A DNA stretch of 64,000 nucleotides from Antedon mediterranea. Its lineage: Eukaryota; Echinodermata; Crinoidea; Comatulida; Antedonidae. Of the stretch, positions 1 to 64,000 are shown piece after piece (position 1 is the first letter of the stretch; each line of letters starts with the position of its first letter). The notes under the pieces were generated by a model that saw only the letters and a list, made by a program, of their open reading frames with translations, was not told where the DNA came from and searched no databases. The DNA is taken from positions 22,440,501 to 22,504,500 of the forward strand of contig NC_092672.1 in assembly GCF_964355755.1 (NCBI RefSeq), read 5' to 3'. Position numbers and translations under genes: made by a program.

Positions 1-1590
1 TGTGTCCAGCTCTCCCATCCCAGCGTTCTTAAGACGACCGCCAACTCGGAGAAGTCCATTTCCGTCTATGAAAGGGTCCAACTTGATGAGTGCACTTGAC
101 TTAGGCAGCGGATTACCACTCTCCAGAAACTCCAGCTCATCTGCAAAGACAGCGCGTTTGGTGGCGCCTATAACAATTCGGCTTGAGTCATCCAGTGTCG
201 TAGATGATGCACATATGTCCCAACCTTTGCACCCATCTGGTTTGGTATGTCTGTGGGAAAATGAACGTGTTATATGAACCAAGTTAGAAACTGCTCGTAA
301 AATTCTGAACCAACCAGAGAACCTTTGAAATCGCTCCGATCCAATCGTGGTGACTTTAGGTTTGGCCACCGTAGCGTACGTGTGAACCACTGGCCGAACT
401 TCGGGATCTTCTTCTTGGACTGGATATTCGTCGGCTGAATTCAAGTGAAGATACTGGTTACGGAGAAACGCAGGACCAACCATCCATTCCGACAACGTCG
501 GATCTGAGGCAGAAATGCCTCTCGAAGCAAGATCGGCTGGATTTTTCCCGGATTCGATGTATCGCCATTGGGCTGGTTGTGTGATTCTGATAATACGTTG
601 TACTCTGTTGCTAACATATACATAAAATCGTCTTGTTTGATTTGAAATATATCCAAGTACCACACGGCTGTCCGAGTAAAAAACCATGCTGTCCAGTTTC
701 AGGTCTAGTTCGTCTGCAATGAGCTCTGCTATGCCAGCGCCTAACACTCGGCACACAGTTCGAGCCTCGGCACCGTTGTTGCTTGTTTGGGTGCTAACTT
801 CGCCTTCCCGAGAACAAAGCTTACGTAGACGTTTCCACTTTTGTCGGAAACCCGGAGATAGCTGACAGCACCGATAGCTTGGGTGGAAGCATCAACGAAC
901 GTGTGTAGTTCCCGCCTGGTCGCTTCAGTAGTAGGAACAGGTGTATATGCACGAGGGATGCGCACCTCCGACAGGGTAGGTAACAAAAGCCGCCAGTTGC
1001 GCCATGTAGATAGTGTTTGCTGTGGTAAGAGATCATCCCAATCAAGTGAACTATCTCTTGTCATCTCACGCAACAGCCGCTTACCCTTGAGCACTCTGGA
1101 GTGGTATGTGCGCTATAAACATCTTATTATTATTATTATTATTACCCTCAATTAAAACTGGTGCGGCAATGCCAAAAGGGTCGTAGATGCTGTTGATTTC
1201 GGCTAATGCTCCTCGTTTGGTGAAGGGTCGCTCGACTGGACTAATCTTGAAGGTGAAGTCATCACGCTTAATGTCCCAATACACTCCCAGTGACCTTTGA
1301 ATGGGAGGTTCCTGTGATGTAAAGTCGAGATCCCGTAGATCTCCAGCGTGGTCTTCGCCTGGAAACGCATTCATCACCTCGAGGTTATTACATGCAATTT
1401 TGTGGAGTCTCAACTGACCGGTTAACAACATCGACTGTGTACGTTTCAACACATCAATGGAATCAGTTGGAGTTGGGAGGGACTTCAGGTTCCACAAACT
1501 TTCTGGCATCTTCGCCAAACCTTTTTGACGCAAATTGAGCAGTTTTGCGCAATCCGAATGTGGCAACAGCAGGCGACGGTGCGTTTCCAA
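1..1590 (-). pseudogene. BEL/Pao pol, RNase H to integrase N-terminal part
   Basis: Minus-strand translation gives a Pao-type connection segment (YDPFGIAAPV around 1170), an RNase H block with FVDAS near 910, a YSDS motif near 680, and the linker with WRYIESGKNPADLASRG near 540, typical just after RNase H in BEL/Pao pol. The left end reads LDPFIDGNGLLRVGGRL, the conserved start of the integrase zinc-binding region. A short ATT microsatellite (1122-1142) adds a run of Asn codons that interrupts the RNase H approach. The frame changes several times, so this is a relic. The catalytic integrase core is outside the window. Confidence 0.8.
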
Positions 1591-2083
1591 ATATATGAAC
1601 CTTCATTCTGTAATCCACAATATCACTTTCCGGGTCGTTATTCCTAAACCACAGGAATCTCAAGTAATCACGATGCTGTTCCTTCACATGGAAAGAATGA
1701 AACATTTGCTCTATATCTGCCATAAAGGCAACTGTATCTTCTCGAAACCTAATTAGAACGCCGATTAGGCTGTTGACGAGGTCGGGTCCGGTTATTAGCA
1801 CACTGTTTAGCGAAACACCCAGATATTCAGTACTTGAGTCGAACACGACGCGGATCTTGTCCGGCTTTTTCGGGTGGTACACTCCGAAATGTGGGAGGTA
1901 CCATCGTTCTTTGGGTAAGCAACCTGTAGTAACTTGCTCCGCATGACCCTTTACCAACATAATAGTCATAAACTGAAGATATTGCTGTTTCATCTTAGGC
2001 TTTCGTGAAAAGGACTTCAGCAAGGTACGAAACCACTTCATCGCTTCGTGTCGGTTGTCGGGTAACGTAGGCCTTGACGAACG
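1463..2083 (-). pseudogene. BEL/Pao reverse transcriptase core, broken
   Basis: The - strand encodes RT fingers and palm: VVFDSS near 1838, ADIEQMF near 1715 (first catalytic Asp), LRFLWF near 1650. The frame then runs into unrelated residues at the place where the Y/F-V-D-D box should be, so the second catalytic Asp pair is missing. Sequence upstream of 2083 belongs to the inserted LINE, so the apparent open frame to 2212 is chimeric. Family assignment rests on the combined ADIE-MF and VVFD motifs characteristic of Pao/BEL RTs. Confidence 0.85.
2079..2083. repeat. Target-site duplication GAACG (left) of LINE copy 1
   Basis: GAACG precedes the LINE 5' end and recurs at 6590-6594 after its 3' tail. 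The flanking BEL sequence is continuous when one copy is removed, which fixes the insertion point. Confidence 0.75.
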
Positions 2084-2264
2084 AAAACCAATCGAGAAGC
2101 GATGCGAGTAAGACGTGTCGAATAATCGCTCCTGGAAATCAAACATTTCACGTGTCACACCAGCTGAATGCATTGTTACACATAGTCGCAACCTACGTTT
2201 ACTATTGTTCATTTACCTCAAGGAATTTTGTTTACTCGATTTCAGTGTTTTATTTGCCCGCAAC

Positions 2265-3089
2265 ATGGGCGGTGGTAAGCCAAAAGGAGGACAGAGGGAC
2301 GATTCGCCTGCAGCCAGGCCACGTCGTAACCAAAAAGAGGCTGAAGGAAAAGGCATCCCTTGCCTTAATGATAAATTAGATAAGTCCAATTGCGACATAG
2401 ACTCTAAGGAAATCGCTGGCATTATCCAATCTGAATTGAAACTCTTATTTGATGGCAAATCGGACATATTGGATAACTTAGCGAAACAAATAACATCGAT
2501 GATCAAGGACCAACTGGCTGAGCATATTATGCAAATTGTTAGTAAAGCCACTATGGATGCTCTAAGATTTGAACTTGACGAGTCGAATGATCGCATGAAG
2601 AAAATGGAACAGGAAATCGAGGACATTAGGGAATCACTGGATGAAAGTGAACAATACTCCAGGAGGAACTGTTTGGTGATACACGGACTGGAGGAGAAAG
2701 TAGGTGAGAATACCGATAATATTGTTACACAATTATTTAGTTCTAAGATGAACCTTACGGTGAATCATAATGACATTGATAGGAGTCACAGACTAGGCCC
2801 CAAGAAACCAAGTAACGGCAAGCCCCGGGGAGTTATTGTGAAGTTCGCTCAATACAATAAAAGAAATGAAGTTTATAAAGCAAAAAGAAAACTGAAAGGT
2901 ACCGATACCTTTATACACGAGAACCTAACAATGAAAAGGATGAAATTGTTAAGAACCATCAAAACCCAGCATAATTCCGCCTTGACCGCAGTCTGGACCC
3001 AAGATGGACGCATACATGTACTAACTAAGAATAATAAGAAGATTATCGTAACAAAATTTTCCGATCTCAACAAACTGCATTCCACCTAA
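2265..3089 (+). CDS. LINE ORF1: coiled-coil and RRM-like nucleic-acid-binding protein
   Basis: An open frame of 274 residues starting MGGGKPKGGQ. I chose ATG 2265 because the copy at 28800 starts at the same place and the upstream frame is 5' UTR. The N-terminus is basic and low complexity. The middle (about residues 50-135) is heptad-like and ends in an acidic stretch containing ESLDESEQYSRRNCLVIHGL. From about residue 135 follows the fold typical of L1-type ORF1 proteins, with RSHRLGP and GVIVKF motifs, then a basic C-terminal part. In LINEs such proteins bind element RNA and form the ribonucleoprotein; here that role is inferred by family. Confidence 0.85.
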   Translation: MGGGKPKGGQRDDSPAARPRRNQKEAEGKGIPCLNDKLDKSNCDIDSKEIAGIIQSELKLLFDGKSDILDNLAKQITSMIKDQLAEHIMQIVSKATMDALRFELDESNDRMKKMEQEIEDIRESLDESEQYSRRNCLVIHGLEEKVGENTDNIVTQLFSSKMNLTVNHNDIDRSHRLGPKKPSNGKPRGVIVKFAQYNKRNEVYKAKRKLKGTDTFIHENLTMKRMKLLRTIKTQHNSALTAVWTQDGRIHVLTKNNKKIIVTKFSDLNKLHST

Positions 3090-3356
3090 TTTACCGTGTG
3101 GTAGTACATTAAATGTGAAATTGTGAGATTTCTTGTTTTTGCCCTGAAACCAGAATTTTAACTATTGTATACATTATAGACTGCATTAACTGTTTGGTGT
3201 GTGTGCTTTATTGTGATTCTTTTTATTGTAAATTGTGGTTTTTTTTATTATTGTATTGCTAACCTGCCGGGTTTTAGTCATTTATTTGAACGCCATTTTG
3301 CTTAACAGCTTAATTGGTGAATTGATTATATTTTGTTCTTTTTCCAATACTACTTT

Positions 3357-6350
3357 ATGAGCACGACTCAATATGAAAATAAATCGAGTCCTACACATTC
3401 CATAGATTGCTTTGAAAGTGACGAGGCTGGTTTATGCAAATATTTCACTCCAACACAACTTAATGAGCTACAGGCGCAAATTGATAACAATGGTATCTTT
3501 ACAACGTTACACATGAATGCACGTAGTCTTCCAAAACACTTCGACGAAATTAGCATTATGTTAGATACCATAGGTCGTGCGTTTGATGTACTTGGTTTCT
3601 CGGAAACCTGGATAAATAAGAACACGCCAATTGACTTATTAAATATCAATGGATACAATATGTACACTTGTAATAGAGAAGGTAGAGTCGGTGGTGGAGT
3701 TTGTCTATATTTAAAAGAACAAATCAACACCGTAACACGTGATGATTTTGTATTTAATGATAACTCCATTGATTCACTTTTTCTAGAAATAATAAACACA
3801 AACGGCAAAAATACTATTGTAGGTATGTTGTATCGACCACCAAATTCAAACGTCAACTCATTTAACTCTGATCTGGAAGAAATCTTACATAAACTTAATC
3901 GCGAAAACAAAAACTGCTATATCTTAGGAGATTTTAATCAAGACTTATTAAAATATGACATTCAAAAAACAACACAGGAATTCACAAACATTATTTACTC
4001 AACATCTTTTAATCCATTAATCAACTTACCCACGAGAATAACATCGTCTTCTGCTACAATTTTAGATAATATTATTACAAATGATGATAACATTTCGCAT
4101 TGTGGAGTAATAGTCACTGACATTACCGATCATCTACCCATTTTCATGACAACACACTTGTCATTAAATACTAACACACAAGCTCCAATTACAAAACAAA
4201 AAATAATTAATGATACAACATTAAATAACTTGCTTATTGCTATTTCTAATGAGGATTGGGGTGAACTATATTTATGCACAGATACCAATACATCATATAA
4301 CCTATTTATTAAAAAACTATCCAATCTCATAGATAATAACATACCTACAAAAAGTAATAAGCCAAATGGTAATACAAAGAAAAAACCATGGATCACAACA
4401 GGAATTTTGATTTCAATAAAAAAGAAAAATAAACTTTATAAAAAATACCTTAAAAACCCAACACAATTATTAAAAAATATATATAAAAAGTACAAAAATA
4501 AATTAACTCATTTAATTAGAATTCGGAAAAAACAATATTATTCCAAAAAACTGGATGCAGCTCGACACGATTCAAAGCAAACATGGAAAGTTTTAAATGA
4601 AGTTCTAAATAGAAAAAAATCGAGTGTTAAGCCAAATGAGGTAATTAACCATAGTAATAAAACTTTGGTATGTGATCCAAAAGGTATGTCTGACGCTTTT
4701 AATGACTTCTTCTCCAACATTGGAAATGAATTAGCAAACAAAATACCAAATGTAAACAATTCTGACTTTAAACAATATATGAAAGAGAGTCAATCCCAAT
4801 CCATATTTTTCAATCCTACGAATGAAGAAGAGGTCATTGAAATAGTTAGTCAAATCAAAAATTCAAATTCAGAAGGTGTTGATAACTTAAGTAATCGCAT
4901 TCTAAAACATATTATTGCTGCTGTGGCATCTCCTCTTGTACATATCTTTAACCTCTCTCTTGAGACAGGCATGGTCCCTGATAGTATGAAAGTAGCTAGA
5001 GTAGTTCCAATTTTTAAATCTGGCAATAAAAGTGACGTCAGTAATTATAGGCCGATCTCTATTCTGCCTACCGCTTCAAAAATTCTTGAAAAAATTGTTC
5101 AAATTAGAGTAAATAATTATATCACAAAGTTTAACATCCTTAATAATGCACAATATGGTTTCAGAAAAAACAGTTCTACTTTTATGGCCGTTATAGATCT
5201 GGTTGAACGAATAACCGATGCGCTTGATAAGAAAAAAAATACCATCGGAATATTTATTGATTTGTCAAAAGCGTTTGACACCATCAACCATGATATACTT
5301 CTTAAAAAATTGGAACACTATGGCATAAGAGGCACGGCCCTTAAATGGTTTAGAAACTATATTAGTGGAAGGAAACAATTTACGTCTATTGATAACACAA
5401 GTTCGTGTTTGATGGATATAAATTGCGGTGTACCACAGGGTTCAATTCTGGGGCCTCTACTTTTTATTTTGTACATTAACGATGTATTTAATTGCTCAAA
5501 CTCGTTATCTTTTGTTTTATTTGCTGACGACACAAACATATCTGCATCTCACGAAAACTTGGATACGCTCATAGAACTAGTTAATGGTGAACTAAAAAAT
5601 GTTTCGGATTGGTTCATGTGCAATAAACTATCAATCAACGTTAAAAAAACTAATTACATAATTTTCCGCAATCAGCGAAATCCAAGTAATTTAGAGAATG
5701 TAAATATTTATGTCAACAATAAAAGAATAGATAGAGTTAAATCGACTAAATTCCTTGGAGTACATATTGATGAATTTCTCACATATAAGAACCACATCAA
5801 TGTTACAGCTAGGAAAATATCTCGATATGTAGGCATACTATATAAAGTAAGACATTTTTTACCAACCTATGCTCTCTGGACAATATACAAATCACTCATT
5901 GAACCAGTATTAAATTATTGCAACATAATATGGTGTAGCACATTTCCAAGTTATTTAGATGAGTTATTTAAACTCCAGAAAAGGGCATTACGAGCTATAA
6001 CATGGTCAAAGTTTAATGATTCAATGACTGAATGTTTCTATAAATTTAAACTTCTTAAAATTGCGGATATCAATAAGTACCAAATTGGGCTTTTCATGTA
6101 TAATGTTACTACTAATCAGGACGTGCGTTTTTCATCGCTCTTTATTAAAAATGGTTCTTACCATAATTATAATACAAGATCTAAAGACAAAATGAGACTC
6201 AGAAAACGTAATCGTACTTCTACTAGTTTTACTGTGTCATGTGTGGGACCCAAATTGTGGAATGACTTGAATTACGAACTACAAAGTACCAAATCAATAT
6301 ATATATTTAAATCATTGTTTAAAGAACATTTATTATCATTTTACAAATAA
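3357..6350 (+). CDS. LINE ORF2: AP endonuclease and reverse transcriptase
   Basis: An uninterrupted frame of about 997 residues (an upstream in-frame ATG at 3333 would give 1005). The N-terminal third is an apurinic-like endonuclease: MNARSLPKH near 3513, SETW near 3600, GGGVCLYL near 3690 and ILGDFNQD near 3922. The RT follows, with YRPISILPT near 5047, FIDLSKAFD at 5253, PQGSILGP at 5433 and the catalytic FADD at 5520-5531. The C-terminus ends in the PKLWNDL-type block common in CR1/Jockey LINEs. It nicks target DNA and primes reverse transcription there. No stops or frameshifts are visible, unlike the second copy. Confidence 0.92.
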   Translation: MSTTQYENKSSPTHSIDCFESDEAGLCKYFTPTQLNELQAQIDNNGIFTTLHMNARSLPKHFDEISIMLDTIGRAFDVLGFSETWINKNTPIDLLNINGYNMYTCNREGRVGGGVCLYLKEQINTVTRDDFVFNDNSIDSLFLEIINTNGKNTIVGMLYRPPNSNVNSFNSDLEEILHKLNRENKNCYILGDFNQDLLKYDIQKTTQEFTNIIYSTSFNPLINLPTRITSSSATILDNIITNDDNISHCGVIVTDITDHLPIFMTTHLSLNTNTQAPITKQKIINDTTLNNLLIAISNEDWGELYLCTDTNTSYNLFIKKLSNLIDNNIPTKSNKPNGNTKKKPWITTGILISIKKKNKLYKKYLKNPTQLLKNIYKKYKNKLTHLIRIRKKQYYSKKLDAARHDSKQTWKVLNEVLNRKKSSVKPNEVINHSNKTLVCDPKGMSDAFNDFFSNIGNELANKIPNVNNSDFKQYMKESQSQSIFFNPTNEEEVIEIVSQIKNSNSEGVDNLSNRILKHIIAAVASPLVHIFNLSLETGMVPDSMKVARVVPIFKSGNKSDVSNYRPISILPTASKILEKIVQIRVNNYITKFNILNNAQYGFRKNSSTFMAVIDLVERITDALDKKKNTIGIFIDLSKAFDTINHDILLKKLEHYGIRGTALKWFRNYISGRKQFTSIDNTSSCLMDINCGVPQGSILGPLLFILYINDVFNCSNSLSFVLFADDTNISASHENLDTLIELVNGELKNVSDWFMCNKLSINVKKTNYIIFRNQRNPSNLENVNIYVNNKRIDRVKSTKFLGVHIDEFLTYKNHINVTARKISRYVGILYKVRHFLPTYALWTIYKSLIEPVLNYCNIIWCSTFPSYLDELFKLQKRALRAITWSKFNDSMTECFYKFKLLKIADINKYQIGLFMYNVTTNQDVRFSSLFIKNGSYHNYNTRSKDKMRLRKRNRTSTSFTVSCVGPKLWNDLNYELQSTKSIYIFKSLFKEHLLSFYK

Positions 6351-6378
6351 TTTTAAAAATTATACTTGTTGCAGGATT

Positions 6379-6382
<4 letters not shown>

Positions 6383-6423
<41 letters not shown>
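6383..6423. repeat. Homopolymer T(41) in LINE copy 1 3' UTR
   Basis: A run of 41 T follows GGATTTAGC. The second copy has only five T at the equivalent site, so the tract expanded in this copy or in its source. Confidence 0.9.
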
Positions 6424-6425
<2 letters not shown>

Positions 6426-6589
6426 TATTATTTATGTTTTAGTTTTTTAGGCTAGTTAGGGACATAGGGGGACACAACTAATCAAGCTCTTTTGAGTTTT
6501 TATGTGTTTCCTTTTCATCTTTTTTATGTTCTCATATATTGTTGTTGTATATTTTCATGATAGAGGATGAATAAAGAATATTTGAATTT

Positions 6590-7299
6590 GAACGGAATGG
6601 AAGTGGTGCTACCCAGTTGCCTGTAACGCCTTTTACAAACCCAGATTCCATTATCTTCAAGAACTGCCTATCTTCCGTAGAGTTACCAATCTTATTGTCG
6701 TGATTTGACAAGTTGAAGACGTCACACCCTACATGGTCTGAATATACGGGTGGATGATGAGAAATTCCGAAGAGGTTGGTACAAGGGTTGAAACATGAAG
6801 GTCGTCCAGTATGCATGGTGTGGGTGTGGAACGTGTTAATGTTGGTGCTATGATGTGATTTCCCTACGCAGATTTCTCCCATTACCACCCATCCGAGGTC
6901 CAATCGCTGGCCCCACGGAGCAGCATTTCGGCCGTTACGCACTTCACGCACTTTATGAACTTGCGGTATGTCACGTCCCAGGAGGATTAATATGTCTGCG
7001 TCAGGGTCGAGATTTGGGATTTCCTTAGCAATGGACTTCAAATGCGGATGACATTCAGCTACCTCTGGAGTAGGTATCTCCGTCTTACAATCAGGAATGG
7101 CGTTCCATTCGATTAACGGCGGAGCAGGTATACATACACCACTATTCGATTCGATGACGAGTCCAGTGAGACGACGACCAGATGTGCTTGTAACGCCCGA
7201 ACAAGTCTTAAGTGTGTATGGAACTGGCGCTCCTTCGATCTTCATCAAGTCGAACAGCTTATACCTAGCGAGTGGCCTGTTTCTGCTCGTCCAAGACAA
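6590..7299 (-). pseudogene. BEL/Pao protease / DUF1758-like region
   Basis: The minus-strand frame shows ILLGRDIP near 6985 and LGWVVMGE near 6880, the typical end of the BEL aspartic-protease and linker region (DUF1758-type), followed by FLKIMESG toward the RT. A frameshift at about 7285 separates it from the upstream part that carries IVLDEQ. The open frame runs left beyond 6590 only by reading through the LINE tail. Confidence 0.75.
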
Positions 7300-7750
7300 T
7301 ATAAGTGGTAATAGCCATCTCAGGCATGCCTTTCAAATACACACGATCCAAACATATCTTGGAACAGGACCTTGCTGTCGGCACGTTGTGGCATATCTCG
7401 GTGCACTTATTAGCGAAAACGTTGCCTTGGGCGCCTTTATCATCAGTAGGAACATTGACTTGCTCCCCGCTTTGCTGGCTGGTTTCTGTATTCGGCTTAT
7501 CTGCATGCAGGGCGTCCAGGTGCCGTTTGCTACCACACAATAAACATTCGATGTCGGCTTTACACTGCCTAGCTACGTGTGAAGTCGATGCGATGCACCG
7601 GAAGCAATACCTCAGTAGTGCTCGTTTCGCATCGGTAGACATCTTGAGGAATGCTCTACAATCACGCAACAGATGATGAGGAGTCTTGTGAATGGGACAC
7701 TTCGTCTCGACATCGACGTCGGTATCGTTGGTTTTGTCAAGACCTGTCAA
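7265..7750 (-). pseudogene. BEL/Pao gag C-terminal zinc-knuckle segment
   Basis: The segment contains two Cys/His clusters in the pattern found at the gag/pro boundary of BEL/Pao elements: CPIHKTPHHLLRDC near 7700 and CFRCIASTSHVARQC near 7600, followed by C..C.SKRH. These would bind element RNA. It is joined upstream to gag through an in-frame stop near 7815 and downstream to protease through a frameshift near 7285. Confidence 0.75.
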
Positions 7751-7933
7751 CTTAGCCAGGATATTAGCATGGTAGGTAGCTTTGGGCGTAGTCGATATTT
7801 TCGGGTTACTCTATTTCCCCTGTTCCACGGCGTGGGAGAGCATCAGGCTCCTGTTGTTTTGTTCTTTAGCCACTTTTGTAACAAACTTGGAGAAAAATGA
7901 AAATGGTGGGAATTTACCATCCGAGTCTTGCTT

Positions 7934-8741
7934 TTAACGGAAGGCTCGAGAACGCCATTTCTCCTGAAGATCTCGTGACATCTTTGACACCAGAGGATTG
8001 ACGCCTAGAAATGTATCTAAATAGTCAAATCCGGGAAGACCAACAGACAATCCCTTAGCTGGGTTGGAAATGTGGACGGCCCTTGCACTTCGTACGATCT
8101 CGGTAGATTCAGGTCCAGTATACTTTAGAATCAGGTCAATCTGTTCCGATGGCGTCGCAGGAGGAATATCCTGGATTGCGTTCTGGAACGATAACTTCCA
8201 TGCCCAGAAACTTTCAGGTTGGTCGTCGAAGTTTGGTATACAAGCCGTGACGAGATCCCGACGAGCGTATATACGCATCATGCCTTGAAGAAAGTCAGAA
8301 ACGTCCCCCTTTGATAAGTCAAGTTTGGTTTCTCCCATAACTGCTTTTGGCTCTGCCATCTTAGGTGTCGAATGAGTCGGTTTGGTCTGGCTAGGAAGGC
8401 TTTCTAAGTATTGTTCTACGAGACGGTTACGCTCAACTGCAGGAACACCATCCAAGGAATCGTCACTGAAGTCATCCACATTGAGTTCGAGAAGCTCTTG
8501 GTCAAGCACATTTGACCTAGCCTCTGCAGCTGCAGCAGCCTTTTCATCCAGCAACGATTGGTATGCCGCCTTGGCCTTCGCTGCTTCTACTTGGACTTTG
8601 CTTTTTTGTTTTGTATAGTTTAGGCGTGCCTTCGTCTGCCCGAGCCTCTGCGGCTGTCAATGCGAGCTGCGAATACACGGATGAGCGTCGTGAACTTGCT
8701 CTACTGCTTTGTTTCGAAGACATCTCCACTGAGGTTCTCAT
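7934..8741 (-). pseudogene. BEL/Pao gag N-terminal region (DUF1759-like)
   Basis: The - strand starts MRTSVEMSSKQSS at 8741, passes an Ala-rich coiled segment, shifts frame near 8640 and continues to 7934. The block FWAWKLSFQNAI near 8200 followed by LILKYTGPE matches the capsid-like DUF1759 pattern (F.G....W..F...F) of BEL/Pao gag. An in-frame stop at 7934 interrupts it; the same frame continues beyond toward the zinc-knuckle segment. Confidence 0.75.
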
Positions 8742-10533
8742 GCGATGTACAAATAGTTGTTTTACTGTTCTGGCCTCACGGATACCGGCTGCCCGCTATC
8801 CAGACAGATAACCACACCGGTTACAATACAACACAAACACAGCACTTTGGATCCGTAAAATTTAATATGTAAAGCGGTTATATGGTAACTGAAACAATAA
8901 CAATAACAAATAAATAATAGAGCACGGGAGCCAAGCCCATCGGGCACACAATGCGCAATGTGAAGTGTTACCTACAAACAGTATCACACCAGCCAATGCC
9001 GGCGAGAAAGCTATCATAAATAATAGGCCTATATGTACTAAGATAACAACGTACAGTAGTAATCTATCAAGATCAATTTTAGGTTAAGTTAAGTCGGTAT
9101 ATCGTAATACATTATTATAAACTTAGCTACTTACAACAACTGTAAATGCACCAGCATCGCACGATACAATCCCTTGCATGATATGACAAATGTATAGCGG
9201 CAGGTGAGCTAAGCCGGCACAGACAGATTATCAATTCTTACTTTATAGCATTCATTCAAGTATAAGCAATAATGTCAACAGTATACTATTTGAAAATCAC
9301 AATATAAAAAGATCAACTTTAATGATTTTGTAAAGCTTAATATTTGTTAATTCAGTTATGTTCATTCTTTTAAATTCAAACTTTTATTTATCCACAAAAT
9401 ATCAAAGATTAAAAATAAACTTATTTCAAAAATAAGAAAAAATTTTAAAACAGTGATCGTGCCTTTAGTTGCATGGTCATTGACACTATTTTAACTAAAA
9501 TAACTAACTTAAGTTTAGTTAGCAAATTTCAATGGATGAACTAAAACACCTAATAAAAAAGAGGCTACGAGGATGCTTGTTTTTCTTGTCTTACCATTAT
9601 TGAATAAATGTTATTGAATTGAATTCACAGCCTACACATACTATAATATAAAAAGCATGATGTTTTAATTAAGTTTAACTGAAAATGAAAAACTAAAATG
9701 TGTATTCCCTTTGCGTACTGATCAGCCATTTTTTTTATTGTTGCAAGGTTTCAAAATGATGCAATGAACTTCACTCCGTCCATTGGATTGAATGTTAAAT
9801 CAACCAAATATAAGTCCCGATAATGAACAGAACAGAGTATGCTCAGTATAATGTGCATAAGCATGCGCAGATTAATATGTTGTGTAGATTACCGTATTTA
9901 TTCTTTATATCAAACCAACAGTGTAAAACACCAATAACAGGTTGAAAATAAAAACTAAACTATAAAATATGAGCCAATATAAATATATACAAATGAAAAA
10001 GAAAATTTAAATAATTTCATTAATAATACATTTAAAAAATTACAGTAAAAAATATCCTTTCATTTACCGTCCCCCTTCGTCTACCGTCCTGTCATAAAGT
10101 CGCTAGTAGGTTTTATTGTAAATTAACAGCACACTACGTGCAACAGCTAATACTAAATATAGTAGTACTAATTATTGTCAGTATTTTCATTTCTATTGTA
10201 AATGTATAGTCAACAGATACCTCTTAGAATCAGGCTTCTGAGTCATGTCCGGCATACATTCTACTCATTCACTCTTTACAAAAAATTTGGGATTTTTAAA
10301 ATGTCTTTCTTTCCATCATATATATTCATTTATGACTGATAATTTTATACTTATAGTTTCATTCTACTGTAAAACAATACTACTCTCTTTGTCATTACAT
10401 TCAGCCTCTTACATTAACAATAACATTCAAATTAATTCAGAATAAATACATTTGAATGATGAAGCCTAAAAAAAACCAGAATAACTAAAATACAAATAAA
10501 TTGGTATATTTCCTGTCTATACTATTGTACCTT
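8742..10533. other. No gene seen; expected BEL 5' LTR region and AT-rich DNA
   Basis: The 5' LTR of the minus-strand BEL element should begin here but no clear TG..CA boundaries or duplicate were found. Around 9597-9633 the sequence ATTGAATAAATG then TTGAATTGAATTC looks like the 3' end of a short retroelement. The rest is AT-rich without coding signal. Confidence 0.4.
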
Positions 10534-10870
10534 ATAACACAAGAATCTCCTGTTCGTCCGAAGCGCGTAACAATTTCGAAAGGCATTGTGGGATAGAATT
10601 GAGCTAATGGGTGGCGCCATTGTGAGCCATAGAGTAGCGCGCCCTCATCAAAATAGAAAGTCAAAATCATAGAAGGGATCTGCTAATACTATAGTGGGGG
10701 ATAGAGTAATTGACTGAGCCCTCTATAGGAATTAATAGTTTTGACTTCCTAGTTTGGAGGGGGCGCTGCTCCATGCTGTGAAATGGCGTCACCCAGTTTG
10801 ACCTTTTAACACTGTACTTTCGATACTGTGTTTTAAATGCAAATTGAAGAACAGGAGATTCTTGTGTTAT
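10534..10870. mobile_element. MITE-like element with 22-bp terminal inverted repeats
   Basis: ATAACACAAGAATCTCCTGT at 10534 is inverted at 10851-10870. The internal arms stay loosely complementary further in (GGTGGCGCCAT near 10610 and ATGGCGTCACC near 10782). The element is about 337 bp without coding capacity, consistent with a non-autonomous DNA transposon. Confidence 0.65.
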
Positions 10871-11394
10871 CAGTTCTTTGCTATGATGTAGATGATGATA
10901 CATAAAACTGTTATAAAGCCTATGAAACATACAGTAGTAAGTCAACTAGAAATAAAACTTGGTTTACTAAAGCTTTGGTTGTCAACACAATGTAGGCGCT
11001 ACACAAGTGAGTTGACCAATAACAAGCAACAGTTTGGATAATCCATCACATTGTGTTTGGTCAATTTGCTTGATTTAATTTACAAAAAAATTGGATAGAC
11101 TACAGACAAATGGACAGACTAAATGTTGGGACAAACAAACTTATTACATGCAATTATTACTCAGTAATCACCTCTCTAGTCACATGGGTACTCTTTTAAA
11201 TAGTTATTGATTACAGTGCCTTAAAATATTCTTTAAATAATAATTGTGTAAATGAATTTGACCAGGACCTTTACCATGCCAATCCATATCAATACTTTGA
11301 GTTACAATTGTAGGCAATATATTGATATTCATTTGTAGCTATACACTAGGCTTCATTATCTTAAGATTATTAGAGTATGCGTAACAGCAGTTGA
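10871..11394. other. No feature recognised
   Basis: AT-rich sequence without splice-bounded coding segments or repeats that I could identify. Confidence 0.4.
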
Positions 11395-11560
11395 TCATAC
11401 GCACTGTTTATATTTTGTGTGGTGAAACGAGTACAGGGGTAGGCCTATAGCTACAGCAGTATGATCATAATCACTGTTTATATTGTATGTGGTGTAGTAG
11501 GTACAGGGGTAGTCCTATGCTACAGCAGTATGATCATAATCACTATAGGGCTGGAAGTCA
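11390..11560 (+). repeat. Tandem duplication, unit about 80 bp
   Basis: The unit with GATCATA, CACTGTTTATATT, GTACAGGGGTAG and CTACAGCAGTAT occurs twice head to tail. A third, diverged unit lies near 11885-11950 (GGTACAGGGGTATGGCTACA). Confidence 0.65.
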
Positions 11561-11582
11561 TTCAATATAGGGTTGTAATTGT

Positions 11583-11670
11583 ATTAAACTACTGTGGAGT
11601 AGGGAATAGGGAAAAACATCTGACCAATTACTCAACTCCCTGACGCAAAACTACTCCACAGTAGTTTAAT
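11583..11670. repeat. Perfect 20-bp inverted repeat
   Basis: ATTAAACTACTGTGGAGTAG (11583-11602) is exactly inverted at 11651-11670, with a 48-bp loop. This is probably a small foldback element; no function can be assigned. Confidence 0.7.
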
Positions 11671-11680
11671 TACGCTGCGT

Positions 11681-11790
11681 ACTTGGGCTCGAATCTAACC
11701 ACTAGCCATCCGAGCAAGTGGTCAGACGTATAAACGGCAGGCTAGTGATTTGGAGGTCATGGGTTCGACTCCCACCCAAGAACTACTTGC
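11681..11790 (+). repeat. tRNA-derived SINE-like sequence with inverted partial copy
   Basis: GGTTCGACTCC at 11762-11772 matches a pol III B box, preceded by GGCTAGTGATTTGGAGGTCA, which resembles a tRNA anticodon arm and variable region. The left part (11681-11713) is a diverged inverted copy of the right part (11740-11784), so two tRNA-like heads face each other. It is not a complete cloverleaf. Confidence 0.5.
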
Positions 11791-12337
11791 AATTTTTTTC
11801 GCAAGTATTCTCAAATGTACTTAGTATGAAGTACAAATGACGTCAGAGTAGGGCAAAACATCTGAACAATCATTCAAATATACCAAATTCTATATTGCGT
11901 GGTGTCTGGTACAGGGGTATGGCTACATCTGTATGGTCATACTCGCTTAGTGCTTAGTATGTGACCTGATTTTAGTGAAGGTGACAAAGTCACATTCCTC
12001 AAATATGTATCATGTTCAAAGATACTTTAAAACCATATAACTATAACATCTTTATTATTTTGTCTGTTTTTGTTATTGCATGCATCCATACATATGGGGA
12101 ATAGAAAGTGACCGCAATTTGAGCGAGGCGCCTAGGGGTAATGAGGTATCAAACTGACTGATTGTACTGTGAAGTTTTAAACTATAATTGTAACAGGTAT
12201 TCTGTACTTACTAGTATAAGATATGTTTTTATTCAATTGTGATATTTTATGTAACGGTTGTCATTTTGTTTTTTGTTTTATTATGAACAAAAATGTGCAT
12301 TTCTCTAACATATATTTATTTTTTAAATGTTAAATAG

Positions 12338-12436
12338 GATGGCGATACAGCATTGCATGTGGGTGCATTTAGTGGTCATGTCGATGTCTGCCAAATGTTG
12401 GTTGACATGGCAGCAGCAGTGGACCAACAAAATAAT
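12338..12436 (+). CDS. Roco gene exon: ankyrin repeat
   Basis: A 99-bp, phase 0-0 exon between TTAAATAG and GTAAGT encodes exactly one 33-residue ankyrin repeat (DGDTALHVGAFSGHVDVC..). Earlier repeats are expected upstream, but none were recognised between 1 and 12337. Confidence 0.9.
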
Positions 12437-15400
12437 GTAAGTCATAAATTAATTTTGTATTCAGAACCATTCATGTTCAGAATCCTAAATTGTATTCTTA
12501 ATTTTGTTTAAAATGCTTGTTCCTCAAACAGAATAGCACAAAATGCAACCTAAGAATATAATTATTTTAATATGGTAGATGCTGCTTGTTAATACCTTCA
12601 TATTTTTTCTTATTTGAAATTTTTATTAAATTGTCTAATTATTCAAAATCTTGAATTTAACAAATTTATACCATTAAGATAGTGCACACAAGTCAACATT
12701 AACAAAAAAAAATAAACAAGTTTAAAATGCTATTTTTGGGGCTATTAAAAAGCTGCAGTTAATCTAGCAATCATTTGGTGGATTACTGTAATTTAGTTAT
12801 TAATTCTCTATTAAATAAATGTCATGAAAACTATAGCGTAGTGCTTGAAGTTGCTTGTTGGTATGACAACTACAACTAATGCAGATCCTGCATTGTATCT
12901 GTCTACCTATCATATATTATATAAATCCAAAGGAAAATTACTGAAAAAAATGACAATGCTGTGTGTATCAGTGGCTGGATCTCAATGGAGATACAAAAAT
13001 AAAAATCGAAAAGCTAAATCAAAACGATAAAGTAAACAGCCAGAAAAGTTAGCAGAGCTTTTGGGCAACACTAGCCCTTCATCATATATTATATATATAT
13101 ATATGAGAATTTTATATAAATCATACTGTAAATTATAGAAACAGTGCTCATATTCGGAGCATGATCTCATAATCGCGTCGAGCATAGCTCATTCGCGAAA
13201 GTTCCATACTTTTTAGTTGTATGAAATAATGTCTCTGGCGAGATTCGAACATGCAACCTCTCGCTTACAGGGCGAGTATCATACCACTAGACCACAGAGC
13301 CATATATGGTATTTTCACAGATTTACACCCACCAGATACATTCTCTCATACAACAAATGGTATGGACATGTTCATTATTTAAAGATGTATTGTCCCCCTG
13401 AAAAAAACTTTTTACATTTTTGTTGTTGATTATGCCATTTTAATATCATAATAGTTATCCAAAACTTGGATTGGAAAAAAAATTATTTACCTGAAAAAAC
13501 TGTAATTTAAAGCAAACAAGTCAATTTGGCTGCCATACCAATGGATTTTTGGTTTGGTGTCATTTTAGTGAAAACATTTTTTTTCTACGCAATTGATTAA
13601 CTTGATAAAAACTACAAATAACCTATCAAAGACTGATGTAATTAATCTTCATTTTTCATGTTTTTGGGGGACTATACATCTTTTAAAAAACATAACCTAA
13701 TGTCCAGCCGTTCATCCGGTAAACTAAAATAAAAACAAACAGAGAAACAATTGACACGGCGCCATGAAGCACGTCTCTAACGTATACTACGGCTTATCAT
13801 ACATAATTCGCCGTTAACATGGGCATACTATCATCATTATGTCTATCAAACCTAAATAATTCATAAGTAAATAATAATATATAAGATTGTCTCCACACGG
13901 AGCATTAAAGGTGTACAACAACGTTAATACAACGTATCGCCTATTGTGCACAGCTCTCATACCATGAACAGTGACTGCAACAAACCGTGACTAGCCTAAT
14001 TTACATATCAAGGTATCAAGGTGCGATGTACATATATAACATGGCTCCCTGCAAAGATAAATTATGAAACTGACAGTATCATCACTTTTCCTTTGCATAC
14101 ACAACAATAGTGGCTCCTTGACGGGGAATTGATTACAATAATACTAAACTTTTGATTAACTTCTGTCATAAATATTGTAAATATTTTCGTAAAAGAAAAC
14201 TTACTTCTTTCACTAATCATTTCTACTTTTAGTTTGATTTATTTTCAAAGTGTTTTCATTTTTTTTTCTTTTTAGATATTATTTAATTACTTATGTCTGT
14301 TGGCATTAGCAGAACTAATTTATATATGGTATCTCCAATGTAGAAAGTGATTGACTTCTTTTTCCACGATTATCTAGGTTCCTGGATGCCATCGTTAGTT
14401 TCACTTTTCGTACAAGACCATCCTCACTTGTATATACATCTGAGACTTTTCCAACACTCCCAAGAGTTGCAAGGTAGACTTTCATCTTTGACGATCTCAA
14501 CGTCACCGACTTTCATGTTTCTTTTCTTATAACACCATTTCCTTTTAGGTTGAAGTGTTTGCAGATATTTTTTCTTCCACCGATGCCAGAATTCGTTAGC
14601 CAGTATTTTTGTAAAAAATTAATAAAATATGCACTTAATGTTAATGTTCCTTTTACTCAAACCTTGTATTATTTTAGATAAATACAGAATTTCATTTACA
14701 GTATTGTGGTACAAAACTATGGAACCAAGTCCTTCTGTTTCTGAATTATTTCTTGTAGATGTATTGTTAAAACTTTGATTAGTTTTATAAACTACATATT
14801 TTCACTTTCTGTCAATTATATAAGAAGGTATTTATTCTGTTACTGACATTCAATGATTGAGGTTTCTCCTTCATCTAATGTTCAAGCAGTATTGTTATAA
14901 TTTTTTTTTATTGAGAATTGTCCTATAATTTCACACATAAATTAATTATTCCCTCAGATTTGGAATCAAAATAAAATGTACATTGACTTAGGAATGTATT
15001 TAATAATTGCCCAGATTCAATGCGCAACTATTAATTTAGATTGTATACTGGCTTTTTCTTTCATCCAAATGTACATTATGAAAAACATAAGCACTTATTT
15101 TGAGGACTTAACAATATTATCAAGTTAATTAAAGTTTAATACAATTTTTTCCGTATTGGTCAAATGAATACAAACAGAAAATATATTTAGGTTACATAAT
15201 TTGTTTAAAAAATAGCATGAAAACATATAAAATAAAATACATGAATAAAGGTAATAACCATACAGGAACTTAAAATAAATAAATAAAATCAACAGAAATA
15301 TAGACAAAAGTGTATTATTTCATCGGAAAAGTAGTTGGACAGATAATGATTTTTCAAATATTATTTAAAAGTTTTTATAAGTAGAAACAATGGTTTAATC

Positions 15401-18400
15401 AAGACTATTCCACTTATATTTGGGTTAAAACATCATTTTCTGTTTAAAATAATTGGCAAACTCTGCAATCCTCCAAATAACCTAGCAAACCTCATTTAAC
15501 CAACATAAAAGTGATTGAATCATTAGTGAACAACTCACTTGGTTTGTCAATTAAAAAATCATTTTTTTGTTATTAAAATAAAATAAAGTTGTATCATCTG
15601 CAAAAAAAAGGTTTTCTGGACGATTTACTAATTATTAATTTGAAATAATGATTTCGATCTGTAAAATAGCTTTTAAACCAATCTAAGAAAGGCCCCAAAA
15701 TACCATAATGAAACAACTTGAAAATATCATGTTTTTGATAAATATAGAAAAGTACTTCATAAAATTAATTGTTTTCAAATGCAGTATTAACAGAATTAGT
15801 GAGTTCAAGAAAAGCATAACAAGTGGTATTGTACGCATACATTTTTCTTTATTTTTTGAAAAAATGGGTAAAATTAAGATTGGTATAAAAGTATCCGTTT
15901 TTAAATACAGGATTTAAATTTAATATGATAAGGTACAGAACCCATCATGAATGATTAATTAATGGCATATGTGAGATGTCTTAAAATAATGGAGCAACCT
16001 TTTTAGAACCATACTCTGAACCTTTACTAGAATCCAAATTATTAAAGGGGGATTCTGGGTTTAAAATTGCTTTTAAATATCGTTTATTTATTAAATAAAA
16101 AATATTATAACAATATAGACATGTCAGAATGAAGAAGTAATAACCAGAAATAAAAAAAAATTTAATTTCATATACATTTTAGAGTAAATTCAAGGAAAGT
16201 CTGTTTTTCAGCAGCTTAGGGAAGCTCATTAATATTCATGAGATATTCATAAAATCACGACATCAGTGTATTCCAAACTCGCGACATCATGAACGTTGTG
16301 TTTGTCAACTAATTTACATTTCTCTCCCCTGTCAAACGACGACCACCTGATCTTTGTGAAATACATTTTTTGTAGATTTTCTAAGCTAGGCCTAAAGTGT
16401 AATAATAGCAGTAGTAGCATATATTTATTTGACATTTAATGAAATACAAAATTTAGTATAGATCATGGAGTCACATATTATACTATACCTTTATAGTATA
16501 GTAGAGATCGTATTATCGGCTTCACGTACTAGTAGGCCAAGCCTAAATCATTTTTTTTTATGGGTGAGAGCCATTCTGAATAGGAGGGATTCCATGCAAC
16601 GATGGCTACGGTAAAACATTGGGGCCTAGCTAGCCTACTAGACGATTGGCCCATAAATATCAAAACTCAGTGGATTCCAAACCCATCCTATCAACCAAAC
16701 TCCTAAACAATCTAAACCTAAAACGTTCTACAAAATCGGCTGTAAATATTGAGGAAAAACAAGGTCCGATCGCCGTCCGCCGCATCTATGGTGTCCTGAT
16801 CGTCTATAGTCTAAATAGGTAGATAGGCCTAGATAGTTTACTCTCCAAAAAAGGAGTAAGCGCAGGATTGGTTGTTTTTCTTTTTTCATAGCCAAACTAT
16901 TAATACGTCTGTACTAAGAGAGTATTTAACTGTGTCACTGACAGTTGAATTGTTTTTCGCCATGATACAACTAAACTGGAATGGAAACAACAAATCTAAT
17001 AAATGCAAATTGTAGTGGAATAACGTTAAGAATGATAACACTGTAATGTGTAGTAATAGTCATAAAAAATACTATACAACAAAGCATGAGATGCGATAAC
17101 TAATAGCAAAAACAATAGCACGGTCTAATAAAAAAAAATCACTCTAGATGTCAACAAGCAAAATGACTAACCATGTAAATAATCTGGGTATTGACAAACT
17201 GCAAGCCATGGATTCATTGGAGTCAGTGGAGTCAGTGGAGTCCACGTGACCATGTTAATTGCAATTCAAGCGAGTCAGTACGAAGTGTAACTGCACTATT
17301 GTACCAAAAGTGCGAGGCACCATAAAATATATTAAATAATTTAATTTAATCTAGTATGTTCATATGAAACATTAGAGAGGAGTAATTATAAAACTAGACA
17401 TGAAACTCGTCACTTTGACGAGTTAGTTATCCGCACGACAAACACCACGTGCACGTCATACGTTGGGATATTGCACACAGAAAAAGATTATGGCATTATG
17501 ACCTGAACTGAAGAATATGATATGTTGTTATTGCTGAATTCTGTTATTTTGTGTCATATAGTATACACAGTATAATCTGTATACATGTCACAAACAGTGT
17601 AAAATAGGTGAAATTACGGGACCCGTATTTTATTTTAATTTTTAACATGTTGACGGTTTCAAAAGGAAACGCGAAGGTAGTAATTTCGGAAGAAAATTAT
17701 CTCAGCAACAACATATTAATGTTTAGAAGAAATTTAAATACGTGAAATATTAATGCGCGCTCTTTTAAATATAATGAACTATGACGCAAAAGATGAAAAT
17801 ATGACTTTGTTTATTTAACTGGCCATATGATGACGTCACAACATCTGATTGGCAAAAAGTTCACATGATTTCGTATCTACAATCCCATAGCTTCCTGAAA
17901 ACGTTTTAATCGTGATTATCACATTTTATTCTTACGAGCTATAACAGATTAAAATTTACTGTAAAGATGAAATTATTGACGCTGTTAATTAAAATTTTTA
18001 GGCATGATGACGTCATAAAAATTAAAATATTTTTAACTCATGCGTAAGATAGTTGATTGAGCTAGATAATATTAAAATTTCGGAGAAAAAGGAATACAGA
18101 TAGGCGTGATGCGCTCCATTGAATATGATGAGCAATAACGAAAGAGACAAAAATCCTAGATTTTACATTCGTGTGGCCATACGATGACGTCACAATGTCC
18201 GGTTATCCATATTGATTCATGATTCTCATCCTCATCAACTTCCAGAATATGTAATTAAAAAAAAGTTCACCACGTTGTTTAGAATCTATGACTGTTTAAA
18301 AAAAGGCATAATGTTGACAAATTTTTTAACTTTTTCATCAAAAACGCACGTAAAGTATCCAATTCAACGTGCCCGTATGACGTAATTGTAAGTCGAAATT

Positions 18401-21400
18401 GTTTTAAAATTGGTAAAATTACTTTAAAAGGCTGGAAAAACATAATTCAATAAAAAAAAAACTTTTAGCGCTACGTGCGCACCACGCGCATAAAATTGTT
18501 CGCGCACGTGGGAAATTTTGACATGCTCAAAATATCATGATCAGCGTAGAAAGTTGATTAAAAATTAATTTTGCGCTTTTTGAATTTTAAATGCGTGTGC
18601 GGGGCGTAACTTTGTCTAAAACACGCAATTTTTTTTCCACAGAAAGTTAGCGCATGATATAAATCAAACTTTTGCTAAGTTTCAATTTAAATTGTTATAT
18701 GGTTTTAAATCTATGTTAAATACGCGAAATTCATAAAATCGCGCGTAAGTCACGTTGCGCATTTCTGACGTCATTCACAATAGGAGGTGCACAACTTCAC
18801 GTGAATGTTCATATGTTAACAAAGTTATGAAATGTTATGTTTAGACGTTTTTGAGATACGCGAGACACAAAAATAGAGGAGAAATGCGCGTGCACGCGTA
18901 ACGTCTTGTAAAACATGCCATTTTTAATCCACAAAAAGTTTGCCCTTGATATGACTTAAATTTTCACGAAGTGTCAAAACAAATTTATGCTTGGTTTTTA
19001 GTCTATGATCACTCATAAAAAATCATAAATCGCACGTAAGTCACGTTGCGCAACTCTGACGTCATTCAAAAATAGGAGGTGCACAACTTCACGTAAATGC
19101 CCATATCTTGACAAAGTTATGAAATGTTATGTTTACAAGTTTTTGAGATACGTGAGACACAAAAATGAGGGAGAAAGAAATAAGAAACTAGAGTAAAAAC
19201 CCTATATTTTACATTTGTGTGGCCATACGATGACGTCATAACATCCGAGGGGTAAAGATTTTGCATGAATTCATATCTACAACATATCTACTTACATATA
19301 AAATTTTAAAAATTGGGGGTCGTGGATGATCCTGAGGAGCTATAATAGATTCAAAATTGGCATTATTTTGACAATATTTATAACTTTTTCAACTAAAACG
19401 CGCGCAAATCGTATAAATCAACGTGTTCGTATGACGTCATTTTAATTTGAAATGATGTCAATCTTTTTTAAAATGACTAGGAAAGGCTGGAAAATCATAA
19501 TTCAAGAGAAAAAACATGGTTTTTATGCTCCGTGCGCACCTTACGCATAATTTTTTTCGTGCGCGCGGGAATTTTTGACATGTTCAAAATGTCATGATCA
19601 GCGTAGAAAGTTGATTAGAAATTAATTTTGCGCATTTTGAAACTTTAAATGCGCGTGCGCGCGTAACTTCTTTTGAAACATGCCATTTTTAATCCATAAA
19701 AAGTTTGCCCTTAATATGACTTAAATTTTCAATAAGTATCAATACAAAATGACTTTTGGTTTTTAATCTATGATCAATCATTGAAATTCATAAAATCACG
19801 CGTAACTTACGCTGCGTGACTCTAACATCATATAACAAAGTTTCCTGCACATCTACAGCTACAGGTCAATCTTATGACAAAGTTATACAAAGTTATGTCT
19901 ACAAACATTTGAGATATAGCTGCAACAAAAATCCGGGAAAGAAAGAAGAACTAGACATGAAACTCGTCACTTTGACGAGTTAGTTATCCGCTTGACAAAC
20001 GCCACGTGCACATCATACGTTGGAATGTTGCACACAGAAAAAGATTATGGCATTATGACCTTAACTGAAGAAAATGATATGTTGTTAATGCTAAATTCTG
20101 TCTATTTTTTGTCATAATTTGACATATATTATAGTATATACATTTTAAAGTACACAGTATAATCTGTATACATGTAATTAAAATTTTTAGGCATGATGAT
20201 GTTATAAAAATTAAATATTTTTAACTCATGCATAAGATAGTTGATTGACCTAGACACTATTAAAATCTCGGAGAAAAAGGAATACAGATAAGCGTGATGC
20301 TCTCCATTTAATGTGATGAGCAATAACGAAAGAGTAAAAAATCCGATATTTTACATTCGTGTGGCCATACGATGATGTCACAATGTCCGGTTAGCCATAT
20401 TGATTCATGATCCGATTTCTACAACTCATCAACTTCCAGAATATGTAATTAAAAAAAAGTTCATCTCGTTGTTTAGAATCTATGACTGTTTAAAAATAGG
20501 CATAATTTTGACGAATTTTTGAACTTTTTCACCAAAAACGCATGCAAATTATCTAATTCGACGTGCTCGTATGACGTAATTTTAAGTCGAAATTGTTTAA
20601 AAGTTGGTAACATTACTAGAAAAGGCTGAAAAAACATAAGAAATATGTTTTTAACGCTACGTGTGCACCGCGTGCGTAACAATTTTTGCGCGCGTGGGAA
20701 TTTTTGACATGCTCAAAATGACATGAAACGCATAGAAAGTTGATTAGAAGTTGTTTTTTCGCATTCTAAAATTTGAAGCGCGCGTGCGCGCGTAACATTT
20801 TTTGAAACATGCTATTTTTAATCCATAGAAAGTTTGCGCTTGATATGACTTAAATTTTCACAAAGTGTCAAGCCATTTGAAGTTGAAAAGTGAATAAAAT
20901 AACGTAAAATTGTTAACCGAAGATTGAAAAACACAAATCGTGCAAAAGAAATGCTCATACGTGTTTCCTGCGCCGTGCGCGTGTAGAAATGTGCGCACCT
21001 CGTGGCAATTTTTCAAACGTTTAAAATGACCTGAATCGTGCTCTAATTGGTTATCCGCCAAGTGGATAACCTTTGTTATTGTAGTGTTACTTTTTTTTTT
21101 ATTTTTCTTCTTTCTTTCTCAGATTTTGTGCACGCGTTTTCTCTTCAACGTGTAACGTAACATGTTGTAACTTGGTCAACATTTAGACATTTAACTGAAG
21201 ATGTTCAGCCAGGCTTTTGGACGCTGTCAGATCCGCGTAGCGTAAGTCACGCGCGATTTTCTGAAAATCTTAAATCGGTCATAACTTCGAAACCGATAAA
21301 TATTTTTTAACGAAATTTTCAACCACGTTTTCTTCACATCAATGGCTAACTTTTGGAATGGTTAACAAATTTTTGGAGACTAGAAAGTTTTCGCGTAAAT

Positions 21401-24400
21401 TGCGTTTGAAATATTTTACTCTTCTTATTTTGTGCACGCTGTTTCTCTTCAACGTGTAAACATAATATGTTGTAACTCGTTCAGCATTTAGACATTTTAC
21501 TGAAGTTGTCCAGCCAAGCTTTTTGAAGATGTCAGAGCCGCGTAGCGTAAGTTACGCGTGATTTTCTGAAATCTTGGTTATAACTTCGAAACAATGAATA
21601 TTTTTTAACGTCATTTTCAGCCACGTTTGCTTCACATCAATTGTTAACTTTTTTAACGCTACCGCAATTTGTAACATTAGAAAGTGCGCGCGTAAATGGA
21701 GTTTTTGTTTTATGGGCCTTTTCAAGATAGCGGCCAACATATTCAAATAGCTTATATCTCTGTTCTGGAAGGATTCACTGCGAGCGGTTGTGTTCTGGAA
21801 GAGCTCCCTAGGCCCGAATTTCACCTGATTGACTATTCTTGTTACCCGGGAATTTCAAACGTTCCCGGCGACGACAGTGTGAAGGCAGGGCGCACCCCTA
21901 GCCTAGGCATAGTGCAATATATTTTCAACTTGTATAAAGCGTTGGACTTCCATTTTAGCTTTTATACTATATGGAGTACATTTTTTAATCATATATTATA
22001 AGAACCGACCCACAGTTTTATAGTCGCTGATTGAATTTTAAGCAATTTTACGCAGTGTTCAAATATTTTTCCGTTGTTGTCGTCCATCTTGATTTGTCGA
22101 GGGCCGTATCAAGATTATTTTACCAGTTATTTTCCAATTTTTGATGTTTGTTGACAATTTTTATGATAATAACTGTTTTTTAAATACTTTAACTGTGCTG
22201 TGATGTCCTGTAAAAGTCGATTGTGATCATTTGCCTGTCAATGCTTGGACTCATCATCATTGTACACAGGATTCTTATTTCGCTTGGATTTCTTTGCATT
22301 CAAGATGGTGAGCATAACTATTATTTATATTTCTCATGTCCTTTTATCGCTCTTTTGGAGTCATAGTGTTGAGCAGCATGCCTACTTATCGCACAATTAC
22401 TGTTCAAACAATCCGAGTATTATCAAGCGCAAATTTCAAGGCCCTCCTCAGGTCCTTTATTCTAACTCAACTGCAACACGACACTATTGTAGTTTATCAT
22501 GTGATAGTGACATACACCCTAACCCAGGCCCTGTAAATCAGCATCAGGCACAGGAGCAGCAGCTGCGTTCATCGAGTTCATCTATCAGTACTGCGTCAAC
22601 TTTGAATTGTCTTAACATGAATGCCCGCAGTCTTCGGAACAAGACCATTCAATTACAAGCGTTTCTCTCTATTCAAAACATTGATATTTTAGCAATAACT
22701 GAATCCTGGCTTACATCAGAAGATTTGACATCTTCACTGGGCATTCCTCAAGATTATATGGTGATCAGAAAGGACAGACCCAACAAGAAAGGAGGCGGTG
22801 TATTAGCAGCAATAAAGAACGAACTGAATCCAATTCATTGTCATTTGCTGGACTCTGGTCCTCATGAAGTTAAATGTTTTTCTATTTCGATTGACAATTA
22901 TAAGATGCTTTTTGCTGTTTGTTACTGCCCACCGAACTTTCCAGTGTCCTTCTGGAATGACTTTAGTAACAATTTTCTTCTGCCTTTATTACCTCACTTA
23001 CCAAAGTATGATGATATTTATTTTGTTGGGGATTTTAATTTAAATTGGAATCTTAAACATACGATACCTACCATTTTTCTTGACACTATGAATGCTTTAA
23101 ATTGTACTCAGCTTGTTGAGGAAATCACTAGGCCTAATCAGTTGGTCCCATCATCTGGTACAATAATTGATCTTGTTTTTTCAAACAGGCCAGACCGTTT
23201 AATTTCACTTGATGTCATTGATAACCCAGTGATCAGTATGCAGTTTCCTTTAACGTATTACTTTCCAAACCGTATTCTAAATTGTTGGTACGTAATTTTG
23301 TTGCTTACCACAAAACTGATATTGACCATCTAAAAAAACTTGTCCACCTTGCCCCATGGAATGTCTTCATGGATGAAAACTCAGTTGACAACTCATGGGA
23401 TGGATTTCTGGATATTTTTACAGTTATTGTCCGTGACTCAGTTCCGTTGAAATCACGCAAGCAGCGGAAACATTCCCCATGGGTTACCAATGACATCAAG
23501 CAATTTATCAATATAAAGCATAGACTGTTTAGAAAAGCCAAACGTATTGGTTCTGTATCTGCATGGGATGACTATAAGTCTATTCGTAATAAGGTTAAGC
23601 GTCTATGCAATAAGTCGTATTATTCATATGTCAACAAATTATTTACAAGTGACTCTACTCGTAAAGCTTTCTGGCGTTTTGTTAGAGAACGTAGAAGATC
23701 ACCAGCACCGTTATCTTTTAATATTAATGGTGTGAATGTTTCGTCACACCCTGTAATTGCTAGTTCATTTAATGATGTTTTTGTTTCTGTTTTTAACTCA
23801 CCCATAATTCTCAGCTGTGAACCTCCGGTTTGTAATGTCCCAATCCCTGAACTTTCTCAACTTAACTTTAACGTCTCCAATGTTGAGAAGGTGATTAATG
23901 GACTTTCATCTAATAAATCTCCAGGTCCTGATTCCGTGCATCCATACATATTGAAATCTGCTTCCGAATTTATTGCTCCACCATTATTTAATTTGTTTAA
24001 CTTGTCCCTGCGTATGGGGGAAATCCCCGCTAAGTGGAAAATGTCTCACATCACTCCTATATTTAAATCTGGTGATAAAAATGCAATTTGTAATTACAGA
24101 CCAATATCCCTTACCCCTATTTGTTCGAAACCGCTTGAAAAAATACTGTTTTCAAGTATATCTGATCACGCTGCTTATAATTGTCCAATTACTGATGTCC
24201 AGCACGGTTTTTTCCCCTCACGTTCCTGTGTTACCCAACTTACCAACCTAACTCATTCCTGGGCATCTTCGCTAGATAAAACTAAAGCCCCCAGAATTGA
24301 TGTTATCTTTCTCGACTATGCCAAAGCGTTTGATAAACTGCCTCACCATATTATTTTAAATAAGCTGGCTAGCCACTTTAATATCAGAGGCAATGTCTGG

Positions 24401-27400
24401 AAATGGATCAAGTCATTTCTATTGGGACGTTCCCAAAGAGTCTTGTATCAAGGATCCATTAGCCCATCATCCCCAGTTACCTCTGGTAATTTTAATGCAA
24501 TGAAAAATTTGACCCCAGAATGACAGGAAGTGGCATTATTAACCTTGACACATACTAACGGACAATTTGACCTTTGACCTTCTCATCTCATTACCGAATA
24601 GTCGTACAAACTTAAAATTGGGCTTAACTTGTTCAGAAGTTATATCTGTATATTATTTGTTGTAATGAAAACCTTTTTTTTTTTAATGACCGGAATTGAC
24701 CTTCAAATTCAAATTCAAATATTCTTTATTCATCCTCAATCATGAAAATATACAACAACAATATATGAGAACATAAAAAAGATGAAAAGGAAACACATAA
24801 AAACTCAAAAGAGCTTGATTAGTTGTGTCCCCCTACGTCCCTAACTAGCCTAAAAAACTAAAACATAAATAATTAAAAAGCTAAATCCTGCAACAAGTAT
24901 TATTTTTTAAATTATTTGTAAAATGATAATAAATGTTCTTTAAACCATGATTTAAATATATATAATTATTGATTTGGTACTTTGTAGTTCGTAATTCAAG
25001 TCATTCCACAATTTGGGTCCCACACATGACACAGTAAAACTAGTAGAAGTACGATTACGTTTTCTGAGTCTCATTTTGTCTTTAGATCTTGTATTATAAT
25101 TATGGTAAGAACCATTTTTAATAAAGAGCGATGAAAAACGCATGTCCTGATTAGTAGTAACATTATACATGAAAAGCCCAATTTGGTACTTATTGATATC
25201 CGCAATTTTAAGAAGTTTAAATTTATAGAAACATTCAGTCATTGAATCATTAAACTTTGACCATGTTATAGCTCGTAATGCCCTTTTCTGGAGTTTAAAT
25301 AACTCATCTAGATAACTTGGAAATGTGCTACACCATATTATGTTGCAATAATTTAATACTGGTTCAATGAGTGATTTGTATGTTGTCCAGAGAGCATAGG
25401 TTGGTAAAAAATGTCTTACTTTATATAGTATGCCTACATATCGAGATATTTTCCTAGCTGTAACATTGATGTGGTTCTTATATGTGAGAAATTCATCAAT
25501 ATGTACTCCAAGGAATTTAGTCGATTTAACTCTATCTATTCTTTTATTGTTGACATAAATATTTACATTCTCTAAATTACTTGGATTTCGCTGATTGCGG
25601 AAAATTATGTAATTAGTTTTTTTAACGTTGATTGATATTTTATTGCACATGAACCAATCCGAAACATTTTTTAGTTCACCATTAACTAGTTCTATGAGCG
25701 TATCCAAGTTTTCGTGAGATGCAGATATGTTTGTGTCGTCAGCAAATAAAACAAAAGATAACGAGTTTGAGCAATTAAATACATCGTTAATGTACAAAAT
25801 AAAAAGTAGAGGCCCCAGAATTGAACCCTGTGGTACACCGCAATTTATATCCATCAAACACGAACTTGTGTTATCAATAGACGTAAATTGTTTCCTTCCA
25901 CTAATATAGTTTCTAAACCATTTAAGGGCCGTGCCTCTTATGCCATAGTGTTCCAATTTTTTAAGAAGTATATCATGGTTGATGGTGTCAAACGCTTTTG
26001 ACAAATCAATAAATATTCCGATGGTATTTTTTTTCTTATCAAGCGCATCGGTTATTCGTTCAACCAGATCTATAACGGCCATAAAAGTAGAACTGTTTTT
26101 TTCTGAAACCATATTGTGCATTATTAAGGATGTTAAACTTTGTGATATAATTATTTACTCTAATTTGAACAATTTTTTCAAGAATTTTTGAAGCGGTAGG
26201 CAGAATAGAGATCGGCCTATAATTACTGACATCACTTTTATTGCCAGATTTAAAAATTGGAACTACTCTAGCTACTTTCATACTATCAGGGACCATGCCT
26301 GTCTCAAGAGAGTTTAAAGATATGTACAAGAGGAGATGCCACAGCAGCAATAATATGTTTTAGAATGCGATTACTTTCAACACCTTCTGAATTTGAATTT
26401 TTGATTTGACTAACTATTTCAATGACCTCTTCTTCATTCGTAGGATTGCAAATTATGGATTGGGATTGACTCTCTTTCATATATTGTTTAAAGTCAGAAT
26501 TGTTTACATTTGGTATTTTGTTTGCTAATTCATTTCCAATGTTGGAGAAGAAGTCATTAAAAGCATCAGACATACCTTTTGGATCACATACCAAAGTTTT
26601 ATTACTATGGTTAATTACCTCATTTGGCTTAACACTCGATTTTTTTCTATTTAGAACTTCATTTAAAACTGTCCATGTTTGCTTTGAATCGTGTCGAGCT
26701 GCATCCAGTTTTTTGGAATAATATTGTTTTTTCCGAATTCTAATTAAATATTTTTGTACTTTTTATATATATTTTTTAATAATTGTGTTGGGTTTTTAAG
26801 GTATTTTTTATAAAGTTCATTTTTCTTTTTTATTGAAATCAAAATTCCTGTTGTGATCCATGGTTTTTTCTTTGTTTTACCATTTGGCTTATTACTTTTT
26901 GTAGGTATGTTATTATCTATGAGATTGGATAGTTTTATAATAAATAGGTTATATGATGTATTGGTATCTGTGCATAAATATAGTTCACCCCAATCCTCAT
27001 TAGAAATAGCAATAAGCAAGTTATTTAATGTTTTATCATTAATTATTTTTTGTTTTGTAATTGGAGCTTGTGTGTTAGTATTTAATGACAAGTGTGTTGT
27101 CATGAAAATGGGTAGATGATCGGTAATGTCAGTGACTATTACTCCACAATGCGAAATGTTATCATCATTTGTAATAATATTATCTAAAATTGTAGCAGAA
27201 GACGATGTTATTCTGGTGGGTAAGTTGATTAATGGATTAAAAGATGTTGAGTAAATAATGTTTGTGAATTCTTGTGTTGTTTTTTGAATGTCATATTTTA
27301 TTTTAGTCTTGATTAAAATCTCCTAAGATATAGCAGTTTTTGTTTTCGCGATTAAGTTTATGTAAGATTTCTTCTAGATCAGAGTTAAATGAGTTGACAT

Positions 27401-30400
27401 TTGAATTTGGTGGTCGATACAACATACCTACAATAGTATTTTTGCCGTTTGTGTTTATTATTTCTAGAAAAAGTGAATCAATGGAGTTATCATTAAATAC
27501 AAAATCATCACGTGTTACGGTGTTGATTTGTTCTTTTAAATATAGACAAACTCCACCACCGACTCTACCTTCTCTATTACAAGTGTACATATTGTATCCA
27601 TTGATATTTAATAAGTCAATTGGCGTGTTCTTATTTATCCAGGTTTCCGAGAAACCAAGTACATCAAACGCACGACCTATGGTATCTAACATAATGCTAA
27701 TTTCGTCGAAGTGTTTTGGAAGACTACGTGCATTCATGTGTAACGTTGTAAAGATACCATTGTTATCAATTTGCGCCTGTAGCTCATTTAGTTGTGTTGG
27801 AGTGAAATATTTGCATAAACCAGCTTCGTCACTTTCAAAGCAATCTATGGAATGTGTAGGACTCGATTTATTTTCATATTGAGTCATGCTCATAAAGTAG
27901 TATTGGAAAAAAGAACAAAATTCAATCAATTCACCAAAGCTGTTAAGCAAAATGGCGTTTAACTAAATGACTAAAAACCGGCAGGTTAGCAATACAATAA
28001 TAAAAAAAACACAATTTACAATAAAAAGAATCACAATAAAGCACACGCACCAAACAGTTAATGCAGTCTATAATGTATACAATAGTTAAAATTCTGGTTT
28101 CAGGGCAAAAACAAGAAATCTCACAATTTCACATTTAATGTAATACCACACGGTAAATTAGGTGGAATGCAGTTTGTTGAGATCGGAAAATTTTGTTACG
28201 ACAATCTTCTTATTATTCTTAGTTAGTACATGTATGCGTCCATCTTGGGTCCAGACTGCGGTCAAGGCAGAATTATCCTGGGTTTTGATGGTTCTTAACA
28301 ATTTCATCCTTTTCATTGTTAGGTTCTCGTGTATAAAGGTATTGGTACCTTTCAGTTTTCTTTTTGCTTTAAAAACTTCATTCCTTTTATTGTATTGAGC
28401 GAACTTCACAATAACTCCCCGGGGCTTGCCGTTACTTGGTTTCTTGGGGCCTAGTCTGTGACTCCTATCAATGTCATTTTGATTCACCGTAAGGTTCATC
28501 TTAGAACTAAATAATTGTGTAACAATATTATCGGTATTCTCACCTACTTTCTCCTCCAGTCCGTGTATCACCAAACAGTTCCTCCTGGAATATTGTTCAC
28601 TTTCATCCAGTGATTCCCTAATGTCCTCGATTTCCTGTTCCATTTTCTTCATTTTCCTTAGAGTCTATGTCGCAATTGGACTTATCTAACTTATCTTCAA
28701 GGCAAGGGATGCCTTTTCCTTCAGTCTCTTTTTGGTTACGACGTGGCCTGGCTGCAGGCGAATCGTTCCTCTGTCCTCCTTTTGGCTTACCACCGCCCAT
28801 GTTGCGGGCAAATAAAACACTGGAATCGAGTAAACAAAATTCCTTGAGGTAAATGAACAATAGTAAACGTAGGTTGCCACTATGTGTAACAATGCATTCA
28901 GCTGGTGTGACACGTGAAATGTTTGATTTCCAGGAGCGATTATTCGACACGTCTTACTCGCATCGCTTCTCTTGTTCAATGACCTTTGACCCTGAACTTA
29001 AATAAATGTATAATTTTTGGTCTAGAGACATACAGTACGATTGGGCTTAAATTATTCCGAAAGTATAAATTCATATTTAATGCAATGAAAAATTTTACCC
29101 CAAAATGACAGGAAGTGGCATTATTGACCTTGACACATACTAACGGACAATTTGACCTTTGACCTTCTTATCTCCTTACTGACTAGTCGTACAGACTTAA
29201 AATTAACCTGACTAGTAGCCGCACTTGTAATCTGGCCTCATTTCACAGCCTTTGTTCTGCTTCACTGGGCGCTTATATAAATTGAAACTTTTACCGTTCA
29301 AGAGACAAACAAATATATTTTATATTTTTTACTTTTCATTTTAAACCCGGAACCCTCCTTTAATTATACTAAGCACTTCTGTGTCAGATATAAATGAGAT
29401 ACTCGGCCGTTCCAAGGCAAAACCACGTAACTCGCATTTTTGTCAATTTTGAGATTTTTATATTTGGGGAATTATTACAAATTTATGAACAACCTGTAAA
29501 AATTTCAGGTTTCAGAGATCATTATTTTTAGAGATAGTACCACGTATCTTTAAGCAAAAAACAAATAATTCTGGTATTTTCCAAGGCAAAACAACGTATC
29601 TACCAGATACGTTGTTCTGCCACGGAAATGCATACGATTTTCTCTTCAAATTCACACAATCAGCTAAGTTACGTAATTTTGAGACAGAAACCGCTGATGC
29701 ATGACGATATGCATAGCAACGATCTTAACTAAAAGTAAAAGATATCAAACAATACTAGGCTTATTACGCTAGACAACTAATTTTTCAACTAAAATTTATT
29801 CTAAGAATTAACTATATTTACGAAAAAGTTCAAACAAGCTCTAAACTAGGCTAGGCTATTATTTTTGACAAACCTACCTAATCTAGTCTAGTACCCCAGT
29901 ACTGTCGTTGGATGTAGGCTAGGCCTAGCCTAGTAGGACGGCCGTCTTTGCATTGTTGTACTAGGCCTTGTAGTAGCAGACTAGTAGGTAGGCTATAATA
30001 AGTCTATATCATAAATAGGCCTAGTAGATGCAAATGGCTAAGCCTAGCATCAAATGCATTTTTTGTTAAGCCAACCTAGTTTCTAGCCATCATTGGATGA
30101 TCCCAGCTCTCCCTGTTGTTCAAAAAGAGTTTCAATCCATTGTTTTTAAAATCATCACAGTTACGTTGTTTTGCCATGAAATGACCACAGTTACGTTGTT
30201 TTGCCACAGAATATCGTAGTTACGTTGTTTTGCCTCAGAAATGACTTTCATTCTATGAACGTCATTTCCAAGGCAAAACAACGTATCTGTTAAAAGTGGT
30301 AATAACTTTTGATCAAATTGTTTAAATTATTTAACATTTTGTATTTAATAATAATTATTATTTATATATACTCATGCAAAATTTCACATCATTACGATAA

Positions 30401-33400
30401 TTTGTTGTTGAAATGCAAACACTCAAACTTCAATTCAATTTTTCTCGAAAAGCAACATTTTGTAGTTACGTTGTTTTGCCTTGGAACGGCCGTACTATAA
30501 TGGGAGGTGGTAATTAAGAGATGAGGTCTTTGGTATTTTTAGGAATATAGAATTACAAAGTTTTACAAATTTATGAAAAATAATCACTAAATTCTGTCTA
30601 ATTAGGTTTGTATCATAAAAATATTCATCATTATTTTAACATGAGGTGTATTTTTACTTTCTTTACCGGGATTAATTACAGAATGTATTATTTCTCATTT
30701 TTTATGTTACATTTAATCTGATTGAATTAATTAGTTTTGTAGCATTTTTTTCTTTGAAATTTGACAGTGCAGTAATAATGTTGCTTTACTTTTTATATCT
30801 TAAGATATCGGAATATTTATGAATTTGTTAAAGTTTATGCTTATGTTTACTAAATCTATTTAGGTGGGGTGGTTAGATTCCTTCTTGTGCTTACATTTTT
30901 TAACGTTGTCGCTACACTTGGTAGGGCTGGTTCTGGAGATGTACCGGTATATATTTTGTTTTATGCTTCGAAGTATAATAAGTTAAATTTCCGGGACATA
31001 GCAACTCTATTTTTCAAAATGTTCTTAGCTCCACCCCAACCATGGTGGGCTGGTCATGTAGACCTATAATTTTGTTTCATATTTCAATTTTTTGTGCTAA
31101 ATTATTGGTAATTTTGAACATAGTGATGACTTTGTAGTCGTGTCATCCATAGTTATTTTAGTGTTTGTTTTTTTCTTGAACTGCAAAAAGTATAAAATAA
31201 TGTATCCAACATTAGTATAGTTTAGACCAATCAGTTTTAGAAAGATAAAAGCAAAATACACCTATATCTCTAATATAGTATGAATGGTCAGGAACGTCAA
31301 CCTTATTTAAAGTTAATCATAATCAATTATTTTTTAAATAGGTAAATGATCAGAGATGTCTGAATTGTAATACCTGATAAATATCAAAATTGGTAGGCCT
31401 ATTGGTCTGTGTAAAAATGATCAATAAGTTCTGCATTAGTTTTTGTAATTCTCGTTGGTTTAGAAATCGTAGGGAAAAAGTACAATAGTTGATAAGATGA
31501 TATAAAATAATTGTTAATTAGATTATGCTTATTAAATTTGATTAAAACAATGTTGAATTCTCCCACAATACTACAAAATCTTCATGATCTAAATCTTGAA
31601 AACAATTAATTTATAATAACAGCAAAATGTTCTATGTTATTAGATTTGAGTTGACTTGTAAACAAAGCCAATTATAGAATTTTTTTTTGTTTTATTGATT
31701 TATAAAAAGCGAATCACATATAGTTGAATAATAATGAATGAATGATAAAAGTGCAATAAAGATTTATGTAGATGATGTTAAGAAATATATGGAAAGGGTA
31801 AATGTTAGTAAAGTAAAGGGTCCGGACGGTGTATCAGGGCGTTTGATTAGATCATGTGCCTCTCAGCTTTCACCTATAATAAGCCAGCTTTTCCAGTGTT
31901 CACTGAACACGGGGCTGGTACCTGATCTATGGAAGGTCTCTGAGATTATACCTGTTCCGAAAATGTTTAACCCTAAAATCATTAACGACTTCAGACCAGT
32001 GGCATTAACATCTATTCTAATGAAGATCCTTTATAAAATTGTTAGAAGTCAACTAATGTCTGAATGTAGTGATTTTATGGATAATAACCAATTTGCATAT
32101 CAATGTAATAGAGGGGTCGATGATGCTATTATAACCTTGTTAGACCTGGTGGTTTCACATTTAGATAAGAAGGGGACCTATGCTCAAGGGCTATTCATAG
32201 ACTTTTCATCTGCATTTAATTTGATGCAGCCTCATATTTTAATGAACAAAATGTCTGAATGGAAGGTTAATCCTTACCTTGCTCTATGGGTTGGTGATTT
32301 TCTTACAAATCAGCTACAGTATGTTAAAGTTGGTAAATCTATCTCAGAGATTAGAAGGATCAACACTGGTGCACCCCAGGGGTGTTGTCTGTCACCAAGT
32401 TTATTTACAATATATACTAGTGAATGTCGATCTTCATGTAGCATGTGTCATATAATCAAATACGCAGATGACATGGTACTGATTGGTCTATTGAAAAATG
32501 CTGACGATCATAGGTATAAGGTTGAATATGTTAAATTAATGTCATGATGCAATGACAATTACCTTAAGCTTAATTTTAATAAAACGAAAGAAATTATATG
32601 GGATTTTAGGAAAAAGAAAAATGAAAAAAGTTATCTGATAGTTAATGAACAGAAAATTGAACGTGTTCATGAAACCAAATATCTTGGTACACATATTGAT
32701 GATCAACTTAGTTTTGAAAAAAATACGGCCGAGATAATTAATAAAGGTCACCAAAGGTTATATTTCCTAAGAAAGCTAAATAAATTTAATGTTAGCTGTG
32801 GTACTTTAAAATTATTCTATGAAACAGTTATTCAATCAGTACTAGTTATCTCTTTTATTGCCTGGTTCGGTAATTTAAATGAAACACACAAGAAAGGTCT
32901 CATTAGAATTACTAAGATAGCATCAAATATAATTGGTTGTGTGGTTAATGATTTAAAATATCTTTATGAAAAACAGGTCCTAAGTAAATTAAGTAAAATA
33001 TTAGAAGATAAGAAACCTCCATTACATATGAAATTTTTTAAGAACAAGTCAGGCCGGTTACGGGCTCCTAGAGCTGATACGTCAAGAAACCGACTGTCTT
33101 TTGTACCAAATTCAACTCATATTTTTAACTCAAAGATTGTTAGATCATAATAGCGCACATGCAATATATATTTTAAAGTTTTACTGTTGATGGATGTTTT
33201 AATTAATGTTTTTAAATTGTAAATTTGTTCTATGTATGATGTAATTATGAATGTTTTACCATATTTTTCTGTCGAGGAAAACAATTTTTCCATGTACAAT
33301 TTAGTATACATGGAACGAATAAAGATTTGATTTGATTTGATTTGATTTGATTTGTTCTTTTGTCAATAATAAATCTGATCATATTTTGTAACAAAAAAAA

Positions 33401-36400
33401 ACAATAATTGTGTTCTGGAATGTTCATAACATTTTTATTAAATACATTATGTGTATGAGAAAGATGGTGATTTGTTTAGAAGGATTTCTGAATCATAAAC
33501 ATTACACATTGTACATTGTACCTACCTACTGTAAATCATTACCAACATATAGTATATGTGTAAAGATTACCATTTTTAATCATTTTCCTTCATTAAATGC
33601 TTTTTGTGGATGTTGGCAGCCGGCAGATCATCTATCACATAAAGATTGCTGTGTCTTCATGGCCTTAGCTATTCGCATCACAATGGATCTCTACGGCCTA
33701 TAAATGATAATGTGTCTTGTGCATAGATCTTTACCTTAATTTTTCCAGTTCAGTGTGCATTTTCAATCGAAATATTATTTAAGCCAAGATCAGTTTTAAA
33801 TATGTCCTTTACAAGTTACATTTGATCTTTTCTTTGATGTCACCAAATCTTAGGTTGTTAGAATGCCTTTCAACTCGTAGCAATTCAGCTTCCATGTAGC
33901 TATTGTATCCTGTTTAGATTTGATGTTTCACACATTCATAGTCAAACTATCCTTTGTAGCTTTAAATTTATCCTTAGTTTTATTTTGAAGTTCCATAACA
34001 TTTCTGTTTAGCAATGCTTGTTAGCCTTGCTTTAGTGATGCTCTTTCCTTGTCAATCCTACTATTTATGTCAGCTGCTAAGCTACCCATGTCACCATTCA
34101 ATGTATTCATTCAACATTTTTTTATTCATAGCATGTTCAGTAGGCTCAATTTTCTTGTATTCATAGTTCCAGATAAAGCACTATTAATGTGTTATGAATA
34201 CTCAGGCTTATATATTATATTCTTAGTAAAATGTAATGGTTTTAGACTTGCAAATTTATCAACTGTTGGGAATTAAATATTATGCAGCAAGTATGTCTCA
34301 CTAAGAGATGTACATAGCCTTTTAATTTTACTGTAAATGAGAATTTGGGTTCTACACATGACAGTATGTAATAGTGATAGATAATAACAAAAAAATAGAT
34401 AATCATTTCAATTTGTAGCATTCAAAATAGAGTATGAGGGTTTGTTTATAATTTTATAATTGTATTACTCGATGGGTTGGCACCCAAAAAATGTAATTTT
34501 TGTTACTCCATCTTTGGTATTGCATTCTTTGAAAATTACCTTCTTTTTTAATGAGCTTGTCTGAATCTTCGACTGTCCGGTGTTTTCGCTTCTCCTTCTC
34601 CTTTTTATTTAGATATATCGTTTTTTGTATTATCTTCTTTACAAATTTTTTATTATTTTTTTCTATGAGCCTAGGCGTAAAGTTTTTAAACTTATAGGTT
34701 TCCTTCTACACATAGTATGTTTTTTATTGGTTATCACAAGTGTTTGTAAAATTATTATTTTATGTATTTTTGTGTGGAGAACATTTATTGAATATTTATT
34801 TATTGAATATTGAATAAACAAATCAAATCAAAAAAATCATAATGTAATAGTTTTGTGTATGTATGCTATAAATGCCTTAGTAAACATGTGAACTCACATG
34901 CTGTATGAATACCATTGGGCTACTGGTTCAGATTTTGGTTTATATCTAGTAGGACTAATACAATTAATGTGCATTACTAGAGTAAGCTTAGCTAGTGGCA
35001 TGTTTTGAATTTAAAATGACCATTTTGATTAACTGGCATACAGTATATACAGTAAATGAAAGTGTGAAACTATTGTTTAATAGTGAGTATGAGTGTACTA
35101 TTTAAATTTGATGATTTTCTAAAAACTAAATGATGGTTACCTCACCAATAGAGTTAGCCTAGGCATCTAGGCTTATAATAGGCCTACTAGACAATATGTG
35201 AAAAGATAATTAAATAAAATACTTTTTGTCTTTTTCTATTTGGACATGGGTCAATCATGAATACATTTTTTTTCTTCTGTTACTTAGACATTTTTTCATT
35301 CATACTTCTTAAAGTATGTCACTGTAGTAAAGAATTGTCATGCAATCATGTCATGCAACATGAAAATATTGCTGTTTTAGGACATGACATCATAACTCAG
35401 GTTTTCATAGCCATAAGACTCTCCTAATTGTAACCATGATTTGTATGGTTTCAGACTTTTACTGTTTTTAATATTGTATTGGTGTTATGTGTGTCAGTTA
35501 TTTTAAACCTAAACTTTTAACTGTTTATACAACAGTGTATTTTCTTTTTTGAACATGTCGTCAAAAAACTCCCTTCTTATTTTTCTTAACCAAATTTCTT
35601 AAATTTTCTTAAAAAACTCTTACAACACTAGGGCCTCACACGCCCTTCATCTTCTTCCTTTAACTAAACTTACTTTAATTCAACACAATGTCTAATAGTG
35701 CCTCTAAATTATTGAATGCACTTCCTAATGATATCACATGTACCCCGATCTCATAGAATCGTTTTCTGTATTTTAAGTAAAAAACTACATTTCATCAAAT
35801 TACTAGTATATTTTAATCTTTTTCATCTCCTCTGCCGCATATGGCTACTAACTTCCAATAATTACCATTTATATCGTTTAGTGTCTTTATGCTTCCTGTT
35901 TATTTGTTTCTTTTTTTTGTATGTGTTTTGTTCTGTCTTTTTGTTTTATTGTACATGGCTTTCCCGCCACAAGTAACTTCTAGTTTAGCCTATTCTTTTT
36001 AGCATTAAAAAAAAAAATATATGTTTATATTTTGAAGCAGAAGTATATTTATTATTATTTAATTCTTTATTTTTTTCAAATGTTAACGTTTTATTTTAAA
36101 GAATAATAAATGTTACTTGAAATGAAATGAATTTATAAATTATGGAACTATTAAAAAAGAAAACAAATCAAATAGTTTATTCATATCGATATTGCAAAAT
36201 TATTTAACAACTCATTATAGAGTATTGAAAAACTCATTTTATGTGTTATTATTAACTTCTTTAAATTGTATTAATCTATTAATCAATTTTTCCTGTTGTA
36301 ATCTTTTGTGGTCATTTTTAAATTTTATTTTACATATGTTTTATGCACACATTATGTTTATGAACAAGCTCTATTACTAAAATGATTTTATTATTATTAT

Positions 36401-39400
36401 TATGTTATAACTTATATTATCAAGGTTTATTTATTTTTGAATGAATCCCAAAAGTTTGAGATCAGTCTTTATAGTGTAAAGCTGGGGTTAAGACAGAGCT
36501 AAAATCCTCTGGATAGGAAATAGGGTAGTATAAACTCTTGAGATGGTGAAAAATGTTTTTAATGGAATTTTCATTTCATGACCTCCCCCCCCCCCCCCCC
36601 CCCAACTATAAAAGTTTTAGATTACATCTTTCCTCTTGAGTTTATTTTGTAGTATAATTGAAGCATGGCCTCCTGAGTTCAATTTGATTATTTCAAAGTT
36701 AAAATAATATATATACTAAAAGGAAAATAATATGTGTTACTAAAGTCACATATCCGTGGCGATTGTGATGACAGCCCATACTCTATACCTGATAGTAATA
36801 TAGTATATTCAGCCAGTGTGCAAAAACTTCTGGATACTATTTAAGTTGATTATCAATGACTTAAACAATTTGGTATTCCTATAATGCTAACATCTTTTTA
36901 TGTTTATATTATGTAATGCTTTTTTTGTATTACACATTATTATACATGGATAAAAAGGTTAAAGAATAAACGAAAAAAGAAAGAAAAGGGAGAATTACAT
37001 TGGATAACAACAATTCAAACAGATTATAAAGATGCAATATTTAGAACAACAAAAAATATTGCGGATTGAATTATATCTTGTTGTGAATGAATGATTTTTG
37101 GTCTTTATTTTGAATATTATATTGATAAAGATATACAACAATTATGAAAAAAGGAAGATTATATTTGACAACAATGATCAAATAGATTATGAAGATTGTA
37201 GATTTATGACAACTACGGTACTGTATTACATATTACTGATCAACTTGTATCATAGAGATAATATCTCTATGCTTGTATTAATCATGTCATTGAATGAATG
37301 AACAAAAGTGCTGGTTCAAGCCACAAAAGAGAAACAAAGGACAGTGCTAGAACCCTTGTGCATTTAACATCGTGTATAAGAGAATGACAAAGTTACATAA
37401 AGTATAAAACCATGAAAGAGTATAAGAGCATGATGTCAATACAGAGAAGAGATTAGTGGCTTTCTGTAGTTTGCAACGCTCTTTTCATTATTTGGGTACG
37501 TGTGTTAATAGAGCATTGTCACACATTCCATACAAAAACAAGTCCTGATATTATTTTATGCTCACAAAACTGAATTCAGAAGAACATCAAACATATATTT
37601 CTAAATAAAACTGAAACAAAATGAATTAGTAGTTTCTATAATTATTAAATTGCTTTAAAAAAAAATATGGGATTTACACTTTACCCATCTGAATATACAT
37701 ACACCTTAATCTGAATACCTTATCCAACATGAATACAGTGTTTAAACAGCGAATAATACTATGCCTTTGTAGATTCATTCCATAACATAGTTTCATTCCA
37801 TTAAAACTACAATAGTAACATTGTCGTATAACCTATTATAACCTACCACTTTTTTAAATAGAATAAACCGAATGCTGTCATCTCTTTTTAAAACTATTTA
37901 ATACACAATAACATCTACCCGTCTATGATAGTGCAGCCTATCAATCACAGCTAAAGACACCCTTGTACACCTTTTTGTGTCTTATTATCCAATGCCTTCC
38001 AACACAAGGCACAAGACACAAGAAACCACCTATATTATTCTACTTGATTTCGCTAGATCATCATATGAAAGTTTATTAATAATTTTAATATTGACAACAA
38101 TTCTGATGTGTGTTCATGGTTGTGCAGAGCCATGATAAATACAATTGTCACAGCTTGAATAAGGTGACAGTGAGAAAATTAATTGAAAACCTTTCTCAAT
38201 AATATTTCTCTGCTCAAATGCTGGATTGTAATGAGTTTTTAATATTAAATGTGTCCATATAATTTATTTTTGGTCAAGTAGGTCTTTTACCACACTGATG
38301 TTTAATGTGAAATGGTTAAATGTATTCATAGTGAGATCTGACAATGTAAATTATTTTAATTAAAATCATTTACATTAAAAACTTTCAATTTTATTTATAT
38401 TTTTGTGCTGTTCTTAAAATACAATTGCAGTCTACCAAATCATGGAGCTCAAGTATAAAGCTCAATGAGACTAAAAACTTATGATATACACAGCCTATTT
38501 AATACTTAGTTGAAATGCCATTTTAGACATTTTTAACCATTGATTCATTTAGTGCAATTTATAAAACTTCATCAAAAGTTTTACAATGGTCAGATGTGTT
38601 TTGATTATTTATATTACTTATAACATATTAATACCAAAATATATAGAAAGTTACAAAAATAGCGATGAAAAACATCATGTTTGCACAATAAACATTAAAA
38701 TATGTTTATTTTTGAAAAAATAATAAATATAGGCCTAAAGAACATTTAACATTCAAAATATTCAATAATGTATATCTTCACTGTGTAAACTTTTTATTAT
38801 GATCATGATTAAATTAAATAATCTAACAATATTAAAAAATATTTTTAATTATACCACATTTATTAATGGTCATGCTTCTACTGTGCATTGCTAAAGAAGT
38901 TTGTTGTATGACATATTATAATCTATTTTTTTAGGATGGAAATTCACCACTCTTGGAGGCTGCAGCCAATGGTCAAACTGCATGCTGTATGACATTAGTT
39001 GATGCTGGTTCTAATGTGAACCAGCAAAACAAAGTAAGTTGTATACACAGTATATCTAGTAATTTCATATAATTATGCATGTATTATTGCATCGTATTGT
39101 AAATATCACAGTGTATGCAGGTATTACACAATACTGTGAGGATTATACTATTTGCTGCACCTACCCCTCACCATTTTGCTCCATCACTAGGACAGAATAA
39201 TCTGGATTTTTTTTTACCATATTATAATCCAAGTGGATCAGCTACCACCATTCAATCCTGAATGTTAAATGTTCTTTAGGCTTATATTTGTTATTCTCAA
39301 ATTAGTGCATTCTATTTGTGTACCACACTCTATGCAAACTTCTTATATCTGTACCTGGCTGGTGCCATGATATTATTGTAGGTATTATTGATTCCACTGT

Positions 39401-42400
39401 AAATTTACCAACCTATTTATTGAATCTTAAAGCAAAAAGTATATAAAACCATAGAGATATTGAGATAAAACCAAATGTTTTATCTTTTGATTCAAACAGA
39501 TTTGATGTAAAATAGTTTTAAAAGCTGACAAGAAGCTTTGATATTAGCATTATAATGAATAAAATTGTAAGGTGAATCAATCATAAAGTATTATAACTGA
39601 TATCCAAGTATACCATTTTTATCGTCTGCAATTTGCAAAGTATATTGAAATTTCACTAAAGAACTTTGTCCTTTAAATGAAAAGGTTTTTTCTCTCCAGA
39701 TATCTTGCTAAATAAATATGCTCTTTTTGTATTCAGTAAATATAATCAATCAATATAATCCATCAAATGATAGATAAGTAATGGTAAACATTCAGTAGGT
39801 TTTGATCATATCATTTATAAATCATCCATGTTTCGTAAATGAAATTGGAGAGTTTTTACTAAAGGGTTGTATGTACAATCAAAATATAATATTCACAGTA
39901 TTAGTACAGCTTGTGCACTTTGTTTTTTTTCTCACTTTTTTCAAGAATGGAGACAATGCTCTGCATATAATTGCTCGATCAAAGCTTACTTATGAAGAAC
40001 ACAAAAATGCCTCTGTGTTCTTCATAAAGGAAGGACGTATGGACATTTGCAAGAAAAATAAGGTTAGTTTGTTAATATTAAGTAATGCAATGCAATTATT
40101 TTAATAATAAAGTTTAGTTCTATTCTTTTTTTTAAAGTTATATAAAATATAACAAATAGAAACAAAAAGGTTTATTATTATTATCTGTTGATATCAAGTT
40201 TGCGGTACACCATGTATATTAGTTCTGAAAAAAACTGTTGAGTTTCTCGACGTTTCGATCAATATGATTTGATCGTCCTCAGGAGAATTATCATTAAAAA
40301 TATTACAGGCTATTTTCTTCTTGTCTGACCCTCGAGCAGTCTATTGCCCATCCACGTCCTCACATGTTCCTGTATATTTGTTTGATGGAATTAATTACAG
40401 AAATATTAAAATTAATATCGTATATATTTATAGTGATTAACATTTCTTTTTTATTTTCCATTACAGTATTCACATTGTACTGTTAAATTGTAAATCTAAA
40501 TTGAATGGTTTAAACAGCAGGCTTCCATTATTTTTACTTTTAGTCTCATATTTTACTGTATACTGAAGTATATGTTATATAATTAAATACATATAATTAT
40601 AATATAAATATTGAAACTACATTAAGTATTTATTCTATTTTTCTTTAAATTATAGTTGTTGACATATCATTTGATGTTAAATTTATCTTCTCAGTTGCTC
40701 ATCATTAACATTTATTTCAGTTGCAGGTTATTACTTTTGGACTATTAGTAAGCTACATGATTTAGACCAAAATTATTTATTTTGTTCAAATTCTTTCAGA
40801 GCATCTATATATAAATTATGGTTAATTCTGACATAGGCGAGCACAATGCAAAAACTTCGGTACAAATCTCCGCCTTGGATACCTACCTTAACTACTGTAT
40901 CTCAAATGTACCACGAAACGTAGATTTGATAACATTAGTTTTCAATTCGACGCTATTGTTCCATATTTCTATCTTAGGAAGATATTTTAAAGAGTTTTTT
41001 AACAACATTTATGATTTCAACAGTAGATTTTCAACTCAATTTCAATTCTTCGCGGTCAAGTAATTTCCGGGTTTACGATGAGTTCACCTTGCAGCAACAT
41101 GGTTTCAACTATTTTCTCTCTTTTATACACAAGGGAGCAGTTAAAATAATAGATTTGACACTAAAGGTGACTGGAAACAGGCACTTTCCATCAATCAATA
41201 CAGTGTCCCTTTGGAAGACCGAAGAAAAAAAAACAGATAGTAGGACTGGAGCTTAAGTTGGCCATTAGTCATAGCCATTTTAGTTTTTTGTTTATTTTAG
41301 GAACGGACCGCGCGTGTGAAAGGTACAGTAGTTAAAAAATAAAAATTATACTGCAAATTAATAAAGATCAAATTAAATATACGCCATAAAGAATTGGAAT
41401 ATATTGTGGGGAATAGTATTATAAAATTACATAGGTAGATTTGATGATAAGACATTAATCGAGTGAAATCCCGATAGCTGAGTTTTATTAAGTAAGCTGG
41501 CAGAAATAACTGTAGGCTATCCGTGTCCTGTTTGGACCGATATGTCTGCCCATGTTGCAAGCCGTAATGTCTTCTTTCTTGGGCCGAAACGGCCCACTCT
41601 GTCACGGCAGTTAGATGTTTAAATTAAATAATGTATAATATTTATTAGGATGACATCACTTTGAATAATAATCCCCCAACCCCCAACCCAACTATCTAAT
41701 AAACGTCCATCCCATCCACATTTATAATAACAATTATACTATTTGTAGTAGAATTCATCGCACTGTTATCTACAATTTACCAAGCATTTGTTATTCTTTT
41801 TTACCACTTTTCATATCTATTAGAGGATTTCATTTGATTATAAATGTTACCATATTATTAAAACTAAACAATTTAACATATATCCCTCGAATAAGCACCT
41901 CCCTCAAATGAACTCCGCCTCCACACCTCCGCCCTATAAGGGCCCTACCAAACAATAAAGACTATACTTTAAAATGGTATTAATCATCTAAGACACTGTG
42001 AAACAGAATAGTTTAGTTTTACGAATGTCAAGCATTTTCAATAATGGTAACCGACAGAAACGTACAAGGAGAACATTATCATTCCGAGAACCATCGTCTA
42101 CACTTCCTAGAGGGCGAGTTTAAATCTAATGGCATGTGTGGTTATTATATGGCTTATGAAATGATTTTGGCCCAAAAACCCCATAAATATTTTATTTCAC
42201 ATCGTGCTTTGGATGAACGTGTCCGGCACGCGATTTCTTTTTCGTACATAAGTTGGGGACCCCCTCATGAAACGTCACAAAATAAACATGAATAATTCAT
42301 CAGTTAAATGTGTTGTTCCGTGTGCACCCAAGCGTATAGCAACAAGAAGCGATTACACAACTGCGATACGATACTTTCTACAGTAGGCCTAGGATTCTAA

Positions 42401-45400
42401 GTCAATTCACGCGATTGCCTTCGCGCACTCTTCTTCACACAAAATGTGTCGAGTCAAGGCTAATCGACAGCTAGGCAAGACATTAAACTAAGTAGTAATT
42501 CATTGGACATAGCCCAAAGAAAGCTTAGACCCACAAGAATAAAGAATGTTTATAATTTGTGTACTGTATTTTTTTAATTCTGCTATTAATTTATTATCAA
42601 ACAATGCATGTACTCAAAGGAACTTTAAAAATGCGCGTATATGAACACATGAGATGGGAAGATTAGACCCACGAGAATAACAAATGTATTTTAGTGTAAT
42701 GTTTATTGCTTAATTTTGCTGACTTATTACTCGGATTGTGTCATACCTATAACACACACACACACACACAGCTCTACTAGAATAGACATATTATGTTTAG
42801 AGACTAATAATTATGCCTAGGCCTAATAGTATTAATAGAAACTATAATTTTAACACGTAATTATTTAGTAATACATTATATTAAAAACACTATCATAAAC
42901 TAAAGACTGATTATTTCGACAGTCCACACAAAACAACAGAACAAGAACATTTAACTGATGAATTATTCATGTTTATTTTGTGACGTTTCATGAGGGGGTC
43001 CCCAACTTATGTACGAAAAAAAAAATCGCGTCCGTCACCCTGAGAAAAATATCATGGAAAATGGGTTTAGTGATATTAATGCATAAAATCGCACATATTA
43101 TTTCCAAGATATGGCCAATAGTAAAGTTATTGACCTTTGAAATATCTAGAATTTGCATAACTATTATGAAATATATTTATTTAGTCTGTCAAAATTTGAT
43201 TTTTTTAAATGGCCAGGGTTATTTTACCTATTAGTATTATTTAGTTTGGCTTATTAGTTTTGGTTTAGTATGTTCTTGCAAATTATGAAATTAAGCTGAG
43301 TTTTTTAAATTTTTTTAAAAGAGTAGCTGAGGGATTTATCAGAACTAATTATGCTTATAACTAGAATTGCTAATATTGTTATTTTAAATCACAAACACTT
43401 GATTGTCAGAATGGAAAGTCTGCATCTGATATCTATAATGAAAATGTGTGCGATAAATACGATGGTGAACAAAAGAAAACAGAAATACTTGCAATTTTGA
43501 GTGGTAAGTTAAAAAAACACATTGTGCCTCAAATAGAAGCATGAACGTATAATAATAAAATTAATGATCACTTTTTATCCTGTAGTATATGTAGTCAGTC
43601 CTATAATCAAACAAATAAAAAAATATGATTTATAATATAAAAAAAAAGTAGATTAATTCAAATAGCGGCTCATCTCAACTACTGTTAGTACAGGGTATGT
43701 TGAAACTCACAGCGTTAGGTTTGTTATCTAACACAAAGCGTGCGGTACTTCATGGCATGCCAATGTGTAATATGGTTTCAGTTGTGCATTTTATCCTGTC
43801 TTCAATTTTGTGTGCTACTAATTCTGTTATAAATATATATATGTTGGTCCCAAAGGTATTTTAAAAATATGTTTGGCCTTTATATCCTACATTATTTCCA
43901 ATCTGTAATTCTGCACTGAAAAGCTTCATATACACATTCATTTTACTTGTTTAGGTGGACCTTTACCTTACATCGAAATGACATCGTCAGGTATGAATAT
44001 TCTTCAATTTCAATGCCCCACAATAGGGGTATTGTTTCCAATAAAAAAGGGAATTAAAAAATTAATCTTGGTCTATGACAAATTAGCTATCTTTTATGTT
44101 CTATTTGTTATGGAGATTTTGGTATCCACAATATCTATAAAATAAACTACTTATAAAAATGATTTAAATATTAATTTACATTTAAGAAATAAAAAGGAGT
44201 TTAGCGTGATTGAACTATTATTTTATTTACAAATATTATAAAACCACTATAGACAAAGTCAACATTTCACAAAATTACATTTGGGTAATTTAGATCTAGA
44301 AATTGAGAAGGGTAGGTGGAATCAAATTAACAAAATACTAATATTTTAGGATTTATTAGAATATTTTAAAAACAGTATAATATATATATATTATTTTAAT
44401 TAGATATTACAGCCAAAGAATTAATATACATTGCTCATAACGCCTTTAATAAAAGGAAACTAATAGCAGCTAATCTTGGAATGACACAAGAAGATATAAA
44501 TTCATTTGAACTACCAGATAAAAGCATAGCTCAAAGGACTTTGGACATGTTGAACACATGGGCAGTTAAGGTTACTAAGAAGTCCATGCGTTCAGAACTT
44601 GTTGCAGCTCTCAGGAAAGCTGAGGAAAAAGATGTGGCTGATAAAATTGAAAGTAAGTAAATAAAACCGTAAGATAGCCTTCAGAATGACTGAACTCTCT
44701 AATTTATAAGGTTCTTAAAGGCTTTGTAACAATATTCTGTGTGTTTATAATAATAAATAAAAACACTTTTTAATATGCAGAAATGTCTAAGTCTAAATTT
44801 TGGTCGCATTTGTGAGCATCGGCTTATAAGCTTAAGTGTTGGCATATACCTTATTAGTACCATATATTTATCAAACCAATTATTGAATTTGATGAAAATC
44901 TATCATCTGTTTTTCGTGACGAATTGCTGAAGTATTTTATTCTATATACATTATACCTTCATCTTTGTACTCTGCTATTATCACCTTAATTTATTTAAGT
45001 AACGATTCAGGTATTCATAAGACAGTCTTAGTGCATATTAAACTGTTCAATTTATAAAGAGTATAATTGCTATCCTGTAGTATACAAACAAACAGGAAGT
45101 TATACAATAGTTATTGTACCTTTTGTTTTGTTTTTAAGATGTGCATGTTCCAGAGGAGATATTGGCACGAGGACCTGATGCGGTGAAAGCATTTCAAAAT
45201 GCACTTGAAGAAGGACAAACAGAGTTTAATCAAGGAAGAACTATTTTTGTAGGACTTGAGAATGTTGGAAAAACGTCTACTATCAATTCTCTTTTAAGAA
45301 AAGGGTAAGCAAACTTTATATCAACTATTACATTTAACCACTTAAACTTTTACATACAGTTGTTAACTGGATCAATTACAAGAATAACCCATACATTTTT

Positions 45401-48400
45401 TCTGAATAGTTTCAATTTATTTCACCATAAAATAATATCAAAATACATAGCAAATATTGATGAGAGTAACTATCAAAGCAAAGCTCGTATTCCAGTCACC
45501 CATACACATAGCTAGCCAATAGCTTAAATATCTTATTTTATTGGGACCCTTATAAGTAATCTAAACATAAATAATCTAAATATCACAATGTAAAAGAGTA
45601 AGAATATAGTTGATTAAAATGTACTATTATTAAAATTGTTGTATGATTAAAGTATTTGGCCCTTTATTGTTCTGGGTATGTTGAGGGTTTAAAACAAGAT
45701 TGTAATGCAACGTAAAAACAATGTCATTGTCTGTTTTATTATTAATGCAAACATTCTTTTATAATTATATAATGTCATTTTGTCAGATTTAATCCATTGC
45801 ATATAATAACAGATGCAATGGTTAAAACAACGGTGTGTACACCAGATGCCAGTAACAAAGAAATGTTGAAAGAAACAACGCAGGATATTAATTGTAAGAT
45901 TTACTTTATTCAGATACATGCTACAACCAAAATAGATGAAATATTTATATTTTTAAATTTATTTTTATAATTATTTAGGCAAATTGCCAAGGATAACCAT
46001 AAGCAAATTAATTCACTATCCTTCTTAAAGGTAGCAATCCTGTTCACAAGATAAACATACACAATATTATGCTCTACATAACAATAAACAAAGTCTTATT
46101 ACAATTCTTTGGGAGTGGAGTTGTAATTTGTCATTAGAAAAAATCCTGACATGGACATGGACACAGGACCCTTGAATTGGTAGCCAAGCATCATAACTAC
46201 CAAGCCACAACTTCACTCCAAATTTAAAATTCACCCCTGACTCATGCACTATCATGTCACAACTTGTTGTTGTTTTTTTTACCAAATAATTGTTGTTCTT
46301 ATAATTATCATGTCATTGTAAATCAATTTAAAAGACACTCTAGGTTTAATATTTGGGTGACAATTTGCGACTACTTCTTGCACACACTTTGATATTTCAT
46401 AAATGCATGGAGAAAACAACTACCATATAAACATACAAGGTGTTTAAATTCAATTTGAGGATAAATTAGTTTTTTAATTATTGCAACAACATCATAAAAA
46501 TAGTTTTAAAGTGTCTATGCTTTAAAAAAAAACAATGTAACTGTGTAAGAAATAAAATAATATATACATGATTTTATTAACATTTTTTAATTTAAAAGCT
46601 TTAGACATGTATCAGGATGCTGTCACTGATTTCACAGTTAAACAAATGTTGAAAAGTCCACGCCATAGAAAAGGATACATACCAAGAGCAGGAGCATCAA
46701 AGCAGGAAACAAAATCTGGTAAAAGATTTTAATTAAATTCAATTCAGTAATCTGCTGTAAAATAAATTTAAAAGTATAAATATAAAAGGCACAAAATACC
46801 AGTCAATATAAAATTGGTACAAAGGAGATTTTTAAAATAAATTTAATATAGAAGTGGATAAAAGAGAGGTTTATACAGCATTTTGCTGTGATTACTTCTG
46901 TCACATTTGAATTTAAATAGTGAATACAAAAGATACACAAATTGGATCAGGTTGGAATCGGCAACAAATGATTTATTACACTAAGCTTTGTTCTTGACAA
47001 GTTAATTTGATTATAAAGCATAAATGATGAATGCTAATACATTATGCTATTTATAACAAGATAGCATCACCTTTAATTATATCATCACATTTTTCAGAAA
47101 GTAGACATGAGGAAGAGAAAAACCCCACAGGAGCATCAACATCAAAACAGGAAGCCAACTCTGGTAAAACATCAACAAGTTCAAATCCAAAGCCAAGCCC
47201 ACAAAAAGAGGGTAAATATTTATTTTTAAATGTGCTTGATTGTGCTGTTCATATATATTAATAATATCAGAAATAAAGTGCTAAATATTGAAATGATTAA
47301 AGGGGTGGAAATTTAATCATAATCATCAGTGTCTGCTAATGAACATATTACCTTGTTATCTTGTTCTTATTATCAAGTTACTTTGACAGTTAATACTAGT
47401 ATTTGTATATTATATGACACTGCTGTGTAATATATTCAACTTGCAGTACAATGTGGTTAAATAAACTCAACATTAAACCTTTGATTGGAAAGGATAAGGT
47501 TTAGAATACTTAAATATTGCATTGGAAATACTTTTTCTTTTAACAAAAAAAGTTATAGTTGGTAATCGCATATGAGACCTGTTATCCTGCTCTATATACT
47601 CAGCCTGCCTCTATCTGTCTTTAAAATTAAGATTATGATTATGATATTGAATTAAACTGTTGTATTGTGTATTATTGTTTTATCATAACAGAACCAGTGT
47701 ATGAAGAAAAACTTGAGAGACCAGAAATTCCTAAATGGCTCAGGAACAAATTTGTACCCAAATTTCGTTTTGCAAGAGAAGGTGGTGACTCTAAAGTGGA
47801 TAGCAACAAGTTTGTTATGAATATCTTGGACTTTGGTGGTCAACCAATTTACCATGTGATACAACGGGTAAATTTTATTGGTGTATTTAATTTTTATTAA
47901 TAGAGATTAGTTTTGCCGTCAACATTCAATGTACATGCCTCCTTCTGAAGTTGTGAAAATTTGCTTTGTCTTTTGGCCTTGTTACAATATCAGCACTGAA
48001 ATCAAAAAGCTTGCTCACTTGATTTGAAGTTAAGAACCTTTAATCTTGCTCCGAAGTATTACAAAAATGTGGATCTAATATAGTACAATATGTCAGTATC
48101 AGATACAAAATACAATTATTATTATTATTACAATATTATAAATTATTTTATTCTTCATTTAATTTAATAAAGTCAACTCGGTCTTTAGTCCCTAATTACC
48201 AGAAACCAAAACCAGAATTGAGGTCAAAAGTTCCAAATTCGTTTTTACCTTTAAAAATACATTTGGAATATCAGAATTTCTGTAAACCCAGACAAATTAT
48301 GGCATCCGAAGGGTGTCCAGTTTTGGAAGATTTTAAGTAAAATAGTATTAATTGATGTAATATAATGTATTATTAGCAGAGAGGGATAGCAAAGAAACAA

Positions 48401-51400
48401 TGTAATATTAAACATTCTTTATTTATTAAACCAGTGAATAAGATTGTAAATGTTTCCAAGGTGAACATGCACTTTGTGAGGAAAACAAAAGTATCAAATA
48501 ATCAGTTGTGCCAGTATACTGACACATGTGTATAAACAGTTTTTAATATTGACTATTATGATTATGTTTACTAGATATTCATGGTATCTTATGCTGTTGT
48601 ATGTGTGGTATTCAACCTGAATGAAGGTCTTAATGCCCCAGCTAAAGTTCGTGATCCAACAACTGTAAGTAGATTTTACAAATTTCAAATGTTTATGTAA
48701 TTGTACATAAATAAAATGTTTCCTTCATGTTATCCTTTACCTTAACACAAACTGTGCAAATAGCAGATGCCTGATATATGATTGTTGTTAATTCCACTTC
48801 CATGATAGTGTTGTTAATAGCAGATGCCTGATATATGATTGTTGTTATTTCCACTTCCATGATAGTGTTGTTAATAGCAGATGCCTGATATATGATTGTT
48901 GTTAATTCCACTTCTATGATAGTGTTGTTAATAGCAGATGCCTGATATATGATTGTTGTTATTTCCACTTTCATGATAGTGTTGTTAATAGCAGATGCGT
49001 GATATATGATTGTTGTTATTTCCACTTCTATGATAGTGTTGTTAATAGCAGATGCCTGATATATGATTGTTGTTATTTCCACTTCTATGATAGTGTTGTT
49101 AATAGCAGATGCCTGATATATGATTGTTGTTAATTCCACTTCCATGATAGTGTTGTTAATAGCAGATGCCTGATATATGATTGTTGTTAATTCCACTTCC
49201 ATGATAGTGTTGTTAATAGCAGATGCCTGATATATGATTGTTGTTATTTCCACTTCTATGATAGTGTTGTTAATAGCAGATGCCTGATATATGATTGTTG
49301 TTAATTCCACTTCCATGATAGTGTTGTTAATAGCAGATGCCTGATATATGATTGTTTTTATTTCCACTTCCATGATAGTGTTGTTAATAGCAGATGCCTG
49401 ATAATGATATATGATTGTTGTTATTTTCACTTCCATGATAGTGTTGTTAATAGCAGATGCCTGATATATGATTGTTAATTCCACTTCCATGATAGTGTTG
49501 TTAATAGCAAATGCCTGATATATGATTGTTGTTAATTCCACTTCATGATAGTATTGTTAAAAGCAGATGCCTGATTTATGATTGTTGTTAATTCCACTTC
49601 CATGATAGTGTTGTTAATAATAATAGCAGATGCCTGATATATGATTGTTGTTAATTCCACTTCCATGATAGTGTTGTTAATAGCAGATGCCTGATATATG
49701 ATTGTTGTTAATTCTACTTCCATGATAGTGTTGTTAATAGCAGATGCCTGATATATGATTGTTGTTATTTCCACTTCCATGATAGTGTTGTTAATAGCAG
49801 ATGCCTGATATATGATTGTTGTTAATTCTACTTCCATGATAGTGTTGTTAATAGCAGATGCCTGATATATGATTGTTGTTATTTCCACTTCCATGATAGT
49901 GTTGTTAAAAGCAGATGCCTGATATATGATTGTTGTTAATTCCACTTCCATGATAGTGTTGTTAATAGCAGATGCCTGATATATGATTGTTGTTAATTCT
50001 ACTTCCATGATAGTGTTGTTAATAGCAGATGCCTGATATATGATTGTTGTTATTTCCACTTCCATGATAGTGTTGTTAATAGCAGATGCCTGATATATGA
50101 TTGTTGTTAATTCCACTTCTATGATAGTGTTGTTAATAGCAGATGCCTGATATATGATTGTTGTTAATTCCACTTCCATGATAGTGTTGTTAATAGCAGA
50201 TGCCTGATATATGATTGTTGTTATTTCCACTTCCATGATAGTGTTGTTTTTCTATTAATTTGTGCTGCTAATAATAATAGATAATTTGTCAAACTAGAAC
50301 TTTAAAAATTTTAAATGTAAATTTTGTTCATTTTTTTTTTATTTAGGGAAAAGTTTATGAACATCGAATGACAAATCTTGACTTCATACTGTTTTGGATT
50401 CGTTCTGTTTTTGTAAACGTAAGAAAAGGAAAAAATAACAAGATAATGCTGATTGGTACACATTATGAGAGCCTTGGTAAAACTGAACAAGAAAGACAAC
50501 AAAGGGTACATATATCATCGCATTTCCTTTTAAACAGTACAAAATTGTATATTGTCATTAATTCATTGGAAACAATATGTAGTTTCATCTCTAACATTGG
50601 CAATCATGTATGATTGTTTTATACGTCATGTCATGAGCATACTACTGTACTGTGCTGGCCTATGATTATTAACTGATTAACTTAACTTAATTTTTTTTTT
50701 CATTTCGATATAATAAAACAAATAAAAGGGTATACAAATATCAATGATTTAGCACACATTTTAAATTTGTTTTCTTATATTGGTATAATTATACAATGTA
50801 CACTAGGTAAGTAAAAGCGTAACAAACATAACTTAAACGAAACACTTTTTGCACTTTACAAAAGGGGTTTTGGTTGGCTAAGCACACTCTAAATCTTCCC
50901 TTGACATAAGTATAATTCAAATATGATGTTATTTATTTTAGGTAAAGGAAATAGAGAATATACTTTGGAAAGCCCTGGAAGGAAAACAATTTGAGGACAT
51001 GGTGTATCAAGGAGAGCTCTTTACCATTGAAAACAGTGTCTCATTTGAAAAGAGCGGTGCTTCTAAAATCATCCTCAAAATACAAAAATTAGTCCAGATG
51101 ATGATTCTTACTTTTCCAATTAAATGGCTGCAAGTAATGCAGGAAATACAACAGCTAAGAAAAGACAAACTGTATCTACCAACGTCTGAGGTTAGAAATA
51201 TATTTTTATTTCTTTCAGCTTGATCTCAATTATATATCTTTACAGTTTAGTGTAGGTAAAAATTGTTTGAAAACAATAACCAGTTACATTTGTTTAGAAT
51301 AAATACATTAAACCCTGTTTTTCTGTCAATTTTAGTTGAGGATAAAATAACTATCATTGTAACGATCATGGTCACCTGCATTTAAAAGTGTATAGATTAG

Positions 51401-54400
51401 GAAACAAGTTGGTTCATTGTTGGTAGAAATTTTCCCCATGAGGGTATAATGTTAAACTTGCTTTATTTGTCAATGTTTATTGACTGTTTATGACGATTGT
51501 CATCGGTAACAGAACGGTGTAATTTTATTTTTTTTAATTTTTATTTTATTTATTTTTTTATTTTAATTATTGTACATCCAACAGTGTAAACACCAATTAC
51601 AGGATTATATATATATATATATATAAGAACTATATAACAATTATAATCATATTTAAACATTAATAAAATAATTTAAAATTTCAAATTATTTAAAATTATC
51701 TAACCAACTTATGATAGACTTATGGTAGACAACATACCAAAATGCCATTGTAACATTGTTCAGAAATACAAAATGATTTAATATGTTGCAAATTTCAATT
51801 CTAACCCTTTCATGACAATGAAAAAAGATGTCCTTGTAGTAACTTTTAGTATTATTTCCAATATGCTGTTTAACAAACACAGTAGCACAAATTACAATGT
51901 TGGTTGAACTCTCAACTTTTAGAATTTAATTTTATTTAATTGGGATGTTTATTTGCCTTTAGATTAATGATTTACTTGCTCGTTGTAAGATAACTGACAG
52001 AAAACAGTTTCTTGAGTACTTGCACGACATCGGTGAGATTCTGTTCTACCCAGATGACAAGATCCTCAAAGAAAAAATTGTTATAGATTTGATGGGAGTA
52101 GTCGACAAGTTTAAAACAATCATCACAGTTATTGATCCCAAGCTTCAGGTTAGTAATATTATGCACTATACTTTTGTGAATAATCTGACATAAACATTGT
52201 GATAATGTTTTTATGTGATGAATTTAGCTTTAAAATGTAATGTCTACCACAAAGAGAACTTTTTGTCCTGGAGCCTAATATATCTACTGTCACCATAATG
52301 AAAGTTAATGAATTTTAAAATAGAATCAAATTTATTCAAATTTACACCTTGTTTAATTTTACTACTGTATATTCTAATACTTAAAAGCAAATATGCTTGT
52401 GCATTACAGTTGAACCCCTATTAAAGAGGACACCACATAATGTGGACCCAACAAAGTGTGTCCCTTTAATAGAGGATAGTTGTAGAACCCCTATTAAAGA
52501 GGACACCACATAATGTGGACCCAACAAAGTGTGATCCCTTTAATAGAGGTTAGTCGTAGTTAATAATAATAATAATAGCTTTATTGTTTCTCAAGAGATG
52601 TGCAACAACAAAAAATAAATAAATAAATCGTATAATTGTTTATTTCGGGAGAAGATATCAACAAATTAGTAATTCTTCGTACTATGGTTTCTGTTTTACA
52701 AACAAATCTTTCTTTCCACCAATCGCTAGAATACCTATTAGTTGCAATTGTGACATTTGACATAATCACCAGCTGGTCTATCTTTGGTTTCTGTTTTACA
52801 ATCTTTCTTTCCACCAATCGCTAGAATGCCTACTAGTTGCAATTGTGACATTTGACATAATCACCACCTGGTCTATCTTGTTCTGCTTATTTTCTCATCC
52901 GTATCTTGAATCTGAACTGAACTTGATTGTATCTCTTTTATATCCGAGGCACAGTCTGAATGAGATGTGCAACAAGTATATAATAAACATTAAAAAAATT
53001 AGACAGAAAAAACAAATTACAAAATATTTACATGATAAACCGCTCAAAAAGTTGAGATCTTCAACTATAAACCTTATATAGAAAAACGCAAATGGTTGAA
53101 GTAAACTGAGAAAGATTAAAAAACTAAGACAAATAGGCCATAAGCAGTAAATCGTATCGTTTCATCTCATTCCAGTGTTAGTAGGCTAGTCAATCTAGCA
53201 TTTTGAGTGAAACAAATTGCAAACAGAGATTTTTTTTTTTTAATGGTTCCATATGATAAGGTGATTATTTTTTGAGCATCACACCTCTGACACTCATCCC
53301 GAAGGTATGCAAATTAGCTTAAATATGCAAATTAGGGTGAAATTACAGGGTTACCATATCTTAAAAACTACTAATCATAGAGAGTTCATTTTTGCACAGT
53401 CTGGTTCAGAATATATATATTTATATTTGCTCTAATGAGACATTTTACATAAAAATGTCCGGAAGTACCAAATTTGGACCCTTGACCCCATTTCTCAATA
53501 TTTACATAAATATGTGATTAAAATGTCTGTAGAGACTTTATTTTGGACTCAATGACTTGGATATTGTTTTTCAATACCCACCATAGAACTGTATTATAAT
53601 TCCTAAAATCACAACTTCGTCACGCACCTCGAAAGTATGCAAATTAGTAGTACAAGTAATATTAAATATGCAAATTAGGGAGTGAAATTACAGCGTTGCC
53701 ATATCTCAAAAACCGCTAATGCTAGAGTGTTGATTTTTTCACTAAAGTATTTAAAATGTATATATTTATATTTGCTGTAATGAGACATTTTACAAAAAAA
53801 TTCCCGGAACTATGACATTTGACCCTCGACCCCATTTCTCAATATTGCAGTAATGAAAACTAAAATGTCTGTAGAGACTTTGTTTTGCCCTCAAATGACT
53901 CGGATACAGGTTTTTAATAGCCAACATAGGAATGTTTAGTAAATCTCAAAATCACACCTGTATCACTCACCTTCAAAGTATGCAAATTATTAGTACAAGT
54001 TACATGAAATATGCAAATTAGGGGGTGAAATTACAGGTTCCTATATGTATCGAAAACCGCTAAGGTAGAGAGTTGATTTTTTCAAAAACTTGTTCAGAAT
54101 GTACATATTTATATTTGCTCTAATGAAACATTTTACGAAAAAATGATCGGAAATACAACAATTGACCCTTGACCCTATTTATCCATGTTTGCATACATAA
54201 TGCAACTAAAATGTCTAGATAATTTTTTTGGACTCAAATGACTTGGATACAGTTTTTCTATCGCAGCATAGGACCTCTTTGTAATTCCCAAAATCACATC
54301 TTTGTCACATACCTTGAAAGTATGCAAATTATTAGTACAAGTTACATGAAATATGCAAATTAGGGGTGAAATTACAGTCTTCCCATATCTCGAAAACCAT

Positions 54401-57400
54401 TAATGCTAGAGAGTTGATTTGAATTCAGAGTTGTTTCAGAATGTACATATTTATATTCGCTGTAATGAAACATTTTACGCAAAAATTGTCTTGATTGAAT
54501 TATGACATTTGACCCTTGACACTATTTCTCAATATTTTCATATATTTCAACTAAAATATCTGTACAGACTGTTTTGGCCTCAAATGACTCAGATACAGGT
54601 TTTCTATAGCCAGCATAGAACTGTTAGTAATTCTCAAAATCACACCTTTGTTACTTTCCTAGAAAATATGCAAATTAGTAGTACAAGAGGTGAAAGTTGC
54701 TATATCTCTATCGGTCATTAGCGTTTTTCGAGATACATATGGCTGTAATTTGCATATTTCATATAACTTGTACTAATAATTTGCATACTTTCGAGTTGCT
54801 TGACTTTTGAGGCCAAAACAAAGTCTGTACATACATTTTAGTTGCATTATATGCAAATATTGAGAAATAGGTTCGAGGGTCAAATGTCATACTTTCGATA
54901 AATTTTTTTTCAATAATGACCCAGATACAGGTTTAGTAATTCTCAAAATCACACCTCTGTTACTTCGCTTGAAAGTATGCAAATCAGTAGTACAAGAAAG
55001 TTGCCATATCTCTCTCTCTCGGTCATTAGCGTTTTCCAGATACATAAGGCAATTCACTGTAATTTGCATATTTCATATAGCTTGTACTACTAATTTGCAT
55101 ACTTTCGAGGTGCTTGACTTATACTGGCTATATAAAACCTGTATCCGAGTCATTTGAGGCCAAAACAAAGTCTGTACATACATTTTAGTTGCATTATATG
55201 CAAATATTGAGAAATAATAATAATATCCTGGATTTATATAGCACCTAATGTTGTGAAACCTCTAAGCGCTGTACATAAACTAATACGAAAAAAGGGAATT
55301 CCAACCATGCCAAACGAAGGCGTGATTTTGGGAATTACAAAGCGGTCCTATGCTGACTATAGGAAACATGTATCCGAGTTATTTGAGTCCAAAACAAAGT
55401 CTCTACAGACATTTTAGTCGCATTATGTATGCAAATATTGATAAATGGGGTCGAGGGTCAATTGCAGTTTCATTAGAGTAAATATAAATATGTACATTCT
55501 GAACAAGTTATTGAAAAAATCAACTCTCTAGCCTTAGTGGTTTTTCGATATTATAGGAACCTTTAATTTCACCCTCTAATTTGCATATTTCATGTAACTT
55601 GTACTAATAATTTGCATACTTTGGAGGTGAGTGATACAGGTGTGATTTTGAGATCTACTAAACAGTCCTATGTTGGCTATTAGAAACCTGTATCGGAATC
55701 ATTTGAGGGCAAAACAAAGTCTCTACAGACATTTTAGTTTCATTTATAATTATATGCAATATTGAGAAATGGGGTCGAGGGTCAAATGTCATACTTCCGG
55801 TCATTTTTTTGTAAAATGTTTCATTGGAGCAAATAGAAATATGTACATTTTGAATACGGCTGTGAAAAAATCAGCTCTCTAGCATTAGTGGTTTTTGAGA
55901 AATAGGACAACTGTAATTTTTTCCCCTTATTTGCATATTTTATTTAAATTGTACTACTAAGTTGCATACTTTCGAGGTGTGTGACAAAGGTGTGATTTTG
56001 GGAATTACAAAGTGATCCTATGCTGGCTATTAGGAACCTATGTCTGGGTCATTTGAGGGCAAAATAAAGTCTCTACAGACATTTTAGTCACATTGTATAT
56101 GCAAACATTGAGAAATGGGGTCGAAGGTCAAAAGTTGAACTTCTGGTCATTTTTTCGTAAAATGTTTCATTAGAGTAAATATAAATATATATATTTTGAA
56201 TAGATCAGTGAAAAAATCAACTCTCTCGGACTAGTAGTTTTTGAGATATGGTAACCCTGTAATTTCACCCTAATTTGCATATTTAAGCTAATTTGCATAT
56301 CATCGGGATGAGTGACAGAGGTGTGATGCTCAAATTTTGATTTCCTCATCATATATGACCATTTAAAAAAGAAAAATCTCTGTTTGCAATTTGTTTCACT
56401 TTGGGCTGTTTTTTTTGCTAGATTGACTAGCCTATAGGGGTTTAGAATTTCGTAACATATTTACAATGTTAATTTTATATAATATTTTTTAACAACATAT
56501 CAAAAGTTCTCCACAATCATGTGTGTCAATTTTGAATTATCGATTGATTTTGGTATTCTATTTTGATATACATCGCGATGTATTGGCGTGAGCGATTTGG
56601 TCCCACAAAGGAAACATGTTCAAACTTATCCGCAACATCCAAAAATATGTACCACGTGATTGTATTTCACCAATCATAGTATGATTACAGATTAGGGAAT
56701 CCCCATAACGCACGGAGTGCAGAAGTGTGTAAAAAATCAACGCATGTATTCTTTGCGAGTCGAGGAAGTTTGGTTTATTTTGCTACTTAAACAAACGTTG
56801 TAAACAGACATTTTTAGCGAAAGAAGATGATAATTATATGATTGTTTGAAAATTGTTTCCTGCTCAACATGGTGTATGATTATGGTTTGGTAGAAACACA
56901 GTTTAGAGAAAATAAGAGGCCAAACAAAAGATAGCTAGCCTAGCAAATGTCCTATCTAGGCTGTAGATTAGCTAAAGTGAAAGTAGGCTACTGACTTTCA
57001 ATATACTTCCTAGATAGATTAGGACTGAGAGGGGTAGAAACATACTACTCTAGGCTAATAATGCTGAATGTCTCATAACGGCAGTCAAACCCGATTTTAA
57101 ACAGATGATTAATATTTGCAAGAAAACCATACAAAACAGGTGAGAATAGGCCTATATAGATATAACTCTTCGTAATAGTGCTCAAAATGTTAAAAATATT
57201 TCTAGGCCTAGGCTAGTAGTATTATTACTATTTAGTGGACAAATGCAACAAAACCAGACTATATTTGGGTGGCATGGTCTGAGTACCTAGGGCCTATATA
57301 TGTGTACCACAGTATTTTTCAATTCAATTTGAATCAGATTTTTTTATTTCACAGCAAAAAAAAGCTATACTTTTAGTATTAAAAAGTAGATGAACATATA

Positions 57401-60400
57401 CGAAATATACTACACAATTCAGCCTATTTTTTTTCTTAGAAATTAATACTTAAATTATGTAATTAATGGATAATTTATTACAGTTGTTTTTAACCATTAT
57501 TTTTTATGGTTTTACTGATTCGTACTTTACTGTCATTTTTTTTACTTCTTTGTACAGTGTATAACTGTGTATTGCTATATTTGATAAAATTTGGATATGT
57601 TGTAGAATAGATGTCACTAAATCCAAAAAGTATTTGCTCCATTTTTAGGTTCCTCAAAACAAAAACTTAAATATAAATAATATAACACAATTAGAAACTC
57701 CAAAAAAAACAACAATTTAACTAATATCTTTTCTCTAACACATAAGTTTAACATGTTTAAAACTAAAAAACAAGTAAAAAATATATAATATAAATATAAA
57801 TCATTTAAGAAATATCCAAATATGTAAATAATAAAAGAATTTACAAAGAATTTTCAACAAACACCTAGGCCTATACTAAAACTAATACATGATAGAAATA
57901 AAAGTATTAGGGTAAAACATAGACTGAAACACACGGTCAAACATTATAAGTAATCAAACAAATGTAAATGGCCAACATAGTAAGAACAGAACTTTAAGGT
58001 TTAGAAATAGTGGAATGAAACAAATGTTATACAAGGCCAAAACATAAAAAGTAGCATATAATGTGTTTACTTTTACTATAACTTGCAATAAACATAAAAT
58101 GTACGTTTTTAAAGCATACTTTTACTCCATCGATTTTATGTACATGTATAGATATAGTGCCTTTTTAACTTCTATATTGAATTTTATTGTTTTATATTTT
58201 TACAAAAATGTATGTATGTTATGTAATATATTATATTTGTAAAAGGAATGAATAAATGTGGGTGACCCCCACGAAAGAGAAAAAAAAAAGAATATTCAAA
58301 TAATAAGAGTTTAAATTGACATTTAAATAAAGCACAGTTATGAGATTTTTAAAGAAATAAAGGGAGAGAATTCCAGAGTTTAGGTCCAGTGTATACAAGG
58401 GTGTTCATTTTAAGACTAGTTCGAGTAAGTGGCAGATGATACTGATCTTTTTGTCTTGTGTGGTGAGCTTGGTATTGTTTATTTTGTGTGAATTTATATT
58501 ATGGGTAGTGTTCAGGTTAATTGAAGCATGATGACACCAACATTAAATCTGTAGAAGTCCTCAATTTTTAATATTTTATTTTTTCGAAAGAGATCGTGGG
58601 TGTGAGCACGAAAAGTTGCCCCTGAGATAATTCTGACAGCTCGTTTCTGGATTAATAAAATGTTAGTAATAATTGATTTTGAAGCATTTCCCCTAGCAAG
58701 AACACCATAATTTAAGTATGATAAAATAAGAGTAGAATATAAAGTATTTAATACTTTTTGAGGAAATATTGATTTCAATTTATCATAGCAACATTTTTTG
58801 ATAATAAATTGCAAAGGTAATAACAGTCAAGTCTGTCGTCAATAAATATACCAAGAGATTTTGTGTTGGTTATTTGATTAATAGGAACATTATTGAAAAT
58901 AATTTCTTTTGGTAACATACTATATCATTACTAAACAACATAATATTGGTTTTGAGCATATTTAGTGATAGCATGTTTGTAAGTTTATGACATTAAAAGA
59001 TGTTATTGAAATAGAAATTCAATCATAAAAGTACCAATAAATGTTCAATTAATATTTCACATCATTTTTGTAACTGAACAAGCCAAAATGGCCACCATTA
59101 TGCCCAAAATGGCTGCTATTTTATCCAATATGACCACCCTTTTATCTAAAATGGCCACATATATCAATCAATTATATAGGAAGCTATGTTCTAAGATATT
59201 ATTCCTTAAAAATTTGTAAAAAAATCACACTTTTTGCAGCTTCTTCAATAAAAACCTATTTAAGATTACAATATTAAATTTCATATGCTGTTTACCAACC
59301 ATCTCAAGAAGTCATAGGCCTACAGAAAATATAAACATGGTATGTGAATTATTTATGACTAGATGGTACGCGAATGAAGTAAACGTACAATCTAGAGGTC
59401 CCCACAGATGGTTCTCGAATACAATAGAACCCACCGGAGACATTTTTGGGATACTAATACAAATAAAGACAAAATAACGAATACTGGACAATTAATTGAT
59501 GTGGATTCAAGAAATTGAAGAGAAATGAAAATTGGGATTGGGCGGCACGGGGTGGTGGTGATGAAACCGCAGTAATAAAGTTGATTGTATTTATATAGTA
59601 TAAAAACCACACTAAATAAATACAGTAAGATATTTGGCGATCGGAAATGGTAGCTCTTATTTAGTAACAAATTAAACTGTAGTGTACCTCTTATTAAGCT
59701 AGGGATTATCAGAAAGTTTGCTAAATATTTAGGGCTAATCATCGATTGTGGTGTTAAAATTCCTGGAAACATTTGTGTGAAAAAAATGGGATCGAATTCC
59801 TGTCATGGGTACTGATTTGTTGGGCCGTGATTTATGACACCTATCTATCTAGACTTATTGTTTTCGAATAAATGTACGTACCTATCAGATAAACTTGTCT
59901 TGTGTCGTATAACAAATAAGTAATAGTTACTGAAGTTAGTATTACAATGTCGTCAAGCTGTTTACAGGAGTAATTAAAAACCAAATTGTAGTTGGAGAAA
60001 AGAAACTAAGAAGCATGTTTATGTTATGTTGTGTGCCGTTATGTTTTCACCATTGACAGCCATTGGAGTGGAGCTGTATCATAGAGGTTGGTGTTTGCCT
60101 TCCAATCCCAAGATCCGGGGTTCAATCCTGATTAAGTGCCATATGGTTATAACTCACACTCTTTCAACTGCACTTCCTAAGCCTCAAATGAGACTTAGTT
60201 TAACTGCATGATGCCTATTATCTCTATGATAATCATTTGATTTCAGAACTTGATGTTGTATGAGTAAGGCCTAATAAAGTTTATTTTGTATTCTTGTTTA
60301 TGTAACCATGTACACATCAGTAGGCCTAATTAAATATCTGGTTGGATCGTTACCGAAAACGTGAACTATAGCCGCAAAAAAAAAATGACCTAGTTTAGTT

Positions 60401-63400
60401 CTTATAAGCTATACACTGCCAGTTTGATTAATCTTTATTTATCGGTCGTGGATCTAAATTTGTTTTAATTGTCAATAACTAATTATCTAACTCAATTTAA
60501 TTAATACACAGGGTTACATCAGGTGGTTAATATCAGTACCGAAAGTACGAACCAACTTTATATACCATCGAGTAAAAATTCTAGAAGTAACATGGATTTA
60601 CCAAATTTTGCCCTCACATACAGAATACGCAGATTTTAAATTTGAATATGTGTTTACAATCCACTTGACTACCGAAATAAATATAATAACACTTGGTCAA
60701 GTATTAATTTGTAAAGTTATTACTACGTAAAAATTGGTGCAGACCTAAAAAAAAGGCTATAATTGCAGAGCTATTGCTCAAAATTGACTGGATATTTTGT
60801 GGAGAACTTTTGATATAGAGTGGATAACATATTTATTTCACAATATCAACTTTCAAAATGTAGACCCTGAACGAAATTCATTTTCTAGGCCTTTTTTCAG
60901 CTACTGCTTATGGCCTAAAAATTAAGTTTGAGAAGGAATTGCATTATATATCTAGCATTCGTGTGTTCTGCCATTGTCAGAAATATTTTAAAATGTTTTT
61001 CAAAAATGTTACTTGCTAATTTATATTTATCATGGGTTAATTGAATTGGTGTAAATTTCAATTCATTATGGATTTTAAGATCATCAAAGAATAAGTGGTA
61101 TTTATATCTAGAGAGCTAGTAGAAAACAATTCCCAGAACATGGATAGATTATTATTGTTTAGTTCATTTTTAAGGTTCATGAGTATTGGTTGTCTTAAAT
61201 GCATGAGTTATTTTGCATTGAAATACGAAATAATATACAGTTTCCTTTTCATTACAATTACACATTAAACATATACCTGTATTTTTAGGTGACCATGCTT
61301 CTTTTCTACCTTCAAGTGGTAGTGAATTGGAGCTGAATTTTAGGCTTGAAGCATGGTAATACACTTATCTAATAGATATTTTTCTAATTTTGGAGAGGTT
61401 TTAGTGACCAGAAGAATAGTAATTACTTTGTTGCATTGACAAATTACACTTTGTGCTTTTATATTTTTTTAGCCATCTCTGAAACAGCTTTGGAGAAATT
61501 TAAATGGGGGCAAACTAGATGAAAGACTGTTGCAGCATATTTGGAAGGATGAGTCAGATGAGATGATTGACTTCTTTGTGTCTCTAATGCAAACCTTTGG
61601 ATTAATGTGTGAAAAAAAGAGTAAAAAGGTATTTACATTTTATTTAAAATTTTAGTTCAATTATTTGTTCATATATTCCATTTACTATTTAAGTTTCATT
61701 TTTGTTTCTATAGAATGTTGGACGAACGTTCTATGTTCTTTCACGCCTAAAGCCCCAACGTGATAATACAAAAGCTGTTAAATATGAAGAGAAGCGTGCT
61801 ATTTCTCTCTTTCATGACTTTGATGGCTACCTACCAGATGATCTCTTCCAACGTGTTGCAACTAAATTTATCGAGGAATTTCAAATGGAAGATGATGAGC
61901 CTAGATTATCTTACGAGCATGTAGAACTGAATATTAATGGCCATCATCTTGTCGTTTTAAACGTAGCTACCATCAACAATTGCCGTTTGTTCCAGGTAAA
62001 CTTAATAATGCAAGCATGAATTGAATGCCAGTAAAATCACAAGTATTATATTGGGGGATTGTTCTTATGTTAACAGATATTAAAATATACACTGTCAGTA
62101 ACTTTAAATTTACTTGGTTTATTGCCATTTCTGGAATGATATCAGTGGTAATCACGTTGGAATTGATTTGTTTTTTTGTAATTGCAGACAACAATTGTCA
62201 GAACGAAAATCATGAACACAGAATCAGGAAACAGCTCTCCTGCTAGCCCTTCTAAAGATGATGATCCACAACCTAGCATCTGTAAGAAGGTAAACTATAA
62301 GTACCAAATAAACTAAAATACTTATGCTACATTGAATTAGCACAAACTTTGAATTTCATTAGTTTAGGTTGTTACAGAAGTGTGTTGATTTTACAATGTT
62401 ATCTATGTCTAGTATAATTTACTTGCTTGATGATATTTGGTCAGTGTAAATTTATAAGCTCAGTGAATCTGGGTTGTTTATTGTGTAGTACAAGTAATTT
62501 CTTGATATTATTTAGCATACAGTATCTGTGTATCCGAGTTCAAATAATTTTTTTTTAAATGAATGAACAAGACAAGCCCAGTTTCCAGATTATACATGGT
62601 CTATGGATATAAGCTTGTTTATTCTTGTAAAGGCGTGTGTTAGATTTTGGACTATTGATTGTGAGTTCAAATCCAATGCTCGTCGCATTGCTTGTACCAG
62701 CTGCATTATGGGAGTATTTTTCCGTACGTGTTTGATCCAAAAATGACCAGGGTAATAATTTATACAGTGCTTAGAGGTTTCACAACATTAGGTGCTTTAT
62801 AATTATAAATCCAGGAAGGATAATATTATTATTATTCTCTTTAAGTCATTTTAAATGTAGTAAATGTGACAGGGACAAGCCAGATCAGTAGCCTGTCGCA
62901 AATATTTTATTTGGAGATAATATATCATTATGCAGCTAATTTTCTGTTTTATAATGGTAAAAAAATTATTGTAATCCGACTTTTAATTACAAAGTTATGG
63001 GAAATTTATAACATGTATGTGTTGGAACTCTCTGGATTATGTTCGGAGAAATGTGTGTTCAAAGTTTACCGACGCGCTGCTGGACCGTGGTGGCCTTCGC
63101 TGAACAGCGAGGCTGAATGAACGCCCGAACAACAGACAAGAGGACACAGAGAACACGGTTTTATTATTGTTCTAGTTATCAGATGTTAATAAAATTCCGG
63201 AATTATTTTGTTTTTATTTTACTCTTGTAACATGCAAAATCTCAGTAAAGTAATTATACACTGCTCTCGCGTTGTGTCCTGCTTCTTCCTCTCAACCACT
63301 GCACACGTGGGTGGATTTTTTAACATTGTGAGCATGCGCAGTCATGAGCTTTAAAGCCATGTAAGCACAATCACAGCGCCGGCTACGGCAGTCGTCGTTA

Positions 63401-64000
63401 AGGAAAATATTTTTGTTTCTATCACTAAAATTGGTTATCATTGGTTAGGATGAAGAACAACTGAAATCATTGTCCAATAGAAATACACCTGTTTAAATTA
63501 GCTTTATATTCATAGTAAACAAACCAGACTTCGCTTAGAAAATGGCGGTATACGAATACGAAGCTTTTGAAAAGACGATTCTACATTCGAAAAGTTTTCG
63601 ACATATTACAAAATCATAGCCTTACAAAATGTGAAAAAATAACAACACAGTATGATTATAGAATACATAAAGGTTAGATTTAATAGATACAATTTTTTTT
63701 TTTTTTTTTTTTTTTTTTTGTCAACATGATTTTGCCTATTCTATAGGCTGTATCTCAGTTTGGGGATTACCCACCAGCGACTGGTTTGACTTGTCTGTGC
63801 CACAAATTCATTTTATTGATATTATTTATAATATTCTATAACAATATTTATTATTCTTATTTTTTCTAGGTCCTTAATTTCCTTGAAGAAGAATTGCAAG
63901 TTTTAAGTCAGAATGGTGCACGTGGTGTTGAAGTAAAGATGTACATCCGTTGTGCATGTTCAAATAGTGAACGTACTCATATGCAGGTTGTTCGCAAATT
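12338..64000 (+). CDS. Roco-family protein gene (ANK - Death - Roc - COR), partial at both ends
   Basis: Nineteen exons with matching splice phases encode ankyrin repeats (exons 12338, 38935, 39946, 43410), a Death domain (44404), a Roc GTPase domain (45139-51190) and a COR domain (51963 onward). The Roc P-loop is GLENVGKTST (45252-45281), the switch II motif is DFGGQ (47829-47843), and the guanine-specificity site is THYE (50458-50469) where Roco proteins usually have THxD. In the family, COR drives dimerisation and Roc binds GTP; ankyrin and Death domains recruit partners. It may be cytosolic, since no signal peptide or membrane segment is visible. No kinase or LRR is seen here. DAPK1 has related parts in another order, with the Death domain last. 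The start codon and C-terminus are not in view. Confidence 0.88.
12437..13022. other. Start of a 26.5-kb intron; nothing identified
   Basis: AT-rich intronic sequence following the donor GTAAGT. No repeat or coding match was recognised in this first part. Confidence 0.5.
13023..13090 (-). repeat. Decayed hammerhead-like repeat
   Basis: On the - strand TGATGA is followed by a GGGC/GCCC stem with a 7-base loop, then AAAA and GCTCTGC. This resembles the hammerhead core (CUGAUGA, stem II, GAAA) widespread in retroelements of marine invertebrates, but the first C and the G of GAAA are changed, so it should be inactive. Confidence 0.4.
13231..13300 (-). repeat. tRNA-like sequence (Pro/Thr type), probably SINE head
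   Basis: The minus strand reads GCTCTGTGGTCTAGTGGTAT, then a perfect 5-bp anticodon stem CTCGC/GCGAG with loop CCTGTAA (anticodon TGT), then TTCGAATC. The acceptor stem pairs at five of seven positions and the T stem at only three of five. The body resembles tRNA-Pro, the anticodon would read as Thr. I judge it a SINE head or pseudogene, not a working tRNA. Confidence 0.6.
13301..14289. other. Intron; no feature recognised
   Basis: AT-rich DNA with no coding match. Homopolymer stretches and diverged unknown repeats only. Confidence 0.4.
14290..14610 (-). pseudogene. BEL/Pao integrase C-terminal fragment (DUF5641-like)
   Basis: The minus strand encodes FWHRWKKKYLQTLQP, then NMKVGDVEIVKDESLP, then after a frameshift GKVSDVYTSEDGLVRKVKL and a terminal LVLLMPTD. 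This is the C-terminal tail that follows the integrase in BEL/Pao polyproteins. One frameshift near 14455 and a stop make it a relic. It may derive from a family related to the element at 1-8741, whose own integrase end is outside the window. Confidence 0.75.
14990..15830 (-). pseudogene. Heavily decayed LINE reverse transcriptase fragment
   Basis: Translating the - strand in shifting frames gives VNTAFENN near 15790, then HYGILGPFLDWFKSYF near 15680, then FFADDTTLF near 15605. These are adjacent RT motifs of CR1/Jockey-type LINEs, including the catalytic ADD. The segment toward 14990 should correspond to the RT thumb and C-terminus but is too decayed to read. Many stops and deletions. Confidence 0.6.
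15831..17391. other. Intron; no gene seen
   Basis: AT-rich DNA. Short motifs such as AAAGGGGGATTCTGGGTTT near 16048 resemble an inverted motif near 29342 and may be ends of a small repeat family. GGCCTA-type words are frequent. Confidence 0.4.
17392..21065 (+). repeat. Complex tandem repeat block, CRE-rich, period about 1.05-1.13 kb
   Basis: The motif GTAGAAAGTTGATTA with its surroundings occurs near 18546 and 19604, with a diverged copy near 20735. A 190-bp opening module with the perfect hairpin ACTCGTCA-CTT-TGACGAGT occurs at 17405 and again at 19962. GTGGCCATACGATGACGTCA recurs near 18173 and 19219, with a variant near 20361. The second copy lacks about 400 bp (17585-17985 equivalent). 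The block is CpG-rich relative to its surroundings and has no coding frame. It ends near a short palindrome GGTTATCC..GGATAACC at 21049-21071. Confidence 0.75.
21118..21715 (+). repeat. Tandem dimer, unit about 304 bp
   Basis: ATTTTGTGCACGC followed by CTCTTCAACGTGTAA occurs at 21123 and 21427. The order of TTTAGACATTT, CCGCGTAGCGTAAGT, AACTTCGAAAC and TTCACATCAAT is preserved in both halves. Non-coding; related in style to the block just upstream. Confidence 0.75.
21716..22304 (+). other. Probable 5' UTR of the CR1-like LINE, plus unassigned sequence
   Basis: The sequence becomes less AT-rich from about 21820 and leads directly into the LINE reading frame at 22305. No second copy is available here to set the boundary. 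Confidence 0.35.
22305..23333 (+). pseudogene. CR1-like LINE ORF2 N-terminus: leader, 2A-like motif, endonuclease
   Basis: ATG 22305 opens a hydrophobic leader (MVSITIIYISHVLLSLFW), then a cysteine pair and DIHPNPGP at 22509-22532 (residues 69-76), then the AP endonuclease (MNARSLRNK near 22617, TESWL near 22699, GGGVLAAI near 22794, VGDFNLNW near 23026). The motif matches the ribosome-skipping 2A consensus D-V/I-E-x-N-P-G-P except His for Glu. CR1-type elements of echinoderms and other invertebrates are known to carry such N-terminal 2A sequences. The frame breaks near 23280. Confidence 0.8.
23282..24486 (+). pseudogene. CR1-like LINE reverse transcriptase, 3'-truncated
   Basis: Continues the LINE in another frame. 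It shows HSPWVTNDIK near 23472, NKSPGPDSVHPYIL near 23912, FKSGDKN with YRPISLTPI near 24064-24120, and VIFLDYAKAFDK near 24304 with the first catalytic Asp. The reading ends at SPVTSG and is followed by foreign sequence, so the FADD box is absent. Confidence 0.85.
24487..24701 (+). repeat. Unclassified repeat, left unit (direct copy at 29070)
   Basis: AATGCAATGAAAAATTT, TGACAGGAAGTGGCATTATT and GACACATACTAACGGACAAT appear in the same order at 29076-29210. LINE copy 2 is inserted between the two units. TGACCTTTGACC-type words recur inside. No coding potential. Confidence 0.7.
24952..27950 (-). pseudogene. LINE copy 2 ORF2 (endonuclease-RT), multiply broken
   Basis: The minus strand carries the endonuclease from 27950 to 27303, ending in a stop directly after ILGDFNQD. 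Later fragments cover the linker (27103-26744), pre-RT region (26594-26304), fingers (26350-26060) and palm to C-terminus (26121-24952). FADD, PQGSILGP and SKAFD are all retained in the last fragment. Compared with copy 1 the breaks are a TAA at about 27314 and frameshifts near 26750, 26330 and 26100. There is also a shortened segment near 26370 (GVESNR for GVDNLSNR). Confidence 0.88.
28158..28800 (-). pseudogene. LINE copy 2 ORF1, disrupted by a 182-bp deletion
   Basis: Starts at ATG 28800 (MGGGKPKGGQ) like copy 1. Near 28656 it jumps from CTAAGGAAA directly to ATGAAGAAAATGG, removing the segment equivalent to 2413-2594. The 182-bp loss is not a multiple of three, so the coiled-coil N-terminal part is out of frame with the RRM-like C-terminal part, which stays open from 28652 to 28158. 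Confidence 0.88.
28985..29210 (+). repeat. Unclassified repeat, right unit
   Basis: Direct partner of the unit at 24487-24701. Shared segments start at 29073 (TTTAATGCAATGAAAAATTT) and run to ACTTAAAATT near 29203. The portion 28985-29072 matches no second copy here. Confidence 0.65.
29211..29399. other. Intron; unassigned
   Basis: A short spacer between two repeats. No continuation of the truncated CR1-like RT was found here. Confidence 0.4.
29404..30492. mobile_element. Non-autonomous DNA element: 29-bp TIRs, TACT target duplication
   Basis: CGGCCGTTCCAAGGCAAAAC.. at 29404-29432 is inverted at 30464-30492 with one mismatch. TACT flanks both sides (29400-29403, 30493-30496). The 1089-bp interior has no transposase-like frame. 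At least six further copies of the terminal core (AAGGCAAAACAACGTA or its complement) lie inside, at 29584, 29604, 30158, 30188, 30217 and 30269. The pair at 29581-29625 forms a hairpin. Confidence 0.85.
30497..31737. other. Intron; AT-rich, no gene seen
   Basis: Long A/T-rich sequence. GGGCTGG-type words near 30925 and CCACCATGG near 31040 have no coding context. No recognisable element. Confidence 0.4.
31738..33150 (+). pseudogene. LINE reverse transcriptase with one premature TGA
   Basis: The frame from 31738 to 33150 is open except for a single TGA at 32545-32547. Motifs: KGPDGVSGRLI near 31816, WKVSEIIPVPK near 31931, GLFIDFSSAFN near 32187 (first Asp), GAPQGCCLSP near 32370 and YADDMVL near 32461. 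After the stop the same frame continues with a KYLGTHIDDQLSF block and a C-terminal helical part. The single change suggests a fairly recent loss. The N-terminal endonuclease is missing. Confidence 0.85.
33324..33354 (+). repeat. (GATTT)n 3' tail of LINE
   Basis: Six units of GATTT directly follow AACGAATAAA. Confidence 0.85.
33355..35619. other. Intron with LINE 3'-end debris
   Basis: Around 34625-34840 a T-rich stretch ends in TTGAATAAACAAATCAAATC, which looks like the 3' UTR and tail of another LINE. The rest has no recognised feature. Confidence 0.4.
35620..36012 (+). pseudogene. Decayed LINE C-terminal fragment
   Basis: The translation contains TRASHALHLPL near 35627, then SKLLNALPNDI near 35704, followed by a phenylalanine- and lysine-rich end and a short A-rich tail. 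This resembles the C-terminal block of CR1/Jockey LINEs (a basic patch, then a P-x-x-W-N-x-L-P-like motif). Several frame changes make the call tentative. Confidence 0.4.
36585..36603. repeat. Homopolymer C(19)
   Basis: Nineteen consecutive C in otherwise AT-rich DNA; a likely length-variable site. Confidence 0.9.
36604..38934. other. End of the 26.5-kb intron; no feature recognised
   Basis: AT-rich sequence with two loosely similar segments near 37000 and 37150 (diverged duplication). It ends with the acceptor TTTTTTTAG at 38934. Confidence 0.4.
38935..39033 (+). CDS. Roco gene exon: ankyrin repeat
   Basis: A 99-bp phase 0-0 exon encodes one 33-residue ankyrin repeat (DGNSPLLEAAANGQTACC.., ending NVNQQNK). 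Same length, phase and boundary position as the exon at 12338, so one exon equals one repeat. Donor GTAAGT. Confidence 0.92.
39034..39945. other. Intron
   Basis: Non-coding AT-rich intron between ankyrin exons, GT..AG. Confidence 0.6.
39946..40062 (+). CDS. Roco gene exon: third ankyrin-like repeat
   Basis: A 117-bp phase 0-0 exon (39 residues) begins NGDNALHIIARS and ends DICKKNK. The repeat is longer than 33 residues because of a charged insertion (LTYEEHKN) between its helices. Donor GTTAGT. Confidence 0.9.
40243..40292 (-). repeat. Hammerhead-like hairpin motif
   Basis: The minus strand reads CTGAGGA, then a perfect 7-bp stem CGATCAA/TTGATCG with a 6-base loop, then AAACGTC. It resembles the CUGANGA..stem II..GAAAC core seen in Penelope-like and related elements, but the stem borrows the G of GAAA, so strict pairing rules are not met. 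No surrounding element was recognised. Confidence 0.4.
42224..43034. mobile_element. DNA element with about 80-bp terminal inverted repeats
   Basis: Left arm 42229-42310 (key words TTCGTACATAAGTTGGGGAC, CCCCTCATGAAACGTCACAA, AACATGAATAATTCATCAG) is inverted almost perfectly at 42949-43028. The outer edges diverge around CACGCGATT and its complement. The interior (about 640 bp) has a weak direct duplication (TTAGACCCAC at 42526 and 42664) and an AC repeat, but no transposase frame. Confidence 0.8.
42752..42770. repeat. (AC)n microsatellite
   Basis: About nine AC units within the inverted-repeat element. Confidence 0.85.
43410..43503 (+). CDS. Roco gene exon: ankyrin C-cap
   Basis: 94 bp, phase 0 to 1. 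It starts NGKSASDIYNENV and ends TEILAILSG, a degenerate last ankyrin repeat with a helical cap. Donor GTAAGT. Confidence 0.88.
43955..43990 (+). CDS. Roco gene 36-bp linker exon
   Basis: A micro-exon, phase 1 to 1, between GTTTAG and GTATGA, encoding GGPLPYIEMTSS between the ankyrin cap and Death domain. Phase fits on both sides. Because its length is a multiple of three, skipping would keep the frame. Confidence 0.75.
44404..44652 (+). CDS. Roco gene exon: Death domain
   Basis: A single 249-bp exon (phase 1-1) encodes a whole Death-fold domain of about 83 residues. It shows LIAANLGMTQEDINSFEL, then the Trp of MLNTWAVKV, then LVAALRKAEEKDVADKIE, the classic six-helix signature with the helix 5 Trp and the C-terminal DVA-KI end. 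It would recruit other Death-domain proteins. Being one symmetric exon, the domain could be skipped or shuffled without changing the frame. Confidence 0.88.
45139..45304 (+). CDS. Roco gene exon: Roc start with P-loop
   Basis: Phase 1 to 2. It encodes a lead-in helix (AVKAFQNALEEGQ) and the first strand with the nucleotide-binding P-loop GLENVGKTST (45252-45281), then INSLLRKG. Donor GTAAGC. Confidence 0.92.
45787..45893 (+). CDS. Roco gene exon: Roc, after P-loop
   Basis: Phase 2 to 1. Encodes FNPLHIITDAMVKTTVCTPD and a helical acidic part. It covers the switch I neighbourhood; no unmistakable switch I Thr was assigned. Confidence 0.85.
46138..46235 (-). repeat. tRNA-derived SINE head
   Basis: Minus strand: GTTGTGGCTTGGTAG (A-box-like), anticodon-arm-like GGCTACCAATTC, then GGGTCCTGTGTCC (B-box-like). 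It lies in the intron before exon 46599. Confidence 0.5.
46599..46718 (+). CDS. Roco gene exon: basic insert in Roc
   Basis: Phase 1-1. Two acceptors six bases apart (AAAAG before 46599, CTTTAG before 46605) both preserve frame. Encodes LDMYQDAVTDFTVKQML, then a basic, probably disordered part (PRHRKGYIPRAG) ending ASKQETKSG. The donor context TCTG|GTAAAA reappears unspliced in the next exon. Confidence 0.8.
47098..47211 (+). CDS. Roco gene exon: low-complexity insert in Roc
   Basis: Phase 1-1, 114 bp. Encodes a polar Ser/Lys/Glu-rich segment (TGASTSKQEANSGKTSTSS) that is very likely disordered. The SKQE-x-x-SGK stretch repeats the end of the previous exon at DNA level. An internal TCTG|GTAAAA (47163/47164) is a potential alternative donor that would keep phase 1. 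Confidence 0.8.
47692..47867 (+). CDS. Roco gene exon: Roc switch II
   Basis: Phase 1 to 0. Encodes KWLRNKFVPKFRFA, then a beta strand and DFGGQPIYH (switch II, DxxG) at 47829. The DFGGQ..Y form is characteristic of Roc domains. Confidence 0.93.
48575..48664 (+). CDS. Roco gene exon: Roc strand 4
   Basis: Phase 0-0, 90 bp. Encodes a hydrophobic beta strand VVCVVFNLNEGL. The following intron holds the 57-bp minisatellite. Confidence 0.9.
48760..50247. repeat. 57-bp minisatellite, about 26 units, intronic
   Basis: The unit TAGCAGATGCCTGATATATG.. is repeated head to tail, with variants that differ mainly at GTTAATTCC versus GTTATTTCC and CTTCCATG versus CTTCTATG. A unit length divisible by three and free of stops on the - strand produces long spurious frames there (19-residue repeat). 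It lies inside the intron between exons 48575 and 50347. A few units have small indels (near 49400, 49480, 49550 and 49620). Confidence 0.9.
50347..50505 (+). CDS. Roco gene exon: Roc G4 region
   Basis: Phase 0-0. Encodes LDFILFWIRSVFVNVR and IMLIGTHYESL. THYE at 50458 occupies the guanine-specificity position, where most Roco proteins have THxD. Confidence 0.92.
50942..51190 (+). CDS. Roco gene exon: Roc end and Roc-COR linker
   Basis: Phase 0-0, 83 residues. The region around FTIENSVS fits the late Roc strand (G5 area). The helices LVQMMILTFPIKWLQVMQEI form the bridge to COR, with the P-x-x-W feature common there. Confidence 0.88.
51191..51962. other. Intron
   Basis: GT..AG intron with T-rich tract and a TA dinucleotide run (about 51605-51625). 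No other feature. Confidence 0.6.
51963..52148 (+). CDS. Roco gene exon: COR N-terminal part
   Basis: Phase 0-0, 62 residues. FLEYLHDIGEILFYPDD is the hallmark of the COR winged-helix region, followed by a strand IVIDLMGVVDKF that replaces the usual ILDPQWL-like motif. Confidence 0.92.
52416..52550. repeat. Tandem pair of 62-bp hairpin elements
   Basis: Each unit begins CCCCTATTAAAGAGGACACC and ends with the near complement TTTAATAGAGG (units 52416-52476 and 52489-52550), so each folds back on itself. It looks like a miniature inverted-repeat element duplicated head to tail. Confidence 0.75.
52686..52890 (+). repeat. Tandem duplication, unit about 103-107 bp
   Basis: GGTTTCTGTTTTACAA, TCTTTCTTTCCACCAATCGC and GTGACATTTGACATAATCAC occur twice in a row with few differences. 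Non-coding. Confidence 0.75.
53182..56434. mobile_element. Foldback-type element with octamer-rich internal repeats
   Basis: TAGGCTAGTCAATCTAGCA at 53182 is inverted at the right end (56434), and the arms remain complementary for hundreds of bases (for example GAGCATCACACCTCTG at 53274 and its complement near 56333). The left arm holds about five direct units of about 330 bp; the right arm holds about four inverted ones, with two small head-to-head units near 54680-55110. TAG flanks both ends. No transposase frame. A SINE fragment sits at 55213. Confidence 0.82.
55213..55285 (-). repeat. SINE 3' fragment inserted in foldback element
   Basis: Minus strand: TGTACAGCGCTTAGAGGTTT, then ACAACATTAGGTGCTATATA, then a TTATTATTATT tail. 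It matches the 3' part of the SINE at 62620-62838. Confidence 0.75.
56435..58239. other. Intron; no gene seen
   Basis: AT-rich sequence with GGCCTA words and no recognisable element. Confidence 0.4.
58240..58990 (-). pseudogene. LINE 3' fragment (RT thumb and C-terminus)
   Basis: Minus-strand reading in changing frames: VPINQITNTKSLGIFIDDRL near 58880, LNTLYSTLILSYLNYG near 58740, LLIQKRAVRIISGA near 58660, then PLTRTSLK and a GPKLWNSLP block near 58375. This order is the C-terminal part of a CR1/Jockey-type RT protein. Frameshifts near 58815 and 58520 show it is dead. Its family differs from the two copies of the first LINE. Confidence 0.78.
58991..60060. other. Intron; no gene seen
   Basis: Apart from the short tandem motif, nothing is recognised. 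Confidence 0.4.
59078..59158. repeat. Short tandem motif AAAATGGCC/TNC
   Basis: AAAATGGCCACC, AAAATGGCTGCT, AATATGACCACC and AAAATGGCCACA follow each other at 22-25-bp spacing. Confidence 0.6.
60061..60300 (+). repeat. tRNA-derived SINE
   Basis: The A-box region near 60071 (GAGCTGTATCATAGAGGTTGG) and B box GGTTCAATCC (60119-60128) are spaced as in a tRNA. The tail is CCTAATAAAGTTTATTTTGT. No proper acceptor stem, so it is a SINE rather than a tRNA gene. Confidence 0.6.
60950..61364 (-). pseudogene. Possible LINE C-terminal zinc-finger fragment
   Basis: The minus strand encodes RKEAWSPKNTGICLMCNCNE then ETVYYFVFQCKI, resembling the C-x-x-C..ET-x-x-x-F-x-x-x-C zinc-finger-like end of some LINE proteins. 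Only about 60 residues are open. Tentative. Confidence 0.4.
61473..61628 (+). CDS. Roco gene exon: COR middle
   Basis: Phase 0-0, 52 residues. LKQLWRNLNGGKLDERLLQHIW and FFVSLMQTFGLM match the COR helices that lead from the hinge to the second winged helix. It follows a 9.3-kb intron with the protein pattern continuous across it. Confidence 0.92.
61714..61995 (+). CDS. Roco gene exon: COR C-terminal half
   Basis: Phase 0-0, 94 residues. TFYVLSRLKP, then FDGYLPDDLFQRVATKFIEEF, then a beta strand HHLVVLNVATINNCRLFQ. The G-x-LP..LF..L-like block is typical of the second COR subdomain. Confidence 0.92.
62188..62289 (+). CDS. Roco gene exon: polar linker after COR strand
   Basis: Phase 0-0, 34 residues. 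A Ser/Pro/Asp-rich stretch (GNSSPASPSKDDDPQPS) is probably a disordered loop. Acceptor TTGCAG, donor GTAAAC. Confidence 0.82.
62620..62838 (+). repeat. tRNA-derived SINE with conserved 3' tail
   Basis: B box GAGTTCAAATCC at 62663-62674, a body with CAGCTGCATTATGGGAG, then the 3' tail CAGTGCTTAGAGGTTTCACA..GGTGCTTTATAA and TATTATTATTATTC. The tail matches the fragment at 55213 and resembles tails found in many invertebrate SINEs. Confidence 0.75.
63020..63325 (+). mobile_element. Possible solo LTR
   Basis: TGTTGGAAC opens and TTTAACA closes a segment with an internal AATAAA (63189) and a C/T-rich 3' part, like U3-R-U5 structure. TGTT/AACA ends fit LTRs, but no flanking duplication was found and an alternative end at 63232 exists. 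Low certainty. Confidence 0.35.
63693..63719. repeat. Homopolymer T(27)
   Basis: Twenty-seven consecutive T, 150 bp before the last exon in view; possibly the tail of a retroposed sequence. Confidence 0.85.
63870..64000 (+). CDS. Roco gene exon: COR end, truncated by window edge
   Basis: Starts after TTTTTCTAG in phase 0: VLNFLEEELQVLSQNGARGV, then the strand VKMYIRCACS. The frame is open to the right edge. A weak possible donor (CAG|GTTGTT near 63987) cannot be ruled out. Confidence 0.85.

What the first reader, a model, noticed from the sequence alone, without database searches (positions are those of the whole stretch)
12338..64000. Roco protein with ankyrin repeats and a Death domain placed before Roc-COR
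The exon chain gives ANK - Death - Roc - COR. The best-known Roco protein with both ankyrin and Death modules, DAPK1, has kinase first and Death last. Here the Death domain is a single symmetric exon (44404-44652) directly upstream of the GTPase, and no kinase is visible. This suggests a receptor-proximal scaffold in which nucleotide state of Roc-COR could control Death-domain clustering. The function is inference; the domain order is read from the sequence.
Basis: partly seen in the sequence, partly recalled or inferred. Interest (0 to 1): 0.7.

Follow-up and report, generated by a model that had tools for sequence, protein, structure and literature searches.

The report
Expanded Roco GTPases with death-fold domains
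A gene, probably of an animal, joins ankyrin repeats, a Death domain, a Roc-COR GTPase switch and, beyond the window, a death-effector-like domain; it is one of a large recently multiplied family that looks like an unusual set of cell-death or immune signalling switches.

Summary
The spliced protein matches Ank, Death, Roc and COR-A above Pfam cut-offs in that order. The Death exon (44404-44652) is a 249-base symmetric exon. Of its 22 genome matches (window included), the best 17 all lie 7-31 kb upstream of a COR exon on the same strand (shifted controls average 1.9; 0 of 20,000 reach 17); the other five do not.

The reading is incomplete. The gene runs past the window: the next phase-compatible exon is a roughly 173-aa module from a family whose first half is DED-related, followed by a degenerate Death exon. 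Relatives can carry one to three Death exons after COR, so Death before Roc is one state of a modular family (105 COR-B matches, 17 with the N-terminal Death). No convincing kinase or LRR was seen, but the 5' end was not found.

Best guess: a GTP-gated death-fold adaptor linking Death and DED partners. There is no expression or biochemical evidence. Roco proteins with death-fold domains are known (DAPK1, Trichoplax, Aplysia), so this is a new variant of a known kind; copy number and exon mosaicism are the interesting part.

The parts
12338..12436 (+). ANKa: ankyrin repeat exon, 99 bp, phase 0-0
   Evidence: Pfam Ank on spliced protein residues 1-33; AG/GT. Membership in the same gene is inferred: 26 kb intron to the next exon
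38935..39033 (+). ANKb: ankyrin repeat exon, 99 bp, phase 0-0
   Evidence: an equivalent exon is found in paralogs P6 and P7
39946..40062 (+). ANKc: degenerate ankyrin-like exon
   Evidence: phase-compatible; ankyrin nature by eye
43410..43503 (+). ANKd: ankyrin cap-like exon, start phase 0, leaves 1 base
   Evidence: homologous stretch in the C5 paralog; ankyrin nature by eye
43955..43990 (+). 36-bp linker exon, class 1-1
   Evidence: homologous stretch in the C5 paralog
44404..44652 (+). Death domain exon, 249 bp, class 1-1
   Evidence: Pfam Death 8.8e-10; splice positions kept in relatives; best 17 of 22 matches upstream of COR-B
45154..45304 (+). Roc exon 1 with P-loop GLENVGKTS
   Evidence: MMR_HSR1 0.0016 on this exon; aa-identical in P7, P6 and C5
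45787..45893 (+). Roc exon 2 (switch I side, by position)
46599..46718 (+). Roc insert exon 3
47098..47211 (+). Roc insert exon 4, resembles exon 3 by eye
47692..47867 (+). Roc exon with switch II DFGGQ
   Evidence: Pfam Roc stretch 431-470 of the spliced protein
48575..48664 (+). Roc exon, VVCVVFNL strand (an alternative donor at 48646 also keeps frame)
   Evidence: 74% aa identity to the C1 paralog
50347..50505 (+). Roc exon with G4-like GTHYE (motif name recalled)
50942..51190 (+). Roc/COR junction exon
51963..52148 (+). COR-A exon 1
   Evidence: Pfam COR-A 3.9e-5 alone, 3.8e-17 spliced
61473..61628 (+). COR-A exon 2
   Evidence: Pfam COR-A 2.1e-5 alone
61714..61995 (+). COR-B exon 1 (label inferred from position)
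   Evidence: 105 genome-wide matches
62188..62289 (+). COR-B linker exon (label inferred)
63870..64000 (+). COR-B exon (label inferred), continues 86 bp past the window end (exon end 64086). Outside the window: DED-related exon at 71098-71616, degenerate Death exon at about 72960-74100

Best explanation
The window holds most of one gene of a very large, recently duplicated and exon-shuffled Roco family in an unnamed eukaryote, probably an animal. Its domains are ankyrin repeats, Death, Roc, COR and, past the window, a DED-related module. Proposed mechanism: ankyrin repeats bind a partner or cue; the Roc-COR GTPase cycles between monomer and dimer with its bound nucleotide; that brings together the Death domain on one side and the DED-related module on the other, nucleating Death and DED complexes. 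It would work like a GTP-gated FADD-type bridge, for cell death or innate immune signalling. Shown here: the anatomy, the conserved splice frame, purifying selection on COR-B, and family expansion. Inferred: GTP binding, dimerisation, partners, and the immune or death role.
For: Phase-consistent open chain with Pfam matches in order. The best 17 of 22 Death-exon matches lie upstream of COR-B, on two chromosomes. 12 of those 17 also have a Death or DED-related match within 15 kb after COR-B (counted). DED (PF01335) is matched by 10 of 16 members of the downstream module scanned, at E up to 10, best 8.8e-6. COR-B pN/pS is 0.27 over 8 copies. P-loop and DxxG-type motifs are present in the spliced sequence (motif names recalled). 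Roco monomer-dimer cycling and DAPK1 regulation by Roc: passages of PMC6337361 and PMC6320773.
Against: No RNA, protein or phenotype. No start-codon exon found. The DED match is below Pfam's curated cut-off even in the best member (26.3 against 35.9 bits), and the window gene's own copy has no DED hit; single-sequence, profile and consensus searches of the PDB found nothing credible. The Death exon's pN/pS among 8 close copies is 1.14, indistinguishable from neutral (bootstrap 0.30). The last Death exon is decayed. The single-sequence Death model is low confidence (pLDDT 58.8). Five of the 17 show no death-fold match after COR-B.
Confidence: 0.5

Rival explanations
1. This copy is a decaying member of the cluster: intact-looking exons but no functional protein, with relatives carrying the function.
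For: C-terminal Death exon broken and swamped by an 81-bp tandem repeat; retrotransposon-like ORFs in an intron; Death pN/pS about 1; a duplicate at C3:23325170 with an identical COR-B exon has its DED-related copy split into two frames; no start exon found.
Against: Twenty exons open and spliceable; COR-B pN/pS 0.27 across class A partners; Roc exon 1 amino-acid-identical in P7, P6 and C5; deeper Death comparisons give dN/dS 0.54-0.63.
Confidence: 0.25
2. Two genes: an ankyrin-Death gene followed by a separate Roc-COR gene.
For: No RNA; long introns; a class-B relative has Roc-COR exons with no Death or P-loop exon in the 12.6 kb before its match to the window starts.
Against: Phase 1 is kept from the linker exon through Death into Roc exon 1; the best 17 Death-exon matches sit upstream of COR-B; the Death exon ends at a conserved in-frame donor, not a stop.
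Confidence: 0.07
3. A DAPK1 descendant that lost its kinase and moved its Death domain.
For: Both combine ankyrin, Roc-COR and Death, and DAPK1 also lacks LRR (passages of PMC6320773 and PMC6337361).
Against: No kinase in the spliced protein and no convincing kinase motif by regex in 94 kb (a regex can miss kinases split by introns); N-terminal Death was found for 17 of 105 COR-B matches only. A phylogeny against DAPK1 was not made.
Confidence: 0.12

Closest known systems
DAPK1 (third Roco group)
   Same: Ankyrin repeats, Roc-COR, Death, no LRR (passages of PMC6320773 and PMC6337361)
   Different: DAPK1 has an N-terminal kinase and Death last; here Death precedes Roc, no kinase was seen, and a DED-related module follows COR
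Trichoplax adhaerens Roco proteins
   Same: At least 17 ROCO genes, Roc-COR combined with CARD, Death, TPR, LRR (passages of PMC4104024, and PMC11378527)
   Different: The order of Death relative to Roc there could not be read (figure not held); 105 COR-B matches here
Aplysia proteins joining Roc-COR to TLR or MyD88-like modules
   Same: A mollusc MyD88-like protein (TIR and Death-like domains) that also holds Roc-COR, proposed as immune GTPase signalling (passages of PMC9334734)
   Different: TIR-based; no ankyrin or DED module is described in the passages seen
Brown algal ROCO expansion (9-47 genes)
   Same: Expanded Roco set with exon shuffling, proposed immune receptors (passages of PMC11378527, abstract included)
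   Different: LRR exons are shuffled there; here Death and DED-related exons vary around Roc-COR
FADD (recalled)
   Same: Joins a Death and a DED in one protein
   Different: No GTPase between them; DED first
DED-TRADD-N and Death-like expansions of Amphimedon, Branchiostoma, Crassostrea
   Same: Large lineage-specific families combining DED or Death-like domains with variable modules including ankyrin (section 10 of PMC8195603 read)
   Different: Section 10 names no Roc-COR partner in those expansions

Membership tests
Roco | Roc GTPase domain | tested here: met
   PF08477 28.6 bits against cut-off 27 on the spliced protein, best stretch 431-470; P-loop and DFGG present in the sequence
Roco | COR after Roc | tested here: met
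   PF16095 62.9 bits against 35.3, residues 596-732
Roco | GTP binding and hydrolysis | not testable with these tools
   needs protein
DAPK1 group | N-terminal CaM-regulated kinase | tested here: inconclusive
   no kinase in the spliced protein, one lone DFG-like regex match in 94 kb, but the 5' end of the gene was not found
DAPK1 group | C-terminal Death domain | tested here: inconclusive
   a Death-related exon follows but is degenerate in this copy; relatives have open Death matches after COR-B
DAPK1 group | Roc-COR phylogenetic placement | not tested
   no DAPK1 sequence was used
LRRK/MFHAS1-type Roco | LRR directly before Roc | tested here: not met
   the domain directly before Roc is Death; Pfam on the spliced protein finds no LRR at E up to 1; the unseen 5' end could still hold other domains
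Death domain | PF00531 above curated cut-off | tested here: met
   39 bits against 22.6
DED (downstream module) | PF01335 above curated cut-off | tested here: not met
   best member 26.3 bits against 35.9, E 8.8e-6; called related, not filed as a member

The most novel reading that the evidence does not exclude
This organism uses a Roc-COR GTPase in the place that NACHT or NB-ARC ATPases hold in NOD-like receptors: about a hundred copies, ankyrin sensor exons, and Death or DED-related output exons swapped as symmetric modules on either side of the switch, so that one protein bridges Death and DED pathways under GTP control.
Probability: 0.3. Interest if true: 0.78.

Novelty: new variant of a known kind. 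Interest (0 to 1): 0.52.

Why it matters
If the copies are expressed genes, this Roco repertoire would be larger than any count in the papers I saw (105 COR-B matches, against 9-47 genes in brown algae, which PMC11378527 calls more than in other organisms reported). It would also be a test bed for whether Roc-COR nucleotide state controls clustering of attached signalling domains, a question the reviews leave open for LRRK2 and DAPK1, because here the outputs are death-fold domains rather than a kinase.

Tried and rejected
A Roc or COR-A profile hit for this gene in the genome-wide scans: not listed; the domains are split over exons and only the best candidates were scored. Identifying the organism by COX1: no match. 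PDB homologues of the downstream module by single sequence, profile and consensus: nothing credible. A structure of the Death exon alone: pLDDT 58.8, so no fold search was run. Positive selection on the Death exon: pN/pS 1.14, bootstrap 0.30, not claimed. A splice choice for Roc exon 3 (46638) was dropped because the joined codon would be a stop; 46599 is supported by the C1 paralog. The tblastn step missed the Death exons of three C5 copies for a reason I did not find; one was then computed from known coordinates. Because of that, the negative was repeated with phmmer and positive controls: Roc exon 1 was found in P6, P7 and C5 and Death in C5, and neither in the 12.6 kb of the class-B relative. 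In one search the C1 entry for Death and the C5 entry for DED have undefined dS and are not used. Of 21 copies of the downstream module in hand (window gene plus L020-L039), 16 went into the alignment; L020, L021, L023, L027 and L033 were left out.

Literature: no paper describing the ANK-Death-Roc-COR order was seen in the listings (open-licence PMC only). Of ten papers opened I saw passages only, plus the whole of section 10 of PMC8195603; in PMC2575513 the terms had no occurrence. PMC12373286, PMC6321704 and PMC9573974 gave context, not a match.

Full report
What is there. The window is C3:22440501-22504500 (+) of an unnamed 354-Mb genome; the window is 32% GC. The species was not identified; that it is an animal is inferred from Death and DED-related domains. 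I took each conserved open stretch, listed AG and GT sites and phases, settled one doubtful junction with a diverged paralog, and joined the exons. With the next exon beyond the window the chain has 20 exons, AG/GT at each junction, matching phases, and 1107 codons without a stop. Splice sites were chosen to fit frame, so the openness alone is not independent evidence; the profile matches are. Pfam finds Ank, Death, Roc and COR-A in that order, all above cut-off, Roc only just (28.6 against 27 bits).

The Death exon. The domain match is clear (8.8e-10), although it starts at profile position 19 of 86. The exon is class 1-1. The acceptor is at the same place in 16 of 16 relatives checked and the donor in 15 of 16; for the sixteenth, C5_13918, only a translation was printed, which fits. 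A search with the exon gave 22 matches, 46 of 46 candidates scored. The best 17, the window copy included, all lie 6.7-31 kb upstream of a COR-B exon on the same strand, 13 on C3 and 4 on C5. Of the other five, one (C8:13483546) has no COR-B near it and four lie 1.7-2.7 kb downstream of a COR-B exon, so they are C-terminal Death exons. The cut at 17 follows the list and was not set beforehand. Circularly shifting the 17 positions within the two clusters gives a mean of 1.9 and a maximum of 15; none of 20,000 shifts reaches 17. The copies are related by duplication, so they are not 17 independent events; but the C5 set and a second C3 set differ from the window exon at about half their residues and keep the order.

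Beyond the window. The COR-B exon ends at 64086 in window numbering. About 7 kb further is a single exon (71098-71616, class 1-1, 173 aa). A search with it reported 150 matches in the genome, the cap, from 344 candidates. Pfam DED is matched by 10 of 16 members scanned, best E 8.8e-6, and in the members shown the match lies in the first half; this is below the curated cut-off, and the window gene's own copy does not match. The second half has no assignment. By eye the pair resembles the tandem DED of caspase-8 (recalled, not tested). Next comes a stretch homologous to the last Death exon of relatives. In this copy it has an in-frame stop and a frame change, and its end has been amplified into an 81-bp repeat, 10.6 copies within the 10 kb fetched.

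The family. COR-B of this gene has 105 matches at E up to 0.001, 127 of 127 candidates scored. Of the 105, 17 have the N-terminal Death exon. Counting from the map, with the remaining module matches checked, 31 have at least one Death match and 23 a DED-related match within 15 kb downstream on the same strand and before the next COR-B; one has both, so 53 have either. Twelve of the 17 with N-terminal Death also have one or the other downstream; five do not. A missing match does not show absence, because the Death list was limited to 150 of 179 candidates and the module list to 150 of 344, and not every COR-B match need be an intact gene.

Mosaic history. Against the C5 relative at C5:13460033, DNA identity is 68% over the Death exon region, 95% over Roc exon 1 just downstream, and 75-89% over the following stretches. 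Synonymous distance is 0.78 for Death and 0.06 for Roc exon 1 in the same pair of genes (short exons, so rough). A class-B relative at C3:22275071 matches the window from 45611 onward, just after the P-loop exon, and shows no P-loop motif and no ankyrin, Death or Roc exon 1 match in the 12.6 kb before that point, while the same searches find Roc exon 1 in P6, P7 and C5. Exon exchange or gene conversion is the likely cause; homogenisation limited to Roc is the alternative. Among eight close copies the Death exon has pN/pS 1.14 (not distinguishable from 1; 1.29 in its first part, 0.49 in its last) and COR-B 0.27; deeper Death comparisons give dN/dS 0.54-0.63. So COR-B is under clear constraint, and Death is either relaxed or diversifying in the recent copies.

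How it most likely works. Reviews describe Roco proteins as cycling between monomer and dimer, and DAPK1 as regulated by GTP on Roc (passages of PMC6337361 and PMC6320773). With Death on one flank and a DED-related module on the other, the simplest model is a switchable adaptor that gathers Death partners and DED partners together, as FADD does without a switch (FADD recalled). Ankyrin repeats would supply the input. Each of these functional steps is inference.

Comparison. The reviews name three Roco groups, with the Death domain in the DAPK1 group, last in the chain and with an N-terminal kinase. This gene is a Roco by Roc and COR, has no LRR before Roc, and does not show a kinase. It is not filed as DAPK1. 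Trichoplax has at least 17 Roco genes with CARD and Death domains among their partners, and Aplysia has MyD88-like proteins with Roc-COR, so Roco plus death-fold is known outside DAPK1; the order in Trichoplax was not visible to me. I saw no description of Death before Roc-COR in the listings of eight searches of open papers, which is weak evidence of absence.

Verdict. It is a new variant of a known kind, made more interesting by the size and modularity of the family than by the single domain order.

Noticed in passing
window 48759-50248: Intronic minisatellite, 57-bp unit, 26 copies, shared with the class-B relative at about 94-97% in most aligned registers.
   Followed up: partly
L001 9139-10000 (window numbering 73139-74000): 81-bp tandem repeat, at least 10.6 copies, that seems to have grown out of the end of a C-terminal Death exon.
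   Followed up: partly
window 3435-6347, 22227-24520, 31738-33147: Retrotransposon-like ORFs, judged by eye and by their similarity to each other and to repeats in P6 and P7; the last two lie inside the large ankyrin intron.
   Followed up: no
window 13230-13301 (-): tRNA-like sequence, 47.5 bits in Rfam; could be a tRNA gene or a tRNA-derived repeat.
   Followed up: no
G000 C11:4574278-4645866 and 17546311-17602884: Many Roc matches inside single open frames, often about 950-990 codons: a second, intron-poor Roc family.
   Followed up: no
G000 C4 30-36 Mb, C9 14-15 and 22-23 Mb, C7 6.8-7.2 Mb: The DED-related module occurs repeatedly where no COR-B match was found, so it is a large family of its own.
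   Followed up: partly
L060, L018 (C3:22254001-22274000): A class-B Roco relative apparently without the P-loop exon.
   Followed up: partly
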